DNA of 64,000 nt from Sphingobium jiangsuense (lineage in GTDB: Bacteria; Pseudomonadota; Alphaproteobacteria; Sphingomonadales; Sphingomonadaceae): positions 124,001 to 188,000 of the forward strand of contig NZ_JACIDT010000008.1 in assembly GCF_014196495.1 (NCBI RefSeq), given 5' to 3'. The notes under the pieces were generated by a model. That model saw only the letters and a program-made list of their open reading frames with translations. It did no database searches and was not told the DNA's origin. The position numbers and the translations under genes were made by a program. Below are positions 1-64,000 of this stretch, one piece after another (position 1 is the first letter of the stretch; each line of letters begins with the position of its first letter).

Positions 1-546
1 GGTGAGCTGGCGGATCAGCGCGTCGACATCGGGAAAATCGACCTCGACGATGCCGTCGAGCGTGGAGGCGGGCAGGCCCGCCGTCCCGGCCAGCGCCGCC
101 GCCCGCGCCGGGTCCGCATGCAGCTGGTGATAGCTGTAGGGCGGGATCATCCGGCGGCCATAATCGGCGTGATGATGCAGCCAATAGCGATGGAATTCCG
201 CCAGCGTCAGCGCGGGCAGGCGGCGCAGGCCGAAGAACAGCCGGATGCGGTCGCGCCCTTCCAGCACGACATGCCGCTCGGCCGCCGCCAGCGAGGATCG
301 CTCGACAAGGACATAAGGCGCGAGCGCGGCCAGCAGCGGCGCGACGTCCTCCTCCCCCAGAGAGACGATGAGGTCGGGCAGCGCCAGGTCCGGCCCGCTC
401 GCGCGCGAAAGCGCCGGCAATGCGTCGTCGGGCAGGCGGCGCATCGCCCATGCCGCGCCGCGGAGCCGGTCGGCGAGCGCCTGCTCCACCGCATCGGGCG
501 ACGCGCCCGGTTGCAGGTGGAGATGCAGCTGGATTTCTTGCGCCAT
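1..546 (-). CDS. EthD-domain protein, partial (C-terminus beyond left edge)
   Basis: The frame is open for 182 codons from ATG at 546 and runs off the left edge. Residues ~105-182 carry an EthD/ferredoxin-like alpha+beta signature (TLAEFHRYWLHHHADYGRRM); the preceding ~100 residues look like a diverged first copy of the fold (LHLHLQPGAS...). EthD-type proteins are small, often dimeric alpha/beta-barrel proteins found in catabolic clusters; most have no proven reaction. It starts 4 bp after the E2 stop codon, so it is the last visible gene of the operon running from 6817. A second EthD-like protein lies at 9427. Function is unknown beyond the family. Confidence 0.7.
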   Translation of the reverse strand, partial: MAQEIQLHLHLQPGASPDAVEQALADRLRGAAWAMRRLPDDALPALSRASGPDLALPDLIVSLGEEDVAPLLAALAPYVLVERSSLAAAERHVVLEGRDRIRLFFGLRRLPALTLAEFHRYWLHHHADYGRRMIPPYSYHQLHADPARAAALAGTAGLPASTLDGIVEVDFPDVDALIRQLT

Positions 547-550
547 CGCC

Positions 551-2020
551 TTATCCCGTCAGCAGCGCCGGGTCTTCGATCAGGCCCTTGAGCGTGCGCA
601 TGAAGTCCGCCCCGACCGCGCCGTCGATCGCGCGATGGTCGCAGGACAGCGACAGTTCGACGATGGTGGCGAAGGCCAGCGCGTTGCCGATCTCGATCGG
701 CTGGCGCGAGCCCGCGCCGACCGCGAGGATCGCGCCCTGCGGCGGGTTGATGATCGCGTCGAACTGGTCGATGCCATACATGCCCAGATTGCTGACCGAG
801 AAGCTGCCGCCCTGAAATTCCTCCGGCTGGAGCTTGCCGGTGCGCGCCTTGTCCGCCAGCGCCTTCACCTCGCGCGAGATGGCGGCGACCGAGAGGCGAT
901 CCGCGCCCTTGACGATGGGCGTGATGAGGCCCTTGTCGGTCGCCACCGCCACCGCGATATCGGCCCCGGTGAAGCGGTGGATCTCGTCGCCATGCACCTG
1001 CACATTGACATCGCGATGCCGCATCAGCGCCAGCGCGCAGGCGCGCACGATATAATCGTTGATGCTGGGCGCCTCTCCGGTCGCCGCCTTGGCCTGCGCG
1101 CGCAGGCCGAGGATCGCGTCGATCCGCACCTTCGACCGCAGGTAGAAATGCGGGATGGTCGATTTGCTGTGGCTCAATGCCTTGGCTATCGCCTTGCGCA
1201 TCGGCGACATGCGGACGATTTCCGCGCTGCCATCGGCCGGACGGGCGAATTCCGGCGGTGCGGCGGGGACGGGGGCCGCCGCCGGGGCGACCTTCGCCAA
1301 CACATCGGCCTTGCAGATGCGGCCCTTTGGCCCGGTGCCGGTGATGCCGGAAAGATCGACGCCATGCTGCACCGCAAGGCGCTTCGCCAGTGGGCTGGCG
1401 AACACATCGCCGAGGCCGTTGCCCACCGGCGTCAGATCGACCGGCGCGCCGCCGCCGATGCTGGCCGGGGGCAGGCTCGCCTGCTGCACGTCCTGAAGGG
1501 TGATCCGTCCCTTGGGGCCGGAGCCTGCCAGCCCGGCGATATCGACGCCCTGCTCCTCGGCAAAGGCGCGTGCGGCGGGGCTGATATCGGCGTCGGCGGG
1601 GATGGTGATCGCCTTTTTCACCGGGGCTGGAGCCGGAGCAGCGGGAGCCACCGCCTTCACCTCGGATGCCGGGGCGGGCGTGCTCGCCCTGGCCGCGACG
1701 CCGGTGGCGCTGGCGGGGGCGAAGGCGGCGATGAATGCGTCCACCTCGTCCGCGCCCGGTTTGGCGTCCGGACCGGTCAGCACCGCGATCAGATCGCCGA
1801 CCTGATAGGTGCCGCCCTTTTCCGCGATCAGCCGCGCGAACATGCCGTCCGCCTCGGCCTCGACCTCATTGGTGATCTTGTCGGTTTCGATGAGCGCGAT
1901 GAGGTCGCCCTTCTTGAACGGCTTGCCTTCCTCGACCAGCCATTCGGCGACGACCCCCTCGGTCATCTCTATGCCCCATTTGGGCATGGCAAATGCGCGC
2001 AATTCCGCCATGGCGCTCAC
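551..2020 (-). CDS. 2-oxoacid dehydrogenase E2 (dihydrolipoamide acyltransferase) with two E3-binding domains
   Basis: 489 aa. Domains in order: lipoyl domain (~5-84, lipoyl Lys48 in ETDKI), Ala/Pro linker, peripheral-subunit-binding domain 1 (~145-178, ISPAARAFAEEQGVD), linker, a second such domain (~208-243, SPLAKRLAVQHGVD), then the acyltransferase domain (~268-489) with H462 and D466 in DHRAIDG. It moves the acyl group from lipoyl-lysine to CoA as the core of a pyruvate/acetoin/branched-chain-type complex. Start is GTG at 2020, overlapping the E1 beta stop (GTGA); ATG at 2011 (residue 4) is an alternative. Most alphaproteobacterial E2 chains have one subunit-binding domain, so the tandem is unusual. 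No E3 (dihydrolipoamide dehydrogenase) gene is in the window; it must come from elsewhere. Confidence 0.93.
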   Translation of the reverse strand: MSAMAELRAFAMPKWGIEMTEGVVAEWLVEEGKPFKKGDLIALIETDKITNEVEAEADGMFARLIAEKGGTYQVGDLIAVLTGPDAKPGADEVDAFIAAFAPASATGVAARASTPAPASEVKAVAPAAPAPAPVKKAITIPADADISPAARAFAEEQGVDIAGLAGSGPKGRITLQDVQQASLPPASIGGGAPVDLTPVGNGLGDVFASPLAKRLAVQHGVDLSGITGTGPKGRICKADVLAKVAPAAAPVPAAPPEFARPADGSAEIVRMSPMRKAIAKALSHSKSTIPHFYLRSKVRIDAILGLRAQAKAATGEAPSINDYIVRACALALMRHRDVNVQVHGDEIHRFTGADIAVAVATDKGLITPIVKGADRLSVAAISREVKALADKARTGKLQPEEFQGGSFSVSNLGMYGIDQFDAIINPPQGAILAVGAGSRQPIEIGNALAFATIVELSLSCDHRAIDGAVGADFMRTLKGLIEDPALLTG

Positions 2021-3033
2021 ACCTTCCTGTAGGACATAAGCCGCACCGCCGCCGCGACGATCTTTTCGGGCGAGGGCAGATAGGCCGATTCCAGCTCCCG
2101 CGCGAAGGGCACCGGGCTGTGCGGCGGCGTGACCATCTCGATCGGCGCCTTCAGCGAGGAGAACGCCTTGCCCGCGACCAGCGCGGACAAATCCGTCGCC
2201 AGCGAGCAGCGCGGCGGGGCCTCGTCGACAATCAGCAGGCGGCCGGTGCGCTCGACGCTGTCGAGGATCGCCTCTTCGTCCAGCGGGCTGGTGGTGCGCA
2301 GGTCGAGCAGGTCGCAGCCGATGCCGTCCTGCGCGAGGTCGGCGGCTGCCTTTTCGGCAAAGCCCACCATCATGCCGGTGGCGAGGATGGTGATGTCGTC
2401 GCCCTGTGTCACCTGCCGCGCATGGCCGAAGGGGATCACATAATCCTCGTCCGGCACCTCGCCCTTCACCGCGTAGAGCGCCTTGTGCTCCAGGAAAATC
2501 ACCGGGTCGTCGTCGCGGATCGACTGGGCGAGCAGGCCCTTGGTGTCGGCGGGCGTGGTCGGCATCACGACCTTCAGCCCCGGCATCGCGGTGACGAACT
2601 GATGGATGACCTGGCTATGCTGCGGCGCGGCGTTGTAGCCCGCGCCATAGGGCATGCGGATGGTGATCGGGCAACGCGACTTGCCGCCGAACATGTAGCG
2701 GAACTTGGCGACCTGGTTCCAGATCTGGTCCATGCACACGCCGATGAAGTCGGCGAACATGATCTCCGCTATGGCGCGCTTGCCGGTCAGCGCCGCGCCC
2801 GCCGCCGCGCCGATGATCGCACTTTCGGAAATGGGCGTGTCGATCACCCGGTCCGGGCCGTATTTCGCCCACAGGCCCCCCGACGTGCCCCAGATGCCGC
2901 CGATCGCCTCCGGCCCGCCGGGTGCGCCGTTGCCACCGACGATATCCTCGCCCAGCATGATGAGGCTGTCGTCGCGGGCCATTTCCGCGTCGATGGTGTC
3001 GCGAATGACATCGCGGATCATTTTGCTTGCCAT
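2017..3033 (-). CDS. 2-oxoacid dehydrogenase E1 component, beta subunit
   Basis: 338 aa, the usual length for an E1 beta (AcoB/PdhB-like) chain. The N-terminus (SKMIRDVIRDTIDAEMARD) and the segments GEDIVGGNGAPGG, PISESAIIGAAAGAALTGKRA and LLIVDEAPPRC are typical of the transketolase pyrimidine-binding and C-terminal domains. It forms the alpha2beta2 ThDP-dependent decarboxylase with the alpha subunit encoded 18 bp upstream. Its stop overlaps the E2 GTG start, implying translational coupling. The substrate (pyruvate, acetoin, branched 2-oxoacid or other) cannot be told from the sequence. A second, diverged E1 pair lies at 54232-56186. Confidence 0.93.
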   Translation of the reverse strand: MASKMIRDVIRDTIDAEMARDDSLIMLGEDIVGGNGAPGGPEAIGGIWGTSGGLWAKYGPDRVIDTPISESAIIGAAAGAALTGKRAIAEIMFADFIGVCMDQIWNQVAKFRYMFGGKSRCPITIRMPYGAGYNAAPQHSQVIHQFVTAMPGLKVVMPTTPADTKGLLAQSIRDDDPVIFLEHKALYAVKGEVPDEDYVIPFGHARQVTQGDDITILATGMMVGFAEKAAADLAQDGIGCDLLDLRTTSPLDEEAILDSVERTGRLLIVDEAPPRCSLATDLSALVAGKAFSSLKAPIEMVTPPHSPVPFARELESAYLPSPEKIVAAAVRLMSYRKV

Positions 3034-3051
3034 GTTCTGTGATCCCCTGCG

Positions 3052-4014
3052 TCAGTAGCTGATGTAGACGTCTTGCGTGACATCGGCGGCGGTGGGCCGG
3101 GTCGCGGCCTTGGATTCCGCCACCGCCCGGTCGATCAGCGCGGCGACCTCCGCGTCCACCGCGTCGAGATCGCCATGGTCGAGCAGCTTCGCCTCCGTCA
3201 CCTTCTGGCGGAACGTCCTGATCGCGTCGCGCTCCTCGCGGATGCGCTCCAGCTCTCCCTTGCCGCGATAGCGTTGCGGGTCGCCCTCGAAATGGCCGTA
3301 GAAGCGTTCGCAATCCAGCTCGATCGAGGCCGGGCCGTTGCCCGCCTTGCAATGGTCGATCAGTTCCCGCATCGCGTCGTAGACGGAGAAGAAGTCGATG
3401 CCGTCCGCCTTGATCGCCTTCATGCCGAAGGCGGCGGCGCGGGCGGTCATGCTCTCGGCGCCGACTGCATAGGCTTCGCCGGTATGCTCGGAATAATGGT
3501 TGTTCTCGAACACGAAGATCACCGGCAACTTCAGCACCACCGCCATGTTCATCGCCTCGAAGGTGGTGCCCTGGTTGCAGGCGCCGTCGCCGGAAAAGGC
3601 GATGGAGACGGTGCCGTTGCTCTTCGCGGTGATCCCCGCGCCCACCGCGATCGGCGCGCCCGCGCCGACGATGCCGTTCGCGCCCAGCATGCCGACATTG
3701 ACGTCGGCGATGTGCATCGAACCGCCCTTGCCCTTGCACAGCCCGTCGCGCGAACCGTAGATTTCCTTCATCATGTCGATGACATCGCAGCCCTTGGCGA
3801 TGCAATGGCCATGGCCGCGATGGGTGGAGATGATATAATCCTTCGGCCCCAGATGCTCGCACACGCCCACGGCGCACGCTTCCTGCCCGGCATAGAGATG
3901 GGTGAAACCCGCGATCTCGCCCAGCGCGATCTCGTCATGCAGGCGTTCCTCGAACAATCTGATGGTCTTCATCTGGCGATATGCCTTCAGGAGCGCTTCC
4001 CTGCTGAGCTGCAT
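3052..4014 (-). CDS. 2-oxoacid dehydrogenase E1 component, alpha subunit
   Basis: 320 aa. It has the E1-alpha ThDP motif GDGACNQG...ENN (Gly142 to Asn172) and STHRGHGH near residue 63, which lines the cofactor pocket. The length and the lack of an N-terminal extension fit the acetoin-dehydrogenase/AcoA-like branch. It decarboxylates a 2-oxoacid (or cleaves an acetoin-like ketol) and passes the acyl group to the E2 lipoyl arm. It lies 32 bp downstream of an ACAD and directly upstream of E1 beta and E2, so the complex belongs to the CoA-ester degradation operon. The reaction class is certain, the substrate is not. Confidence 0.93.
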   Translation of the reverse strand: MQLSREALLKAYRQMKTIRLFEERLHDEIALGEIAGFTHLYAGQEACAVGVCEHLGPKDYIISTHRGHGHCIAKGCDVIDMMKEIYGSRDGLCKGKGGSMHIADVNVGMLGANGIVGAGAPIAVGAGITAKSNGTVSIAFSGDGACNQGTTFEAMNMAVVLKLPVIFVFENNHYSEHTGEAYAVGAESMTARAAAFGMKAIKADGIDFFSVYDAMRELIDHCKAGNGPASIELDCERFYGHFEGDPQRYRGKGELERIREERDAIRTFRQKVTEAKLLDHGDLDAVDAEVAALIDRAVAESKAATRPTAADVTQDVYISY

Positions 4015-4046
4015 CCCTTATTCTCCTCTCGTACCGGTCGGGCGGT

Positions 4047-5255
4047 TCAAAGCCCCAGAACCGTTTTGGCGATGATAGTGCGCTGGATTTCGTTGGTCCC
4101 GCCGAAAATCGTCCAGGCGCGCGAATTGAGATAGCGCGGCGCGGCCAGTTGCGCCTCCTTGCCGTAGAGCGGCTGCGGCGCGTCATCGCCGTAAAGCGGC
4201 CGCCGCGTTTCGAGCGCGAGGCCCGCATGGCCGTAAAGATGCATGGCGAGCGCGTCGACCTGCTGGCGCAAGGTGGAAGCGACCATCTTCGACAGCGAGG
4301 TCTGCGGGCCGGGCGGCAGGCCCTTGGCCATTTCCGCGAGCACGCGCAGCTCGGTCATCTCCAGCGCCTGCGCCTCCAGCTCGATCCGCGCGAGGCGGGC
4401 CATGAAGGTGCGGTCGTCGGCCATGCAGCCGCCGCGCCCATCCGGCTCGCCCTTCGCCGCCGCGCGGATGCGGGAAAGGTCGGACAGCAGCTTGGGCGCA
4501 TGGCAGGCACCGCCGCGCTCATTTTCCAGCAGGAACTTGGCGATGGTCCAGCCCTGTCCTTCCTCGCCGACCAGATGGTCCACCGGCGTCCTTACGTCGT
4601 CGAGATAGACCTCGTTCACTTCATGGTCGCCCGCAAGGCCGATGATCGGCCGCACCTCGATGCCGGGCTGGTCCATGTCGACCAGCAGGAAGCTGATCGA
4701 ACGCTGCGGCTTCTCGCTCTGGCTCGTCTTGACGAGGCAGAAGATGCGGTTCGCATGATGGGCGTGGGTGGTCCAGATCTTCTGGCCGTTGATCACATAA
4801 TGGTCGCCCTGCCGTTCCGCGCGGGTCTTGAGGCTGGCGAGGTCGGAGCCGCTGCCCGGCTCGGAAAAGCCCTGGCACCAGAAATCGGTGCCGTCGAGGA
4901 TGCGCGGCAATATATGCGCCTTCTGCTCCGCCGTGCCGAAGCGGCAGATGACCGGGCCGAGCAGCTTGAGGCTGAGCACCGGCAGGCTGGGCGCATCGGC
5001 CAGCGCGCATTCCTTTTCGAAGATATAGCGCTGGATCGGCGTCCAGCCGGTGCCGCCGCACTCGACCGGCCAGTTATAGGCGAGCCAGCCCTTGCGGTGG
5101 AGGATCGCCTGCCATTCGCTGCCGATATCCGGCTCCACGAACACGCCGGGCGTCGCGCGCGCGCCCTCGCGCAGATGCTCCGGCAGGTTTTCGTCGAGGA
5201 AATGGCGCACTTCCTTGCGGAAAGCCGTATCCTCGGGGGAGAAGTCGAGATCCAT
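4047..5255 (-). CDS. acyl-CoA dehydrogenase
   Basis: 402 aa from ATG at 5255 (MDLDFSPEDTAFRKEVRHF); the frame is open further upstream, but that part lies inside the neighbouring gene and does not look coding. Standard ACAD features: WCQGFSEPGSGSDLASL (FAD/substrate contact in the middle domain), GQKIWTTHAHHA, and the C-terminal FGGTNEIQRTIIAKTVLGL. FAD-dependent alpha,beta-dehydrogenation of an acyl-CoA, with electrons passing to ETF. It starts 1 bp after the thiolase-fold gene stop. With the aldolase/DUF35 pair this suggests dehydrogenation of a side chain before C-C cleavage (inference). Confidence 0.93.
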   Translation of the reverse strand: MDLDFSPEDTAFRKEVRHFLDENLPEHLREGARATPGVFVEPDIGSEWQAILHRKGWLAYNWPVECGGTGWTPIQRYIFEKECALADAPSLPVLSLKLLGPVICRFGTAEQKAHILPRILDGTDFWCQGFSEPGSGSDLASLKTRAERQGDHYVINGQKIWTTHAHHANRIFCLVKTSQSEKPQRSISFLLVDMDQPGIEVRPIIGLAGDHEVNEVYLDDVRTPVDHLVGEEGQGWTIAKFLLENERGGACHAPKLLSDLSRIRAAAKGEPDGRGGCMADDRTFMARLARIELEAQALEMTELRVLAEMAKGLPPGPQTSLSKMVASTLRQQVDALAMHLYGHAGLALETRRPLYGDDAPQPLYGKEAQLAAPRYLNSRAWTIFGGTNEIQRTIIAKTVLGL

Positions 5256-5256
5256 C

Positions 5257-6402
5257 TTATCGTTCCAAAATCGTGACGCCGGAAATGCCCGGCGCGCCGT
5301 AGACATGGGAATAGGCCGTGCGCGGATCGCCCGGCACCTGCCGCCCGCCGCCCAGCCCACGCAGTTGCAGCGCGTTTTCATAAACCTGGCGCAGGCCGGA
5401 GGCGCCGATCGGCTCGCCGCAGGCGATGCAGCCGCCATCGGTGTTCACCGGCAGCCTGCCGTCGATATCGGTCCAGCCATTGGCGAGCCATTCCTCCTGC
5501 TCGCCATCCTTGCAGAAGCCGTTCTCGGCCATGTGCATGACCTCCGCGCCCGATTCGGTGTCCTGCAACTGGGCAAGGTCGATATCCTCCGGGCCGATGC
5601 CCGCCATTTCGAATGCCGCCTTGCTGGCGAGCAGCGTCGGTGCGCCGCCGCGCTCTATGTCGATGCTGGGGGCGAACACCTCGAACGAGCCGGGCGGTCG
5701 GGTGCGCACCACGGCGGACTTGATCCGCACCCGGTCCCGGCCCAGCTCCCGCGCCTTCTTCGCGCTGGCGAGGATCAGCGCGACGCCGCCCTCGGCGGGC
5801 GAGCAGAACATATATTTGGTCAGCGGGTCGCTGATCATCTGGCTGTTGAGGATGGTGTCGAGATCGACCGGCGACCGCCGCCATGCATGATCGGCATGGA
5901 CGGCGTTGCGGAACGACTTTTCCGCCACGCGGCCCAGCGTCGCCGGGGTGATGCCGTGCAGCGCCATATAGCGTTGCAGCTTGATCGCGAAAAACTGCGT
6001 CGTCACCATGAAGCCTGCCTCGCCATACCAGTCGGGCAGGCCATATTCGGCGGGCAGCGCGTTGAACGCGCCGCGCGGATGCTTGTCGAAGCCGATGGCG
6101 ACGCCGACATCATATTGGCCCGACGCGATCGCCTGCCACGCGCCGATCAGCGCCGATCCGCCCGTCGCGCAGCCATTTTTCACATTGATGAAGGGCAGGC
6201 CGGTCAGGCCCAGCTCGTTGACGATGCTGTCGGCATTGCCCGCCGCGTCGGAGCCGCCGAAACCGAACTGCATATCCCGCCAGTCCAGCCCTGCGTCCGC
6301 GAGCGCCTGGCGCGTCGCATAGGCGCCCTGTTGCAGGCCGGAAAGCGCGTCGGTGCGGCCGAAGGGGTGGATGCCGATGCCGATGATGAAAACGTCCTGC
6401 AT
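5257..6402 (-). CDS. thiolase-superfamily protein (SCP-x/Ltp2-like, probable acyl-CoA aldolase)
   Basis: 381 aa with thiolase-fold landmarks: first nucleophile region VKNGCATGGSALIG (Cys78), and the C-terminal GGCIACGEPIGASG. Two departures are visible: the catalytic GHP histidine of thiolases is Glu330 (GEP), and the C-terminal C-x-G cysteine is replaced by YGAPG (Tyr368). Loss of the His/Cys pair, and a DUF35 gene 4 bp upstream, are what is known for Ltp2-type retro-aldolases that cleave steroid side-chain acyl-CoAs with a DUF35 partner. I infer a retro-aldol cleavage of a 3-hydroxyacyl-CoA rather than thiolysis. Cys78 remains, so a modified thiolase activity is not excluded. Confidence 0.8.
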   Translation of the reverse strand: MQDVFIIGIGIHPFGRTDALSGLQQGAYATRQALADAGLDWRDMQFGFGGSDAAGNADSIVNELGLTGLPFINVKNGCATGGSALIGAWQAIASGQYDVGVAIGFDKHPRGAFNALPAEYGLPDWYGEAGFMVTTQFFAIKLQRYMALHGITPATLGRVAEKSFRNAVHADHAWRRSPVDLDTILNSQMISDPLTKYMFCSPAEGGVALILASAKKARELGRDRVRIKSAVVRTRPPGSFEVFAPSIDIERGGAPTLLASKAAFEMAGIGPEDIDLAQLQDTESGAEVMHMAENGFCKDGEQEEWLANGWTDIDGRLPVNTDGGCIACGEPIGASGLRQVYENALQLRGLGGGRQVPGDPRTAYSHVYGAPGISGVTILER

Positions 6403-6406
6403 CGAA

Positions 6407-6817
6407 TCAGACCTCCCGCATCGGCGCGAACGCGTAGATCAGGATGTCCTCGCCCTGTGCGTTCCGCGCGAAGGGGACGAGGCGCAGCTCCATCTCCATG
6501 CCGATGCGCAACTGGCCGAAATCGTCTATGCCGGCGAGGCGGCTTTCCACGATGACCGCGCCGGGCAGTTCGACATAGCCGAGCGCGAACGGCTCGAACG
6601 CCTCCGGCCCGGCATAGGGCGGGGATTTGGGCCGGAACCGCTGCACCGTCCACGACCACAGCGTGCCGCGCCGGGGCAGGTCCACCGGCTCCCAGCGATC
6701 CGGGTCGGCCGGGCAGGGAAAGACCACCCGTCCGCTCGCCCGGTCCCGCCCGCCTATCAGCGTGGGCTGGGGCGTTGCGCGGAATATCCCTTCCGCAATC
6801 GCTATGCCGTCCATCAT
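6407..6817 (-). CDS. DUF35 OB-fold protein, partner of the thiolase-fold enzyme
   Basis: 136 aa. The OB-fold half is recognisable (GTLWSWTVQRFRPKSPPY, FALGYVELPGAVIVESRLAG, IGMEMELRLVPF). The N-terminal half normally has a four-cysteine zinc ribbon; here only Cys35 is left (VVFPCPADPDRW), so zinc binding is unlikely. DUF35 proteins form complexes with SCP-x-like thiolases or Ltp2 aldolases and close the active site or bind the acyl-CoA. First gene of the minus-strand operon that runs to the left edge. Start ATG at 6817; a second in-frame ATG follows directly at 6814. Confidence 0.85.
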   Translation of the reverse strand: MMDGIAIAEGIFRATPQPTLIGGRDRASGRVVFPCPADPDRWEPVDLPRRGTLWSWTVQRFRPKSPPYAGPEAFEPFALGYVELPGAVIVESRLAGIDDFGQLRIGMEMELRLVPFARNAQGEDILIYAFAPMREV

Positions 6818-7001
6818 CCTGACCTCTTCGCGTCAATGCTTCGATCGTCACTATGGGAAAGCGGGGCGGCGAATTCTTCTGTAAGAAAGCATAGGTAAGG
6901 GGATGACGGGCGGAATTTTGCGGCGGGACGCGAGAGCGAAGCGGGTGTAGCCAGGTGCGGCCATCAGAATCAGTTTCGGATTTGGGCATCAGACACCAGA
7001 A
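6818..7001. other. upstream region of the DUF35-led operon
   Basis: About 184 bases without a convincing gene. It should hold the promoter of the 6817-1 operon. It contains a short dyad, TTCTT-ctgt-AAGAA, near 6876-6890. I see no lux-box-like dyad here, unlike in several other promoter regions of the window. Confidence 0.4.
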
Positions 7002-7092
7002 CCGTTCGGGCTGAGCCTGTCGAAGCCCTGTCCTTCTTCTTTGCGCGGCGGAGAAGAGAAAAGCAGCCCTTCGACAAGCTCAGGGCGAACGG
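7002..7092. repeat. intergenic inverted-repeat element, family A, copy 1
   Basis: The element starts CCGTTCGGGCTGAGCCTGTC and ends with the near-complement (TTCGACAAGCTCAGGGCGAACGG), so it can fold into one long hairpin. Related copies lie at 10216, 14661, 20724 and 42409. Unlike the others, this copy lies between two co-directional genes (luxR-type gene end and DUF35 gene start). Confidence 0.85.
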
Positions 7093-7149
7093 ATGTAGTG
7101 CTATGTCCGCTTTCCAAAATCCGCCCTTCCGCAACGCCGGTCGCACCCC

Positions 7150-7184
7150 CCAAAAACAAGCCGGCCGAGTCGCCCCGGCCGGCT
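7150..7184 (-). terminator. rho-independent terminator of the LuxR-type gene
   Basis: Read on the minus strand: stem AGCCGGCC (7184-7177), 10-nt loop, GGCCGGCT (7166-7159), then TGTTTTTGGGG. It begins 29 bases past the luxR-type stop codon. Perfect 8-bp GC-rich stem followed by a T tract. Confidence 0.75.
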
Positions 7185-7212
7185 CTGGAGCCGTTGATCG
7201 GACTAACCGCGC

Positions 7213-8100
7213 CTATCGGGCGGCCGAGGGCATTTCGCTTTCGGGCGGCGGCGCGGCGGTGGTCGCGGCGACATTGCCGAGATAGCCGAGCTGCGTCGCC
7301 TTGAATACGGCCTGGCTGCGGTTGACCGCCTCCAGCTTGATCGCCGCATTATGGATGTGGAAGCGCACGGTGGCGCAGCTGCGGCTCAGGATCAGCGCGA
7401 TTTCCACGTCGGTCTTGCCGACCGCCGCCCAGCGCAGGCACTCCACCTCGCGCTTGGACAGGCGGCAATTCTTCGGAATCCACGGGCGCTGGCTGGTGAC
7501 GCGGGTATAGCCGTTCACGAATCGGCGGGAATGATATTCCAGCTGGTCGCTATAGGCCTCGAACTCCTTGGCCAGATTGTCGCGGCAATCGTTCATCGGC
7601 GAAAAGCTGACGGCCGCGATCTGGCCGAAGGCCATGTGAACGGGCACGACGATGACCGCCTTCGCGTTCACCTCGTCATCGAACAGCGACAGGTCGATCT
7701 GATCGAGCAGCGGATTGGGCGCGCGAGTGTAGATGCCGGCCGAATTGGCCCAGAAAGGTTCGTTCTCGTACCGGCAGGCGAAGGTGAGGGGGGAGCTGAG
7801 CGCGAGCAGCGGCTTCTTCCACCACTGGTCCTTGGAACCGGGCCAGCCGAAGATGGAACTGGCGAGAATCTCTCCCTCCGCATCCCGCATCGGCGTTTTC
7901 GACGCGATGTTCGCGCACGCGGCCACGCGGAAATTGCCCAGTTCCCTGGCAATGTCCCTCAGGGCCTCCGCAGCGGGCCTTATATCGGCCGCCGACCGGA
8001 TGCTGATTGGTATCTGCCTGCCCGCACGAATATCGGATTCTATGATTTTTTCACCGATTCCGGCCTTGCAAGCGGCGAGCGTGTCACCTGTTCTCTCCAT
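7213..8100 (-). CDS. LuxR-family transcriptional regulator (solo)
   Basis: 295 aa. The C-terminal ~208-272 is a LuxR/GerE helix-turn-helix (LSKREVECLRWAAVGKTD, then CATVRFHIHNAAIKLEA), ending in a ~20-residue Pro/Ala tail. The N-terminal ~200 residues have the length of a LuxR sensor domain (HMAFGQIAAVSFSP) but lack the W-x3-Y and D-P pattern of acyl-homoserine-lactone binders. No luxI-type synthase is in the window. I infer a solo regulator sensing another ligand, perhaps a pathway intermediate. A perfect 20-bp lux-box-like dyad lies 44 bp upstream, between it and the divergent ACAD gene, and similar dyads precede several other operons up to 41 kb. Confidence 0.85.
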   Translation of the reverse strand: MERTGDTLAACKAGIGEKIIESDIRAGRQIPISIRSAADIRPAAEALRDIARELGNFRVAACANIASKTPMRDAEGEILASSIFGWPGSKDQWWKKPLLALSSPLTFACRYENEPFWANSAGIYTRAPNPLLDQIDLSLFDDEVNAKAVIVVPVHMAFGQIAAVSFSPMNDCRDNLAKEFEAYSDQLEYHSRRFVNGYTRVTSQRPWIPKNCRLSKREVECLRWAAVGKTDVEIALILSRSCATVRFHIHNAAIKLEAVNRSQAVFKATQLGYLGNVAATTAAPPPESEMPSAAR

Positions 8101-8143
8101 GACCGCATCCTATGCCCGAGCAGGGTGAGCGGCAAGCATCAAA

Positions 8144-8163
8144 ACCTATCGGAAACGCTAGGT
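8144..8163. promoter_or_regulatory. lux-box-like dyad 1 (ACCT-N12-AGGT)
   Basis: ACCTATCGGAAACGCTAGGT: 20 bp with outer arms ACCT/AGGT at the spacing of the classical lux box. It sits between the divergent luxR-type gene (start 8100) and the ACAD gene (start 8273 or 8306). Confidence 0.55.
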
Positions 8164-8272
8164 GAGGCCGGGGCCGGATGCGACGAATGGCGATGAACTA
8201 GCGGAAAAAGCAGTCAACTGGCGGCCGGAACCGGGGGCATAACCGCCTTCCGTTGAAAATACCGGCGGCCCG

Positions 8273-9409
8273 ATGCGGACGCCATCGATTCCAGAGGAAG
8301 ATGGTTTGGATTTCGATGTAAATGAAGAGCAGGCGATGCTGCGGGATCTGGTCGCCAGATTCGGCGCGGACCATTATGATCCGGTCAAGCGGCTTGCCTA
8401 TCTGCGCGAACCGCGCGGCTTTACCGCCGCCAGCTGGACGATGATGGCGGAAACCGGATTGCTCGCCTTCGCGCTGCCGGTGGAGGCGGGCGGCTTCGGC
8501 GGATCGGATACCGATATCATCACCGTGATGGAGGCGTTCGGCCGCTTCGTCGGGGTGGAGCCGCTGCTGGCCTCGATCCTGCTCGGCGCGGGGGCGGTGA
8601 ACGCGGCCGCGACGGAGGCGCAGAAGGAGGCGCTGCTGCCCGGCATCGTCGCGGGCACGCAATTCGCGGCGCTCGCGCTGTTCGAGCATCAGAGCCGCTT
8701 CGGCCTTGCCCATCCGGCGACGCGGGCCGAGCCGGACGGAGGGGCGTTCCGCATCAGCGGCGCCAAGCAGATGGTGCTGGGCGGCGGCTTCGCCGATCAT
8801 GTGATCGTCCTCGCCCGTGGCGGCGCGGATGGCGCGCCCGGCCTCTATCTGGTCGACGGCAGCGCGCCGGGGATCGTGCGGCGCGACTATCGCATGGTCG
8901 ACGGCATGGCGGCGAGCGACATCGATTTCGCCGCCGTGCCCGCGCAGGCGATGACAGGTGGGCAGGAGGCGCTCGACCGGGTGCTGGCGCAGGCGCGGCT
9001 CGGCATCTGCGCGGAATTGCTGGGCCTGATGGAGACGATGTTCCACCAGACGCTCGACTATCTCAAGATGCGCAAGCAGTTCGGCCAGCCGCTCGGCTCC
9101 TTCCAGGTGCTGCAGCACCGCATGGCCGATTGCTATGCGCGGCTGGAGCTGAGCCGCTCGCAACTCTATCGCGCCGCCGGCGCGGAAGGGGAGGAGGCAG
9201 GCGCGCGCCGCGCGGCGATCAGCGCCGCCAAGGCCTATATCTCCGAAAGCGCGATGCATGTGGGCGAGGAAGCGGTGCAGCTGCACGGCGGCATCGGCGT
9301 CACCGACGAGCTGCTGGTCGGGCAGGCGTTCAAGCGCGTCGTGGCGCTGGCGAACCTGCTGGGCGACGCCGAGGCGGAAATCGACAGCTATGTCGCGCTG
9401 ACGGCCTGA
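8273..9409 (+). CDS. acyl-CoA dehydrogenase
   Basis: 378 aa from ATG 8273; TTG at 8306 gives MDFDVNEEQAMLRDLV and is better placed behind a GAGGAAG ribosome binding site, so the true protein is probably 367 aa. ACAD features: C-terminal helical domain KMRKQFGQPLGSFQVLQHRMADCYARLE and AVQLHGGIGVTDELLVGQAFKR. The middle domain is weakly conserved (the usual TEP-x-GS loop reads FEHQSRFG). Diverged ACADs of this kind are common in steroid and terpenoid clusters, where they often act as hetero-oligomers. First gene of the operon 8273-10186, preceded by a lux-box-like dyad. Confidence 0.9.
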   Translation: MRTPSIPEEDGLDFDVNEEQAMLRDLVARFGADHYDPVKRLAYLREPRGFTAASWTMMAETGLLAFALPVEAGGFGGSDTDIITVMEAFGRFVGVEPLLASILLGAGAVNAAATEAQKEALLPGIVAGTQFAALALFEHQSRFGLAHPATRAEPDGGAFRISGAKQMVLGGGFADHVIVLARGGADGAPGLYLVDGSAPGIVRRDYRMVDGMAASDIDFAAVPAQAMTGGQEALDRVLAQARLGICAELLGLMETMFHQTLDYLKMRKQFGQPLGSFQVLQHRMADCYARLELSRSQLYRAAGAEGEEAGARRAAISAAKAYISESAMHVGEEAVQLHGGIGVTDELLVGQAFKRVVALANLLGDAEAEIDSYVALTA

Positions 9410-9426
9410 CGGATCGGAAAGGGCGC

Positions 9427-9771
9427 ATGTTCAAGCTGATAACGTTGCTGAAACGGCGCCCCGGCATGACGCGGGAGGCGTTCCGCGATCATTATGAAAG
9501 CCGCCACCGCCTGATCGGCGAAAAATATCTCACGGGGTTTGCCGATCATTATGTCCGCCGCTATGTCGAGCCGCTGCCGGGCGGGGGAGAGCCGGGCCAT
9601 GACGTGATCATGGAGATCTGGCTGCCCGACCGAGCGCGGTTCGAGGCGCTGATGCGGCGGCTGGCCGAGCCGGAGGCCGCGGCCGAGATCGCGGAGGATG
9701 AGGAGCGGCTGTTCGATCGCGCGGCGACTTTGACTTTCACCGTGTCCGAAGTAGCGTCGGTCATGAACTGA
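9427..9771 (+). CDS. EthD-domain protein
   Basis: 114 aa from ATG 9427 (MFKLITLLKRRPGMTREAF), 17 bp after the ACAD stop; the frame is open upstream but overlaps the ACAD gene. The EthD motif REAFRDHYESRHRLIGEKY is clear. The family is a dimeric ferredoxin-like alpha/beta barrel; proven members are accessory or catalytic proteins in ether, quinone and polyketide metabolism. No active-site assignment is possible. It lies between an ACAD and a Rieske ferredoxin. Confidence 0.85.
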   Translation: MFKLITLLKRRPGMTREAFRDHYESRHRLIGEKYLTGFADHYVRRYVEPLPGGGEPGHDVIMEIWLPDRARFEALMRRLAEPEAAAEIAEDEERLFDRAATLTFTVSEVASVMN

Positions 9772-9820
9772 CGGCGCGGGAACGATCGTCGGCACATCAG
9801 GAACGGGAACAAGAGGATCA

Positions 9821-10186
9821 ATGTCGGAAAATTTTCATCGCGTTATCGAGGCCGCCGAGGTCGAGGAAAAGGCGATGCTGCCTTTCATCGTCAACGGCTG
9901 GCCGCTGTTCCTCTGCCGCGACGAGGGCACGATCTACGCGATCATCAACCGCTGCACCCATGCGGCGGCCGAATTCGCGCCGGGCGGACGGGTGCGGCGC
10001 GGCGCGGTGATGTGCCCGCTGCACGGCGCGCGCTTCAGGCTGGATACCGGCGAATGCATCGGCGGGGCCAATTACAAGCCACTGAAGAAATTCGAATGCC
10101 GCGAAACCGAGGATGGCTGGATCGAGGTGGCGGTGCCCGACGAGGCGCCGGGGGCGGAGCATCTGCCGGTCAAGCCGCTGGGGTGA
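9821..10186 (+). CDS. Rieske-type [2Fe-2S] ferredoxin
   Basis: 121 aa with a single Rieske domain: C45-T-H47 and C65-P-L-H68 are the four cluster ligands. Length and lack of a catalytic domain fit the small electron-transfer ferredoxin of Rieske oxygenase systems (or of a nitrite-reductase-small-subunit-like protein). It is the only ferredoxin in the window and the best local candidate donor for the four Rieske oxygenases at 20858, 24533, 26774 and 47661. No ferredoxin reductase gene is present. Last gene of the 8273 operon. Confidence 0.9.
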   Translation: MSENFHRVIEAAEVEEKAMLPFIVNGWPLFLCRDEGTIYAIINRCTHAAAEFAPGGRVRRGAVMCPLHGARFRLDTGECIGGANYKPLKKFECRETEDGWIEVAVPDEAPGAEHLPVKPLG

Positions 10187-10215
10187 TGGAGGGATAGAAA
10201 GCGAATTTCCCGCCT

Positions 10216-10329
10216 CCGTTCGGGCTGAGCCTGTCGACCCGAAGGGCGGGCGAAGCCCAACGGCCGCACTTTTCTTCGGCGTCGGAAAAAGAAGAAGGAC
10301 AGGGCTTCGACAAGCTCAGCCCGAACGGT
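10216..10329. repeat. intergenic inverted-repeat element, family A, copy 2
   Basis: CCGTTCGGGCTGAGCCTGTC at the left end and the reverse complement CTTCGACAAGCTCAGCCCGAACGG at the right, with complementary inner segments (CTTTTCTTCGGC...AAAGAAGAAGG). It lies between the convergent ferredoxin and ThuA genes. Confidence 0.87.
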
Positions 10330-10438
10330 TTCCTTATTCCCTCTCCGTCATGCCAGCGCAGGCTGGCATCTCGGGAGGCGTTGCGCGACATGGCCACCGA
10401 CCCCAGCCTGCGCCGGGGTGACGTACCGGAGAGGCCGC

Positions 10439-11197
10439 TCAGCTCCGCTTGCCCTCCTTGCACCACCCGATCCCCCGGCGCAGCAGGTCGTGGAACACCG
10501 GCAGATCCCAGGCGCAACGGTCCACGGTCGGCCACCAGTCGAGCCAGGGCTGCATGTCGTAATGCCCGCGGCAATGACCCAGCGTGTTGTAGAGCACTGC
10601 GCCCTCGCCCTGTGCCTTGATGTACATCACCGGGTGGCGCGCATGCGCCCACTGGTCCTCGTCGAATCCGGTGGCCTCGCCCTCGAACTCGGTGTCGAGC
10701 AGCACATGCAGGTCGCCGTGCCGTTCCATCAGATAGAGCTCGTCCGTCGTCTCGAACGGCTCGATCCCGCGCGTCAGCGGGTGGTCGGCATCCGCCACCT
10801 CGACCCTGTAGGGCGCGATCGGCGGATGGGCGATGAACTGGCTGCCCAGCGTCTCCATCATCAGCGGCGCCCAGCGCGGGCTGCCGTAGAGGCCGTTGTC
10901 GAACAGGCGCAGCACCGAATTGGTGCCGTGCAGCGCATACCAGCGCCCGCCGTCGCGCACCCACTGGCGCAGCATTTCCTGCGTGGCGAGCGGCGGCACC
11001 ACGTCGCAGGTATAGGTGATGAGGAAATCGGCTTCCCTGATCGCCTCGGCGTTGCCGTAATCCTCGAACACGCGGGTGCGGACGCGCTGGTCCTCGGCCA
11101 GCAGCTTCAGCAGCTCCAGCCGGGCGAAGTCCATGTCATGATACAGACCGCCGACGATCAGCACGCAATTGATGCGCGCGGGGCGTTCTTCCGTCAT
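10439..11197 (-). CDS. ThuA-domain protein
   Basis: 252 aa. The glutamine-amidotransferase-like ThuA fold is recognisable: CVLIVGGLYHDMDFARLELL, ADFLITYTCDVVPPL, WVRDGGRWYALHG, and the late HPVMYIKAQGEGAVLYNTLGH with HYDMQPW. ThuA proteins are linked to sugar metabolism in rhizobia, but the enzymatic role is mostly unproven, and relatives are common in sphingomonad catabolic clusters. It lies 37 bp downstream of the SDR at 11996 and is probably co-transcribed with it. Function here is unknown. Confidence 0.85.
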   Translation of the reverse strand: MTEERPARINCVLIVGGLYHDMDFARLELLKLLAEDQRVRTRVFEDYGNAEAIREADFLITYTCDVVPPLATQEMLRQWVRDGGRWYALHGTNSVLRLFDNGLYGSPRWAPLMMETLGSQFIAHPPIAPYRVEVADADHPLTRGIEPFETTDELYLMERHGDLHVLLDTEFEGEATGFDEDQWAHARHPVMYIKAQGEGAVLYNTLGHCRGHYDMQPWLDWWPTVDRCAWDLPVFHDLLRRGIGWCKEGKRS

Positions 11198-11234
11198 CGC
11201 CTTGCCTCTCCTTGCTTCCTCCGCCGCCGGACGG

Positions 11235-11996
11235 TCAATATTGCACGCCCTTGGTGATGCCGCCGTCGATCAGCACATTGGCGCCGGTCATGTAGCGGCA
11301 GGCGGGCGAGGCGATGAAGGCGATGGCGCGGGCCAGCTCCTCGCCGGTGCCCATGCGGCCCATCGGGATCTGTTGCAGGATGGAATCGTGGAATTCCCGC
11401 ATATTTTCCTTGATATAGGCCCAGGGGCCGTCCTCGGTGAATACCGGGCCGGGCGAGATGCAGTTCACGCGCAGCCCCTGCGGCGCATATTTCTGCGCCA
11501 GCGCGGCGCTGTAGTTGATGATCGCGGCCTTGAGCGCATTATAGGGCTGCGGCCCCATGAACTCCTCCAGCGCGCCGGTCGAGGAAATGGTGATGATCGC
11601 GCCCGCGTCCGATTTTTCGAGGAAGGGCAGCGCGGCATGGATGCCCCGCACCAGCGGCAATATGTCGCCGTTGAACACCGTGGTCCAGCCTTCCGGGCTG
11701 TCGACGCCGGGGTTCACCGAAACGAAGGGAATGAAGATGTCCGCGCCGCCCAGTCGCTCTGCCGCCTGCTCGACCCAGCGGGGGAAGGCCTCGGCGTCGG
11801 TCACGTCGACCGACGCGCCGAGGCCGCGCGCGCCCAGCGCCTCGACCTCCGCCACGACGGCATCGACCTTGGACTGCGTGCGGCCGCACAGCGCGACGTC
11901 GCATCCTTCGGCGGCGAGCACCTTCGCCACCTGACGGCCGATGCCCGCATTGGCCCCGGCCAAAATGGCCTTGCGGCCCTTCAATCCAATATCCAT
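11235..11996 (-). CDS. SDR-family oxidoreductase (atypical motifs)
   Basis: 253 aa from ATG 11996, chosen because GGAAAGGA lies 8 bp upstream and it starts at the Rossmann strand (MDIGLKGRKAILAGANAGIG). The catalytic YxxxK (YNALK) and the serine (ISSTGAL) are present, but the NNAG motif is replaced by FVSVN and the usual TG-x3-GIG begins with Ala. NAD(P)-dependent alcohol/ketone interconversion is the likely reaction. A dyad (CACT-N12-AGTG) lies 65 bp upstream, in the region shared with the divergent ligase gene. Substrate unknown. Confidence 0.88.
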   Translation of the reverse strand: MDIGLKGRKAILAGANAGIGRQVAKVLAAEGCDVALCGRTQSKVDAVVAEVEALGARGLGASVDVTDAEAFPRWVEQAAERLGGADIFIPFVSVNPGVDSPEGWTTVFNGDILPLVRGIHAALPFLEKSDAGAIITISSTGALEEFMGPQPYNALKAAIINYSAALAQKYAPQGLRVNCISPGPVFTEDGPWAYIKENMREFHDSILQQIPMGRMGTGEELARAIAFIASPACRYMTGANVLIDGGITKGVQY

Positions 11997-12060
11997 GAGC
12001 GGCGTCCTTTCCCGAAGCGTCTGTTCCGCGCCACTATGTACCCACATTGCCCGCGCGCTG

Positions 12061-12080
12061 CACTGGCGATTCCGTCAGTG
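12061..12080. promoter_or_regulatory. lux-box-like dyad 2 (CACTG-N10-CAGTG)
   Basis: CACTGGCGATTCCGTCAGTG: 20 bp with perfect 5-bp arms and the CT-N12-AG core of a lux box. It lies between the divergent SDR (start 11996) and acyl-CoA ligase (start 12209) genes. The inner CTGGC is shared with the sites at 23181 and 40674. Confidence 0.5.
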
Positions 12081-12208
12081 GCGCGATAGGGGGCGGACGC
12101 GCCTTAATAGTATCGACAGGCCACAAGGGCCGGGCATTGAGCTATGACCCCCTTTTATCGGTTTATATCGGTCAACTTGTATCGATCAGGGGACGGAGAG
12201 AGGAACAG

Positions 12209-13741
<1,533 letters not shown>

Positions 13742-13751
13742 CATGCGGCCC

Positions 13752-13771
13752 ACCTGCGCTTTTCGGCAGGT
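13752..13771. promoter_or_regulatory. lux-box-like dyad 3 (ACCTGC-N8-GCAGGT)
   Basis: ACCTGCGCTTTTCGGCAGGT: perfect 6-bp arms in a 20-bp dyad, 10 bp after the ligase stop and 63 bp before the SnoaL-like start. It may give the 13835-14605 pair its own promoter. A stem-loop role in the transcript is also possible, but no T tract follows. Confidence 0.5.
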
Positions 13772-13834
13772 TCGCCGCCCGGCGGGGCGCAGTAGCATCC
13801 TTAATCAGAGACAGAAACAGCGAGGAGAGTGGCA

Positions 13835-14257
13835 TTGACCGCCAATTATTCAGGCCCGATCGAGGACAGGCTCGCCATCCGCGAATTGCTGGAAACCTAT
13901 GCCGATGCGGTGAACCGCAACGACAAGGAATTGTGGGCCTCGCTCTGGGTCGAGGACAGCCATTGGGACCTGTCGCACTATCCCGAACTCGGCGTGGTGT
14001 CCGGCAAGCAGGCGGTGGTCGATCTGTGGGCGAGCGCGATGCCGCATTATCCCAAGCTCAGCTTCATCGTCAGCCCCGGCCTGATCCGCGTCGACGGTGA
14101 CACGGCCGAAGCGCGCGCCTATTTCTCGGAAGTCTATGAGGAGCCGGGCACCGGCAAGGACAAGCGCGCCCGCGCCTGCTACAACGACAGGCTGGTGAAG
14201 CGCGACGGCAAATGGTTCTTCCAGACCCGCGTGTTCCAGATCATCCACCAGACCTGA
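13835..14257 (+). CDS. SnoaL-like (NTF2-fold) protein
   Basis: 140 aa from TTG 13835. A GTG at 13829 is only 1 bp from the GAGGAG ribosome binding site, so the TTG (spacing ~7) is preferred. NTF2-like pattern: DRLAIRELLETYADAVNRND near the N-terminus, then DTAEARAYFSEVYEE and RDGKWFFQTRVFQI. The family holds polyketide cyclases, ketosteroid-isomerase-like and hydroxylating-dioxygenase-beta-like proteins; this one has no recognisable catalytic signature. One of four such proteins in the window (also 19429, 47174, 53522). Probably a small isomerase, lyase or accessory subunit (inference). Confidence 0.85.
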   Translation: MTANYSGPIEDRLAIRELLETYADAVNRNDKELWASLWVEDSHWDLSHYPELGVVSGKQAVVDLWASAMPHYPKLSFIVSPGLIRVDGDTAEARAYFSEVYEEPGTGKDKRARACYNDRLVKRDGKWFFQTRVFQIIHQT

Positions 14258-14311
14258 CCGGCCCGCCTGCCACCGCCCGCGCTTTCCCGCATTCACAAGG
14301 AACGGACATAT

Positions 14312-14605
14312 ATGATCGTCATCACCGGCCAGATCTTCACCGACAGGGAAACCTACCCCGCGCTGATCGCGCGGCTGCGCGAGCTGGTGGAGCCGTCGCG
14401 CGCGGAGGAAGGCTGCATCTTCTATCACATGGCGGAGGAAGACCCGGAAAACGGCGTGATCCTCGCCGCCGAGGCGTGGGAGAGCGAGGAGGCGCTCAAC
14501 CGGCACCTCTCGCTGCCCGCGATCGCGAAGCTGCTCTCCGATTTCGAGGGCAAGTTCCGCAACGACGTCAACATCCATCAGGTGAGCAGCACGCGGAAGA
14601 TGTAG
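14312..14605 (+). CDS. putative quinol/antibiotic-biosynthesis monooxygenase (ABM domain)
   Basis: 97 aa, the usual length of stand-alone ABM-domain proteins. Motif path: MIVITGQIFTDRETYPALIARL, SRAEEGCIFYHMAEEDPEN, AAEAWESEEALNRHLSLPAI. The family forms dimeric ferredoxin-like barrels; some members are cofactor-free monooxygenases on quinols or polyketides, others degrade haem. It is 54 bp downstream of the SnoaL-like gene and ends the operon. Specific function unknown. Confidence 0.85.
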   Translation: MIVITGQIFTDRETYPALIARLRELVEPSRAEEGCIFYHMAEEDPENGVILAAEAWESEEALNRHLSLPAIAKLLSDFEGKFRNDVNIHQVSSTRKM

Positions 14606-14660
14606 GGGTGTGGCGCTGGCGGACAGGATGTGTCGACAGCCATTTCCAGAAACAAGAAAT

Positions 14661-14773
14661 CCGTTCGGGCTGAGCCTGTCGAAGCCCTGTCCTTCTTCTT
14701 TCTCCAACGCTGAAAAGAAGGACAGCCGTTGGGCTTCGCCCGCCCTTCGGGTCGACAAGCTCAGGGTGAACGG
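14661..14773. repeat. intergenic inverted-repeat element, family A, copy 3
   Basis: Starts CCGTTCGGGCTGAGCCTGTC and ends with GTCGACAAGCTCAGGGTGAACGG. It includes the inner block GCCGTTGGGCTTCGCCCGCC, shared in sense or complement with copies 2 and 5. It lies in the ~300-bp gap between convergent ABM and SDR genes. Confidence 0.85.
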
Positions 14774-14869
14774 AGGTGGGGAGGCTGACTCAGCCTATCT
14801 CTGGATCACCAGAATAGAAACACCCCCTTGCCCGCTTTCCCGCCCGCATTCTCTCCATAGGGCGGGAAG

Positions 14870-14899
14870 AGAACCCGGTCGTCGGAACGGCCGGGTTCT
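14870..14899. terminator. bidirectional terminator-like hairpin
   Basis: AGAACCCGG (14870-14878) pairs perfectly with CCGGGTTCT (14891-14899). It lies just past the SDR stop at 14906 on the minus strand and after the ABM gene on the plus strand. The flanking T runs are short, so strength is uncertain. The rest of the 14606-14905 gap is repeat A copy 3 and unassigned sequence. Confidence 0.55.
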
Positions 14900-14905
14900 T
14901 TGCGG

Positions 14906-15688
14906 TCATTTCGCTGTCATGCCGCCGTCGATCACCAGTTCCGACCCGGTGACGAAGCTCGCCGCCGGGGAGCAGAGATAGACGATGCCGCCCGCGATCT
15001 CGTCCGCCGTGCCCATGCGCCCTATCGCATGACCCGCCGACACGGTCGCGCGCGCCGTTGCCTCGTCCGCGAACAGGCCGGTTTCGACATAGCGGGCATA
15101 GATGGTGTCCATCATATTGGTGTCGATGCCGCCCGGATGCACGCTGTTCGCGCGGATCGGCAGCTTCAGCGCCGCATATTCGAGCGCGGTGGACTTGGTG
15201 AACAGCTTCACCGCGCCCTTGCTGGCGCAATAGGCCGACATGAACGGCGCGCCGCGCAGGCCCCCGACCGAGGACAGGTTGACGATCGAGGAGCCGCCCT
15301 GCCGGTCCGCGCCGCTGCGCGCGAGCAGCGGCTCCATCGCTTTCGTGCCGAGGAACACGCCCTCGACGTTGATCGCGAAGCATTTGCGGAACTCGGCCAG
15401 CGGCGTGCCCGCGATGCTGTTGGTGACGGAAATGCCCGCATTGTTCACCACTATGTCGAGCCTGCCATAACGGTCGTCGATATGGGCGGCGAGATCGGCC
15501 CATGCCGCCTCGTCGGTCACGTCGAGCCGGCGATAGCCGTCCGCGCCCGCCACCTGCGCCTCGTCCGCCATGTCGGTGGCGATAACGCGCGCCCCGGCCT
15601 GCGCCAGCGCCCGCACCGTGGCGGACCCGATGCCGCCCTGCGCGCCCGTCACCAGCGCGACGGCGCCGGTCAGATCGAATATGCTCAT
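14906..15688 (-). CDS. SDR-family oxidoreductase
   Basis: 260 aa from ATG 15688 (MSIFDLTGAVALVTGAQGGIG). Classical SDR: TGAQGGIG cofactor motif, NNAG, serine in NLSSVGG, catalytic YCASK, and a C-terminal IDGG close. Asp in VIATDMAD after the second beta-strand favours NAD. It is a paralogue of the next gene (shared VFLGTK, PLLAR, SSIVN, KGAV-LFTKS-ALE, VNSVHPG-type blocks), probably from tandem duplication. Likely acts on a hydroxyl/keto group of a cyclic substrate (inference from the 3-hydroxysteroid/cyclohexanol-type family). Confidence 0.92.
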   Translation of the reverse strand: MSIFDLTGAVALVTGAQGGIGSATVRALAQAGARVIATDMADEAQVAGADGYRRLDVTDEAAWADLAAHIDDRYGRLDIVVNNAGISVTNSIAGTPLAEFRKCFAINVEGVFLGTKAMEPLLARSGADRQGGSSIVNLSSVGGLRGAPFMSAYCASKGAVKLFTKSTALEYAALKLPIRANSVHPGGIDTNMMDTIYARYVETGLFADEATARATVSAGHAIGRMGTADEIAGGIVYLCSPAASFVTGSELVIDGGMTAK

Positions 15689-15719
15689 ATCCTGTTTCTC
15701 TCCCATATCTTGAAGGACC

Positions 15720-15863
15720 AGGACGGGTGGAGGTTCAGTTCAGGTGGAGCCGAGAAGCGTGATATCCGAGCATCGGAGCGCAGCGGACTTCAAGGTCCGT
15801 GAGCACCGAAGCGCAGGATATCGCGGTTCGCAGGCCCGCATGGGCTGAACCTCCGCCCGTCCT
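15720..15863. repeat. nested inverted-repeat element between two SDR genes
   Basis: Outer arms AGGACGGGTGGAGGTTCAG (15720-15738) and CTGAACCTCCGCCCGTCCT (15845-15863) are 19 bp with one mismatch. Middle arms GATATCC (15761-15767) and GGATATC (15816-15822); inner hairpin CGGAC (15784-15788) / GTCCG (15795-15799). The right outer arm overlaps the stop codon of the upstream SDR. As RNA it would fold into a long branched hairpin in the intercistronic region. Confidence 0.75.
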
Positions 15864-16665
15864 ATCTTGCCGTCCAGCCGCCGTCGACAACCACCTCGCT
15901 GCCGGTCATGTAGCTGGCGTCGTCGCTGGCGAGGAAGGCGACGACCTTGCCGATCTCGACCGGCTGGGCGAGCCGCTTGACCGGCGTGCTCTGCGCCATC
16001 GCATCGACCAGCTGCTGCGCGGTCAGCGTGCCGTCGCGCTGCGCCCAGCGTTCCATGCCCTGCCACAGCAGCGGGGTTTCGACGAAACCGGGATGCACGC
16101 TGTTGACGCGGATCGGCACGCCCGCATCGGCGAATTCCAGCGCGTTGGACTTGGTGAACAGCCGCACCGCCCCCTTGGACGCATTATAGGCCGACACCTC
16201 GCCCATGCCGACCAGCCCCATGATCGAGCTGATGTTGACGATGCTGGACCCATAGGGCGTGCCCGCGCCGGTGCGCGCCAGCAGCGGCTGGAAGGTCTTG
16301 GTGCCGAGGAACACGCTGTCGAGGTTCAGCGCCATCAGCCTGCGCCACGCCGCCAGCTCCAGATCCTGCACCTTGCCGGTCAGGTCCGCGCCGACATTGT
16401 TGACCAGGATGTCGAGTCGGCCATGGTCGCGCTCCACCCGGTCGCGCGCGGCCTGCCAGGCGCTCTCCTCGGTGGCGTCGAGCCGGATATAGGCCGACCC
16501 TGTGATTTCCGCTAGGGCAGCCGTCGCGTCGGGGCTGTCCTCCGCGTCCAGATCGGTGACGATCACCGTCGCGCCGTCGGCGGCGAGGCACTCCGCTATC
16601 GCCCTGCCAATGCCCCTCAAGGCGCCGGAAACCAGCGCAACCCGCCCTTTCAGTCTGGTCGACAT
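15862..16665 (-). CDS. SDR-family oxidoreductase
   Basis: 267 aa from ATG 16665, preceded by GAGGA at ~5 bp; ATG 16677 is a weaker alternative four codons upstream. Motifs: SGALRGIG (first Thr replaced by Ser), NNVG, NISSIMG, catalytic YNASK, VVDGG. The Asp of VIVTDLDAED favours NAD(H). Paralogue of the downstream gene at 14906. The two genes are separated by 173 bp containing a nested inverted repeat, which could be an attenuator or processing site. Divergent from the TonB receptor at 16879; a lux-box-like dyad lies between. Confidence 0.92.
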   Translation of the reverse strand: MSTRLKGRVALVSGALRGIGRAIAECLAADGATVIVTDLDAEDSPDATAALAEITGSAYIRLDATEESAWQAARDRVERDHGRLDILVNNVGADLTGKVQDLELAAWRRLMALNLDSVFLGTKTFQPLLARTGAGTPYGSSIVNISSIMGLVGMGEVSAYNASKGAVRLFTKSNALEFADAGVPIRVNSVHPGFVETPLLWQGMERWAQRDGTLTAQQLVDAMAQSTPVKRLAQPVEIGKVVAFLASDDASYMTGSEVVVDGGWTAR

Positions 16666-16745
16666 AATGATCCTCATCCCGATGATCGCGCCCTGTGGCG
16701 GGGCGATTTCCGCGCCGACTATTCGGCCTGCGGCGATCCGGCATC

Positions 16746-16765
16746 ACCTGCTGCTTTTTACAGGT
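16746..16765. promoter_or_regulatory. lux-box-like dyad 4 (ACCTG-N10-CAGGT)
   Basis: ACCTGCTGCTTTTTACAGGT: 20 bp with ACCTG/CAGGT arms, the closest match in the window to the classical lux-box consensus. Located between the SDR pair (start 16665) and the TonB receptor (start 16879). Confidence 0.6.
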
Positions 16766-16878
16766 TCGGATTTTCGCCGGAAGGCGCATTTTGGTTGCGT
16801 CGGGATCGGGGGCGGGCAGCGGTCTGCCCCGGCCATCGTGGCGCCCCGTGAAAACAGAACAGGCAATGAGGTGAGGAT

Positions 16879-19362
16879 ATGAAAAGGCCCTTCGATAAAC
16901 GGCTTCTGTGCGCGGCGGCGAGCGCCGCGAGCCTGTCGGTCGCGCTGGCGCAGCCGGCCCATGCGCAGGACAACCAGCCCCAGCCCGCCGCCGAGGCCGT
17001 GACGCAGGGCGGCCTGGAGGACATCGTCGTGACCGCGCGCAAGCGGGCGGAAAGCGTGCAGAATATTCCGGTCGCCGTCACCGCCCTGTCCGAGGCGCTG
17101 ATCCAGCGGCAGGATCTGACCTCGATCGAAAAGGTCGCCGCGCGCACGCCCAACCTCAATGTCGGCCGCTCGTCCAACGGCTCGGGCGCGCAGCTGACGA
17201 TGCGCGGCATCGGCTCCTCCTCCACCTCGATCGGCATCGAGCAGTCGGTCGCCGTGGTGGTCGACGGCGTCTATTACGGGCAGGGCCGCATCATCAACGA
17301 GGGCTTTTTCGATCTGGCGCGGGTGGAAATATTGAAAGGTCCGCAGGCGCTGTTCTTCGGCAAGAACGCGACCGCCGGCGTGATCTCGCTGACCACCGCC
17401 GATCCGGGCGACACGCCGGAATATAAGGGCCGCGTCAGCTATGAATTCAAGTCGGAGCAGGCGCAGGTGGAGCTGATCGGCTCGCTGCCGCTGTCCGACA
17501 CGCTGGGCGTCCGCCTCGCGGTGCGCGGGTCGAAGATGTGGGGCGGCTATTATCGCAACGATTCGCCCGCGCGCAATTATTACACCACCGCCGACTTCGC
17601 GACCGCGACGCAGCACACCGCCTTGCCCGCCGCCGACGAGCAGCCGGGCGAGAAGGAGCTGCTCGGCCGCCTGACGCTGAAATGGGACGGCGGCGAGGGC
17701 ATCACCAACACGCTGAAGGTTTCCGGCGACTACAGCAAGACGAACAACAGTTCGTGGAATTATGTGATGTACGAGTGCGCCAATGGCGTCAGCTCGCTCA
17801 ACGGCAGCATCGCCTGCGGCAACGGCTTCACCTCGCACCAGAACAACTTCCCGGCCGACATCGCCGCGACCTTCCCGTTCGCGGGCAAGAACGGCGCGCT
17901 CTACAACCGCTACAAATCCTGGCAGGCGACCAACACGCTGGTCTATGATCTCGACGACCTCAGCGTCACCAACGTCACCAATTACAACTGGAACAACAAC
18001 CGCTGGGCCTGCGCCTGCGATTTCCAGTCGAGCGACGTCGGCACCTTCGCGACCGAGAACAGCAGCTGGCACGCCTTTTCGAACGAATTCCGCGTGCTGA
18101 CCCAGTTCGACAGCCCGATCAACCTGATGGCGGGCGTGCTCTACCAGAAGACCAAGCGCAAGTTCGACCAGTTCGTGACCTTCGCGGCGGTGCCGATGGC
18201 CGGCGGCATCGTCGCCGGGCCGGACAATCCGGCGGCGGGGGCCAACCGCTATGTCGCCTCGACCAAGGCGTCCATCACCGATGGCGAGACGATCGCCGGT
18301 TTCGGGCAGGTGACGTGGAAGGTCGTGCCGACCGTCGAGCTGGCGGCGGGCGTGCGCTATACCCATGAGACCAAGGACAGCTTCTTCAGCCAGCCCTATG
18401 TCAACGCCGCCTTCCAGGGCATTTTCGTCGAAGGCCGCCGGATCGAGGCGAAGCAGAGCTTCAACAACTGGTCGCCGGAAGTGTCGCTGACGTGGAAGCC
18501 GGTCGAGGATATCCTCGTCTACGGCGCGTACAAGACGGCGTACAAGTCGGGCGGCTTTTCCAATGGCGGCATCGATTCGGCGCTCTCGGCCGATCCGCTG
18601 AGCGACCTCACCTTCGATCCGGAAAAGGCGCGCGGCTTCGAAGGCGGCATCAAGACCACGCTGGCCGACCGCCAGCTGCGCCTGAACCTCGGCGTCTATT
18701 CCTATGCGTACAAGGATTTGCAGGTCGACTTCTTCAACTCGCCGATCTTCGCCTTCCAGACGCTGACCGCCGATGCGCGCACCAAGGGCGTCGAGGTGGA
18801 GTTCGAGTTCGCGCCACATGCGGTGCCGGGCCTCAACATCCACGGCTCGCTCAACTATACCCGCGCCCGCTATACTAGCTTCCCGCTCGCGCCCTGCTAT
18901 GCCGGGCAGACCCCGGCGCAAGGGTGCAACCTGGCGTTCAACAGCGCGATCGGCGCCTATACGCGGCAGGATCTGGGCGGCAAGCCGCTGTCGGTCGCGC
19001 CCGACTGGACCGGGGCGTTCGGCGTGTCCTACGACACCGCGCTCGGCAACGGCCTCAAGGTCGGGGTGAACGCCGATGTCCGCTACAGCGACTCCTATCT
19101 CGTCTCCGGCTTCGGCAACCCCTATTCGCACCAGAGCGCCTATGCGACGCTGGACGCGGGCATCCGCGTGGGGGCCGAGGACGACCGCTGGCAGGTCGCG
19201 CTGATCGGCAAGAACCTGACCAACCGCCAATATATCAACGGCGGGGTCGATGGGCCGAGCACCGGCAGCGGCACCGGCACGCCGACGGGCGTCCATGCCG
19301 ACCAGCTCGGCTTCGGCGCGCTGCCGCGCACGGTGATGCTGCAACTCTCGACCCAGTTCTGA
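16879..19362 (+). CDS. TonB-dependent outer-membrane receptor
   Basis: 827 aa. Signal peptide ~1-29 (CAAASAASLSVALAQPAHAQ), TonB box EDIVVTARKR (~48-57), plug domain to ~170 (LTMRGIGSS, VEILKGPQALFFGKNATAG), then a beta-barrel ending in a C-terminal Phe (LSTQF), as expected for BAM-inserted proteins. Imports a ligand across the outer membrane using TonB energy. Very similar to the receptor at 30678 (shared INEGFFDL, EILKGPQALFFGKNATAGV, KTAYKSGGFSN). SnoaL-like and SDR genes follow, so a catabolic substrate is more likely than a siderophore (inference). Confidence 0.95.
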   Translation: MKRPFDKRLLCAAASAASLSVALAQPAHAQDNQPQPAAEAVTQGGLEDIVVTARKRAESVQNIPVAVTALSEALIQRQDLTSIEKVAARTPNLNVGRSSNGSGAQLTMRGIGSSSTSIGIEQSVAVVVDGVYYGQGRIINEGFFDLARVEILKGPQALFFGKNATAGVISLTTADPGDTPEYKGRVSYEFKSEQAQVELIGSLPLSDTLGVRLAVRGSKMWGGYYRNDSPARNYYTTADFATATQHTALPAADEQPGEKELLGRLTLKWDGGEGITNTLKVSGDYSKTNNSSWNYVMYECANGVSSLNGSIACGNGFTSHQNNFPADIAATFPFAGKNGALYNRYKSWQATNTLVYDLDDLSVTNVTNYNWNNNRWACACDFQSSDVGTFATENSSWHAFSNEFRVLTQFDSPINLMAGVLYQKTKRKFDQFVTFAAVPMAGGIVAGPDNPAAGANRYVASTKASITDGETIAGFGQVTWKVVPTVELAAGVRYTHETKDSFFSQPYVNAAFQGIFVEGRRIEAKQSFNNWSPEVSLTWKPVEDILVYGAYKTAYKSGGFSNGGIDSALSADPLSDLTFDPEKARGFEGGIKTTLADRQLRLNLGVYSYAYKDLQVDFFNSPIFAFQTLTADARTKGVEVEFEFAPHAVPGLNIHGSLNYTRARYTSFPLAPCYAGQTPAQGCNLAFNSAIGAYTRQDLGGKPLSVAPDWTGAFGVSYDTALGNGLKVGVNADVRYSDSYLVSGFGNPYSHQSAYATLDAGIRVGAEDDRWQVALIGKNLTNRQYINGGVDGPSTGSGTGTPTGVHADQLGFGALPRTVMLQLSTQF

Positions 19363-19381
19363 CATAACCAGCCTTTTCGGA

Positions 19382-19404
19382 GCGGCGGCCGGTCACGCCG
19401 CCGC
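19382..19404. terminator. GC-rich hairpin after TonB receptor
   Basis: GCGGCGGC (19382-19389), 7-nt loop, GCCGCCGC (19397-19404). It lies 20 bp past the receptor stop and 25 bp before the next start, with no T tract. It may reduce read-through or stabilise the receptor mRNA rather than terminate. Confidence 0.4.
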
Positions 19405-19428
19405 CCCGGTCATCAGGAGAAATGCACG

Positions 19429-19839
19429 ATGGATGCCGAACGTTATGCCGCGATCAAGGCAAGGGTCGAAAATCTCTACCGGCTGACGGCGGAAGGGCGC
19501 TGGGACGAGGTGGAGGCCCAGATGACCGACGATTTCCGCATCATTGAGGCCGACAGCCTGCCCTATGCCGGGGAATATAAAGGCAAGGGCGCGTTGCGGG
19601 AACTCTATACCAAGGTGTTCGCCTTCTGGGACGATGCCTCGCTCGAAACCAGCGATATCTGCATTGCCGAGAATACCGTCATCGTGCTGCTGACCATCCA
19701 TGCGACCTCGCGCCACAACGGCCAGCGGCTCGCCATGCCGCTGTGCGAGGTGTTCCACCTGCGCGGCGACAAATTCTGCGGGATCACGCCCTATTATTTC
19801 GATACCGTCGAGATCGCGCGGGCGACGGGCACGCTCTAG
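19429..19839 (+). CDS. SnoaL-like (NTF2-fold) protein
   Basis: 136 aa. N-terminal helix YAAIKARVENLYRLTAEGRWDEVEAQMTDDF-type pattern (residues ~6-36) and the sheet ENTVIVLLTIHATSRHNGQRLAMPLCEVFHLRGDKFCGITPYYFD are typical of SnoaL-like polyketide-cyclase/ketosteroid-isomerase-fold proteins. It lies 66 bp after the TonB receptor and 23 bp before an SDR, probably one operon. A catalytic role such as isomerisation or hydration is possible, but no active site can be named. Confidence 0.82.
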   Translation: MDAERYAAIKARVENLYRLTAEGRWDEVEAQMTDDFRIIEADSLPYAGEYKGKGALRELYTKVFAFWDDASLETSDICIAENTVIVLLTIHATSRHNGQRLAMPLCEVFHLRGDKFCGITPYYFDTVEIARATGTL

Positions 19840-19862
19840 GATAGAGGACAGGGTTGAGGACT

Positions 19863-20642
19863 ATGGCTGATCTTTCGGGCAAGGTAGCGCTGGTCACCGG
19901 CGGCACGTCGGGCATCGGGCGGGCGGCCGTGCGCCGCCTGGCGCGGGACGGGGCGCGGGTGGTGTTCACCGGGTCGAAGGAGGAGGCCGCGCGCTCCCTC
20001 TGCGAGGAAACCGGCGCGCGCTTCGTCAGGGCGCGGGTGCAGGACGAGGGCGACTGGGACGCGCTGGCCGCGATCGTCTCCGCCGAGTTCGGCCGCCTCG
20101 ACATCGCCTTCGCCAATGCCGGGACGGAGGCGGGCGACGGCAGCGTCGAATCGATCTCAGTCGAGAACTGGAACGCGATCATCGCCGTCAACCAGACCGG
20201 CGTGATGCTGACCGCGAAAACGGCGGTGAAGCTGATGCGCGCCAATCCCGGCGGGCCGGGCGGGTCGATCATCCTCAATTCCTCGATGTCCGCGCACAAG
20301 GTGATGGGCAATTACATGGCCTATTCCGTCACCAAGGCGGCGGTGCTGGCGATGGCGAAATCCATCGCGATCCATTGCGCGACGGAAAAGCTGCCGATCC
20401 GCTGCAACGCGATCCTGCCCGGCGTGGTGGAAACGGAGATGATCACCGCGATCATCGAGAAATCGGGCGCGCCCGAAGCCGCGCGCGCCGCCTATTGCTC
20501 GATGTCGCCGATGGGCCGGATGGGCACGGTGGACGAGATCGCGGCGCTTGTCGCCTTTCTCGGCTCGGACGACGCGGCGTTCATCTCCGGCGCGGAATAT
20601 GCGATCGACGGGGCTTCGACCGCCGGCATGACCGGGGTTTGA
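19863..20642 (+). CDS. SDR-family oxidoreductase
   Basis: 259 aa from ATG 19863 (MADLSGKVALVTGGTSGIG) with GAGGA just upstream; a TTG at 19854 is an unlikely longer start. TGGTSGIG, serine in NSSMSAH, catalytic YSVTK, and IDGAST at the end. The NNAG motif reads FANAG. The basic residue after the second strand (VFTGSKEEAAR) suggests NADP preference (inference). Last gene of the receptor-led operon; a strong hairpin follows at 20649. Confidence 0.9.
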   Translation: MADLSGKVALVTGGTSGIGRAAVRRLARDGARVVFTGSKEEAARSLCEETGARFVRARVQDEGDWDALAAIVSAEFGRLDIAFANAGTEAGDGSVESISVENWNAIIAVNQTGVMLTAKTAVKLMRANPGGPGGSIILNSSMSAHKVMGNYMAYSVTKAAVLAMAKSIAIHCATEKLPIRCNAILPGVVETEMITAIIEKSGAPEAARAAYCSMSPMGRMGTVDEIAALVAFLGSDDAAFISGAEYAIDGASTAGMTGV

Positions 20643-20648
20643 ACCGTT

Positions 20649-20679
20649 CGGGGAGAGGCTGGTGCAGGGCCTCTCCCCG
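20649..20679. terminator. hairpin after SDR
   Basis: CGGGGAGAGGC (20649-20659) and GCCTCTCCCCG (20669-20679): perfect 11-bp stem, 9-nt loop, 7 bp past the stop codon. No T tract follows, so it may be a terminator of the hairpin-only kind or an mRNA 3' stabiliser. Confidence 0.55.
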
Positions 20680-20723
20680 GACAATCGGATCACTGTTTTC
20701 GGCCAATTTCAGGCATCAAGGAA

Positions 20724-20807
20724 CCGTTCGGGCTGAGCCTGTCGAAGCCCTGTCCTTCTTCTTTCCCCAAGAGAAAAGCAGCCCTTTGACAAGCTCAGGG
20801 CGAACGG
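20724..20807. repeat. intergenic inverted-repeat element, family A, copy 4
   Basis: Starts CCGTTCGGGCTGAGCCTGTC and ends TTGACAAGCTCAGGGCGAACGG. A short copy without the inner GGGCTTCGCCC block. It lies between convergent SDR and Rieske oxygenase genes. Confidence 0.85.
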
Positions 20808-20857
20808 GGGGAAGGACATTCTCACTTCCCGCCCCATAAAGAAAGGCAGCGCCGCTC

Positions 20858-22198
20858 TCAGCGCCGCCCCTCGATATAATCGTTCAGCACCTCGTGGAAG
20901 AAGCGGACGCGCGTTTCCTGTGCGGAGAGATAGGCGTCGGCATAGCCGCGCGAATGCATGCCGCGCTGCATGCCCTCGGCCAGCATCATGTCCTGATAGA
21001 CGATCTGCCCCTCTATTTCCGGCACGCCCCGGCCATCGTCGAAATCGCGTATCTGCAATTCCGCCTCGCGCAGCGGCTGCGGCCCGGCCATGATGGATTC
21101 CACCACCGTCTGTCCTTCCACTGGAAAGGCCATGCACCACAGGTCGAAGGTGCATTTATTGGGGTCGTCGGCATGCGGCTCGGTGCGGAAAAAGACGAGA
21201 TTGTCCGGCAGGAAGGATATGGTGACATTGGGGAAGATCACCGTATGCGGGCTGTCGGTGATCTGCTCGTCGTCCATATGCTCGTAATGGACATAGCCTC
21301 GCTCCTTCCACAGCCGCCGCTTCGCCGCCTTGAGGTCGAGCCAGCCCTGCATCGCCTTGGTCTCATAATCGGGATAGGCGTCGGGATCGATGTCCCACTG
21401 GCGCAATATATAGTCGAACGGATGCGGCACGCCTTCGGGCAGCCGGTCGCTGAGCGACGGGCGCATCGGCTGCACCGTGCGGCCATGGCCATTGGGGAAC
21501 ACTTCATGCCGGGCGGTGTCGACATCCTGATCGATCCACGGCGGCACCTGTGGATGGGCGGTGCGGGTGTGATAGCTTTCCGAGAAATTGTCGGTCGCGA
21601 ACTTCCAGTTGGTGTTGAGGTTGATCTTCATCCAGAACACGCGCACCGCCGTATCCATCGGATAGTTGCGATAGAGTTCCGGGATCGGGGAGAGATAGTC
21701 GAGCAGCGGCGGCGCGTTCTCGTCCATCGTATACCAGACGAAGCCGCCCCATATGTCGCAGCGCAGTTCCTTCAGGCGCAGCTTGCCGCAGGGGTTGCCC
21801 TGCGGAAAGTCGATCTCCGCATCCTGCGCGAACAGCAGCGCGCCGTCCTTGCCCCATTTCCAGCCATGATAGGGGCAGGTGAAGGCGTCGGTGCTGGCGC
21901 TGCTTTCAGTGAGGCGCATGCCGCGATGCTGGCAGTTATTGTAGAAGGCGCGGATCGATCCGTCCTCCTGCCGGATGCAGATGACCGATTCGTGCATGAA
22001 ATCGTGGACGACATAATCGCCCGGCTCCTCCAGCTCGGCGGTGCGGCCCGCGACATGCCAGATGCGGGTCCACATATGGTCCCATTCCTTCCGCATGAAC
22101 TCGCGGGAGGTGTAGCGGTCGCCGGTGATCGGGTCGCCGCGCAGGCAGGACGGGTCGCGCCCGTCGATGGTGAGTGGATGCGGGGTCGGGTGCCCCAT
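20858..22198 (-). CDS. Rieske non-haem iron oxygenase, alpha subunit
   Basis: 446 aa from ATG 22198 (GAGGAG about 8 bp upstream); the frame stays open far upstream but that part is antisense to the neighbouring SDR. Rieske ligands C89-Q-H91 and C108-P-Y-H111; mononuclear iron facial triad begins D203...H210...H215 in DNFSESYHTRTAH. It uses O2 and two electrons to hydroxylate, dihydroxylate or demethylate a cyclic substrate. No beta-subunit gene is adjacent, so it is probably a homo-oligomer. Paralogue of the oxygenase at 47661 (same GRT-x2-LEEPGD and ETRVR-FHEVLNDY-EGRR ends). Confidence 0.94.
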   Translation of the reverse strand: MGHPTPHPLTIDGRDPSCLRGDPITGDRYTSREFMRKEWDHMWTRIWHVAGRTAELEEPGDYVVHDFMHESVICIRQEDGSIRAFYNNCQHRGMRLTESSASTDAFTCPYHGWKWGKDGALLFAQDAEIDFPQGNPCGKLRLKELRCDIWGGFVWYTMDENAPPLLDYLSPIPELYRNYPMDTAVRVFWMKINLNTNWKFATDNFSESYHTRTAHPQVPPWIDQDVDTARHEVFPNGHGRTVQPMRPSLSDRLPEGVPHPFDYILRQWDIDPDAYPDYETKAMQGWLDLKAAKRRLWKERGYVHYEHMDDEQITDSPHTVIFPNVTISFLPDNLVFFRTEPHADDPNKCTFDLWCMAFPVEGQTVVESIMAGPQPLREAELQIRDFDDGRGVPEIEGQIVYQDMMLAEGMQRGMHSRGYADAYLSAQETRVRFFHEVLNDYIEGRR

Positions 22199-22363
22199 GG
22201 CGCGTCTCCTCATATAGTCGCCCCAGGGGCGAGTCCTTATCCTTACCCGCCATGCTACCGCGCGGGCGCACGGGCGGAGAACTATCATTTGGGAGAGGAC
22301 GATGGGGCCCAAGGTCTGTGGCAGTAGCGTGCCCCATAGGGCTGTTGTCGGAAAGGAAGCACA

Positions 22364-23143
22364 ATGGATGTAAGCGGCGTGGCCGCCATCGTCACCGGTG
22401 GCGCATCGGGACTGGGGGAAGCGACCGCGCGCGCGCTCGCGGCGGCAGGGGCAAAGGTCGCGATCTTCGACCTCAACGCCGAACGCGGGGAAGCGGTGGC
22501 GGCGGCGATCGGCGGCGCCTTCTGCGCGGTCGACGTCACCGACGAGGCATCGCTCGACGCGGGCTTCGCCAGGGCGCGCGCGGTCCATGGGCAGGAGCGG
22601 GTGCTGGTCAACTGCGCCGGCATCGCCACCGGGGAAAAGACCGCCAGCCGCGACCGGGAAACGGGCGCGCCGACCGCGCACCGCATCGCCGCCTTCGCGC
22701 GCACGGTGACCATCAACCTGATCGGCACCTTCGCCTGCACCGCCAAATCGGCGGCGGGCATGCTGACGCTCGATCCGCTGGAGGATGGCGAGCGCGGCGT
22801 CATCATCAACACCGCCTCGGTCGCGGCGGAGGACGGGCAGATCGGCCAGGCCGCCTATGCCGCCTCCAAGGCCGGGGTGAAGGGCATGACCCTGCCGATC
22901 GCCCGCGACCTGATGGGCGAGGGGATACGCTGCAACGTCATCCTGCCCGGCATTTTGGGCACGCCGATGCTGCTGGGCCTGCCGCAGAATGTGCAGGATT
23001 CGCTCGGTGCGACGGTGCCCTTCCCGAAGCGGCTGGGCAAGCCTTCGGAATATGCGGAAACGGCGCTGTTCCTCATCCGCAACAGCTATATGAACGGGGC
23101 GTCGGTGCGCCTCGACGGCGCGCTGCGCATGGCGCCGCGCTGA
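22364..23143 (+). CDS. SDR-family oxidoreductase (type II 3-hydroxyacyl-CoA dehydrogenase-like)
   Basis: 259 aa. TGGASGLG motif, NCAG in place of NNAG, serine in NTASVAAEDG, catalytic YAASK, then ILPGILGTPML. The insertion around residues 88-105 (GEKTASRDRETGAP), the ASVAAEDGQIGQAAY stretch and the FPKRLGKPSEYA end match the HSD10/type II 3-hydroxyacyl-CoA dehydrogenase group, which oxidises 3-hydroxyacyl-CoAs and some steroid hydroxyls with NAD. Divergent from the Rieske gene at 22198. Followed by a dyad/hairpin and the MDR reductase. Confidence 0.9.
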   Translation: MDVSGVAAIVTGGASGLGEATARALAAAGAKVAIFDLNAERGEAVAAAIGGAFCAVDVTDEASLDAGFARARAVHGQERVLVNCAGIATGEKTASRDRETGAPTAHRIAAFARTVTINLIGTFACTAKSAAGMLTLDPLEDGERGVIINTASVAAEDGQIGQAAYAASKAGVKGMTLPIARDLMGEGIRCNVILPGILGTPMLLGLPQNVQDSLGATVPFPKRLGKPSEYAETALFLIRNSYMNGASVRLDGALRMAPR

Positions 23144-23176
23144 GCGCTCTGGTCCACCCGATGGCGACGAAAATGG

Positions 23177-23212
23177 GGCGTGCTGGCTTTTCCGCCAGTG
23201 CGCCTCTTTTTT
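23177..23212 (+). promoter_or_regulatory. lux-box-like dyad 5 overlapping a terminator-like hairpin
   Basis: TGCTGGCTTTTCCGCCAGTG (23181-23200) fits NNCT-N12-AGNN with CTGGC/GCCAG arms, as at 12061 and 40674, and lies 55 bp before the MDR start. The same bases form a hairpin (GGCGTGCTGGC / GCCAGTGCGCC with two wobbles) followed by TCTTTTTT, a good rho-independent terminator for the upstream SDR. Either or both roles are possible. Confidence 0.5.
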
Positions 23213-23255
23213 CAATGATGACATAAGGGGCGGAACCAGAAATAGGGAGAGACAG

Positions 23256-24287
23256 GTGCTCAATCGTCAGATCGTTCTCGCTTCCCGGCCCGATGGCGTG
23301 CCGGCGCCCGAAAATTTCCGCCTGGCCGAAAGCCCGGTGCGGGAGCTGCAAGAGGGCGAGGTGCTGCTGGAAAATCAGGTCTTCGCCATCGATCCCGCCG
23401 TGCGCGGCATGTTGGACGACCGGGACGACAGCTATCTGCCCGCCGTGCCGATCGGCGGCCTCATCCCGACCATGGTGCTGGGCCGTGTCGTCCGCTCGCG
23501 CAACCCGGCGTTCAAGGAAGGCGATTACGGCCGCGGCTTCGTCGGCTGGGAGGAATATTCGATCCTCAACCCGAATAATTTCGCGATCGAGAATGTCCAT
23601 GTCGACCCGTCGGTGCCGCTGACCGCCTATATGGGCGCGCTCGGCTGGTCGGGCATCACCGCCTATGTCGGCCTGAAGCGCATCGGCGAGATGAAGGCGG
23701 GCGAGACGGTGGTGATGAGCGCGGCGGCGGGCGCGGTCGGCAGCGTCGGCGGCCAGATCGCGCGGCTGAGCGGATGCCGCACGGTCGGCATCGTCGGCGG
23801 GCAGGACAAGGCCGATCTGGTGACGGGCACCTTCGGCCTCGACGCGGCGGTCAACTATCGCGCGGAAGCGGATCTGGGGGCCGCGATCAAGGCGGCCTGT
23901 CCGGATGGCGCGGACGTCTATTTCGACAATGTCGGCGGCACCGTCCTCGATACCATGCTGCCCAATATGCGGGATTTCGGCCGTATCGTCGTGTGCGGCA
24001 TGATGGCCAACTATAACAACCACGACCAGCCCGTGCCGATCCTCAACCTCTGGCAGGTGCTGGTCCACCGCATCACCATGCGCGGCTTCCTCGCCTATGA
24101 GCATCTCGACATGCTGGAGGAAGCGGAATCGCAGCTGGCGGCGTGGATCAAGGCGGGCGACCTCATCGCGCTGGAAAATGTGACGACCGGCATAGAAAAC
24201 ACTCCGTCCGCCTTCATCAACCTGATGTCGGGCAAGACCACCGGCAAGACCATCGTGCGGCTGAACGAGGGCGTGACGACGCTTTGA
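23256..24287 (+). CDS. zinc-free MDR-family NADP-dependent oxidoreductase
   Basis: 343 aa from GTG 23256 (GGGAGAGACAG upstream). Medium-chain dehydrogenase/reductase of the leukotriene-B4-dehydrogenase/prostaglandin-reductase branch: MGALGWSGITAYVGLKRIGEMK, nucleotide motif SAAAGAVGSVGGQIA, then FDNVGGTVLDTMLPNM. No structural-zinc cysteines are seen. Such enzymes reduce the C=C of alpha,beta-unsaturated ketones or act as NADP-linked alcohol dehydrogenases. 112 bp downstream of the SDR. A double-bond reductase for an enone intermediate is a reasonable guess. Confidence 0.9.
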   Translation: MLNRQIVLASRPDGVPAPENFRLAESPVRELQEGEVLLENQVFAIDPAVRGMLDDRDDSYLPAVPIGGLIPTMVLGRVVRSRNPAFKEGDYGRGFVGWEEYSILNPNNFAIENVHVDPSVPLTAYMGALGWSGITAYVGLKRIGEMKAGETVVMSAAAGAVGSVGGQIARLSGCRTVGIVGGQDKADLVTGTFGLDAAVNYRAEADLGAAIKAACPDGADVYFDNVGGTVLDTMLPNMRDFGRIVVCGMMANYNNHDQPVPILNLWQVLVHRITMRGFLAYEHLDMLEEAESQLAAWIKAGDLIALENVTTGIENTPSAFINLMSGKTTGKTIVRLNEGVTTL

Positions 24288-24314
24288 GCGGACCGGTTGC
24301 GATTATAGCCTGAT

Positions 24315-24462
24315 CCTCCCCGGTACGGGGAGGGGGACCGCCCGCAGGGTGGTGGAGGGGCACCATCGGTCAAGCGCAATGCCCGGTTGATCGAGCGTCA
24401 CGTCCGGCGGCCTGTACCCCTCCACCATGCTTCGCATGGTCCCCCTCCCCCAAGGGGGAGGA
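24315..24462. repeat. intergenic inverted-repeat element, family B, copy 1
   Basis: Left end CCTCCCCGGTACGGGGAGG followed by GGGACCGCCCGCAGGGTGGTGGAGGGG; right end CCCCTCCACCATGCTTCGCATGGTCCCCCTCCCCC. The two ends are partly complementary. The same element occurs in the opposite orientation at 28311-28437. It lies between convergent MDR and Rieske genes. Confidence 0.85.
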
Positions 24463-24532
24463 ATGGCTGACCGCTCACGAAAAAGGGGAGCCTCGCAGCT
24501 CCCCTTTTCCGCACGGCGCGGCCCGATCCCGC

Positions 24533-25711
24533 TTACAGCACCGGCGGTTCCTCATCGGGATCGGCGCGGAGCAGATAGTCCACATAATTGTGGAAATAAT
24601 GGTTGCCGCGCTCGTTCCTGCCGAAGATCACCGATTGGAGCGCGCCCGATGCCAGCCCCTTCTGCACTTGCAGGCCGACGCCGTAATCCTCCTCGTTCAC
24701 CACGTCGCGCAGCCAGTCCATCATGCCCTCGATCGCGGCGGCGTCCTCGGCGTCGCGCGGGGGATCGCGGCGGATGAACATCAGGTTGGTGACGTTGCTG
24801 TCCGGCGTGTCGCCGGGGATCAGCTGCGCGACCTGCGTGATTTCCGGCGCGAAGAAGATGCTGACATTGGGGAAGATGGTGCGCACGAAATCATAGCCGT
24901 CATTCTCATGCTCGCCCCATTTGTCGGGGGGAAGCGCGCCCAGCGCCTCCTTGATCCGCGTCTGCGGATAGCCGACGCGCATGTGCGGGCCGAAGGCGGT
25001 GAAGTGCATGATGTTGCTGAAGCTGCGCGGATGGATGGTGGTCGGGTGCGCGGCGGCGAAATGATAGCCCTCCAGATAGCCGTCATAGGCGATCTTCCAA
25101 TTGGGGCCGTAGATGCGCCGGGTGCCGCAATAATGCCATTTGTCGAGGCCGTAAAATTCGAGATCGTCGAGCATGCCGCCCAGATGCTTGCGGATGTCGA
25201 ATTCCCGCCCCGGCGTCAGGCACACCCAGATGATGCCGCCCGCCTCCGCCACCGGCAGCGCGGTGAGGTTGCGCTCCTCCTTGCAGATCGGCCCGAATTT
25301 CTGCGGGTCGGCCACGCCCAGAAGCTTGCCGTCATTGCCGAAGGTCCACGCATGATAGGGGCAGGAAAAGCGCCGGGCATTGCCATGACCCTCCGGCTTC
25401 AGGATCATGCCGCGATGGGTGCACACGTTCAGCATCGCCGCGACCGTGCCGTCCGGCTTGCGCGTGATCAGCAGCGGCTTGCCCAGCAATTCCATCGCCT
25501 TGTAATCGCCCGGATTGGGAATCTCGGCGCTCAGCGCGGCCAGCAGGGGCAGCTTCATGAAGATCTCCGCCTTCTCCCGCTCGAAATAGGCGGGGTCGGT
25601 ATAGGCGGTGGCGGGGACCTCCAGCGTGGTTTCGGCGCTGTCCGTCGTGCCGGTTTCCACATATTCGAGCATCTTGCCGGCCTCGCGGCCGATAGTATCC
25701 TGATAGCCCAT
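24533..25711 (-). CDS. Rieske non-haem iron oxygenase, alpha subunit
   Basis: 392 aa. Rieske ligands C97-T-H99 and C117-P-Y-H120; iron ligands D210, H217 and H222 in YDGYLEGYHFAAAH. Length and sequence differ clearly from the other three oxygenases (EVPATAYTDPAYFEREKAEIF at the N-terminus, YHNYVDYLL-like C-terminus), so it is likely to attack a different position or substrate. Hydroxylation or O/N-demethylation with electrons from a ferredoxin. No beta subunit nearby. Divergent from the SDR at 25912; a palindrome lies between at 25826. Confidence 0.93.
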   Translation of the reverse strand: MGYQDTIGREAGKMLEYVETGTTDSAETTLEVPATAYTDPAYFEREKAEIFMKLPLLAALSAEIPNPGDYKAMELLGKPLLITRKPDGTVAAMLNVCTHRGMILKPEGHGNARRFSCPYHAWTFGNDGKLLGVADPQKFGPICKEERNLTALPVAEAGGIIWVCLTPGREFDIRKHLGGMLDDLEFYGLDKWHYCGTRRIYGPNWKIAYDGYLEGYHFAAAHPTTIHPRSFSNIMHFTAFGPHMRVGYPQTRIKEALGALPPDKWGEHENDGYDFVRTIFPNVSIFFAPEITQVAQLIPGDTPDSNVTNLMFIRRDPPRDAEDAAAIEGMMDWLRDVVNEEDYGVGLQVQKGLASGALQSVIFGRNERGNHYFHNYVDYLLRADPDEEPPVL

Positions 25712-25825
25712 CTTGACCTCTCAATCCTTGGCGGGCCTCTTCGGCCTCGTCTTGCGCGCGCGAACCATCGGGTTCGAGTCACCCGACTATCATAGATACC
25801 GCATCGCGCGCGGGGCTGCACTCTG

Positions 25826-25837
25826 ACTAGCGCTAGT
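25826..25837. promoter_or_regulatory. perfect palindrome in divergent promoter
   Basis: ACTAGCGCTAGT, 12 bp, between the divergent Rieske (start 25711) and SDR (start 25912) genes. A symmetric site of this size could bind a dimeric regulator. Its regulator is not identified. Confidence 0.35.
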
Positions 25838-25911
25838 TGCACCCGCGCGCCTTTTGCCTCCTTATTCCCCGAAATTCGGCAAAAGGCGAAAGCAGGAGAG
25901 GATTGCGGCCT

Positions 25912-26679
25912 ATGATGATCGACCTTCGGGGCAAGACCGCGCTGGTGACGGGCGCGGCGTCGGCGGGCGGGCTCGGCTTCGCGGCGGCGCGGCTGATGGC
26001 GCGGCAGGGGGCCAGCCTCTTCCTCACCGACCTGGACGCAGACGCCGTCGCCGCCCGCGCGGAGGACTTGCGCCGCGAGGGCCATCAGGCGAGCGCGATG
26101 GCGCAGGACGTGACCGACGAAGCGGGCTGGGCCGCGGTCATCGAGGCGGTGGTCGGCGCCTATGGGCGGCTCGACATCCTCGTCAACAATGCGGGCATCG
26201 CCGTGCTGCGGCCGATGAGCGCGATGACCAAGGCCGACTGGGACCGGCAGATCAGCGTCAACCTCGACAGCGTCTACCTCGGCACCAAGGCGGGCGTCGA
26301 CCAGATGCGCCGGCAGGGCGGCGGCGGATCGATCGTCAACATGTCGTCGGTCGCGGGCCTCGTCGGCGTCGAAGGCACCGCCGCCTATGCCGCCAGCAAG
26401 GGCGGCGTGCGCCTCTTTTCCAAGAGCGTCGCGCTGGAAACCGCGAAGGAGAATATCCGCGTCAACACCGTCCACCCCGGCATGATCTGGACCGACATGC
26501 AGAAGGTGGCGATCGCGGACAACAAGGAAGTGTTCGACCAGATCACCGCCGCCGTGCCGATGGGCCGCATGGGCGAGCCGGAGGATATCGGCGCGATGGT
26601 CGCCTTCCTCGCCTCCGACGATGCAAAATATATTACGGGGGCCGAATTCACCGTGGACGGAGGAATGGTTGCGCAGTAA
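25912..26679 (+). CDS. SDR-family oxidoreductase
   Basis: 255 aa from ATG 25912 (AGGAGAGG 9 bp upstream; ATG 25915 is equally possible). Classical SDR with a one-residue-longer glycine motif, TGAASAGGLG; NNAG, serine in NMSSVAG, catalytic YAASK, VDGG near the end. Asp in FLTDLDAD favours NAD(H). 94 bp upstream of a Rieske oxygenase in the same direction, so an oxygenase/dehydrogenase pair is likely. In classical pathways the SDR re-aromatises a cis-diol, but a keto-forming step fits equally. Confidence 0.91.
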   Translation: MMIDLRGKTALVTGAASAGGLGFAAARLMARQGASLFLTDLDADAVAARAEDLRREGHQASAMAQDVTDEAGWAAVIEAVVGAYGRLDILVNNAGIAVLRPMSAMTKADWDRQISVNLDSVYLGTKAGVDQMRRQGGGGSIVNMSSVAGLVGVEGTAAYAASKGGVRLFSKSVALETAKENIRVNTVHPGMIWTDMQKVAIADNKEVFDQITAAVPMGRMGEPEDIGAMVAFLASDDAKYITGAEFTVDGGMVAQ

Positions 26680-26684
26680 AAAAG

Positions 26685-26702
26685 GTTGAACAACCGTTCA
26701 AC
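26685..26702. promoter_or_regulatory. operator-like dyad GTTGAAC-N4-GTTCAAC
   Basis: GTTGAACAACCGTTCAAC: perfect 7-bp arms around AACC, 5 bp after the SDR stop and 72 bp before the Rieske start. The symmetry is typical of TetR- or GntR-type operators. No cognate regulator gene is adjacent. Confidence 0.45.
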
Positions 26703-26773
26703 AAAGATGCAGGGCTGCGCATCCGGTTGCGGAAAGACGCCCATGACGTCACAGGAGATTGGGAGAAGATTGA

Positions 26774-28186
26774 ATGGCTGAGAGCGATCCTCGCATAAAG
26801 GGAGCGCCGCTGGCGCGCTGCCCCGGCGAATCGGTGCGCGATCTGGCGCTGGCCGACACCAACCCGGTGCCGGAGTTCCTCTATACCGACGAATATGAAA
26901 ATCTCGGCTCCGCGCCGATTCCGGCGAGCCGCTACACCGACCCGGCCTTTTTCGAGCTGGAAAGGCAGAAGATGTGGCCGCGCGTCTGGCAATTCGCCGC
27001 GCGCGAGGAGGAACTGCCCGAACCGGGCGACTATATCGTCTATGAGAATGTCGGCAGATCCTTCATCGTCATCCGGCAGGAGGACGGCTCCGTCCGCGCC
27101 TTCGCCAATGTCTGCCTGCATCGCGGGCGCAAGCTCAAGACCGGGGACGGCTGGACCGGCGAGCTGCAATGCCCGTTCCACGGCTTCACCTGGAACAATG
27201 ACGGCACGCTCAAGCAGATACCCTGCCGCTGGGACTTCTCGCACCTCAGCGACGAGGCGATGAAGCTGCCGGAGATCAGCGTCGGGCGCTGGGGCGGCTA
27301 TATCTTCCTGCGCGAGGCGGCCGAGGGGCCGAGCCTCGAAGACTATCTCGCGCCGATGCCGGAGCATTTCCAGCGCTGGAAGCATGAGGAATGCGCGACC
27401 GCCCTGTGGGTCGGCAAGGTGGTGCCCGCCAACTGGAAGGTGGTGATGGAGGCTTTCATGGAAAGCTGGCACACCGTCGTCACCCATCCGCAGCTGCTGC
27501 CGTTCACCGGCGACGCCAATTCGCTCTACAACATCTATGGCGACTATGTGAACATGACGGTGACGCCGTTCGGCACCATGTCGCCGCATCTCGACCCCAA
27601 GGGCAGGCCGCAGCAGTGGATCGTCGACGAGTTCGTCAAATATAACGGCCGTTCGTCCGACAATTACGAGGATCAGGACGCGGGCGGCTTCAACGTGAAG
27701 GTGCCGGAGGGCATGACCGCGCGCGCGGCGCTGGGCGCGTCGCTGCGGGAAACGACGACGCGGATGTTCGGCCATGACGTCAGCTTCGCCTCAGATGCGG
27801 AGATGATGGACGCGATCCTCTACAATGTGTTCCCGAACTTCAGCCCCTGGGCCGGGTTCCAGCCCAATATCGTCTATCGCTGGCGCCCCTGGCACGATGT
27901 CGACCATTGCCTGATGGAAGTCCGCATCCTCACCCGCGTGCCGCCGGGGCAGGAACGGCCGAGGGCGCCGGAGATGAAGCTCCTCGGCCTGGACCAGAAA
28001 TGGACCGAGGCGCCGGAACTGGGCATATTGGGCGATGTGTTCGAGCAGGACATGGAGAATCTGCCCTATGTGCAGACGGGCCTGAAGGCGACGATGAACG
28101 ACCGTGTGGAGCTGGCCAATTATCAGGAAATCCAGATCCGCCAGTTCCAGAACACGCTGGCCAAATTCGTCGAGGGCAAGCTCTGA
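26774..28186 (+). CDS. Rieske non-haem iron oxygenase, alpha subunit
   Basis: 470 aa, the longest of the four oxygenases. Rieske ligands C114-L-H116 and C133-P-F-H136 (CPFHGFTW). The iron site uses E226 where the others have Asp, then H233 and H238 in MEAFMESWHTVVTH. The glutamate at the bridging-Asp position is unusual for hydroxylating dioxygenases and could change electron transfer between the two metal sites. A ~40-residue N-terminal extension precedes the Rieske domain. Probably co-transcribed with the SDR at 25912. Substrate unknown. Confidence 0.92.
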   Translation: MAESDPRIKGAPLARCPGESVRDLALADTNPVPEFLYTDEYENLGSAPIPASRYTDPAFFELERQKMWPRVWQFAAREEELPEPGDYIVYENVGRSFIVIRQEDGSVRAFANVCLHRGRKLKTGDGWTGELQCPFHGFTWNNDGTLKQIPCRWDFSHLSDEAMKLPEISVGRWGGYIFLREAAEGPSLEDYLAPMPEHFQRWKHEECATALWVGKVVPANWKVVMEAFMESWHTVVTHPQLLPFTGDANSLYNIYGDYVNMTVTPFGTMSPHLDPKGRPQQWIVDEFVKYNGRSSDNYEDQDAGGFNVKVPEGMTARAALGASLRETTTRMFGHDVSFASDAEMMDAILYNVFPNFSPWAGFQPNIVYRWRPWHDVDHCLMEVRILTRVPPGQERPRAPEMKLLGLDQKWTEAPELGILGDVFEQDMENLPYVQTGLKATMNDRVELANYQEIQIRQFQNTLAKFVEGKL

Positions 28187-28213
28187 GGCGAGCGGCCCGG
28201 TGACGGGATAAGG

Positions 28214-28248
28214 GAAGGGCCGGGGCGATGTTCCCGGCCTTTCTTTTT
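28214..28248 (+). terminator. rho-independent terminator after Rieske oxygenase
   Basis: GAAGGGCCGGG (28214-28224) pairs with CCCGGCCTTTC (28233-28243, one wobble), followed by TTTTT. It lies 28 bp past the oxygenase stop codon. Confidence 0.75.
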
Positions 28249-28310
28249 GGCGATGATATCCCTTGCAAACGGAGGTCTTGAAAACCGGGTTTGGGTGGTT
28301 AACCGCCACT

Positions 28311-28437
28311 CCTCCCCCTTGGGGGAGGGGGACCATGCGGAGCATGGTGGAGGGGCACAGGCCGCTGGACGTTACGCTTGATGGATGGTGCCCCTCCACC
28401 GCCCTGTGGGCGGTCCGCCTCCCCGTACCGGGGAGGA
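28311..28437. repeat. intergenic inverted-repeat element, family B, copy 2 (inverted)
   Basis: Reverse-complement copy of 24315-24462: starts CCTCCCCCTTGGGGGAGGGG, then ACCATGCGGAGCATGGTGGAGGGG, and ends CGGTCCGCCTCCCCGTACCGGGGAGG. With copy 1 it brackets the Rieske-SDR-Rieske block. It lies between convergent Rieske and MFS genes; the rest of the 28187-28500 gap is the terminator and unassigned sequence. Confidence 0.85.
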
Positions 28438-28500
28438 TTTGTCCGCTTCTGGCCGAAAGCCGCTGTCCACTCGAATCTGTCTGCGTTTTTACGTCACCCT

Positions 28501-29658
28501 TCAAAAAGGGCGACGGCGGGCCAGCGCCAGCGCCAGCAGCGGCATCGACGCGGCGGCGATGAGGCAGGCCGCCGCCACGATCAATACGCCCTGCGCGCTT
28601 GCCCGCGTCACCGCCAGCGAGGCGAGAAAGGGCCCTGCGGCAAGGCCGATCAGATGGCCGCCGGCGATGGAGGCGGCGGCGCGCGCGGTGGGATCGATCG
28701 CCAGCAGCAGGGGCAACTGGAACGGCGGCACGAACATCCACAGGAAGGAAAACAGCAGCAGCGCGAGATATTGGACGGCAAGCGAGTCCACCAGCACGAC
28801 GGCGGCCATGCACAGCGTCAGCGCCAGCGGGCCGAGCGTGCAGGCGAGCACCGGGGGGAACCGGCTCGTCAGCGCCGCGACCAGACCGCCGAGGATGTGC
28901 ACACCGATCACGAACGGCACGACCGTCTCCATCGCCAGGCCGGTGCTCGTCGTTTCCCGGATCAGCGGCACGGCATAGGACCAGAAGGCCATGATTCCGC
29001 ACAGGAACAGCGCGACGCCGCCAAGGCCCACAAGACCGGCCGGCGGCAGCGCGCCGCGCGGGCCGTCCGGCGGCGAGGGCGAGGGCAAGGGCGGGGCCGG
29101 GGCCGGGACGAAGCGGCAGAAGGGCAGCAACGCGATATTGATCGCGGCGAAAGCTAGATAGGGGCCGCGCGGGCCGAGCGCCGGCGCCAGCCAGTGCGAG
29201 ATCAGCGAGGAGAGGAGAAAACCCCATGCGGCGAGGACCGTGACATAGACGGCGAAGATGCGGCCGGGGTCCGGCTCGCGGGTGATGGCGCCGACGAAAA
29301 TCCACAGCAGCAGCCCCTCGCCGAGGCCCGCGACGGCGCGGCAGGCGATGACCGCCCCGCCATGGCTGAAGCCGGTCGCGACATTGGCGGCGATCATGAC
29401 CAGCAGCGCCATGGCAGCGGTCCGTCCGAAGTCGCGCAGCAGCGGCAGGGACGGGGCGAGCAGCACCGCCGCCGCCATGCTCAGCGCCTCGATCGCGGCG
29501 ACATGGCCCAATTGGTGCAGGCTGACATGGCCTGCATCGAGCAGGCTGCCGACGATGAGCGGTTGCAGCGACGGCATCGACCCGGCGCTTGCGGCGAGCA
29601 GGATCAGCGCGATCCGCTGCGCCGTCTTATGGGCACCTGCCGCCCGTTGCGCCCGCAT
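28501..29658 (-). CDS. MFS-family transporter
   Basis: 385 aa, very hydrophobic, with about 12 predicted membrane segments in two halves separated by a Pro-rich cytoplasmic loop (~200-218, VPAPAPPLPSPSPPDGP). An MFS-like CRAVAGLGEGLLLW helix stands at the position of segment 4-5. Inner-membrane secondary transport of a small organic molecule; import of a growth substrate or export of an intermediate are both possible. It is 71 bp downstream of the TetR gene on the same strand, so probably controlled by it. Substrate unknown. Confidence 0.87.
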   Translation of the reverse strand: MRAQRAAGAHKTAQRIALILLAASAGSMPSLQPLIVGSLLDAGHVSLHQLGHVAAIEALSMAAAVLLAPSLPLLRDFGRTAAMALLVMIAANVATGFSHGGAVIACRAVAGLGEGLLLWIFVGAITREPDPGRIFAVYVTVLAAWGFLLSSLISHWLAPALGPRGPYLAFAAINIALLPFCRFVPAPAPPLPSPSPPDGPRGALPPAGLVGLGGVALFLCGIMAFWSYAVPLIRETTSTGLAMETVVPFVIGVHILGGLVAALTSRFPPVLACTLGPLALTLCMAAVVLVDSLAVQYLALLLFSFLWMFVPPFQLPLLLAIDPTARAAASIAGGHLIGLAAGPFLASLAVTRASAQGVLIVAAACLIAAASMPLLALALARRRPF

Positions 29659-29729
29659 GCTTCCCCCTCCTGAGCCGTTCCCGCCCTTTTTCCGGGCGGT
29701 CGTCAGCCTATCATGGTTCCGGGCCGATC

Positions 29730-30455
29730 TCAGCCGGTAAAGCTGTCGTCGATGAAATCCGCCACGCGGCTTGCCGGAGCGGTGAGCGAGGCGACCATCT
29801 GGCAGAGCGTGTCGTCGATGATCGAGCGGAACTCGTTCCGGTCCGGCTGGAGCAGCAGGTTCTCGGTATTGATCAGCACCGCAAGGAAGGTCGAGGTCGC
29901 GACCATGATGCGCCGTTCCACCGCTTCGGGCGCCAGATAGAAGAGCCGCCTGCGCAGCAGGTCCATCGTCCGGTGCAGGCTGGGCGAGACCGCCGAGGCA
30001 TCGTCCGCCGCATGCATCATGCCCTTGGGCCGGTAATGCAGCAGATATTGCAGCAGGAAGGACGGGTAGGAGAAGCGGCCCTCGCTGTCGCGCAGCGTCA
30101 GATAGGGCAGCACGATGACCTCCATCAGCGAGCGGACGTCGCCGGTCAGCTTCCGCTCGTCCACTCGGCCGATCAGCCGGTGGCGCAACGGTTCCAGTTG
30201 CGCGACGCGATGAAGGAAGATCGCCTGAACCAGCCCCTCTTTCGAGCCGAAATGATAGCGCACCGCATTGTTGTTGCCGTGCCCGGCGGCCACCGCGATC
30301 TCACGCAGCGAAGCCCCCTCCATGCCGCGCCGCGCGAACAGGCGCTCGCCCGCGAGGATCAGTTGCACCTTGCTGTCCGTGGGGCTGTCCGCAGCGGGAT
30401 TTTCGAGCCGTTCACCCGCGCCATCCGACGCCGAAGCCATGTCATCCATGGCCAT
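29730..30455 (-). CDS. TetR/AcrR-family transcriptional regulator
   Basis: 241 aa. After a ~28-residue leader, the TetR DNA-binding domain spans ~29-75: LILAGERLFARRGMEGASLREIAVAAGHGNNNAVRYHFGSKEGL-type pattern. The C-terminal ligand domain has the W-free helical pattern of CmaA/TetR-type regulators. It is divergent from the TonB receptor at 30678; two related palindromes (30461 and 30504) lie in the shared AT-rich region, the first only 5 bp from its own start codon, which suggests autorepression. Probable repressor of the receptor/sulfatase operon and of the MFS gene. Confidence 0.9.
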   Translation of the reverse strand: MAMDDMASASDGAGERLENPAADSPTDSKVQLILAGERLFARRGMEGASLREIAVAAGHGNNNAVRYHFGSKEGLVQAIFLHRVAQLEPLRHRLIGRVDERKLTGDVRSLMEVIVLPYLTLRDSEGRFSYPSFLLQYLLHYRPKGMMHAADDASAVSPSLHRTMDLLRRRLFYLAPEAVERRIMVATSTFLAVLINTENLLLQPDRNEFRSIIDDTLCQMVASLTAPASRVADFIDDSFTG

Positions 30456-30460
30456 GATCG

Positions 30461-30478
30461 TTAAAACATATGCGTTAA
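30461..30478. promoter_or_regulatory. candidate TetR operator 1
   Basis: TTAAAACATATGCGTTAA: fits TAA-N2-CATATG-N2-TTA, the pattern also seen at 30504. Adjacent to the tetR start codon. Its centre is 42 bp (four helical turns) from that of site 2. Confidence 0.5.
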
Positions 30479-30503
30479 TCAGTCAATAATGTTATGCTTC
30501 ATA

Positions 30504-30519
30504 TAACTCATATGAGTTA
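30504..30519. promoter_or_regulatory. candidate TetR operator 2
   Basis: TAACTCATATGAGTTA, a perfect 16-bp palindrome sharing TAA-N2-CATATG-N2-TTA with site 1. It lies in the AT-rich promoter region between the divergent tetR and TonB-receptor genes. Confidence 0.6.
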
Positions 30520-30677
30520 GATATATCGGCGGTTTTCTGGAAAAAATCGGATTTTCGGGAATATTATCGCAAGTTTATAGGCTATATAAAAAGTCAGGTG
30601 CGTTATTCATTCGGATAGGGTTTGTTGGAGATATCCCGGACGCGTGAGTCGCGGCGAACAAGAAACAGGGAGGGGAT

Positions 30678-33179
30678 ATGAGTGCTGTGCACCGAAAAGG
30701 ACGGAATCTGAAGCTGCTGACCGCCGCGCTGCTGGCGAGCGCGACCTGTGCCGGGGATGTCCTCGCGCAGGAGCAGGCCGCCGACACGGGCGGGATTCAG
30801 GATGTCGTCGTGACCGCCCGCAAGCGCGCGGAAACCACGCAGGACGTGCCGGTCGCGGTGACGGCAATCTCCGCCGAGAAAATCCTGAACTACGACCTCA
30901 GCAATCTGGAGCGCGTGGCCGCCCAGACGCCGTCCTTCGTGATCGGGCGTTCCCCTTCGGGATCGGGCGCGACGCTGGTGCTGCGCGGCATCGGTTCCAA
31001 CACCACGTCGATCGGCCTCGAGCAGTCGGTCGCGGTGATCGTCGACGGCGCCTATTATGGCCAGGGCCGCACGATCAACGAGGGCTTTTTCGATCTCGGC
31101 CGGCTCGAAATATTGAAGGGACCGCAGGCGCTGTTCTTCGGCAAGAACGCGACGGCGGGCGTGGTGTCCATCACCACCGCCGATCCCGGCGACCGGCTGG
31201 AGGTGATCGCCCGCGCCGGGTACGAGTTCAAGGCGCAGCAGATGGTGGGGGAGGCGATCCTGTCCACCCCGGTCAGCGACACGCTCGGCGTCCGCCTCGC
31301 GATGCGGGCGAGCAAGATGGGGCGCGGCTATTTCGACCAGATCGGCACCGACCAGATCTATCCGACGTCCGACCGCATCTCCACCGCGCAGGTGGTGACG
31401 CCGACCAACCATGTCTCCGGCCCGGCGGGGGACGACCGCGGCAAGGAATTCTATGTCCGCGGCACGGTGAAGTGGGAGCCGACGAGCGATTTCACCGCGA
31501 CAGTCAAGGCCAATTTCGGCACCAACGAAATCGACAACCCGTCCGCCGCCTCGGTGCTCTATTATTGCCCGACCGGCGCGTCGGCGGGCAATCCGGCCAT
31601 TGCCTGCGGGCGCAGCTTCCGGTCCTCGGCCAATCGCTTTCCCGCCGCCATCGCCGCATCGGTGCCCTATGCCAACGCCAGCGGCCAGACCGGCAATTCC
31701 TATCGCAGCTGGGCGGTCAACGCGAACCTGAACTGGCAGCTCGATGCCCTCTCGCTGTCCTCCGTCACCAATTACAACTGGAACCGCAACATCTTCCAGT
31801 TCGACGGCGACAGCGTGTCGCGGGCAGGCGCGCCGGGCGTGTTCGCGACCGAATGGTCGACCTATCACGCCTTTTCGGAGGAGCTGCGCGCGCTGACCAG
31901 CTATGACGGCCCGGTCAACGCGATGCTGGGCGGCTATTATCAGAAGACCAAACGCGACTATCTCGCCTGGACCGCCTCGGGCGGGCTGGAGAACAGCGGC
32001 GCGCCGCAAAGCTGGCAGCGCTATCTCGCCAACAGCAAGGACAGCCAGACCAAGGGCGAAACCATCGCCGCTTTCGGTCAGGTCATCGTCAATCCGTCGG
32101 ACCGGATCGAGCTTACCGGCGGCGTGCGCTATACGCATGAAACCAAGGACAGCTATTTCCTTCAGCCCTATTCGCATCCGATCCGCGTCGCGCAGGGCAT
32201 TTTCCTGCCCAATACGAGGATCGATTCGAACCTGAGCTTCGACAACTGGTCGCCCGAAGCGACGATCAGCTTCAAGCCCGTGCGCGACATCACCCTCTAT
32301 GGCGCGTACAAGACGGCCTACAAATCCGGCGGCTTCTCGAACTCGGGCATCCTCAGCCCCAGCGCGGGCCTCGCCGATTTCGAATTCGATCCCGAAAAGG
32401 CGAAGGGGTTCGAGGTCGGCGTCAAGACGATGCTGTTCGATCGCCAGCTGCGCTTCAACGTCATCGCCTACAGCTATAAATATTCCAACCTTCAGCTCGA
32501 TTTCTTCCGGTCGGACACCTTCGCCTTCACCACGATCAACGCCGGATCGGCGCGGACCAGGGGCGTGGAGCTGGAATTCGAATATGCGCCCCGGTCGATC
32601 GACGGCCTCGATATCCATGGCACGCTCAACTATAACCGGGCGCGCTATGGCGATGCGATCGGCGCGCCCTGCTATGCCGGCCAGACCCGCGACCGTGGCT
32701 GCAACCTCGTCTATGTCGACGACGGCAGCGCGAACGGCACCGCCCGCCCGTTCAACCCCGCCACCGACGCGGCGGCGAACCGGCAGAATCTGAAGGGCAG
32801 CCCGACCGCCAACGCGCCGGAATGGACCGCATCGCTGGGCGTCAATTACGAAACCCCGATATCGGCGGGCTGGACGCTCGGCCTGTCGGCCGATGGCCGC
32901 TACAGCGCCTCCTATCTCGCCAGCGCCTTCGGCAACCCGTATACGCGGCAGCACCGATATGTCAGCCTCGACGCGTCGCTGCGCCTCTCCAGCGAGGACG
33001 AGCGCTGGGAGCTGGCGGTCATCGGCAAGAACCTGACCAACCGCTGGTACGCCACCGGCGGGACCGACGCGCCCAATACCGGCGGGGGCACGGGCACGCT
33101 CAGCGGCACGATCGCCGACCAGATCGGCTTCGCCTCGCAGCCGCGCACCGTGCAGGTGCAGGCGACCTTCCGCTACTGA
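30678..33179 (+). CDS. TonB-dependent outer-membrane receptor
   Basis: 833 aa. Signal peptide ~1-31 (LLTAALLASATCAGDVLAQ), TonB box QDVVVTARKR (~44-53), plug domain (LVLRGIGSNTTSIGLEQ, LEILKGPQALFFGKNATAG), beta-barrel ending in aromatic Tyr (ATFRY). Close paralogue of the 16879 receptor across the whole length, so it probably imports a related compound. It heads the operon with the sulfatase at 33255, from which it is separated by a terminator-like hairpin. Start ATG 30678 has GGAGGGG 5 bp upstream. The nearby TetR is the likely regulator. Confidence 0.95.
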   Translation: MSAVHRKGRNLKLLTAALLASATCAGDVLAQEQAADTGGIQDVVVTARKRAETTQDVPVAVTAISAEKILNYDLSNLERVAAQTPSFVIGRSPSGSGATLVLRGIGSNTTSIGLEQSVAVIVDGAYYGQGRTINEGFFDLGRLEILKGPQALFFGKNATAGVVSITTADPGDRLEVIARAGYEFKAQQMVGEAILSTPVSDTLGVRLAMRASKMGRGYFDQIGTDQIYPTSDRISTAQVVTPTNHVSGPAGDDRGKEFYVRGTVKWEPTSDFTATVKANFGTNEIDNPSAASVLYYCPTGASAGNPAIACGRSFRSSANRFPAAIAASVPYANASGQTGNSYRSWAVNANLNWQLDALSLSSVTNYNWNRNIFQFDGDSVSRAGAPGVFATEWSTYHAFSEELRALTSYDGPVNAMLGGYYQKTKRDYLAWTASGGLENSGAPQSWQRYLANSKDSQTKGETIAAFGQVIVNPSDRIELTGGVRYTHETKDSYFLQPYSHPIRVAQGIFLPNTRIDSNLSFDNWSPEATISFKPVRDITLYGAYKTAYKSGGFSNSGILSPSAGLADFEFDPEKAKGFEVGVKTMLFDRQLRFNVIAYSYKYSNLQLDFFRSDTFAFTTINAGSARTRGVELEFEYAPRSIDGLDIHGTLNYNRARYGDAIGAPCYAGQTRDRGCNLVYVDDGSANGTARPFNPATDAAANRQNLKGSPTANAPEWTASLGVNYETPISAGWTLGLSADGRYSASYLASAFGNPYTRQHRYVSLDASLRLSSEDERWELAVIGKNLTNRWYATGGTDAPNTGGGTGTLSGTIADQIGFASQPRTVQVQATFRY

Positions 33180-33191
33180 ATACCTCGCCTC

Positions 33192-33230
33192 GGCCGGGCG
33201 GTTCCTTCGGGACCGTCCGGCCCGTTTTTT
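33192..33230 (+). terminator. terminator or attenuator between receptor and sulfatase genes
   Basis: GGCCGGGCGGTTCC (33192-33205), loop TTCG, GGACCGTCCGGCC (33210-33222; one bulge, one wobble), then GTTTTTT. A UUCG-type tetraloop with a T tract is a strong intrinsic terminator. It would lower sulfatase expression relative to the receptor. Confidence 0.75.
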
Positions 33231-33254
33231 CCCAGATTCTCCGGAGTTCCCGAC

Positions 33255-35621
33255 ATGTCGCACATCCCGCAGCCCAGGCGCGCGCAAGACCTGAAGGCTT
33301 ATCTGGCCGGCTTCACCGCACTGTGCGGCCTGCTTGCCGCGCCCGCCCTCGCCCTTGCGCAGGGGGCGGGCAGCGATCCTCTCGCCGGAAAGGTCGGCCG
33401 CAGCGTCGCGGAAACCCATGCGCCGGTCTGGCCGTCCAATCCGGCCGCGCCCAGGGGCGCACCCAATGTGCTCGTGATCCTGACCGACGATGTCGGCTTC
33501 GGCGCGACCAGCACCTTCGGCGGGCCGATCGCCACGCCGACCTTCGACGCGCTGTCGAAGCAGGGGCTGCGCTACAACCGCTTCAACACCACCGCGCTCT
33601 GCTCGCCCACCCGCGCGTCGCTGCTGACCGGGCGGATGCCGCATAATGTGAACATGGGCAACGTCACCAACCTGCCCAGCGGCTATGACGGATATACCAC
33701 GGTCATCCCCAAATCCGCAGGCACCATGGCCGGAATCCTCAAGGAAAACGGCTACAACACCGCGATGTTCGGCAAGAGCCACCTGACCCCGGACTGGGAA
33801 ATGAGCCCCGCAGGTCCCTTCGACCGCTGGCCCACCGGGCTGGGCTTCGAATATTTCTACGGCTTCCTGTCGGCCGACACGTCGATGTGGGCGCCCGCGA
33901 TCGTCGAGAACACCGTGCCAGTCGAGCCGCCGCACGGCGACCCCGGCTATTTCTTCGAAAAGGACATGGCCGACCGCGCGATCAACTGGATGCGCACGCA
34001 AAAGGCCGCCGCGCCGGACAAGCCCTTCTTCATCTATTATGCGCCGGGCCTGTCGCACACGCCGCATCATGCGCCGAAGGAGTGGCTGGAGCGGTTCCGC
34101 GGCAAGTTCGATCAGGGCTGGGACAAATTGCGCGAGGAAAGCTTCGCCCGGCAGAAGCGGCTGGGCGTGATCCCGGCCGATGCCCAGTTGACGCCGCGCC
34201 CCGCCTCGCTTCCGGCATGGGCGTCGCTGACGGCGGAGCAGAAGAAGGTCTATGCGCGGCTGATGGAGGCGTTCGCGGCGACGGTCGCCTATTCCGATCA
34301 CCAGACCGGCCGCCTGATCGACGCGATCCGGCAGAGCGGCCAGTTCGACAACACGCTGATCATCTATATCGAGGGCGACAACGGCGCCAGCGCCGAAGGG
34401 GGGCTGGACGGCCTCGCCTATGAGCAGTCCGCCATCACCGGCCGCAAGGAGAATTTCGCGGAACTGGCGGGGCGCATCGACGAGATCGGCGGCCCGGCGC
34501 TCTACAATCATTTCCCCGCCGCCTGGGGCTGGGCGATGAACGCGCCTTTCCCGTGGTGGAAGCAGGTCGCCTCTCAGGCGGGCGGCGTGCGCAACGGCAT
34601 GGTGCTGTCCTGGCCCAAGCGCATCACCGACAAGGGCGGGCTGCGCTCGCAATATGCGCATGTCAGCGACATCATGCCGACGGTGCTGGAAGCCGCCGGG
34701 GTGACGCCGCCGGAAACGCTGGGCGGGGTGAGGCAGCAGCCGATCGACGGCATCAGCCTGACCTACAGCTTCGACAGGCCCGACGCGCCGTCCGCGCGCC
34801 GCCAGCAGGTGTTCGAGATGATGGAGAATTTCGGCATCTACAAGGACGGCTGGGTCGCCGGCACGCTGCCCAAGCGCACGGCATGGGAAGTGGGCGTGGG
34901 CGAGGACCGCAAGGCGACGATGGGACCGGAGGACCGGGTATGGAGCCTGTTCCACCTCGACAGGGATTTCGCCACCGCGCGCGATCTCGCCAGGTCCAAC
35001 CCGGCCAAGCTGAAGGAGATGCAGGATCTGTTCTGGGCCGAGGCGGCGCGGAGCAACATCCTGCCGATCCACGATTACAGCCAGGGCACCGAAGGGCGGC
35101 CCTCGCTGGGACGGGAGCGGACGCATTTCGTCTATCCGGCCGGGATCGGGACGATCAACGAGGATGCCGCGCCGCACACGATCGGGCGCAGCTTCACGAT
35201 CGAGGCCGATGTCGCGCTGTCCTCGCCCGGCGCGAGCGGCGTGATGATCGCGCAGGGCGGGCGCTATGGCGGCTACAGCTTCTATCTGAAGGACGGGCGG
35301 CCGGTGTTCCATTATAATGCGGTGGGGACGGATCAATATTCCATCGCCGCGGACACGCCGCTGCCGCCGGGCGCGCATCTGCTGTCCGCCGAGTTCCAGG
35401 CCGACGCGCAGGCGCTCCGCACCGGCGGCACGCTGACGCTCCGCGTCGACGGCAAGGCGGTCGCGCAAGGACGCATCGCGCAGACCGTGGCGGGCTGGAT
35501 GTCGCACACCGAGGGGCTGGATATCGGCATCGACCGGATCACCCCGGTCAGCCCGGATTATGCCAGCGCCGCCAGCGCCTTCACCGGCACGCTGAAGGAA
35601 GTGCGGGTGACGATCAAATGA
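33255..35621 (+). CDS. periplasmic arylsulfatase (type I, formylglycine)
   Basis: 788 aa. Signal peptide ~10-36 (LCGLLAAPALALAQ). The type I sulfatase signature is CSPTRASLLTGR with Cys116, which must become formylglycine; metal-binding Asp78-Asp79 in ILTDDVGFG; later IYIEGDNGASAEGG provides further metal ligands. The C-terminal ~150 residues form a beta-rich domain (IEADVALSSPGASGVMIAQGG). It hydrolyses sulfate esters in the periplasm, probably of a ligand brought in by the receptor encoded just upstream. No formylglycine-generating enzyme or anaerobic maturase gene is in the window. Confidence 0.93.
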   Translation: MSHIPQPRRAQDLKAYLAGFTALCGLLAAPALALAQGAGSDPLAGKVGRSVAETHAPVWPSNPAAPRGAPNVLVILTDDVGFGATSTFGGPIATPTFDALSKQGLRYNRFNTTALCSPTRASLLTGRMPHNVNMGNVTNLPSGYDGYTTVIPKSAGTMAGILKENGYNTAMFGKSHLTPDWEMSPAGPFDRWPTGLGFEYFYGFLSADTSMWAPAIVENTVPVEPPHGDPGYFFEKDMADRAINWMRTQKAAAPDKPFFIYYAPGLSHTPHHAPKEWLERFRGKFDQGWDKLREESFARQKRLGVIPADAQLTPRPASLPAWASLTAEQKKVYARLMEAFAATVAYSDHQTGRLIDAIRQSGQFDNTLIIYIEGDNGASAEGGLDGLAYEQSAITGRKENFAELAGRIDEIGGPALYNHFPAAWGWAMNAPFPWWKQVASQAGGVRNGMVLSWPKRITDKGGLRSQYAHVSDIMPTVLEAAGVTPPETLGGVRQQPIDGISLTYSFDRPDAPSARRQQVFEMMENFGIYKDGWVAGTLPKRTAWEVGVGEDRKATMGPEDRVWSLFHLDRDFATARDLARSNPAKLKEMQDLFWAEAARSNILPIHDYSQGTEGRPSLGRERTHFVYPAGIGTINEDAAPHTIGRSFTIEADVALSSPGASGVMIAQGGRYGGYSFYLKDGRPVFHYNAVGTDQYSIAADTPLPPGAHLLSAEFQADAQALRTGGTLTLRVDGKAVAQGRIAQTVAGWMSHTEGLDIGIDRITPVSPDYASAASAFTGTLKEVRVTIK

Positions 35622-35649
35622 AAAGGGGGGTGGTCATATCCTTATCCTC

Positions 35650-35756
35650 CCCTCCCCTTCAGGGGAGGGGACCGAGGGGTGGGGTGGCGCCGCTGGATAC
35701 AAACGCTGGATTTTGTGGATAGACCCCACCCCCAACCCCTCCCCTGAAGGGGAGGG
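35650..35756. repeat. long inverted repeat between sulfatase and TonB receptor genes
   Basis: Left arm CCCTCCCCTTCAGGGGAGGG (35650 on) plus GGTGGGGT; right arm ACCCCACCCCC then CCCCTCCCCTGAAGGGGAGGG (35723-35756). The arms are almost complementary over ~35 bp, and each also folds on itself. It lies between convergent genes, like families A and B, but has its own sequence. Confidence 0.8.
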
Positions 35757-35843
35757 CTTGACGTCCTCTTCCCACCTCGCCTTTTTGCAAGGTATTTTCC
35801 AAGCCACGGCGCCGGAAGCATCGCCCCGGCGCCGCCGCTTCCA

Positions 35844-38135
<2,292 letters not shown>

Positions 38136-38307
38136 AACCTCACCTCTCCCTTTGTTTGGCGTTTTTCGGCCCGTGGCCGGTCCCCGCCTTATGTATGGCT
38201 GCACTAATCGCAGCCCTTTTCATGCTAAATCCAAAGGGAATTGCGAACTGTGATTTTCAGGAGGTAGGGCGCGATACTTGGCGGCGGGCGCGTGCTGTTT
38301 TCCTTTT

Positions 38308-38327
38308 ACCTGAAACAAAACACAGGC
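38308..38327. promoter_or_regulatory. lux-box-like dyad 6 (ACCTG-N10-CAGGC)
   Basis: ACCTGAAACAAAACACAGGC: 20 bp, ACCTG/CAGGC arms with one mismatch at the last base. It lies between the divergent TonB receptor (start 38135) and the APH-kinase operon (start 38346 or 38394). Confidence 0.5.
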
Positions 38328-38393
38328 GACAGGAGGACAGGAGCCGTGCATGGATCGGCAGGTACAGGATCGGAAAGGTGGAGGACCGGGGGC

Positions 38394-39449
38394 GTGGATC
38401 GCCAGAGCAATTTCGGCGGGACGGGAGCCGTCCGGGCGGGGCAGGGCTTCGATGTCGCCGCGCTGGAGGCATGGATGCGCGCGCAGGTGCCGGGTTTCAC
38501 AGGGCCGGTCGAGGTGGAGCAGTTCAAGGGCGGCCAGTCCAACCCCACCTACAAGCTGGTGACGCCCGCCCGATCCTATGTGCTGCGCCGCAAGCCGCCG
38601 GGCAAGCTGCTGCCGGGCGCGCATGCGGTGGAGCGCGAATATCGCGTGCTCTCCGCGCTGGGGCGGGCGGGCTTCCCGGTCGCGCCGGTCCATGGGCTGT
38701 GCGAGGATGCCGGGGTCATCGGCACGCCCTTCTATGTGATGGACATGGTGGACGGGCGCATCTTCTGGGATTCGACCCTGCCCGCGCTGACGGCGCAGGA
38801 GCGCCCGGCCTATTTCGACGCGATGAACGCGGCGATCGCGCAATTGCACGGCGTGGACTATCAGGCGATCGGCCTTGGCGACTACGGCAAGCCCGGCAAT
38901 TATTTCGCGCGGCAGATTTCCCGCTGGTCGCGCCAGTATCGCGAGGATGTCGACGCCGGGCGGCTCGACGACATGGACTGGCTCTCCGGCTGGCTGGAGG
39001 CGCATATACCGGAAGGCGACGAGACCAGCATCGTCCATGGCGATTTCCGCGCCGACAACATGATCTGGCACCCGACCGAGCCGCGCATCCTCGCGGTGCT
39101 GGACTGGGAGCTGTCGACGCTCGGCCATCCGCTCGCCGATTTCACCTATCATCTGATGATGTACCATCTGCCCCCGCACATCATCGGCGGCTTCAAGGGC
39201 GCGGACCTCGCCGCGCTCTCCATCCCGCCGCAGGAGGACTATGTGGCCGCCTATTGCCGCCGCACCGGGCGGGACGGCATCGCGAACCTGTCCTTCTACC
39301 TCGCCTTCAACATGTTCCGCTTCGCCGCGATCATCCACGGCATCAAGGGGCGGATCGCGCGCGGCACGGCGGCCTCGCCGGAGGCGCAGTCGCTGGTCGA
39401 CACGCTGCCCGAACTCGCCGCCATCGGCCGCCGCACCGCGCAGGGCTGA
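38394..39449 (+). CDS. APH-family phosphotransferase (LvaA/ACAD11 kinase-domain-like)
   Basis: 351 aa from GTG 38394 (GGAGGA ~8 bp upstream). GTG 38346, behind AGGAGG, would add 16 residues and cannot be excluded. Aminoglycoside-phosphotransferase fold: FKGGQSNPTYKL, YVLRRKPPG, the catalytic loop VHGDFRADNMIWHP and metal motif LDWELSTLGHPLAD. In the LvaA and ACAD10/11 proteins this kinase phosphorylates the 4-hydroxyl of 4-hydroxyacyl-CoAs so that a partner ACAD can remove it. The next gene, 42 bp on, is such an ACAD, so the pair fits this pathway well. A homologue lies at 61240. Confidence 0.88.
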   Translation: MDRQSNFGGTGAVRAGQGFDVAALEAWMRAQVPGFTGPVEVEQFKGGQSNPTYKLVTPARSYVLRRKPPGKLLPGAHAVEREYRVLSALGRAGFPVAPVHGLCEDAGVIGTPFYVMDMVDGRIFWDSTLPALTAQERPAYFDAMNAAIAQLHGVDYQAIGLGDYGKPGNYFARQISRWSRQYREDVDAGRLDDMDWLSGWLEAHIPEGDETSIVHGDFRADNMIWHPTEPRILAVLDWELSTLGHPLADFTYHLMMYHLPPHIIGGFKGADLAALSIPPQEDYVAAYCRRTGRDGIANLSFYLAFNMFRFAAIIHGIKGRIARGTAASPEAQSLVDTLPELAAIGRRTAQG

Positions 39450-39491
39450 CCCCGCCCCCCGCGCTTTTTCGCACAATCGAGAGGAAATACG

Positions 39492-40652
39492 ATGTTCAGC
39501 ACCGACCGCGCGCAGGCGATTGCCGACAAGGTGGAAGCCTTCGTCCGCGAAACCGTCATCCCCTATGAGAAGGACCCGCGCTGCGGCTTTCACGGACCGA
39601 GCGACGAGATGGTGATGGAAATGCGCGAAAAGGCGCGGGCGGCGGGCGTGCTGACGCCGCATATCCTGCCCGACGGCAGCCACCTGACCCAGCGCGAGAC
39701 GGCGACCGTGCTCATCCGCTCCGGCCTCTCCCCGCTGGGGCCGCTCGCCTGCAACACCATGGCCCCGGACGAAGGCAATATGTATCTGCTGGGCCATGTC
39801 GCCAACGAGGAGCAGAAGGCGCAGTTCCTCAAGCCCCTGGTCGAAGGGCGCGCGCGCTCCGCCTTCTTCATGACCGAACCGGCCGAGGACGGCGGCGCGG
39901 GGTCGGACCCGTCGATGATGAAGACGGTGTGCCGGCAGGACGGCAATCACTGGGTGATCAACGGCCGCAAGGCGTTCATCACCGGCGCGGAAGGCGCGAA
40001 GGTCGGCATCGTCATGGCGAAGAGCGACGACGGCGCCTGCATGTTCCTCGTCGACCTGCCCGATCCGGCGATCCGCATCGAGCGGGTGCTCGACACCATC
40101 GACAGCTCCATGCCCGGCGGCCATGCGGTCGTCCGCATCGACAATTTGCGCGTGCCCGCCAGCCAGATGCTCGGCGCGAGCGGCGAGGGCTTCAAATATG
40201 CGCAGGTGCGCCTCAGCCCCGCGCGCCTCTCGCACTGCATGCGCTGGCTGGGCGGCTGCATCCGCGCGCAGGAGATCGCGTCGGCCTATGCCTGCAAGCG
40301 CATGGCCTTCGGCAAGCCGCTGGTCGATCATGAGGGCGTCGGCTTCATGCTGGCCGAGAACATGATCGACATCCGGCAATGCGAGCTGATGATCGACTGG
40401 GCGGCCTCGGTGCTCGACACCGGCTCTCTCGGCACGGTGGAAAGCTCGATGGCGAAGGTCGCGGTGTCGGAGGCGCTGATGCGCATCGCCGACAAATGCG
40501 TGCAGGTGATGGGCGGCACCGGCGTCACGCAGGACACCATCGTCGAGCAGATCTTCCGCGAGGTACGTGCCTTCCGCATCTATGACGGCCCGACCGAAGT
40601 GCACAAATGGAGCCTCGCCAAGAAGATCAAGCGCGACCACAAGCACGCGTGA
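39492..40652 (+). CDS. acyl-CoA dehydrogenase family protein (LvaC/ACAD11-like)
   Basis: 386 aa. ACAD features: FFMTEPAEDGGAGSDPSMM, GRKAFITGAEGAKVGI and the C-terminal MGGTGVTQDTIVEQIF followed by FRIYDGPTEVHKWSLAKKI, which resembles the C-terminal domain of ACAD11. Together with the kinase upstream this corresponds to the two domains of human ACAD11 split over two genes, and to LvaA/LvaC of levulinate catabolism. The likely role is conversion of a 4-phosphoacyl-CoA to an enoyl-CoA or isomerised product; an ordinary alpha,beta-dehydrogenation is the alternative. Confidence 0.9.
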   Translation: MFSTDRAQAIADKVEAFVRETVIPYEKDPRCGFHGPSDEMVMEMREKARAAGVLTPHILPDGSHLTQRETATVLIRSGLSPLGPLACNTMAPDEGNMYLLGHVANEEQKAQFLKPLVEGRARSAFFMTEPAEDGGAGSDPSMMKTVCRQDGNHWVINGRKAFITGAEGAKVGIVMAKSDDGACMFLVDLPDPAIRIERVLDTIDSSMPGGHAVVRIDNLRVPASQMLGASGEGFKYAQVRLSPARLSHCMRWLGGCIRAQEIASAYACKRMAFGKPLVDHEGVGFMLAENMIDIRQCELMIDWAASVLDTGSLGTVESSMAKVAVSEALMRIADKCVQVMGGTGVTQDTIVEQIFREVRAFRIYDGPTEVHKWSLAKKIKRDHKHA

Positions 40653-40673
40653 GCCACCCGCGCGCACGTCGGG

Positions 40674-40693
40674 GACTGGCGTAACTGCCAGTA
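40674..40693. promoter_or_regulatory. lux-box-like dyad 7 (CTGGC-N6-GCCAG core)
   Basis: GACTGGCGTAACTGCCAGTA: contains the 18-bp dyad ACTGGC-GTAACT-GCCAGT and fits NNCT-N12-AGNN. It lies 68 bp before the GMC oxidoreductase start and 22 bp after the ACAD stop. Confidence 0.5.
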
Positions 40694-40760
40694 GGCAGAT
40701 GGCCGGTCCTGCCGGAACATCCCCGCCCGACAACGGAAAAGGGAAGGGGAGAGGAACGCC

Positions 40761-42386
40761 ATGGCCGCGCTGCCGGAACGGTTCGACTATATCATCATCG
40801 GGGCGGGTTCGGCCGGTTGCGTGCTGGCCGACCGCCTCTCCGCCGACGGGCGGCATCAGGTGCTGCTGGTCGAGGCGGGCGGGCCGAACAACAGCGCGCT
40901 GATCTCCATGCCCAAGGGTATCGCCAGGGTGGTGTCCGACCCGCGCTATATCTGGCCCTATGTGGTGAGCCAGCCGCGCCATCCCGGCAATGAGGCGAAA
41001 GAGGTGTGGATCCGGGGCAAGGGGCTGGGCGGCTCCTCCGCGATCAACGGCATGATCTGGAGCCGGGGCGAACCCCAGGATTATGCCGATTGGGAGGCGG
41101 CGGGCGCGACCGGCTGGGGCGCCGACGCGATGATCGCGGCCTGGCGCGCGCTGGAGGATCATGATCTGGGCGGCAGTGAACTGCGCGGCACCGGCGGGCC
41201 GGTGCACATCACGGCGGAGACCTGGCGCTATCCGCTGGCCGAGCGGCTGATCGCGGCGGGCGAGCAGATGGGCCTCGTCCGCACCGACGACCTCAACAGC
41301 GTGGTCGGCGGGCGGGTCGGCTATTATTGCCACAATATCCGCAACGGGCGGCGGGAAAGCGGCGCGAAAGTGTTCCTGAGCCGCGCCCGCGCGCGGTCCA
41401 ACTTCCACCTGCTGACCGATACCATGGCGAACCGCATCCTGCTGTCCGAAGGACGCGCGACCGGCGTCGATCTGACCAGCGCGGTGCTGGGCCGCCTCAG
41501 CATCGCCTGTGCGGGCGAGGTGATCGTCTGCGCCGGGACGCTGGAAAGCCCGGCGCTGCTGCAACGCTCCGGCATCGGCGACGGCGAGGCGCTGAAGGCG
41601 GCGGGCATCGCGGTGCGGCATCACAATCCGCATGTCGGGCGGCACATGCTGGAACATCTCTCCTACTCCATGCCGTTCCGGCTGAAGCGCGATGTCGGCA
41701 TCGGCCAACATTATTACGGCCCCGGCCTGCTGAAGGCGGTGGCGCGCTATTATCTGCGGCATGACGGGCCGATGGCGACCGGGCCGTTCGAGGTCGGCGC
41801 CTTCCTCAGCACCGGCGTGCAGGGGCCGCGCACCGATTTCCAGCTGTATCTCAGCGGCTATATGTTCGCGCTGGGCGACAGCAACGAACCGGTGCCGCTC
41901 GGCAATATCGACAAGCGGCCGGGCATGACCGCTTCCGGCACGCTGCTGCGCCAGACCAGCGAGGGCAGCATCGACGCGCGCGGGCCGGAGGCGGGGGACG
42001 GCGTCGCGATTCTCCCCAACTGGCTGGCGACGGAGGAGGACCGGCGCGGCGCCATCGCCTCGATCCGGGCGATGCGCGACTATGTCCGGCAACCGGCGAT
42101 CGCGGAGGATATCGGCGAGGAGCTGCTGCCCGGCGCGGCGGTGCAGAGCGACGAGGCGATCCTCGATAATTTCCGCCAGCTGTCGACCAGCGGCCTGCAC
42201 GGCGTCGGCACCTGCCGCATGGGTCGGGAAGGGGAGAGCGTGCTCGACCCGGCGCTGCGCGTCCGGGGCGTCGGCGGGCTGCGCGTCGCCGATTGCTCGG
42301 CGATGCCGGGACTGATCACCGGCAACACCAACGCACCCGCCATGGCGCTGGGCTGGCGCGCGGCGGATATAGTATTGGCGGGGTGA
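40761..42386 (+). CDS. GMC-family FAD oxidoreductase (choline dehydrogenase-like)
   Basis: 541 aa. FAD-binding DYIIIGAGSAGCVLADRLS (~9-27) and GMC signature 1 (RGKGLGGSSAINGMIWSRG). Signature-2-like CAGTLESPALLQRSGIG and the active-site region LHGVGTCRMG followed by GNTNAPAMALGWRAAD complete the fold. It oxidises a primary or secondary alcohol to an aldehyde or ketone, passing electrons to the respiratory chain or a quinone. 108 bp after the ACAD, with its own dyad upstream, so it may have a separate promoter. Substrate unknown. Confidence 0.92.
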   Translation: MAALPERFDYIIIGAGSAGCVLADRLSADGRHQVLLVEAGGPNNSALISMPKGIARVVSDPRYIWPYVVSQPRHPGNEAKEVWIRGKGLGGSSAINGMIWSRGEPQDYADWEAAGATGWGADAMIAAWRALEDHDLGGSELRGTGGPVHITAETWRYPLAERLIAAGEQMGLVRTDDLNSVVGGRVGYYCHNIRNGRRESGAKVFLSRARARSNFHLLTDTMANRILLSEGRATGVDLTSAVLGRLSIACAGEVIVCAGTLESPALLQRSGIGDGEALKAAGIAVRHHNPHVGRHMLEHLSYSMPFRLKRDVGIGQHYYGPGLLKAVARYYLRHDGPMATGPFEVGAFLSTGVQGPRTDFQLYLSGYMFALGDSNEPVPLGNIDKRPGMTASGTLLRQTSEGSIDARGPEAGDGVAILPNWLATEEDRRGAIASIRAMRDYVRQPAIAEDIGEELLPGAAVQSDEAILDNFRQLSTSGLHGVGTCRMGREGESVLDPALRVRGVGGLRVADCSAMPGLITGNTNAPAMALGWRAADIVLAG

Positions 42387-42408
42387 GGGATTGGGGAACT
42401 GTCACCCC

Positions 42409-42519
42409 CCGTTCGGGCTGAGCCTGTCGAAGCCCTGTCCTTTTCTTTGAGAGGCAAGAAGGAAGTACAGCCGTTGGGCTTCGCCCGCCCTGCGGGTCGA
42501 CAAGCTCTGGGGCGAACGG
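42409..42519. repeat. intergenic inverted-repeat element, family A, copy 5
   Basis: Starts CCGTTCGGGCTGAGCCTGTC, includes GCCGTTGGGCTTCGCCCGCC and ends GTCGACAAGCTC...GGCGAACGG. It lies between the convergent GMC and TetR genes. Confidence 0.85.
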
Positions 42520-42554
42520 TTCTATTGTGTCAGATTAGATCGCAAAACGGGGCC

Positions 42555-43235
42555 TCACGCCCCATCCTCTCCGGTCCCCCGCACCTCCTGATAGACGGCA
42601 TCCACCGTGCGGATGATCAGCGCCTGCACCTGCTCCATGCGCTCTTCGGAAAAGGCGTCGCGGTTCAGCAGCAGGCCCATATGGGCGGACATCGCGAAAT
42701 CGCTGACCAGTTGCAGCTTTGCCAGATTGCTCTTCCACTGCGGGAAATGCTGCACCATCTCGTTGAGCCAGATCTGGTCGAACCGCTTGGCGATGGGGAA
42801 GAAGAATTCCGCCAGCGCCTTGTCCGTCCGCGCGGCGATCGCGATCTCGAAATAGGCGGTATATTCGCGATCCTGAAGGCTTTCCCAGTGCAGCTGGGTC
42901 GCCGTGGTAACGAAATCGCTGTCCTTGTCCATGATGTCGAAATAATCGGTGATGAAGCGGCCCATCCGCTTGTAGAACAGATATTCGGTCAGCGCCGCGA
43001 CGAGCTGGATCTTCTCCGCGAAATGATGGTGCAGCGCGCCGCGCGACACGCCCGATCGGGTGCAGATGGCCGGGATGGACAGGCCCGAATAGCCGATTTC
43101 CACCAGGCAATCGATCGCCGCCTCGAACAGCTTCTGCCGGGTCTGGCTGCTCTTGCGCTGCTGCCAGCCCGCATCCTCCGCCGCGATGCTGGCCGGGCGA
43201 ATCCGGTTCAGCAGCCTTTCTCTCATCTGGTCCAT
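42555..43235 (-). CDS. TetR/AcrR-family transcriptional regulator
   Basis: 226 aa. TetR helix-turn-helix at ~30-77: RQKLFEAAIDCLVEIGYSGL, then ICTRSGVSRGALHHHFAEKI. The C-terminal region has the usual helical ligand-binding domain (FYKRMGRFITDYFDIMDKD, AIAARTDKALAEFFFP). It is divergent from the TonB receptor at 43461, so it probably controls the receptor-SDR-VOC-SnoaL-Rieske operon and itself. A near-perfect dyad at 43410 is a candidate operator. The inducing ligand is unknown. Confidence 0.9.
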   Translation of the reverse strand: MDQMRERLLNRIRPASIAAEDAGWQQRKSSQTRQKLFEAAIDCLVEIGYSGLSIPAICTRSGVSRGALHHHFAEKIQLVAALTEYLFYKRMGRFITDYFDIMDKDSDFVTTATQLHWESLQDREYTAYFEIAIAARTDKALAEFFFPIAKRFDQIWLNEMVQHFPQWKSNLAKLQLVSDFAMSAHMGLLLNRDAFSEERMEQVQALIIRTVDAVYQEVRGTGEDGA

Positions 43236-43409
43236 CGCCCCGCATCTCGGGCGGATCGGGCCCTTCTGTCAATGCCGCCGCGCCTCCTATGCAAAATGTC
43301 AGTTTTTCCCGCGGGCCGCCTTCCGTAGAAAAACAGGAAGGATTTCCCGTTATAGTGCGCGCCCGTCGGAACAGAGCGGATTGTCAGGATCTGGCGCGGC
43401 ACAGGCAAG

Positions 43410-43427
43410 TCTTTGGAATTTCAAAGA
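43410..43427. promoter_or_regulatory. operator-like dyad upstream of TonB receptor
   Basis: TCTTTGGAATTTCAAAGA: 18-bp dyad with 6-bp perfect outer arms and one mismatched pair inside, 33 bp upstream of the receptor start. Candidate site for the divergent TetR protein. Confidence 0.4.
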
Positions 43428-43460
43428 AGATCGAAAACCATAAACGGAAGAGGGGTATAT

Positions 43461-45752
43461 ATGGACAAATATCGTTTCCTGTCGTTCTGTAGCGCCGCCG
43501 CGATGGCGGCCGCCCTGCCGGCCCATGCGCAGGATGCAGCGGCCGATGCGCCTGCGGGCGGCATTCAGGACATCGTCGTGACCGCGCAGAAAAGGGCGCA
43601 GAACCTTCAGGACGTGCCGATCGCGGTGTCGGCGGTCAGCGCCCAGACGCTCGGTTCGATGCAGGTGACGACGCTTCAGGCGCTGCAAGGCTCCGTCCCC
43701 AACGCCCAGATCGAAAACTTCTCCAACGCGCCCAATACGGCGGTGTTCACCATTCGCGGCATCGGCGTGATCGAGCCCGATCCCTATGCGGGCAACACCG
43801 TGTCGATCGTCGTCGACGGCGTGCCGCAATTCTTCAGCATGGGCGCGCTGCTCGACATGTATGACGTGGAGCGCGTCGAAATCCTGCGCGGGCCGCAGGG
43901 CACGCTGTTCGGCGCCAACACCACCGGCGGCGTGGTCAATGTCGCGACCGCGCGGCCGACCGGCGAATTCGGCGGCTATGCGAAGGTCAATGTCGGCAAT
44001 TGGGGCCGGTTCGACGCGTCCGGCTCGATCGAGATGCCGATCGTCACCGACAAACTCTCGCTGAAGGTCGCGGGCATCCATACCGAGCGCAACGGCTGGA
44101 CCACGAATATCTGGAACGGCGAGGACATGGGCAGCAAGAATATCGATGCCGTGCGCGGCATTCTTCATGCGACGCCCACGCCGGACCTCAGCATCACCCT
44201 GCAGGGCGAATATGTCGCCGCCCGCAACGGCGCGCCGATCGTCATCAACGGCGGCCAGGCGGGCGAGGCCAATCATGTGCCCGCCGGAACCTTCTGGAAC
44301 GGCGCGGTGCTGCCGATGTACGCCTCGCCCTGCGCGGTGCCGGGCGAGCGCTGCGTCGCGCCGAAGAAATATTATTCCGGCAATAACGAAGTGCCCGACC
44401 AGTCGGATATGGACACCTATTTCACCGTGCTGACGGTCGAGGCGAAGAATACGCCGCTCGGCGACATCACCTCGATCAGCGGATACAAGAAGTTCAAGCT
44501 GTTCGAATATACCGATCAGGACGGCACGTCGAAGACCAACAACGCGACCCGCCGCCGCACCGAAGCCTGGCAGTTCAGCCAGGAGCTGCGCACGAACATC
44601 GATATCGGCGACCGCTTCAACATGATCCTCGGCGGCTTCTACATGAAGACGCATTATGATCACTATCAGATGTATCATCTCGACTTCGCACTGCCCGGTC
44701 TTGCCCAGTTCAACACGCAGGATCAGGACACCGAATCCTTCTCCGCCTTCGCGCAGAGCTATACCAGACTGACCGACAAGCTGACCTTCCAGGCGGGCAT
44801 CCGCTACACCCATGACAAGATCGACGCACGCGCCACGCTCGACAATGCGATGAACCTGCCCGCGCTGACCGCGCCGGGCTGGGACGGCGGCCTCAACGAC
44901 CCCGCGACCGTCCACCAGATCGACACCGGCGGCAAGCGCAGCTGGAACAATGTCGGCTGGAAGCTGGGCCTCGATTATCAGGTCGACACCAACAAGCTGC
45001 TCTACGCCAGCTGGGCGCGCGGCTTCAAATCGGGCGGCTTCACCGGGCGCATCGGCGTGCTGGAGGACGGCAACGAGCCGTTCAACCCGGAAAAGGTCGA
45101 CACCTTCGAAGCCGGCATGAAGCTCGATCTGTTCGACCGGCGCCTGCGCGCCAATTTCGCAGCCTTCTACACCAATTACCGCAATATGCAGGTCGCGCAG
45201 ATCTATTACGACCCGGATACGCAGGTGCAGGGCAACCGCATCCTCAACGCCGCCAAGTCGGAAATCAAGGGCTTCGAGCTGGAACTGACCGCAATGCCGG
45301 CGACCGGCCTGACGCTCAGGGGTTCGCTCGGCTATCTCGACACCAAATATAAGGAATTCTTCTATTTCGACCCGGTGTCGCTGGCCATTCACGACCTGAA
45401 GGGCAAGCCGCTTCAGAACGCGCCCAAATGGGCGACGTCGCTGGGCGCCAATTACGACATGGAAATGGGCGACGGGTCGCGCGCGATATTCGACGTCAGC
45501 TGGCGCTACACGGCGAAGAAATATTATACCGCGATCCTGAACACGCCGCGCTCGACCGTCCAGCCGACCTATCTGGTCGACACCTCGCTGACCTTCCTGC
45601 CGGCGGGCGAGCGGTTCGAGATCACGCTCTGGGGCAAGAACATCCTCGACAAGCGCTATATCGCGTCGGTCTATGACTCGCCCGGCTATATGGGGCTCGC
45701 CGCTTATGCGCCGCCGCGCGAATATGGCATTTCGGGCAAGGTCAAATTCTGA
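43461..45752 (+). CDS. TonB-dependent outer-membrane receptor
   Basis: 763 aa from ATG 43461, with AGAGGGG upstream; an earlier in-frame ATG at 43413 would place 16 charged residues before the signal peptide. Signal peptide ~1-24 (FCSAAAMAAALPAHAQ), TonB box QDIVVTAQKR, plug (FTIRGIGVIEPDPYAGNT, VEILRGPQGTLFGANTTGGVVNV), barrel ending in aromatic Phe (SGKVKF). First gene of a five-gene operon ending in a Rieske oxygenase, so it likely imports that oxygenase's substrate or a precursor. Regulated probably by the divergent TetR. Confidence 0.95.
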   Translation: MDKYRFLSFCSAAAMAAALPAHAQDAAADAPAGGIQDIVVTAQKRAQNLQDVPIAVSAVSAQTLGSMQVTTLQALQGSVPNAQIENFSNAPNTAVFTIRGIGVIEPDPYAGNTVSIVVDGVPQFFSMGALLDMYDVERVEILRGPQGTLFGANTTGGVVNVATARPTGEFGGYAKVNVGNWGRFDASGSIEMPIVTDKLSLKVAGIHTERNGWTTNIWNGEDMGSKNIDAVRGILHATPTPDLSITLQGEYVAARNGAPIVINGGQAGEANHVPAGTFWNGAVLPMYASPCAVPGERCVAPKKYYSGNNEVPDQSDMDTYFTVLTVEAKNTPLGDITSISGYKKFKLFEYTDQDGTSKTNNATRRRTEAWQFSQELRTNIDIGDRFNMILGGFYMKTHYDHYQMYHLDFALPGLAQFNTQDQDTESFSAFAQSYTRLTDKLTFQAGIRYTHDKIDARATLDNAMNLPALTAPGWDGGLNDPATVHQIDTGGKRSWNNVGWKLGLDYQVDTNKLLYASWARGFKSGGFTGRIGVLEDGNEPFNPEKVDTFEAGMKLDLFDRRLRANFAAFYTNYRNMQVAQIYYDPDTQVQGNRILNAAKSEIKGFELELTAMPATGLTLRGSLGYLDTKYKEFFYFDPVSLAIHDLKGKPLQNAPKWATSLGANYDMEMGDGSRAIFDVSWRYTAKKYYTAILNTPRSTVQPTYLVDTSLTFLPAGERFEITLWGKNILDKRYIASVYDSPGYMGLAAYAPPREYGISGKVKF

Positions 45753-45762
45753 TGCATGCGGT

Positions 45763-45793
45763 CCCGCCCCCGGTCTGCAACGCCGGGGGCGGG
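45763..45793. terminator. strong GC hairpin between receptor and SDR
   Basis: CCCGCCCCCGG (45763-45773) and CCGGGGGCGGG (45783-45793): perfect 11-bp stem with a 9-nt loop, 11 bp after the receptor stop and 34 bp before the SDR start. No T tract. It may partially terminate or protect the receptor mRNA. Confidence 0.5.
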
Positions 45794-45826
45794 GCCGCGC
45801 CTCATGAAACAGGAAGGCAGGAGCGG

Positions 45827-46576
45827 ATGACGGGACGGGTTGAGGGCAGGGTGGCGCTGATCACCGGCGGGGCGTCGGGCCTCGGCGCCGAGGATGCGCG
45901 CGTGCTGGCGCGCGAGGGCGCGAAGGTCGTGCTGACCGACATTCAGGAGGAATTGGGGCGGAAGATCGCCGCCGAAATCCCCGGCGCCACCTTCCTGCGC
46001 CATAATGTCGCGAGCGAGGCGGACTGGCAGGCGGTCATCGCCTGCACCGTCGAGCTGCACGGACGGATCAACATCCTCGTCAACAATGCGGGGCTGGTCC
46101 GCTTCGGCAGCATCGAGGATATGAGCTATGCCGACTATAAATTGCAGGTCGACGTGATGCTCGACAGCACCTTCCTGGGGTGCAAATATGCGATCCCGCA
46201 CATGCCGCATGACGGCACCGGCTCCATCGTCAACATGGCGTCGATCGGCGGCATCAAGGGGATCAGCGCCATTCCCGCCTATGCGGCGGCCAAGGGCGGC
46301 ATCATCGCGATGACCCGATCGATCGCGATCCACTGCCGCGAGCAGGGCTATCGCATCCGGGTCAACTCGATCGCGCCGGGCGGCATCGTCACGCCGATGA
46401 CCGCGCAGGCGGTGGCGGAGCTGGACGCCGACGATCCGGGCCTGAAGCAGAACGCCGATCACGGCATGGGCCAGCCCGCGGACATCGCCAATATGGTGCT
46501 CTATCTCGCCAGCGACGACGGGCGGCACATCACCGGCACCAACATCGTCATCGACAATGGCGAAACCATCGGCTGA
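45827..46576 (+). CDS. SDR-family oxidoreductase
   Basis: 249 aa from ATG 45827 (AGGAG upstream); the open frame extends to 45752 but without SDR-like sequence. TGGASGLG, NNAG, serine in NMASIGG, catalytic YAAAK, VIDNGETIG end. Asp in VLTDIQEE favours NAD(H). Blocks such as DSTFLGCKYAIPHM and SIAIHCREQGYRIRVNSIAPGG match 3-hydroxysteroid/cyclohexanol-type dehydrogenases. 18 bp before the VOC gene in the receptor-led operon. Probably oxidises a hydroxyl produced by the Rieske enzyme (inference). Confidence 0.91.
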   Translation: MTGRVEGRVALITGGASGLGAEDARVLAREGAKVVLTDIQEELGRKIAAEIPGATFLRHNVASEADWQAVIACTVELHGRINILVNNAGLVRFGSIEDMSYADYKLQVDVMLDSTFLGCKYAIPHMPHDGTGSIVNMASIGGIKGISAIPAYAAAKGGIIAMTRSIAIHCREQGYRIRVNSIAPGGIVTPMTAQAVAELDADDPGLKQNADHGMGQPADIANMVLYLASDDGRHITGTNIVIDNGETIG

Positions 46577-46594
46577 GCGAGGGAGAAGGACAGC

Positions 46595-47146
46595 ATGAAC
46601 GCCCCCGATCTTCGCACGATCCCGTCCGAGCAGCGCCGCGTCGTGCAGGTCTGCTGGGTGGTGGACGATATCGACGCCGCGATGGCGAACTGGACGCAGG
46701 TGATGGGCATCGGCCCGTTCCTGATCTTCCGCGACCTCAAGATCGACACCGTCCGCTATCGCGGCACGCCGACCTCGACCCATTTCTCGATCGCGATGGC
46801 GCAGGCGGGCGGCGTGCAGATCGAGCTGGCGCAGCAGCATTGCGACAACCCGTCCGCCTATCGCGATCTGGTAGCGAAGGGGCGCAACGGCCTCCACCAT
46901 ATCGCCATCTATGTGAGCGACTATGACGCCGCGCTCGCCCATTTCACCGATCAGGGCCTGGTCGCGGCGATCGACGGCACCTTCGGCGACATGCGCTTCG
47001 CCTATGTCGATACCGCCGAAAAGCTGGGCTGCATGGTCGAGATCATCGAGGCGAACCCGGTGCAGGACGACATCTTCGCCCGCGTCGCCGCCGCCGCGGA
47101 AGGCTGGGACGGCGTCACCGATCCGGTGCGTCCCGGCTTTGCGTAA
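46595..47146 (+). CDS. VOC-family (glyoxalase-like) protein
   Basis: 183 aa with two beta-alpha-beta3 modules: VVQVCWVVDDIDAAMANWTQV and GLHHIAIYVSDYDAALAHFTDQG. His, Glu and Glu candidates for a divalent metal site are present (THFSIAM..., VQIELAQQH, GLHHIAI, MVEIIEA). The order resembles the Glyoxalase_4/methylmalonyl-CoA-epimerase-like group. Possible roles are epimerisation, isomerisation or a small-molecule lyase step; ring-cleaving dioxygenase activity is less likely given the short length. Co-transcribed with the SDR and SnoaL-like genes. Confidence 0.85.
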   Translation: MNAPDLRTIPSEQRRVVQVCWVVDDIDAAMANWTQVMGIGPFLIFRDLKIDTVRYRGTPTSTHFSIAMAQAGGVQIELAQQHCDNPSAYRDLVAKGRNGLHHIAIYVSDYDAALAHFTDQGLVAAIDGTFGDMRFAYVDTAEKLGCMVEIIEANPVQDDIFARVAAAAEGWDGVTDPVRPGFA

Positions 47147-47173
47147 ACCCGATTTGAACTGGAGAGACGGACG

Positions 47174-47620
47174 ATGACCCCTATCCCTGTGGAAGAGCGC
47201 CTCGCGCTACAGGATCTGATGACCGATTATTGCTATGCGGTCGACAAGCTGACGGATGTGGAGGAATTGCTCGACCTCTTCACCGAGGACGCGGTGCTGG
47301 ATCTGAGCGATATTGGCCTGCCGCTGATGTCGGGCCGGGCGGAATACCGGAAATTCTACGATTCCGTCTTTGCCGACATGTCGCACCACACCCATTATAT
47401 CAGCAATTTCCGCGTCGAATCCTATGCGGGCGACACCGCCGTCATGCGCGCCTATGTGCAGGGGCTGGGCCGGTCGAAGGCGGGCAACGAGGTGCTGGTC
47501 CATGTCCGCTACCGCATGGATTGCGTGAAGCGCGGGGGCGTGTGGAAATGCGCCAGATATTATATATTCGCGGGCATGCCGATGCCCGGATCGCTGGAGG
47601 AAATTCACGGCGACCGCTGA
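47174..47620 (+). CDS. SnoaL-like (NTF2-fold) protein
   Basis: 148 aa. NTF2-like pattern: ERLALQDLMTDYCYAVDKLTDVEELLDLFTED at the N-terminus, HHTHYISNFRVESYAGDTAVMRAYVQGLG in the sheet, GVWKCARYYIFAG at the end. The position between a VOC protein and a Rieske oxygenase recalls the beta subunit of ring-hydroxylating dioxygenases, which has the same fold; whether it binds the 47661 oxygenase is untested and this length is shorter than a usual beta subunit. An isomerase-like role is the alternative. Confidence 0.83.
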   Translation: MTPIPVEERLALQDLMTDYCYAVDKLTDVEELLDLFTEDAVLDLSDIGLPLMSGRAEYRKFYDSVFADMSHHTHYISNFRVESYAGDTAVMRAYVQGLGRSKAGNEVLVHVRYRMDCVKRGGVWKCARYYIFAGMPMPGSLEEIHGDR

Positions 47621-47660
47621 CGCGCGCCGCCTGTCATCCTGTTTCAAGAAGGACAGCATC

Positions 47661-48980
47661 ATGGCCACGACTTACCCCACGCACCCCGATGCCCGGCTTC
47701 CGGCGGCGCGCGGCGACCGGATCAGCGGCGAGCGCTACTGGTCGAAGGATTTCGCCGAGCGCGAATGGCAGCATATGTGGAAGCGCGTCTGGCATGTCGG
47801 CGGGCGCACATCCCAGCTGGAGGAGCCGGGCGACTTCATCGTCCATAATTTCCTGCATGAATCGGTGATGATGGTGAAGCAGGAGGACGGCTCCATCCGC
47901 GCCTTCTTCAACGTCTGCATGCATCGCGGCAACCAGCTCGTCACCGTGAGCGAGGGCGGCGTCGCGGACAGCTTCGCCTGCCCCTATCATGGCTGGAAGT
48001 GGGGCATAGACGGCTCGCTCAAATGGGTGCAGGACGCCGAGGATTTCCCGCAGGGCAACCCGTGCGGCAAGCTGCACCTGAAGGAATTGCCGTGCGAGAC
48101 ATGGGGCGGCTTCATCTTCTGGAGCTTCGACCGCAATGCGAAGCCGCTGATGGAGTATCTCGACCCCATCCCGACGCTGCTCGCCAATCGCGACCTCGAC
48201 AACCATGTGCGCGTCGTGTGGCGGACGCTGCGGGTCAGGACCAACTGGAAATTCGCCTCCGACAATTTCAACGAGGCCTATCATATCCCGGCGGTGCATC
48301 CGCAGTTCATGCCGATGATCGACGATCATTACGGCAACACGCTGTTCGAAATGTACCCGACCGGCCACAACCGGATGATCGAGAAGCTGCAACCTTCCTC
48401 CCGCTATCCGCTGAAGGACGAGGTGCAGCCGCTCTGGGCCGATGTGCTGCGCGAATGGGATATCGATCCGGACGAATATCAGGGCCGGGCGCAGGAGGCG
48501 CGCATCGCGCTCCAGCAGGCGCGGCGGCGGCTGGGGCCGGAGCGGGGATACGACTATTTCGCGAAGTTCACCGACGATGAGCTGACCGACCAGATGCACC
48601 ACACCTGCTTCCCCAATCTGACGCTGACCGGCACCGCCGAGGGGCTGCATGTGTTCCGCACCGAGCCGGACGCCGAAGATCCCAACTGGTCGACCTTCGA
48701 CTATTGGTATCTGGTGCCGCGGGTGAGGGGCGCGACGCAGGTGGCGACGCTGTACGGCATGCGCCCCTATGAGGAGGCCGAGCATGAAACCGGCACCTTC
48801 ACCGATTATGAGACGACCATCGCGCAGGGCGATTTCCTCGCGCAGGATCTTTCCCTTGCCGAAACGCAGCAGCGGGGCCTGCGCTCGATGGCGTTCGAGG
48901 ATTGCTACCTCGCCGGGCAGGAAACCCGCGTGCGGCGCTTCCATGAGGTGCTGAACGATTATCTGGAAGGGCGGCGCTAG
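47661..48980 (+). CDS. Rieske non-haem iron oxygenase, alpha subunit
   Basis: 439 aa. Rieske ligands C86-M-H88 and C107-P-Y-H110; iron-site segment NWKFASDNFNEAYHIPAVHPQF supplies Asp, His and His. Paralogue of the oxygenase at 20858 (same GRT-x2-LEEPGD, PYHGWKWG, AQETRVR-like C-terminus), so the two may act on related compounds. Hydroxylates or demethylates a cyclic substrate with electrons from an unlinked ferredoxin. Last gene of the receptor-led operon and followed by two hairpins. Confidence 0.94.
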   Translation: MATTYPTHPDARLPAARGDRISGERYWSKDFAEREWQHMWKRVWHVGGRTSQLEEPGDFIVHNFLHESVMMVKQEDGSIRAFFNVCMHRGNQLVTVSEGGVADSFACPYHGWKWGIDGSLKWVQDAEDFPQGNPCGKLHLKELPCETWGGFIFWSFDRNAKPLMEYLDPIPTLLANRDLDNHVRVVWRTLRVRTNWKFASDNFNEAYHIPAVHPQFMPMIDDHYGNTLFEMYPTGHNRMIEKLQPSSRYPLKDEVQPLWADVLREWDIDPDEYQGRAQEARIALQQARRRLGPERGYDYFAKFTDDELTDQMHHTCFPNLTLTGTAEGLHVFRTEPDAEDPNWSTFDYWYLVPRVRGATQVATLYGMRPYEEAEHETGTFTDYETTIAQGDFLAQDLSLAETQQRGLRSMAFEDCYLAGQETRVRRFHEVLNDYLEGRR

Positions 48981-48981
48981 A

Positions 48982-49024
48982 GCGTTTTCAAGTCAGATGG
49001 TACATCTGACGGCTCGGAAAACGC
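48982..49024. repeat. nested inverted repeat (GCGTTTTC...GAAAACGC)
   Basis: Outer arms GCGTTTTC (48982-48989) / GAAAACGC (49017-49024); inner arms GTCAGATG (48992-48999) / CATCTGAC (49003-49010). Both pairs are perfect. Elements of the form AGCGTTTTC...GAAAACGC are frequent between genes of alphaproteobacteria. It begins 1 bp past the Rieske stop and may terminate or protect its mRNA. Confidence 0.75.
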
Positions 49025-49043
49025 GCCAAACAAGGAATAGCCA

Positions 49044-49078
49044 GACTCTGTCCGGTTCAATCTGAACAGGACAGAGTC
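49044..49078. terminator. hairpin between convergent Rieske and SDR genes
   Basis: GACTCTGTCC (49044-49053) pairs perfectly with GGACAGAGTC (49069-49078), with an inner GGTTCA/TGAAC extension. No strong T tract. The remaining ~120 bases up to the SDR pseudogene show nothing further. Confidence 0.6.
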
Positions 49079-49197
49079 CAAGCGGGAACGGTTCCCCCGT
49101 TGCGCATCGCGCGGGGGGCGCCGTCATGCCACTCTGTCCATGAGTTGCGGAGGTTGTGACCCAACGTCCCGAAGCCCCCATATCTGATATCGGGTTC

Positions 49198-49970
49198 TTA
49201 GCCCGTCAGGAGGCCGCCATCGACGGGCAGCACGATGCCCGTGACATAGGCGGCCTCGTCGCTGGCGAGACAGACGGCGGCATGGGCAATGTCTTCGGGA
49301 CGGCCCGGACGGCCAAGCGGGACCAGCCCGGCCGCGCTCGCCGAAGCATCCTGCGACGATGTTCCCGCCACGCCTTCCAGACGGGCGAATATGGGGGTGT
49401 CGATAATGCCCGGCGCAATGGCGTTGACCCGCACGCCGTCATTCGCCGCCGCGCATTGGCGAGCCAGCGCACGGGTGAAACCGATCAGGCCGCTCTTGCT
49501 GGCGGAATAGGAGACGAACACGCCCGATCCGCGAATCCCCGTTACCGAGGCGATGTTGATGATCGCGCCCCGGCCATCGCCCCGCCTGATGAGGGGCAGC
49601 ATATGTTTCACGCCAGAAAGGCGCCATCCAGTATGACCGCCTGCTGACGGCGCCAGTCCTTGAGGGCCAGTCGGGTGATATCCCCGCCAATGCCCATGCC
49701 CGCATTGTTGACGAGGATATCCAGCCCGCCGAGAAGGCGCGGGACGGTATCGGCGGCGCGCTCCCAGTCCTGTTCCTCGGACACGTCAAGATGCCGGAAC
49801 CGGGCGGATGGCCCGATGGCGCGCGCAGCCGCCTCTCCCGCCTCGATAGTAATGTCCGTCAGCAGGATCTGTGCGCCCTCGCGCGCCATCTGCCGCGCGC
49901 AAGCCAGCCCGATGCCGCTGGCCGCGCCGGTGATGAGGACGCGTTTGCCATACAGGCGGCCTGTCGTCAT
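49198..49970 (-). pseudogene. SDR-family oxidoreductase split by a one-base frameshift
   Basis: Together the two frames give a complete SDR: the first (49970-49608) has TGAASGIG, NNAG and ends AVILDGAFLA; the second (49611-49198) resumes with VKHMLPLIRRG, serine in NIASVTG, catalytic YSASK and VDGGLLTG. SDRs normally read LDGAFLGVKHMLP here, so one G appears to be missing near 49610 (CTGGCGTGAAACATATG). The second frame could restart at GTG 49611, overlapping the TGA (GTGA), but the halves are unlikely to fold into a normal enzyme unless co-assembled. It lies downstream of the ThDP enzyme. A sequencing error is possible. Confidence 0.85.
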
Positions 49971-49984
49971 CGGGCGCTCCCCCC

Positions 49985-51712
49985 TTATCGCTTGATATTG
50001 GCGTAATAGGGGATCGGCACATCATCCTCGCCCGCGCCGTCGCCGACCATCATCTTCGTGCGCGGATGCATGATCGCGCCGTCGGTGATGACGTTGAGGC
50101 AGGCAGGCTTGCCGGACGCGAATGCCTCACGGACGGCATCGGCCAGATCGTCATAACGGTCGATTCGCCGCGCCCGGACCCCGAAGCCCGCCGCGATCTC
50201 GTCATAACGGGTGTCGCCCAGCGTCACGATGACCTCCCGATTGCGCCCGTACAGGAGATTTTGCGCATTTCGCGACATCCCCCATTCGGAATTGTTCAAC
50301 ACCACGGTCACGATCGGCAGGCCGTGCCGCACCATCGTGTCGAATTCCTGAATGTTGAACCCGACGCCGCCGTCGCCCGCGAAGCATATGACCGGTCGAT
50401 CCGGGCGCGCGCGCGCGGCGCCGATGGCGAAGCCGGGAGAAATGCCGAGGCAGCCGAGATAGCCGCAGCGCAGATGCTGCCCCGCCCCCGGTGAGCGGAC
50501 CAGATCGCCCACCCAGTTGCCCGCCTCGCCGCCATCGGCAATGACGGCGGTGCCTTCGGGCATCGCATCCATGATCGCGGCAACGGCATGTCCGGGATGC
50601 AGCTTGCCCGGCGCCGTTTCCTTCGGCGCATCGGCAAAGCTGTTGCGCGCCGCCTGCCGGAAACCGCGAAGCTTTTCCGCCCAGGCCGAGCGGTCGGGCC
50701 AGTCGCCTTCGCTCGCCCGCACCGTCAAGGCGTCGATCGCAGCGCCCACATCGGCGATGATGGGCAGATCGGCCATACGCACGCGGCCGATTTCCTCCGG
50801 ATTGATCTCTATCTGGATGACCTTGGCTTCGGCGGGGATGATGGCCCCCATCGCACCGCCCAGAAACATTCCCATGCGCGCACCCAGCAGCAGCACCACA
50901 TCGGCGGGCGCGCCGGATCCCGCGGCCATGGCCAGTCCGGCGGCGGCCCCGGCATATAGGGGGTGGCCGTCCGGAAGAACGCCGAGCGCCTTCTGGCTCG
51001 CGATCACCGGAATGCCGGTAAGTTCGGCAAATTCGCGCAGCCGCCACCCCGAATCGGTGAGCATGACACCGCCGCCCGCGATCATCACCGGACGTTCCGC
51101 CTGTCGCAGCGTCTCGATGGCCGACGCCACCGCATCGGCCTGCGGGGCGGGCGCGACCGGCCTTGCCCAATGCTCCGTCCGCGGCGGCTGTTCGTCGGTG
51201 GGCCAGAACATCACGTCGATCGGAATTTCCAGAAAGACGGGGCCGGGGGCGCCGGAGAGCGCCAGTTCGGCGGCGCGGCGAACGAAGGGGACGATGCGAT
51301 CCGGCTCGTTGATGCGCTGCGCCCATTTGGTGACGGGACGGGCCATGGCGACGGCATCGAAACCGCCCTGCAACGTATTCGTCTCTTCTTCCCGCGCGGG
51401 GGCGGCGCCGGCGATGAACAGGGTCGGGATGCGGTCGAGATAGGCATTGGCCATGGCGGTCAGCGCATTGGTAAAGCCCGGCCCGGCGGTGATCGCGCAC
51501 ACGCCGAGCCTGCCGTTGGAGGAACGGGCATAGGCATCGGCCGCATGCCCTGCCGCCGCCTCATGCCGGGTATCGGTCAGCCGGATGCCGAATTCTTCGC
51601 AGGCCATGTATAGCGGGTCGAGGTGGCTTCCGTGGAGGGCAAAGATTTCCCTGACGCCAAGCCCTGCCAGTGTCGCCGCGACCAGTTCACCGGCGGCGCG
51701 TTTCTTCGTCAT
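49985..51712 (-). CDS. ThDP-dependent enzyme of the acetolactate synthase/2-hydroxyacyl-CoA lyase family
   Basis: 575 aa from ATG 51712 (GGGAGCAG upstream); an in-frame ATG at 51784 would extend it into the promoter. Catalytic Glu51 in DTRHEAAAGHAADAYAR, central FAD/ADP-like domain, and the C-terminal ThDP motif AGDGGVGFNIQEFD...LNN. Reaction options are 2-oxoacid decarboxylation, acyloin formation or cleavage of a 2-hydroxyacyl-CoA; the sequence does not decide. It is 14 bp upstream of the broken SDR and divergent from the monooxygenase at 52044. A shared palindrome at 51777 lies in the region between. Confidence 0.9.
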   Translation of the reverse strand: MTKKRAAGELVAATLAGLGVREIFALHGSHLDPLYMACEEFGIRLTDTRHEAAAGHAADAYARSSNGRLGVCAITAGPGFTNALTAMANAYLDRIPTLFIAGAAPAREEETNTLQGGFDAVAMARPVTKWAQRINEPDRIVPFVRRAAELALSGAPGPVFLEIPIDVMFWPTDEQPPRTEHWARPVAPAPQADAVASAIETLRQAERPVMIAGGGVMLTDSGWRLREFAELTGIPVIASQKALGVLPDGHPLYAGAAAGLAMAAGSGAPADVVLLLGARMGMFLGGAMGAIIPAEAKVIQIEINPEEIGRVRMADLPIIADVGAAIDALTVRASEGDWPDRSAWAEKLRGFRQAARNSFADAPKETAPGKLHPGHAVAAIMDAMPEGTAVIADGGEAGNWVGDLVRSPGAGQHLRCGYLGCLGISPGFAIGAARARPDRPVICFAGDGGVGFNIQEFDTMVRHGLPIVTVVLNNSEWGMSRNAQNLLYGRNREVIVTLGDTRYDEIAAGFGVRARRIDRYDDLADAVREAFASGKPACLNVITDGAIMHPRTKMMVGDGAGEDDVPIPYYANIKR

Positions 51713-51776
51713 CGACTGCTCCCATTTCTGATTATGAGCCTGTGATGTAAACGGCAATTCCGATGATGACAAGGAA

Positions 51777-51789
51777 ATTTGCATGCAAT
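51777..51789. promoter_or_regulatory. shared regulatory site ATTTGCATGCAAT, copy 1
   Basis: ATTTGCATGCAAT contains the perfect palindrome TTGCATGCAA (51779-51788). The same 13-mer occurs in reverse at 61152-61164. It lies between divergent ThDP-enzyme and monooxygenase operons; a weaker variant TTGGATGCAA is at 51938-51947. The rest of the 51713-52043 gap shows no gene. Confidence 0.55.
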
Positions 51790-52043
51790 AAACGGAACTC
51801 TGTCGAGCGGCTCAGGCCCGTGACCGCCCCCTTCGCCTCTGCTGCAATCCGGCGATATATGATATTTTGTTCAGGGGATCCGGGGTGTTGAAGGCGAAAG
51901 GGCGCAAGGTGCATTTTCACCCTTGAAGCGCAGGACATTGGATGCAATATGCAGAAAACAGAGCGCAGGCCCGGTCAACGGGCCGCGCCGTGACAGGAGC
52001 GCCGACTTTGCCATCGATCGAGAGTTCCCCCAAGGATGGGCGC

Positions 52044-53480
52044 ATGCTGACCGCCGCCGTGATCGGCGCGGGCATGGCGGGCATTCTGGCCGCGATCCGT
52101 CTCGATCAAAGCGGCATTGCCTGCGACGTTTACGAAAAAGGCGACAGTGTCGGCGGCACATGGCGCGAGAACACCTATCCCGGCATCGCCTGCGATGTCG
52201 CCGCGCATTGGTACACCTATAATTTCGCGCGCAATCCGGAATGGGATTCGCTCATGGCGAAGGGCGAGGATATCCGCGCCTATTTCGAACATGTGGCGAG
52301 CGATTTCGGCGTGCTGGAAAAAATACGCTTCAACGATGAAGTGGTTCTGCTTCGCTATGACGCGGGGCGCTGGCATCTGGAGACGGCATCGGGCCACAGG
52401 GCCGATTACGATATCGTAATCGCGGCGACCGGTGTTCTCCATCACCCCAATATTCCCGATTTTGCGGGCATCGACACGTTCAGGGGGGCCGTTTTTCACT
52501 CCGCGCGCTGGGACCATGGCGTGCCGCTGGATGGGAAGAATATCGGCATCATCGGCAATGGTTCCACAGCGGCACAACTGGTCAGCGCGTTGGTCGAAGG
52601 CGCGAAGCGGCTGGACCTGTATCAGCGTACGGCGCAATGGGTGATGCCGCGAGACAACATCCCCTATTCGGAGGAAGAGAAGGCGCTGTTCCGGAAAGAT
52701 CCCGCCGCGCTCGAAGCGCTGATCCGGGAACTGCGGTCCAAGACGCTCAATGGGTATGCGGCCGCGGTCATCGACGTGAGTTCGCCGGAATATCGGGCGC
52801 TGGAACAGGTGGCGCAGGACAATCTCGCGACGGTAAAGGACGCCGCGCTGCGGGAACGGCTCACCCCCGATTACAAGGTGGCCTGCAAGCGGCTGGTCAT
52901 TTCCAGCACCTTCTACGACGCCATCCAGCATCCCAACGCCAGATTGGTCACCAGCCCGATCGAACGGATCGAGCCTGAAGGCGTGCGCACGGCGGACGGC
53001 AATCTGCACGAACTGGATGTTCTGGTGCTGGCGACGGGGTTTCAGGTGGACCGTTTCATCCGCCCGACCCGCGTCATCGGGCCTGGGGGTCTCGATCTTG
53101 ACGATGTGTGGGCGGAGGGGCCGCTGGCCTATCTTTCGATGAGCGTGGCCGGGTTCCCCAATTTCTTCCTGCTCAACGGCCCCAACAGCCCGGTCGGGAA
53201 TTTCTCTCTGGTGGAAGTGGCGCAGCATCAGATCGAATATATCCTCCAGCTTGTCGATGGCATTCGCACGGGCCACTACAGGGAAATCGCCGCCACGCCC
53301 GAAGCGATGCGCCGTTTCGAGGAAGAGCGCTGCGAAGCGGCGAAAAAGACCGTGTGGGTTACCGGATGCGATAGCTGGTATCTCGACAAGAAGGGTGTGC
53401 CGGCCTCGTGGACATTTTCCTATGACCGCTTCGTACAGGAGGCCGCGCATCCCAGGATGCAGGATTATGAAACGCGGTAA
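52044..53480 (+). CDS. flavin monooxygenase, Baeyer-Villiger type
   Basis: 478 aa from ATG 52044 (MLTAAVIGAGMAGILAA), chosen because AAGGA precedes it and it starts right at the FAD strand; ATG 51942 and GTG 51990 are in-frame alternatives. FAD motif GAGMAG (8-13), the BVMO fingerprint F-R-G-A-V-F-H-S-A-R-W-D (146-157), and NADPH motif GNGSTA. It inserts oxygen next to a ketone to form an ester or lactone. First gene of the long operon to 59514. This step would give lactone or hydroxy-acid products, which suits the later acyl-CoA enzymes. Confidence 0.92.
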   Translation: MLTAAVIGAGMAGILAAIRLDQSGIACDVYEKGDSVGGTWRENTYPGIACDVAAHWYTYNFARNPEWDSLMAKGEDIRAYFEHVASDFGVLEKIRFNDEVVLLRYDAGRWHLETASGHRADYDIVIAATGVLHHPNIPDFAGIDTFRGAVFHSARWDHGVPLDGKNIGIIGNGSTAAQLVSALVEGAKRLDLYQRTAQWVMPRDNIPYSEEEKALFRKDPAALEALIRELRSKTLNGYAAAVIDVSSPEYRALEQVAQDNLATVKDAALRERLTPDYKVACKRLVISSTFYDAIQHPNARLVTSPIERIEPEGVRTADGNLHELDVLVLATGFQVDRFIRPTRVIGPGGLDLDDVWAEGPLAYLSMSVAGFPNFFLLNGPNSPVGNFSLVEVAQHQIEYILQLVDGIRTGHYREIAATPEAMRRFEEERCEAAKKTVWVTGCDSWYLDKKGVPASWTFSYDRFVQEAAHPRMQDYETR

Positions 53481-53521
53481 ATCAGACGAAGGACAAGGCG
53501 AAAAACCGGAAAGGAGGGCAG

Positions 53522-53926
53522 ATGCAGATGGTCAGCCGTGAAACGATAGAAAGGGCATTGAGCGCGCTGAACGCCGCGGAAAATGCCCGCGCGCAGACCA
53601 GCGCCGAAGAGGTCAGCGCCGGCATCGACAAGCTGATGTCGCCCGATGTCGAAGGGTGGCGCAACGGCGTTCATGTTCCGGACCGTGCGACCGAACGGGC
53701 GGTGGAAACCCGCGCCTTCGGGGCGCTGCCCGATTATTTCCGCACGATCGAGCGCGTGATCATCGATCCGCCCTTCGCGGCGACCGGCTGGACTATCCGC
53801 GGCTCGTTTGAGGGGCAGCCCGTCGAGGCGCCCGGATCGTCGCAGTTCGAATTCGGGGAGGACGGCCTGATCCGCCGGTACTGGATGAACTTCAATCCCG
53901 AAGACTTTTTCTACCGCAAGGGGTGA
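53522..53926 (+). CDS. SnoaL-like (NTF2-fold) protein
   Basis: 134 aa. MQMVSRETIERALSALNAAENARAQTS leads into an NTF2-like sheet (GWRNGVHVPDRATERAVE, YFRTIERVIIDPPFAATGWTIRGSFEG, GLIRRYWMNFNPEDFF). No catalytic signature is evident. It lies 41 bp after the monooxygenase and 62 bp before the lipoyl-domain gene, with GGAGGGCAG upstream of ATG 53522. One of four SnoaL-like genes in the window, each next to an oxidising enzyme. Confidence 0.78.
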   Translation: MQMVSRETIERALSALNAAENARAQTSAEEVSAGIDKLMSPDVEGWRNGVHVPDRATERAVETRAFGALPDYFRTIERVIIDPPFAATGWTIRGSFEGQPVEAPGSSQFEFGEDGLIRRYWMNFNPEDFFYRKG

Positions 53927-53988
53927 GAGACGACCTTTCCCGGCGCGCCCGGAACGGCGCCATTTATTGAGACGGAGATTCAGCGCAC

Positions 53989-54228
53989 ATGGCTTTTAGC
54001 GTGGAAATGCCCAGCATCAGCATGGGAGTGACCGAGGCGACCGTGGTCCGATGGCTGAAGGCCGTCGGCGACACGATCGCGCGGGGCGAACCGCTGCTCG
54101 AAATCGAAACGGCCAAATCGACCGTGGAGGTCGAGGCCCCGGTTTCGGGCACGCTTTTCGCCATCAAGGTGGAACCGGACGAGACGGTGGATGTCGGAAC
54201 CGAGATCGCAACCATAGAGGAAGGCTGA
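53989..54228 (+). CDS. free-standing lipoyl-domain protein
   Basis: 79 aa, the length of one lipoyl/biotinyl domain and nothing else. The hairpin turn LEIETAKSTVEVEAPVSG has the modifiable Lys43; the usual ETDKA/S is ETAKS here. Symmetric-half pattern VVRWLKAVGDTIARGE / GTLFAIKVEPDETVDVG is complete. It is immediately followed (3 bp) by E1 alpha and E1 beta genes, where an E2 with a lipoyl arm would be expected. It is therefore probably the acyl carrier of that complex, acting without a fused acyltransferase (inference). Biotin attachment is unlikely since the MKM motif is absent. Confidence 0.88.
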   Translation: MAFSVEMPSISMGVTEATVVRWLKAVGDTIARGEPLLEIETAKSTVEVEAPVSGTLFAIKVEPDETVDVGTEIATIEEG

Positions 54229-54231
54229 GAC

Positions 54232-55209
54232 ATGCTGCTCGACCCCGGCTTTCGGCTGGAAATATACCGGCGCATGGTGCGGATTCGCCTGTTCGAGGAG
54301 GCGATCATCGCCCATCATCCGGTGGGTCATCTCTCGATCGGGCAGGAAGGCGCGATCGTGGGCGCCTGCATGGCGCTGAACGAGGACGATTATGTGACGG
54401 GCACGCATCGCTCCCACGGCCACCCGATCGGCAAGGGCGCCGATCTGCGCCCGCTGATGGCCGAAATCTTCGGCAAGCGCACGGGAATTTGTAAGGGGTT
54501 GGGCGGGTCCATGCACCTGACCGACACGAGCAAGGGCCTGATCTGTGAATCCGCCATTGTCGGAGGCGGGTTTCCGCTGGCGACCGGCGCGGGCCTCAGT
54601 GCGCAGGTCCGGGGGAGCGGCCAGGTCTCGATGTGTTTTTTCGGCGACGGCGCGACCAATCAGGGCACCTTTTCCGAAAGCGTCAACATGGCCGCGATCT
54701 GGAAGCTGCCGGTGATCTATTTCTGCGAAAACAACGGATATGCCGTGACCACCCCCGTGTCCCGATCGCACGGGCAACCGGATATCGCCCGCCGGGCGGA
54801 CGGGTTCGGCATTCCCGGCGTGACGGTGGACGGACAGGATGTGGAGGCCGTTCTGGCGGTCACGCGGGAAGCCGTCTCCCGCGCCCGTGCCGGTGAGGGA
54901 CCGACGCTGATCGAAGCCAGAACCTATCGTTTCGACGAGCATTCCAACCGCCTCGCCATCCCGATCAAATATCGCGAGGAAGAGGAAATCCGGTTTTATC
55001 GCGAAACGCGCGATCCGATCACCCTCTATCGCGTCGTGCTCGCGGAGGCGGGCCTCGGCGATGATCTGGCGTCCGTCGATGCGGAAGTGAGAGAGGCGAT
55101 AAAAGACTGCGTGGCCTTCGCCAAGGACAGTCCCGAACCGGAGATGAGCGATCTCTGGGACAATATGTACAGCAACCCCATCCATCTGCCCGGAAAGCCC
55201 CGTCCGTGA
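54232..55209 (+). CDS. 2-oxoacid dehydrogenase E1 component, alpha subunit
   Basis: 325 aa. ThDP motif FGDGATNQGTFSESVNMAA...CENNGYAVTTP and THRSHGHPIGKG mark an E1 alpha chain of the acetoin/branched-chain type, with diverged sequence compared with the one at 3052. It decarboxylates or cleaves a 2-oxo/ketol substrate and acylates a lipoyl group, most likely that of the protein encoded just upstream. Its TGA stop overlaps the GTG start of E1 beta. Operon position downstream of a Baeyer-Villiger enzyme and upstream of two ACADs suggests a carbon-chain-shortening step. Confidence 0.92.
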   Translation: MLLDPGFRLEIYRRMVRIRLFEEAIIAHHPVGHLSIGQEGAIVGACMALNEDDYVTGTHRSHGHPIGKGADLRPLMAEIFGKRTGICKGLGGSMHLTDTSKGLICESAIVGGGFPLATGAGLSAQVRGSGQVSMCFFGDGATNQGTFSESVNMAAIWKLPVIYFCENNGYAVTTPVSRSHGQPDIARRADGFGIPGVTVDGQDVEAVLAVTREAVSRARAGEGPTLIEARTYRFDEHSNRLAIPIKYREEEEIRFYRETRDPITLYRVVLAEAGLGDDLASVDAEVREAIKDCVAFAKDSPEPEMSDLWDNMYSNPIHLPGKPRP

Positions 55210-56186
55210 ACGAAATCCGCAACGACACGCAGCGCCTGTCCTATCTCCAGGCCATCATCGAGGCGCAGCGAGAGGAGATGCGCCGGGACCCCAATGTGAT
55301 CCTGATGGGCGAGGATATCGCCGTCTATGGCGCGCAGTCCCTTTTCGAAGAATTTGACGCAAGCCGATTGCGCAACACCCCGATTTCCGAAAACAGCTTC
55401 GTGGGCGTCGGGATCGGCGCGGCGTTGACCGGCCTGCGTCCGATCGTGGACCTGACCATTGCCAGCTTTTGCTATCTCGCGTCGGATCAGTTGCTGAACC
55501 AGGCGGCAAAGCTCCGGTTCATGACGGGCGGGCAGCTAAGGGTGCCGTTCGTCATGCGCACCAGCACCTTTTACAATAACCGCACGGCCGCGCAGCATGC
55601 CGACCGGCCCTATCCGCTGTTCATCAACACGCCGGGGGTCAAGGTCATCGCGCCCTCCTGCGCCAGCGACATGAAGGGCCTGCTCAAGTCGGCGATCCGG
55701 GATGACGATCCCGTGGTCGTGTTCGAGGATATCAACCTGTGGGGCAAGAAGGAGGAGGTGCCGACCGATCCGGACTTCCTCATCCCCATCGGCGAAGCGG
55801 CGATCCGGCGCAGCGGAAAGGATGTCACCATCGTCGCCTTCGGCGGCACCGTGTCCCATGCGCTGGCCGCGGCCGAGGCGCTGGCCGTTGACGGCATCGA
55901 GGCGGAGGTGATCGACCTGCGCACGATCGCCCCGATGGACCGCGACGCCATTTTGACGTCCGTCGCCAAGACAGGCAGGCTGGTGATCGCCGATAATTCG
56001 CACAATGTGGGCAGCGTCGCTTCCGAAATCGCCGCGGTGGTGGTGGAAGAGGGCTTTGAAAGCCTGCGCAGGCCGATCCTCCGCGTTACGGCTCCGCAGG
56101 TGCATATACCGTATAACGGCACGCTGGAAAAACAGCTTTTCGTGAGCAAGGACCGCATCGTCGAGGCGGTGCGCATGCTGGTCTGA
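55206..56186 (+). CDS. 2-oxoacid dehydrogenase E1 component, beta subunit
   Basis: 326 aa from GTG 55206, overlapping the E1 alpha stop (GTGA). Typical features: GEDIAVYGAQSLFEEF, ISENSFVGVGIGAALTGLRP, DPVVVFEDINLWG, VIADNSHNVGSVASEIAAVV. Completes the alpha2beta2 E1 with 54232. No E2 acyltransferase or E3 follows; the next gene is GlcG-like. How the acyl group reaches CoA is open: an E2 from elsewhere (for example 551-2020) could serve, or the free lipoyl protein may pass it on. Confidence 0.92.
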   Translation: MNEIRNDTQRLSYLQAIIEAQREEMRRDPNVILMGEDIAVYGAQSLFEEFDASRLRNTPISENSFVGVGIGAALTGLRPIVDLTIASFCYLASDQLLNQAAKLRFMTGGQLRVPFVMRTSTFYNNRTAAQHADRPYPLFINTPGVKVIAPSCASDMKGLLKSAIRDDDPVVVFEDINLWGKKEEVPTDPDFLIPIGEAAIRRSGKDVTIVAFGGTVSHALAAAEALAVDGIEAEVIDLRTIAPMDRDAILTSVAKTGRLVIADNSHNVGSVASEIAAVVVEEGFESLRRPILRVTAPQVHIPYNGTLEKQLFVSKDRIVEAVRMLV

Positions 56187-56223
56187 CCTCATCCCCTATT
56201 CCCATCTTTCAAGGAATGCAGCC

Positions 56224-56646
56224 ATGGCAAACAGTATCGCCCGTCACACCATCACCCAGGAAGCAGCCGATCGCGTGATCGCGGCGGCATCGGCCAAGGC
56301 GGCTGAAATCGGGGTGCCCATGTGCATCGCGATCGTGGACGACGCGGGCACGCTCAAGACTTTCCGCCGCATGGACGGGGCGCCGCTCCTGTCCGTCGAT
56401 ATCGCGATCAACAAGGGATATACCGCCGTTTCCTTCGGCATGCCCAGCCATGCCTGGCATGATTTCATCAAGGATGACGCCCCGCTGCTCCATGGCATTG
56501 TCCACACGCCCCGTCTCGTGGTGTTCGGCGGCGGCTATCCGATCAGGGAAGGCGAGGTCATGATCGGCGGTGTCGGCGTAAGCGGCGGCCATTATCATCA
56601 GGACATGGTGGTGGCCGAAGCGGGCCTCGCCGCCCTGCAAGCCTGA
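56224..56646 (+). CDS. GlcG/HbpS-family protein
   Basis: 140 aa. The family pattern is clear: ITQEAADRVIAAASAKAAEIG, CIAIVDDAGTLKTFRRMDGAPLLSVDIAINKGYTAV-type segment (~34-69), HGIVHTPRLVVFGGG, VMIGGVGVSGG. GlcG-like proteins (DUF336) form octamers; some bind haem, others are accessory proteins in glycolate or aromatic catabolism. Without a signal peptide it should be cytoplasmic. It sits between the E1 genes and two ACADs; its role in the pathway is not known. Confidence 0.87.
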   Translation: MANSIARHTITQEAADRVIAAASAKAAEIGVPMCIAIVDDAGTLKTFRRMDGAPLLSVDIAINKGYTAVSFGMPSHAWHDFIKDDAPLLHGIVHTPRLVVFGGGYPIREGEVMIGGVGVSGGHYHQDMVVAEAGLAALQA

Positions 56647-56669
56647 ACGCGGAGGGCGAGAGAGCGCAG

Positions 56670-57482
56670 ATGGAGGATATTTCGCAGGTCGTGTTCGACT
56701 CCGCCCGGCGTTTGCTGGGCGAACTGGCGGACGGGATGACGCCGGGCGCGCCGCTGTCCGACCGGCAAAGGGCGGATGGCTGGAACCGGATCGAGGAGAT
56801 GGGCCTGCCCCTCGCGCTGATGGACGAGGACAAGGGCGGCTTCGGGCTGCCTCTCGCCGATGCGTTCGAACTGGTGAAGATCTGCGGTCGGCACATCACC
56901 GGCTTTCCCCTGGTGGAGACGATGCTCGCCCACCGATTTGCGGCGGCCAGCGGCAAACCCGCCCCTGACGGCCCGGTGGAGGCGCCGGGCGAACTGCAAA
57001 CGGCGCAGCGCGATTATGCGGCGCTGGCCCGAAGCGCGCAAATGACCGGCGCGCTGGATGCGATCCTGGCCCTGACCATCGCTCATGTATCCGAGCGCAG
57101 GCAATTCGGGCGTCCGCTGTCGGCATTTCAGGCGGTGCAGCATTCGCTCGCCGTTCTCGCCAGCGAGGTGGCGGCAGCACATGCGGCGGCGGATCATGCG
57201 ACAGGCGTGCTCGCGCAGCAGGGGGAGGGGGACGCCTTCACGCTGGCGGTGGGCATCGCCCGTACCCGCATCGGAGAAGCCTGTTCGAAAGCCACCTCTC
57301 TCGGCCATCAATTGCATGGCGCGATGGGATATGCGCGCGAACATCGCCTCCATCTCTACACCACTGCCCTTTGGCGATGGCGGGACGAATTTGGAACGCA
57401 GCTCTTCTGGTCGCGCGAAGTCGGGCAACGGGTGCTTGCCGCCGGAAGGGACCGATTCTGGCTGATGGTGACGGCGGCATGA
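56670..57482 (+). CDS. truncated-architecture acyl-CoA dehydrogenase subunit
   Basis: 270 aa, about 110 fewer than a normal ACAD. The N-terminal helical domain (~1-90, GWNRIEEMGLPLALMDEDKGGFG) and the C-terminal helical domain (~115-270, ERRQFGRPLSAFQAVQHSLAV, GHQLHGAMGYAREH) are both intact, but the middle beta-barrel that contacts flavin and acyl-CoA is missing without a frameshift. It overlaps the next ACAD by ATGA, so a heteromeric ACAD, as known for steroid-degrading FadE/ChsE pairs, is likely. Here the short chain would be structural or supply only part of the FAD site. Confidence 0.82.
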   Translation: MEDISQVVFDSARRLLGELADGMTPGAPLSDRQRADGWNRIEEMGLPLALMDEDKGGFGLPLADAFELVKICGRHITGFPLVETMLAHRFAAASGKPAPDGPVEAPGELQTAQRDYAALARSAQMTGALDAILALTIAHVSERRQFGRPLSAFQAVQHSLAVLASEVAAAHAAADHATGVLAQQGEGDAFTLAVGIARTRIGEACSKATSLGHQLHGAMGYAREHRLHLYTTALWRWRDEFGTQLFWSREVGQRVLAAGRDRFWLMVTAA

Positions 57483-58633
57483 CCCCGCTGACCTTTCCCG
57501 CGCCTGTCGAAAATGCGCGCACCGAAGCCCTGCGCGCGGAAGTGCGCGGCTTCCTTGCCGAAGCGCTCGCGTCGCGCGCGCCGCTTGAGCGCGCCGAAAG
57601 CTGGAACGGCTTCGACCGCGGCTTCAGCCGCGCGATGGGGCAGCGCGGATGGCTGGGCATGACATGGCCCCGGCGCTATGGCGGACAGGAACGCACGGCG
57701 TTCGAACGCTATGTCGTGATCGAGGAAACGCTGGCGGCAGGGGCGCCCGTCGCCGCCCACTGGATCGCGGACCGCCAAAGCGGGCCGACATTGCTCCGCT
57801 ACGGAACCGAGGCGCAGAAGCAGGCCATCCTCCCCCGGATCGCGGCCGGAGAGTGCACCTTCTGCATCGGCATGAGCGAACCCGATGCCGGTTCGGATCT
57901 TGCCGCCGTCCGTACAAGGGCCGACAGGCAAGGGGACGGAAGCTGGCGCGTGAACGGCACGAAATTGTGGACCACCTATGCGCATGAAGCGGACTATATG
58001 ATCCTGTTCTGCCGCACGTCCGGCACGCCGGCGGATCGGCATGAGGGGACCAGCCAGCTTCTGGTCGATATGAAGCATACCCCCGGCCTCACGGTATTTC
58101 CGGTGCACGACCTGATGGGGCAGCATCATTTCAACGAGGTGCATTTCGAGGACGCCCGGCTGCCCGCCGACGCGCTGCTGGGCACGGAAGGCTCAGGCTG
58201 GACACAGGTCATGGGAGAGCTGGCCTATGAACGGTCCGGTCCCGAACGGTTCCTGTCCTCCATCCAGTTGCTGATCGAACTGATCGGCGCGCTGCAAGGC
58301 AGCGAAAACGAGGCGGCGCGGTCCGCCATCGGGCGGCTCTTCTCTCATCTGGTGACGTTGCGCCACATGTCGCGGGGCGTGGCCTCCCTGCTGGAGAAAG
58401 GGGAAAATCCCTCTGTCCATGCCGCCATCGTCAAGGATCTGGGCGCGACATTCGAACAGGATCTGCCGGACATCGCGCGCAGCCTCGTGGATGCCCGGCC
58501 CGATCTGGCCAGCACCAACGATTTCTGCGCGGTGCTGGCCTATACGATCATGGCGTCGCCCGCCTTCTCGCTTCGCGGCGGCACACGGGAAATCCTGCGC
58601 GGCATTATCGCGCGCCAATTGGGGCTGAGGTGA
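57479..58633 (+). CDS. acyl-CoA dehydrogenase
   Basis: 384 aa from ATG 57479, which overlaps the stop of the short ACAD (ATGA); the frame is open upstream only as an antisense-like extension. Full three-domain ACAD: CIGMSEPDAGSDLAAVRT in the middle domain, GTKLWTTYAHEADY, and RGGTREILRGIIARQLGLR at the end. Probable catalytic partner of the 270-aa chain upstream. It dehydrogenates an acyl-CoA with electrons to ETF. Its stop overlaps the possible GTG start of the HMG-CoA-lyase-like gene. Confidence 0.92.
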   Translation: MTPLTFPAPVENARTEALRAEVRGFLAEALASRAPLERAESWNGFDRGFSRAMGQRGWLGMTWPRRYGGQERTAFERYVVIEETLAAGAPVAAHWIADRQSGPTLLRYGTEAQKQAILPRIAAGECTFCIGMSEPDAGSDLAAVRTRADRQGDGSWRVNGTKLWTTYAHEADYMILFCRTSGTPADRHEGTSQLLVDMKHTPGLTVFPVHDLMGQHHFNEVHFEDARLPADALLGTEGSGWTQVMGELAYERSGPERFLSSIQLLIELIGALQGSENEAARSAIGRLFSHLVTLRHMSRGVASLLEKGENPSVHAAIVKDLGATFEQDLPDIARSLVDARPDLASTNDFCAVLAYTIMASPAFSLRGGTREILRGIIARQLGLR

Positions 58634-58638
58634 CAAGG

Positions 58639-59514
58639 ATGATCGAACTGGTGGAAGTCTCCCCGCGTGACGGGTTGCAGAACGAGCCGAAGGTGCTGGA
58701 TGTCGAGACAAGGGTGGAACTGATCGAGCGTGCGATCCGCGCTGGCGCGCGCAGGCTTGAAGTCGCAAGCTTCGTGCGGGCCGATGCGGTTCCGCAGATG
58801 GCCGGCGCCGAAACCGTTATCGCGGCGCTGCGTCCCGGCGCGGCGCGCTATATCGGATTGGTGCTGAACAAGCGGGGCGCCTTGCGCGCGCTTGAAACGC
58901 AGGTCGATGAAATCGGCTTCGTCTGTGTTGCAAGCGACAGCTTCGGCATGCGTAACCAGCGCCAGACCGGGGATCAATCGCTGGCCAATGCCTGCGACGT
59001 GCTCGACCTTGCGCGCAGGGAAGGGCGGGATGCCCATGCGATGGTCGCGGTTGCGTGGGGCTGTCCCTTCGAAGGCCCGACCCCGCCCGACCGGGTCGTC
59101 GACATGGCGCGCGCCCTGGCCGACGCCGGAAGCCTCGAAATCGGGCTGGCCGACACGATCGGCATTGCCCGTCCGGGCGAGGTCGAAAGCCTGACGCGCC
59201 GGGTGGTCGAGGCGGTGGGCGGGTTGCCGGTGCGGGTGCATCTGCACGATACCCGCGGCATGGGCGTGGCCAATGCCCTGGCTGCTGTCCGGGGCGGAGC
59301 CACGGTGATCGATGCCGCGATCGGCGGCACGGGCGGCTGTCCGTTTGCGCCGGGCGCCGCGGGCAATCTGGCGACGGAAGATTTTGCCTATGCCATGAAC
59401 GGCGGTCTCGACCTGGATATCGACAGCGTGATCGACACCGCGAAATGGCTGAACCACGCGCTGTCCCGCGACCGGATGAGCGCGATGGTGAGAGCTTCCA
59501 CCTCGGCCTGCTGA
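58639..59514 (+). CDS. HMG-CoA lyase-like enzyme (DRE-TIM metallolyase)
   Basis: 291 aa from ATG 58639 (GAGG 8 bp upstream; GTG 58630 adds three residues). DRE-TIM barrel: SPRDGLQNEPKVL with the metal-binding Asp, EVASFVRADAVPQMAG, metal histidines in VHLHDTRGMG, and the C-terminal GGCPFAPGAAGNLATED loop with the catalytic Cys. It cleaves 3-hydroxy-3-methylglutaryl-CoA or a larger 3-hydroxy-3-alkyl-acyl-CoA to acetyl-CoA (or acyl-CoA) plus a keto acid. In this operon it implies a methyl-branched (leucine- or terpenoid-like) degradation step. Last gene of the operon. Confidence 0.92.
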   Translation: MIELVEVSPRDGLQNEPKVLDVETRVELIERAIRAGARRLEVASFVRADAVPQMAGAETVIAALRPGAARYIGLVLNKRGALRALETQVDEIGFVCVASDSFGMRNQRQTGDQSLANACDVLDLARREGRDAHAMVAVAWGCPFEGPTPPDRVVDMARALADAGSLEIGLADTIGIARPGEVESLTRRVVEAVGGLPVRVHLHDTRGMGVANALAAVRGGATVIDAAIGGTGGCPFAPGAAGNLATEDFAYAMNGGLDLDIDSVIDTAKWLNHALSRDRMSAMVRASTSAC

Positions 59515-59520
59515 CGCTTG

Positions 59521-59539
59521 CGCGCCGATGTTCGGCGCG
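59521..59539. terminator. hairpin between convergent HMG-CoA-lyase-like and CoA-transferase genes
   Basis: CGCGCCGA (59521-59528), 3-nt loop TGT, TCGGCGCG (59532-59539): perfect 8-bp stem serving both directions in a 41-bp gap. Confidence 0.55.
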
Positions 59540-59555
59540 GCGCGCTCCGCAATCC

Positions 59556-60716
59556 TTACCGGTCGAGCCAGCGCTTGCGGATCTCCTCCGTATCCTGCCC
59601 GATTTCCCGCGGCGCCGCGCGGCGTATGCCTCCGGGCGTGCGCGAAAGCTTGGGGAAGGTGCCCTGCATCTGGATCGGCCCCAGCACCGGATCATCGACC
59701 GTGACGATAGCTTCACGAGCGATGAAGTGCGGGTCTTTCAGCATGTCCTCCGCATCGAGAATGCGTCCCGCGGGCACGCTGTGATCGATCATCAGCGCTT
59801 CCAGTTCATCGACGGTGAACCGTTCGGTCCAGGCGTTGATCAACTCGTCCAGTTCCGCCTGATGGCGCCCTCTGGAAACATGATCCGCATAGCGCGGATC
59901 CTGCGCCAATTCAGGCATTCCCATCGCGTCGGCAAGGCGGGTAAACACGCTGTCCTGATTGGCGCCGATCAGATATTCGCCATCCTTGCAGCGATAGACA
60001 TTGGACGGCGCAATGCCGGGAAGGTGCGAACCGGTGCGATGCCGCTTGTGGCCGGCGACGGTCCATTCCGGGATCAGCCCTTCCATGACCTGCAACACGG
60101 ATTCGTAGAGCGCGACGTCGATAATCTGGCCCTTGCCGCTCTTTTCCCGCTCGTGCATCGCGGCCAGCGCCCCCATGCAGCCATAGGTCGCCGCAAGAGT
60201 GTCGCCGATCGACACCCCCATGCGGGAGGGCGGACGATCGGGTTCGCCCACGATCTTGCGCCATCCCCCCATCGCTTCGGCAATGCCGCCGAAACCGGCG
60301 CGCGTCGCATAGGGGCCGGTCTGGCCATAGCCTGAGACGCGAACGATGATCAGGCGCTCGTTGATCCTGAGCAGATCGTCGGGGGCAAGCGCCCAGCGTT
60401 CCAGCGTTCCGGGCCGAAAATTCTCGATCAATATGTCGGCCTCCGCCGCGAGGCTGCGAACGAGATCCTGCCCTTCGGAGGTCTTGAGATCGGCCGCGAC
60501 CGAATATTTGTTGCGGGCTATCACGCGCCACCATGTCGGCTGGCCGCCTTGCCCCCATGCCCGCATGGGATCGCCACCCCTGGGCGTTTCGATCTTGACG
60601 ACCTCGGCGCCCATGTCCCCCAGGAGCTGGCCGCAAAAAGGGCCTGCGATCAACTGGCCGAGTTCCAGCACCCGCACTCCGGCGAGGGGGCCTCCCTTGT
60701 TTTCCTGTTCAGTCAA
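59556..60716 (-). CDS. CaiB/BaiF-family (type III) CoA-transferase
   Basis: 386 aa from TTG 60716; AAAGGCGG lies upstream and no better start is seen. Type III CoA-transferase features: VLELGQLIAGPFCGQLLGDMGAEVVKIE-type N-terminus (~16-43), NKYSVAADLKT, IENFRPGTLERW, SGYGQTGPYA, and catalytic Asp172 in SIGDTLAA. It exchanges CoA between a donor acyl-CoA and a free acid. Its start overlaps by 8 bp the end of a decayed aldehyde dehydrogenase, suggesting the two were once translationally coupled (aldehyde to acid to CoA ester). Confidence 0.93.
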   Translation of the reverse strand: MTEQENKGGPLAGVRVLELGQLIAGPFCGQLLGDMGAEVVKIETPRGGDPMRAWGQGGQPTWWRVIARNKYSVAADLKTSEGQDLVRSLAAEADILIENFRPGTLERWALAPDDLLRINERLIIVRVSGYGQTGPYATRAGFGGIAEAMGGWRKIVGEPDRPPSRMGVSIGDTLAATYGCMGALAAMHEREKSGKGQIIDVALYESVLQVMEGLIPEWTVAGHKRHRTGSHLPGIAPSNVYRCKDGEYLIGANQDSVFTRLADAMGMPELAQDPRYADHVSRGRHQAELDELINAWTERFTVDELEALMIDHSVPAGRILDAEDMLKDPHFIAREAIVTVDDPVLGPIQMQGTFPKLSRTPGGIRRAAPREIGQDTEEIRKRWLDR

Positions 60717-61069
60717 TTTGCGTGTACCGCCTTTTTATCATGAGAGCTTCGATGCCTTCCGGTCCATGTTCCGGGCCGCAACCGCAATGCCGGACCCCGC
60801 CAAAAGGCAGGTGCGGCAAGGATGTGCCGATATCGTTCATGCAGGCCCGCCCGCGCCGGTACCGCCCCGGACATTCCCTGCCAGGCTATCGCGCGCATGA
60901 AGCGGCGGAAGGCGAGGCCGGGGAGCGGGACATGATCCGGATCGGATGCAGTTGCACAAGGAACGCATGCAATCTCTTCCCCCGTGAAAGGATCGGCGAC
61001 CAGCGCCCGGAAGCGGCGTCCAGTGCCCGGAGCATACGGTAAAGTCACAAGTTCTGCACTATTTAGCAA
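60709..61069 (-). pseudogene. aldehyde dehydrogenase remnant with large internal deletion
   Basis: Starting at TTG 61069, behind an AGGAGG site, the first ~47 residues look like an ALDH N-terminus (DPFTGEEIACVPCATASDPDH). From 60840 to 60709 a different frame encodes an ALDH C-terminus: NDIGTSLPHLPFGGVRH, then GPEHGPEGIEALMIKRRY and a stop that overlaps the CoA-transferase start. About 370 codons of the middle, including the catalytic Cys and Glu, are absent, and the two ends are out of frame. The C-terminal part is convincing; the N-terminal match is moderate. It was probably the upstream partner of the CoA-transferase. Confidence 0.72.
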
Positions 61070-61151
61070 AGCTTCCTCCTCCCGTACGGTTATGGCGAAA
61101 TGTCCTGACGAACCGGATCGTTCCGATTGGCTTAAGCGAATCTTTGACTAA

Positions 61152-61164
61152 ATTGCATGCAAAT
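61152..61164. promoter_or_regulatory. shared regulatory site ATTTGCATGCAAT, copy 2 (reverse)
   Basis: Plus strand ATTGCATGCAAAT, the exact reverse complement of the 51777 site. It lies in the 170-bp gap between the ALDH-remnant/CoA-transferase unit and the phosphotransferase-ligase operon. No further gene is seen in this gap. Confidence 0.55.
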
Positions 61165-61239
61165 GGCAAGAGGTTTCTTGCCAACATCGATGCTGGAGGG
61201 GCAAAGCCTTCCAGCCGGGCCGGAAGGAGAGAATAGCCT

Positions 61240-62352
61240 ATGTCCTTGCCACCTGTTGCCCCGCCGCAATCGCCGCCGGTGGTAGAAGCCACCGGGGCCG
61301 GACAGCCGCCAATCCCGCGTCCGGGCGATATCGACGCGGATGGTGCGGATCGACTGGAAAAATGGATGGCGAACGCCATTCCCGATCACACAGGGCCGAT
61401 CAGCGTCGTTCGCTTTGCGGGCGGACAGTCCAATCCCACCTTCCGAATCATCAGCCCTCGCCGGGATTATGTGCTGCGCCGCAAGCCGCCCGGCGCCTTG
61501 CTGCATTCCGCGCATGCCATCGACCGGGAACAGCGCGTGATGGCCGCATTGGGGCCACAGGGCTTTCCGGTGCCGCATGTCTTTGGCCTTTGCACCGATG
61601 CAACCGTTATCGGATCGGACTTTTTCCTGATGGAGATGGTCGAGGGCCGGATCGAATGGGACCCGAAGCTGCCGGATGCCTCGCCCCAGGACCGGCGGCT
61701 GATCTACAATGCCCAGATCGATGGTCTTGCCGCACTGCATGCGATAGACCCGGCAGCGGCCGGATTGGCCGATTTCGGCAGGCCGGGCAATTATTTCGAA
61801 CGCCAGCTTGCGCGCTGGACCAGGCAATATCGCACGTCCGAAGCCGCGCCCGATCCGCATATGGACAAGCTCTTGGCATGGTTGCCGCTTTACGTTCCGG
61901 CGGAGGTGCCCGCCCGGATCGTCCATGGCGATTACCGCATCGACAATATGGTTCTGCATCCCGTCAGGCCCGAAATTCTGGCCGTGCTGGACTGGGAACT
62001 GAGCACATTGGGCGATCCGTTGGCGGACCTTACCTATTTCCTGATGATGTGGCGCGTTCCTCCGGCCGAACGGATCGCGATGGACGGGGTGGATTTCGAG
62101 ACGTCGGGCATTCCGGCCATGGAGGAGGCGCTCGATCGCTATCTGGCGGCGACGGGGCGCGTGCTCGCTCGTCCTCTCGAATGGTATATTGCGTTCAACC
62201 TGTTCCGGCTGGCCGCGATCCTGCAGGGGGTCGCCGGACGCGCGGCGCGAGGGCAGGCGAACAATGATCGCGCCCTGACTGCTCAGGGCCGGGTCGGGCC
62301 GCTGGCAAGGGCCGCATGGGACAATGCACGCAAGGCGGGGGCGCCGGCATGA
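61240..62352 (+). CDS. APH-family phosphotransferase (ACAD10/11 kinase-domain-like)
   Basis: 370 aa. Same architecture as 38394: FAGGQSNPTFRI, YVLRRKPPGALL, FFLMEMVEGR, catalytic VHGDYRIDNMVLHP, LDWELSTLGDPLAD. A Pro-rich N-terminal ~30 residues precedes the domain. Proteins of this group phosphorylate 4-hydroxyacyl-CoAs or other hydroxylated acyl intermediates; no ACAD follows here, but two are encoded in the neighbouring operon (56670, 57479). Its stop overlaps the ligase start (ATGA), so the two are coupled. Start ATG 61240 is preceded by AAGGAGAG. Confidence 0.88.
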   Translation: MSLPPVAPPQSPPVVEATGAGQPPIPRPGDIDADGADRLEKWMANAIPDHTGPISVVRFAGGQSNPTFRIISPRRDYVLRRKPPGALLHSAHAIDREQRVMAALGPQGFPVPHVFGLCTDATVIGSDFFLMEMVEGRIEWDPKLPDASPQDRRLIYNAQIDGLAALHAIDPAAAGLADFGRPGNYFERQLARWTRQYRTSEAAPDPHMDKLLAWLPLYVPAEVPARIVHGDYRIDNMVLHPVRPEILAVLDWELSTLGDPLADLTYFLMMWRVPPAERIAMDGVDFETSGIPAMEEALDRYLAATGRVLARPLEWYIAFNLFRLAAILQGVAGRAARGQANNDRALTAQGRVGPLARAAWDNARKAGAPA

Positions 62353-64000
62353 CGGCGGGACCGGGCTGGCCCGCCTGCACGATCGCAGAGGCCGATGACA
62401 TGCTGACGGCCAAGGGCGCGCCCTTCGCCATGCATGATGTGCGGGTGAACGGCCATATGGTGCGCGCCTATGTCGAAGCACCTGAAAATATGCGCCACGT
62501 GCTGGATGAAAGCCGAAGGTTCGGTGACGATATCTTTCTGGTCTATGAAGAGGAACGCATCAGCTTCGAGGCGCATTGGCGCGCGGCCAATCGCTTCGCG
62601 CATGTCCTGATCGAACGCTACGGCATACGGCCGGGCGACCGGGTGGCTCTCGCGATGCGCAACTATCCGGAATGGTCGGCCAGCGCCTTTGCGATCATGG
62701 CCATCGGCGCGGTCTGCGTGCCCCTGAACGCCTGGGAGCCGGGCGAAACGCTGGCGGCCATGCTCGCCAAGGTCGGCGCGCGCGTCGTCATCGCCGATGG
62801 AGAGCGGCGGGACCGGCTGCGTGGCAGGGATCATTCGGCGGCGGTCATCGTCGTCCGCGCGGCGGGCGAAGGGGCGACCTTTGAGGAACTGGTCGGCCCG
62901 GCCGGAACATGGGCCGATCTGGCGACCGAACCGGCGCCTTTCCGGCCCATAGCGCCGGACGATACGGCCCTCATAGTGTTTACCTCCGGCACGACGGGAA
63001 AGGCGAAGGCGGTTCCGGCGACGCACCGCGCCGCGCTGACGAATCTCGTCCACACCCAATATCGGGCGGCGCGCGCCGCCCTGCGCCGGGGAGAGCAATG
63101 GCCCCCGCCGCCGACGGTAGAGCAACCGGCGGTGCTGCTGCCGGTCCCGCTCTTCCACGTGACGGGCCTGCATTCCGCGCTCGTGCCCGCGCTGGCGCGA
63201 GGCCACCGGCTGGTGCTGATGTATCGCTGGGATATCGAAAAGGCCCTGGAGATCGTCGCGCGGGAACGGGTGCAGACGCTGATCCTCGTCCCCACACTGG
63301 TCGTGCAACTGATCGAACGCATCCCGGAGGGGGGCCTGCCCGGTCTGGAAACGGTCCGTCTGGTGACTTATGGAGGGGCGCCGGCCACTGCCGATCTCGC
63401 GGCGGGCGTCCGCTCCCGCTTTCCCGGCGGCGCCCCGGCGCAGGGCTATGGCGCGACCGAGACCTGCTCTCTGGTCGCTTCCAACAGTCATGAAGACCTG
63501 CTGATGCGCCCCGGCAGCGTCGGAACGCCGGTTCCATGCTGCGAGATACGGGTCGTCGGAGAGGACGGCGCGGCGGTCGGGCAGGGCGAAGCCGGAGAGC
63601 TTCTGATACGCGGAGTCCAGGTGTTTTCCGGCTATTGGGGGGAAGCGGAAGCGACCGCCGCCGTGCTGGACGCGGACGGCTGGTATCGTACAGGAGACAT
63701 TGTCCGGGTGGATGAAGAGGGTTTCCTCTTCGTGCTGGACCGCAAGAAGGACATGATCATCCGGGGCGGGGAAAATATCTATTGCGCGGAAGTCGAAGCC
63801 GCGATCGCCGCGCTGCCCGGCGTGATCGAATGCGCCGTGTTCGGGCTGCCCGACCGGATAATGGGCGAAATCGTCGCCGCGACGATCGTCGCTCATGAAG
63901 GCGTCGTCCCGGATACGCGGTCGGTCCGCTCGGCCTTGAAGGACAAGCTGCCCGGTTTCAAGCTTCCGGAACGGGTTATGGCGGGAACGGCGCCGCTCCC
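62349..64000 (+). CDS. AMP-dependent acyl-CoA synthetase, partial (3' end beyond window)
   Basis: Open for 550 codons from ATG 62349, which overlaps the phosphotransferase stop, to the right edge. ANL motifs in order: VFTSGTTGKAKAVP (~210), PLFHVTGLHSAL, YGATETCSLV (~367), WYRTGDIVRVDEEGFLFVLDR (~443) and DMIIRGGENIYCAEVE (~465). The catalytic lysine near the C-terminus lies outside the window. It activates a carboxylic acid to its CoA ester, presumably the acid on which the kinase and the ACADs of this region act. A ~50-residue N-terminal extension precedes the usual start of the family. Confidence 0.92.
   Translation, partial: MTAGPGWPACTIAEADDMLTAKGAPFAMHDVRVNGHMVRAYVEAPENMRHVLDESRRFGDDIFLVYEEERISFEAHWRAANRFAHVLIERYGIRPGDRVALAMRNYPEWSASAFAIMAIGAVCVPLNAWEPGETLAAMLAKVGARVVIADGERRDRLRGRDHSAAVIVVRAAGEGATFEELVGPAGTWADLATEPAPFRPIAPDDTALIVFTSGTTGKAKAVPATHRAALTNLVHTQYRAARAALRRGEQWPPPPTVEQPAVLLPVPLFHVTGLHSALVPALARGHRLVLMYRWDIEKALEIVARERVQTLILVPTLVVQLIERIPEGGLPGLETVRLVTYGGAPATADLAAGVRSRFPGGAPAQGYGATETCSLVASNSHEDLLMRPGSVGTPVPCCEIRVVGEDGAAVGQGEAGELLIRGVQVFSGYWGEAEATAAVLDADGWYRTGDIVRVDEEGFLFVLDRKKDMIIRGGENIYCAEVEAAIAALPGVIECAVFGLPDRIMGEIVAATIVAHEGVVPDTRSVRSALKDKLPGFKLPERVMAGTAPL

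Follow-up and report, generated by a model that had tools for sequence, protein, structure and literature searches.

The regulator gene and its product

The window, which is the whole analysed stretch of 64,000 nucleotides of Sphingobium jiangsuense, overlaps a large catabolic cluster with genes for acyl-CoA dehydrogenases (ACAD), SDR proteins, an acyl-CoA ligase, Rieske oxygenases and TonB receptors; negative coordinates lie to its left. A LuxR-type regulator gene is encoded on the minus strand at 7213..8100, and its 295 aa product has a GerE helix-turn-helix (HTH) at residues 214-266 and a LasR-like N-terminal sensor fold. The HTH, already proposed in an earlier note on this DNA, matches PF00196 with 48.3 bits (cut-off 23.5), and the same model is matched by all 28 homologs scanned. 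In comparisons with PDB structures, the N-terminal domain has the autoinducer-binding-domain fold and resembles LasR and QscR. It matches PF03472 (Autoind_bind) with 14.1 bits, which is under the cut-off of 23, and 21 of the 28 homologs match this model at E <= 10.

The positions of TraR W57, Y61, D70 and P71 are occupied by K90, W94, S103 and P104 in the alignment with LasR, in which the W85 position is off by one and the G113 position is not resolved; the AHL-contact set formed by these six TraR residues is not retained. At the D70 position, 23 of the 28 homologs have Ser, three have Cys and two have Asp. The absence of a homoserine-lactone-binding pattern, as claimed before, is true of the contact aspartate, which is a serine here, but the LasR/QscR fold and the sub-threshold Autoind_bind match are present. 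The protein has no luxI partner, as the same note held, and PF00765 has 0 matches in this genome. This model matches 48 of 62 genomes, including 9 of the 12 luxR-positive genomes searched, so AHL sensing is possible for the family. The sensor keeps the AHL-receptor fold without the AHL-contact residues, and its ligand is therefore probably a substrate or an intermediate of the pathway.

Lux-type boxes of the cluster

Seven 20-bp dyads had been reported at 8144, 12061, 13752, 16746, 23181, 38308 and 40674, and all are found exactly there and outside predicted coding sequence, 38308 on the condition that the APH-family gene starts at 38394 and not at the first GTG, 38292. Three of the seven are exact ACCT-N12-AGGT, as described. 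The window has four such sequences, the fourth being at 35774, against 0.15 expected, and none of 100 shuffles reaches four. The box consensus is ACCT-R-N4-WW-N4-Y-AGGT, and the predicted target promoters contain the 20-bp dyad NNCT-N12-AGNN, the form given for the lux box in a passage of PMC7432010. The scores below come mainly from an independent matrix, built on 15 further genomes of the genus and leaving this genome (G000) out, by which six of the seven sites are strong and 23181 is marginal. The seven were thought to span 33 kb; the regulon is larger, with about 16 sites over 52 kb, and reaches left of the window. The boxes at 6877, 8196, 22280, 25819, 38246 and 43285, the fourth exact dyad, and boxes scoring at least 10 at -8703, -4092 and -3382 were absent from the earlier list.

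The luxR promoter contains the box ACCTATCGGAAACGCTAGGT (8144..8163, exact ACCT-N12-AGGT, score 18.4), and an exact ACCT-N12-AGGT is found there in 14 of the 15 other genomes; autoregulation of luxR via this box is predicted. A second box, AACTAGCGGAAAAAGCAGTC (8196..8215; 10.5 with the independent matrix, 5.9 with a stricter one), is the predicted site for the acyl-CoA dehydrogenase gene (8273/8306), which is transcribed divergently. The OB-fold/thiolase/ACAD/E1alpha/E1beta/E2 operon (551-6817, minus strand) is preceded by TTCTGTAAGAAAGCATAGGT (6877..6896, score 12.7). The box CACTGGCGATTCCGTCAGTG (12061..12080, score 12.3) is located between an SDR gene (11235, minus) and the acyl-CoA ligase gene (12155/12209, plus) and, at a score threshold of 9, is recovered in 9 of 12 orthologs. 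ACCTGCGCTTTTCGGCAGGT (13752..13771, score 17.5) precedes the SnoaL-like gene 13829, and ACCTGCTGCTTTTTACAGGT (16746..16765, score 17.6) lies between an SDR gene (15862, minus) and a TonB receptor gene (16879, plus).

Two boxes lie between Rieske oxygenase and SDR genes. The first, AACTATCATTTGGGAGAGGA (22280..22299, score 15.3), separates 20858 (minus) from 22364 (plus) and occurs in 1 of 2 orthologs of 20858, 22364 having no testable ortholog. The second, CACTCTGACTAGCGCTAGTT (25819..25838, score 13.7), separates 24533 (minus) from 25912 (plus) and occurs in 4/4 orthologs of 25912 and 7/8 of 24533, although two of these seven, both at -193 (in G001 and in G052), seem to fall in coding sequence. 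The weak box TGCTGGCTTTTCCGCCAGTG (23181..23200, score 7.9) is upstream of the zinc-type dehydrogenase gene 23256, whose orthologs have a box at score 9 in 0/5 and a related box at -80 in 2/5. A pair of boxes, AACTGTGATTTTCAGGAGGT (38246..38265, score 16.2, 4/6 orthologs) and ACCTGAAACAAAACACAGGC (38308..38327, score 13.8), lies between a TonB receptor gene (35844, minus) and the APH-family kinase gene (38394, plus). The GMC oxidoreductase gene 40761 is preceded by GACTGGCGTAACTGCCAGTA (40674..40693, score 12.8); a related box at -72 to -75 is found in 4/4 of its orthologs with the first matrix, whereas the stricter matrix, at score 9, finds it in 2/4. The box TCCTATGCAAAATGTCAGTT (43285..43304, score 15.2) is between a TetR gene (42555, minus) and a TonB receptor gene (43461, plus), with 1/1 and 0/1 orthologs, respectively. 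The exact dyad ACCTCGCCTTTTTGCAAGGT (35774..35793, score 9.6) lies between two convergent genes, so it is probably a chance occurrence and is rejected as a regulatory site.

Specificity and conservation of the boxes

With the independent matrix, the 6.9 kb of intergenic DNA in the cluster has 15 matches, against 2 in a control set of 39.2 kb of intergenic DNA from this genome, taken from 19 stretches of 20 kb and the flanks; with 200 permuted matrices, a count of 15 is never reached. The 62.0 kb of coding DNA in the cluster have 3 matches. At a score of 8 the cluster has 17 matches and the control intergenic DNA has 7. A first control gave 11 cluster intergenic matches against 0 in the 39.2 kb, with 0/200 permuted matrices reaching 11; it rested on sites picked with a matrix that included G000 and was rerun without this genome. 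A whole-genome scan with a covariance model found nothing, so specificity at the genome level rests on the 19 control stretches and on pattern searches, in which ACCT-N12-AGGT occurs 54 times in the genome and the reversed control pattern 32 times.

The boxes are kept in orthologous promoters of related genomes, which the earlier note had proposed as a check. For genes that come first in their operons, a box is found in 13/13 ortholog upstreams of luxR, 13/13 of the OB-fold operon and 12/12 of the SnoaL gene, and the box of SDR 15862 and its TonB receptor is found in 12/12 and 6/6, respectively. Eight well-sampled intra-operon genes have a box in 0/103 ortholog upstreams. That the boxes are chance dyads or terminator hairpins is suggested by the strong inner symmetry and T runs of some of them, and by 35774, which lies between convergent genes. 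Promoter-side position, conservation and the matrix controls contradict this origin, whose probability is negligible; chance is rejected by the shuffles and the matrix controls. The MFS/TetR/TonB/sulfatase module at about 28.5-35.6 kb has no promoter box and is probably outside the regulon. The proposal of a solo LuxR-type regulator with a scattered catabolic regulon stands in that a box adjoins the gene, luxI is missing, and the sites are conserved and concentrated in the cluster, but not for this module.

Co-inheritance of the regulator and its boxes

The boxes, with their conserved positions, are inherited together with luxR. Orthologs of luxR and of the cluster marker ThuA are found in an identical set of 16 of 61 genomes of the genus, every genome with the marker (80% or more) also having luxR. 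The box pattern has a density of 2.35 per Mb in the 16 luxR-positive genomes and 1.49 in the 45 others (p 7e-6), a statistic that ignores kinship and counts as luxR-negative three genomes with a 50-51% homolog; the reversed control pattern has no significant difference in density between the two groups. The gene and the boxes also occur together in Sphingobium sp. TomTYG65, which has the cluster, in two Acidocella records, where four box-bearing promoter regions are seen, and in one unplaced Proteobacteria MAG. The closeness of luxR to the operon is preserved in Novosphingobium and Croceicoccus. At the Novosphingobium loci of 51-53% homologs the boxes are weakly recognisable (best scores 3.5-12), and the N. 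resinovorum locus has no convincing box.

This distribution bears on which protein binds the boxes. The TetR gene at -4081, which lies outside the window on its left, has one of the strongest boxes in its promoter (-4092, 11 bp from the TetR start), its orthologs occur together with luxR in 12 of the 16 luxR-positive genomes, and the Acidocella loci hold both TetR and box, so the boxes could be its operators. However, a TetR ortholog (E <= 1e-40) is absent from G001, G033, G043 and G052, in whose examined stretches 10, 8, 5 and 6 intergenic boxes score at least 12 with the first matrix, and the first two of these genomes keep the luxR and SnoaL boxes; the form NNCT-N12-AGNN, which is that of the published lux box (passage of PMC7432010), also argues against TetR. 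As boxes persist in these four luxR-positive genomes, TetR is rejected as the common binder, and this origin is highly improbable. An unlinked LuxR/FixJ-type or global regulator is distinctly improbable as the binder. Two further weak GerE-type matches are present in G000, and of the 13 places in the whole genome where the box pattern matches, 8 lie outside the cluster and 5 within it, but the boxes are concentrated in the cluster, track the presence of this luxR gene and adjoin it even in Acidocella.

Promoter architecture

The frequency of TAnnnT peaks 22 nt past the box, and a -10-like element tends to sit 21-25 nt after it, a spacing that fits a class II activator. A fixed distance between box and -10 element is typical of such activators. 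In the luxR promoter a -35-like CTTG seems to follow the box at a distance of 7-10 bp, which puts the box off the class II position. A box in place of the -35 element could equally block the polymerase, so the LuxR protein may bind as a repressor until an inducer releases the cluster. No -35 hexamer is evident by eye between box and -10 in the promoters inspected, and the fixed spacing points to class II activation, which makes repression improbable, although in Comamonas a steroid gene is reported to be repressed by a LuxR-type protein (passage of PMC8700777).

Comparison with known systems

LuxR solos that respond to plant compounds (OryR, XccR and PsoR) share with the regulator the fold, the GerE HTH with E218, L222 and G228, the absence of luxI, the lux-type box and a Tyr61-to-Trp type change (W94 here), the key LuxR residues being those in a passage of PMC4338825. 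They differ from it at the TraR Trp57 and Asp70 positions, which are Lys90 and Ser103 here, in the sub-cut-off PF03472 match and in the link to a catabolic cluster. TeiR/TesR of Comamonas testosteroni is likewise a LuxR-type activator of catabolic genes, those of steroid degradation (passages of PMC8700777 and PMC6895838), and a passage of PMC12239570 describes the pdc-type LuxR Saro_3594 as similar to TesR. The pNL2 regulator beside the LLM gene (381 aa), taken as Saro_3594, has no significant similarity with the 7213 protein; judged through this pdc-type sequence in TesR's stead, TeiR/TesR is probably a different protein. In Croceicoccus naphthovorans PQ-2, also of Sphingomonadales, NNCT-N12-AGNN boxes precede catabolic (PAH) promoters, according to the PMC7432010 excerpt, and this strain has a luxI/AHL system, unlike the genome analysed here.

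A homolog, SARO_RS18620/Saro_3549 of Novosphingobium aromaticivorans pNL2, is 51% identical and lies beside an ACAD gene; an operon of the same make-up, OB-fold/thiolase/ACAD/E1/E2, is found at a distance of about 5 kb. Predicted boxes on pNL2 are CCCTAGCGTTTTGCAGAGTC (172052-172071), ahead of the OB-fold operon, and ACCTATGCTTTCAGCAAGGT (163061-163080). DAP-seq of this homolog gave 375 peaks, a count that stands in the excerpt of PMC12352068 without motif or regulon, and the data are public (GEO GSE291618). Beyond this count, the regulator and the box are undescribed in the literature found.

Proposed mechanism and meaning

Most likely, the LuxR-type gene, whose predicted box recurs in conserved form ahead of most operons of the cluster, switches the cluster on; the kind of switch is already known, and the example is new. 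We consider it likely that the 7213-8100 protein is a cluster-specific activator that acts via lux-type boxes in a class II manner and responds to a non-AHL ligand. Its dimer would bind ACCT-R-N4-WW-N4-Y-AGGT; at many promoters, about 21 bp would separate this box from a downstream -10-like element, and the box would replace the -35 element near -43.5. Besides the promoter of its own gene, roughly a dozen further promoter regions, spread over about 52 kb, would be under its control. The predicted targets are the OB-fold/thiolase/ACAD/2-oxoacid dehydrogenase operon and the ACAD, SDR, CoA ligase and SnoaL genes, and further the TonB receptor, Rieske oxygenase and kinase/ACAD/GMC genes. The signal for the sensor domain would probably be a substrate or an intermediate of the pathway.

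Comparisons of four cluster proteins with solved structures indicate no substrate. 3-Ketosteroid dehydrogenases come up for only one of the four, the flavoprotein at -7443, a protein without a strong box whose best match is another flavoprotein. Many aromatic dioxygenases match the Rieske protein, uncharacterised proteins match the SnoaL protein, and the OB-fold protein has no match. Sphingobium sp. TomTYG65 is one isolate sequenced in a tomatine study (excerpt of PMC10653915), and the excerpts of the bile-salt papers PMC8540908 and PMC12175502 mention no LuxR.

A regulator, a box and a promoter architecture are thus proposed for a sphingomonad catabolic cluster for which no description was found, and they yield a list of candidate target promoters. 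Tentatively, the regulator and the box-bearing promoters may form a self-regulating unit that moves between alphaproteobacterial orders, with the AHL-receptor fold repurposed to sense a catabolic substrate or intermediate. The protein would be a case of a quorum-sensing receptor fold that is seemingly stripped of AHL recognition and serves catabolism.

Box motif and its enrichment in the catabolic cluster

The earlier note inferred that a solo LuxR-type protein, encoded by luxR at 7213..8100 (-), runs a catabolic regulon through 20-bp lux-type dyads of the form NNCT-N12-AGNN (boxes), a reading that is largely right and well supported by computation. The seven dyads that it listed (8144, 12061, 13752, 16746, 23181, 38308, and 40674) are all found exactly at these positions. 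The window (G000:C8:124001-188000, from the 4.82-Mb genome G000) contains four ACCT-N12-AGGT matches against 0.15 expected, a number reached by 0 of 100 shuffles; three of them are among the seven dyads, and the remaining one, at 35774, sits where two genes converge. Motif discovery by expectation-maximisation, applied to 101 kb of intergenic DNA from 16 luxR-bearing neighbourhoods, returned the palindrome ACCT-R-N4-WW-N4-Y-AGGT with about 187 expected sites. Run on the 15 genomes other than G000, it gave about 165 sites with identical conserved columns.

Boxes were counted with an independent matrix, built from these 15 other genomes, in a cluster comprising the 20 kb left of the window (negative coordinates) and window 1-48980. 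Gene limits come from a purpose-written simple gene finder, and the annotation covers the window up to 48980. At score 10, boxes in the cluster number 15 across 6.9 kb of intergenic DNA and 3 across 62.0 kb of coding DNA. The corresponding intergenic and coding counts are 0 in 6.0 kb and 3 in 49.0 kb to its right, 0 in 3.4 kb and 0 in 36.6 kb farther left on the contig, and 2 in 39.2 kb and 7 in 340.8 kb in 19 control stretches. With positions as units, Fisher p is 5e-11 for cluster intergenic versus control intergenic DNA and 7e-13 for cluster intergenic versus cluster coding DNA. At score 8, the intergenic boxes number 17, 2, 1, and 7 in the same four regions. Column-permuted matrices (n=200) gave a mean of 0.56 and a maximum of 5, never reaching 15. 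By these counts and permutations, boxes are concentrated in the intergenic DNA of the cluster. Since no intergenic box of score at least 10 was found in window 48981-64000 with the independent matrix, the regulon seems to have its right-hand end near 48980.

Genome-wide, the strict pattern MCCTRNNNNWWNNNNYAGGK matches 13 times, with 5 matches in the cluster and 8 elsewhere; one of the five, at 16498, is a strong box-like sequence (CCCTGTGATTTCCGCTAGGG) within the predicted SDR gene 15862-16665. Paired boxes are common, with starts 28 bp apart in four genomes (G020, G037, G009, and G053) and 62 bp apart at window 38246/38308, and with spacings of 41-53 bp at luxR/ACAD promoters; such pairs possibly reflect cooperative binding.

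Genes of the cluster

The gene content is typical of sphingomonad catabolic clusters (Pfam, 50 proteins). It includes three acyl-CoA dehydrogenases (ACAD) in the window, a thiolase with a ChsH2-type OB-fold protein, 2-oxoacid dehydrogenase E1alpha/E1beta/E2, a CoA ligase, many SDRs, Rieske oxygenases, SnoaL-like proteins, TonB receptors, an APH-family kinase, a GMC oxidoreductase, and a ThuA protein. Seventeen related loci come from named genome records (13 Sphingobium, 2 Acidocella, 1 Proteobacteria MAG, and 1 Sphingomonadales MAG, the last with the highest identity, 83%). An MFS/TetR/TonB/sulfatase module inside the cluster (28501-35621) has no promoter box (top upstream score 4.5) and no relatives above 54% identity among the 15 other luxR neighbourhoods, and it is probably an insertion under separate regulation.

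To the left of the window, the gene of a TetR_C_30-type protein (TetR -4081, L005:15919-16614) starts 11 bp from a lux-type box, and this regulator is possibly a second layer of control. Of the 16 luxR-bearing genomes, 12 have it. At E <= 1e-40 it is missing from G001, G033, G043, and G052, whose retrieved stretches contain 10, 8, 5, and 6 intergenic boxes scoring at least 12 by the first matrix, built with G000 included and trained on these stretches.

Conservation of boxes upstream of orthologous genes

Upstream regions of 330 bp were scored at a threshold of at least 9, coding matches included, and the site conservation that the earlier note had proposed to check was found for most box-bearing genes. 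Boxes precede all orthologs of luxR (13/13), the OB-fold operon (13/13), SnoaL 13829 (12/12), SDR 15862 (12/12), TonB 16879 (6/6), ACAD 8306 (6/6), and SDR 25912 (4/4), and many of those of Rieske -5516 (8/9), TetR -4081 (5/6), Rieske 24533 (7/8, two apparently in coding sequence), SDR 11235 (9/12), ligase 12209 (9/12), and kinase 38394 (4/6). The luxR promoter has an exact ACCT-N12-AGGT in 14 of the 15 other genus genomes, and in the remaining one it ends in AGGA. Site 23181, before 23256, is weak, with 0/5 orthologs at this score and a related box at -80 in 2/5 by the first matrix; upstream of 40761, 2/4 orthologs reach the score and a related box lies at -72 to -75 in 4/4 by the first matrix. 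With the first matrix, a score of 8 is reached by 1.9% of 324 control upstream regions (200 bp each) and a score of 12 by none.

Eight well-sampled intra-operon genes, chosen from a table in which other genes differ, have a box in 0/103 ortholog upstream regions at score at least 9: 551 (0/13), 2017 (0/14), 3052 (0/14), 4047 (0/13), 5257 (0/14), 9821 (0/11), 10439 (0/12), and 14906 (0/12). Boxes were found for 19429 (8/12) and 26774 (4/8), whose gene order varies among genomes, and for 19863 (3/12), -2901 (2/8), -2116 (1/9), and -3305 (1/5). For -1280 (6/8) the matches fall within coding DNA and may be due to conservation of the protein.

Promoter architecture

TA dinucleotides are most frequent 21-25 nt downstream of the box in 166 non-redundant box-to-gene arrangements from the 16 genomes. 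TAnnnT exceeds 5% at offset 22 only, where it reaches 14%, so most single arrangements lack an exact TAnnnT there. Taken as the -10, this element would put the box centre near -43.5; class II lux boxes lie near -42.5. The luxR promoter departs from this layout, with a CTTG-type -35 located 7-10 bp downstream of the box, followed by a -10-like element shortly before the ATG. This arrangement suggests that luxR may be autoregulated from farther upstream and that its transcript may be nearly leaderless. The -10-like element near the luxR ATG (window 8100-8163) is seen in many orthologs, and no clear Shine-Dalgarno was found by eye at luxR orthologs.

Shared occurrence of luxR and the boxes

The search covered 100 genomes, of which 61, counting G000, belong to the genus. 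Orthologs of luxR (E < 1e-100) and of ThuA (at least 80% identity) occur in the identical 15 genomes plus G000, and no genome has such a ThuA without luxR. The density of MCCTRNNNNWWNNNNYAGGK is 2.35 per Mb in the 16 luxR-bearing genomes versus 1.49 in the 45 others of the genus, three of which contain a 50-51% luxR homolog (one-sided Mann-Whitney p 7e-6, ignoring kinship of genomes); a reversed control pattern gives 2.50 versus 2.26 (p 0.09, kinship likewise ignored). The cluster is likewise present in Sphingobium sp. TomTYG65, again with boxes in intergenic DNA, of which the top-scoring one (24.6) is at luxR.

Orthologs of luxR with 69-76% identity are found in Acidocella aquatica, one Acidocella MAG, and one unplaced Proteobacteria MAG, and each record has boxes at ACAD/luxR, luxR/ACAD, TetR/Rieske, and one more promoter region. 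The loci L088, L089, and L090 carry luxR, TetR, Rieske, and ACAD genes with box promoters, matching the window cluster; the TetR/Rieske box of L090 extends over the predicted start of TetR. The presence of luxR together with box promoters in Acidocella suggests that regulator and regulon were transferred together between orders.

Related regulators

Homologs of 51-53% identity are present on Novosphingobium plasmids. In N. aromaticivorans, N. capsulatum, N. humi, strain ES2-1, and Croceicoccus marinus (55.5%) the homolog adjoins an ACAD gene and is near the same OB-fold/thiolase/ACAD/E1/E2 operon as in the window. CCTAGCGTTTTGMAGAGTC recurs in four OB-fold operon promoters of Novosphingobium, with low scores (3.5-6.3), and the loose box pattern has a background of 1.2 per kb in control intergenic DNA. 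N. resinovorum has a different neighbourhood around its homolog, with no convincing box there.

A LuxR solo reportedly acts in dibenzofuran metabolism in Rhodococcus. The N. aromaticivorans homolog, SARO_RS18620/Saro_3549, has 375 peaks in a published DAP-seq set (PMC12352068). PMC8700777 and PMC6895838 describe TeiR/TesR as LuxR-type activators of catabolic genes, and PMC7432010 reports lux boxes before PAH genes. LuxR-type control of catabolic genes is already known, and the predicted regulon of the window is a new example of it.
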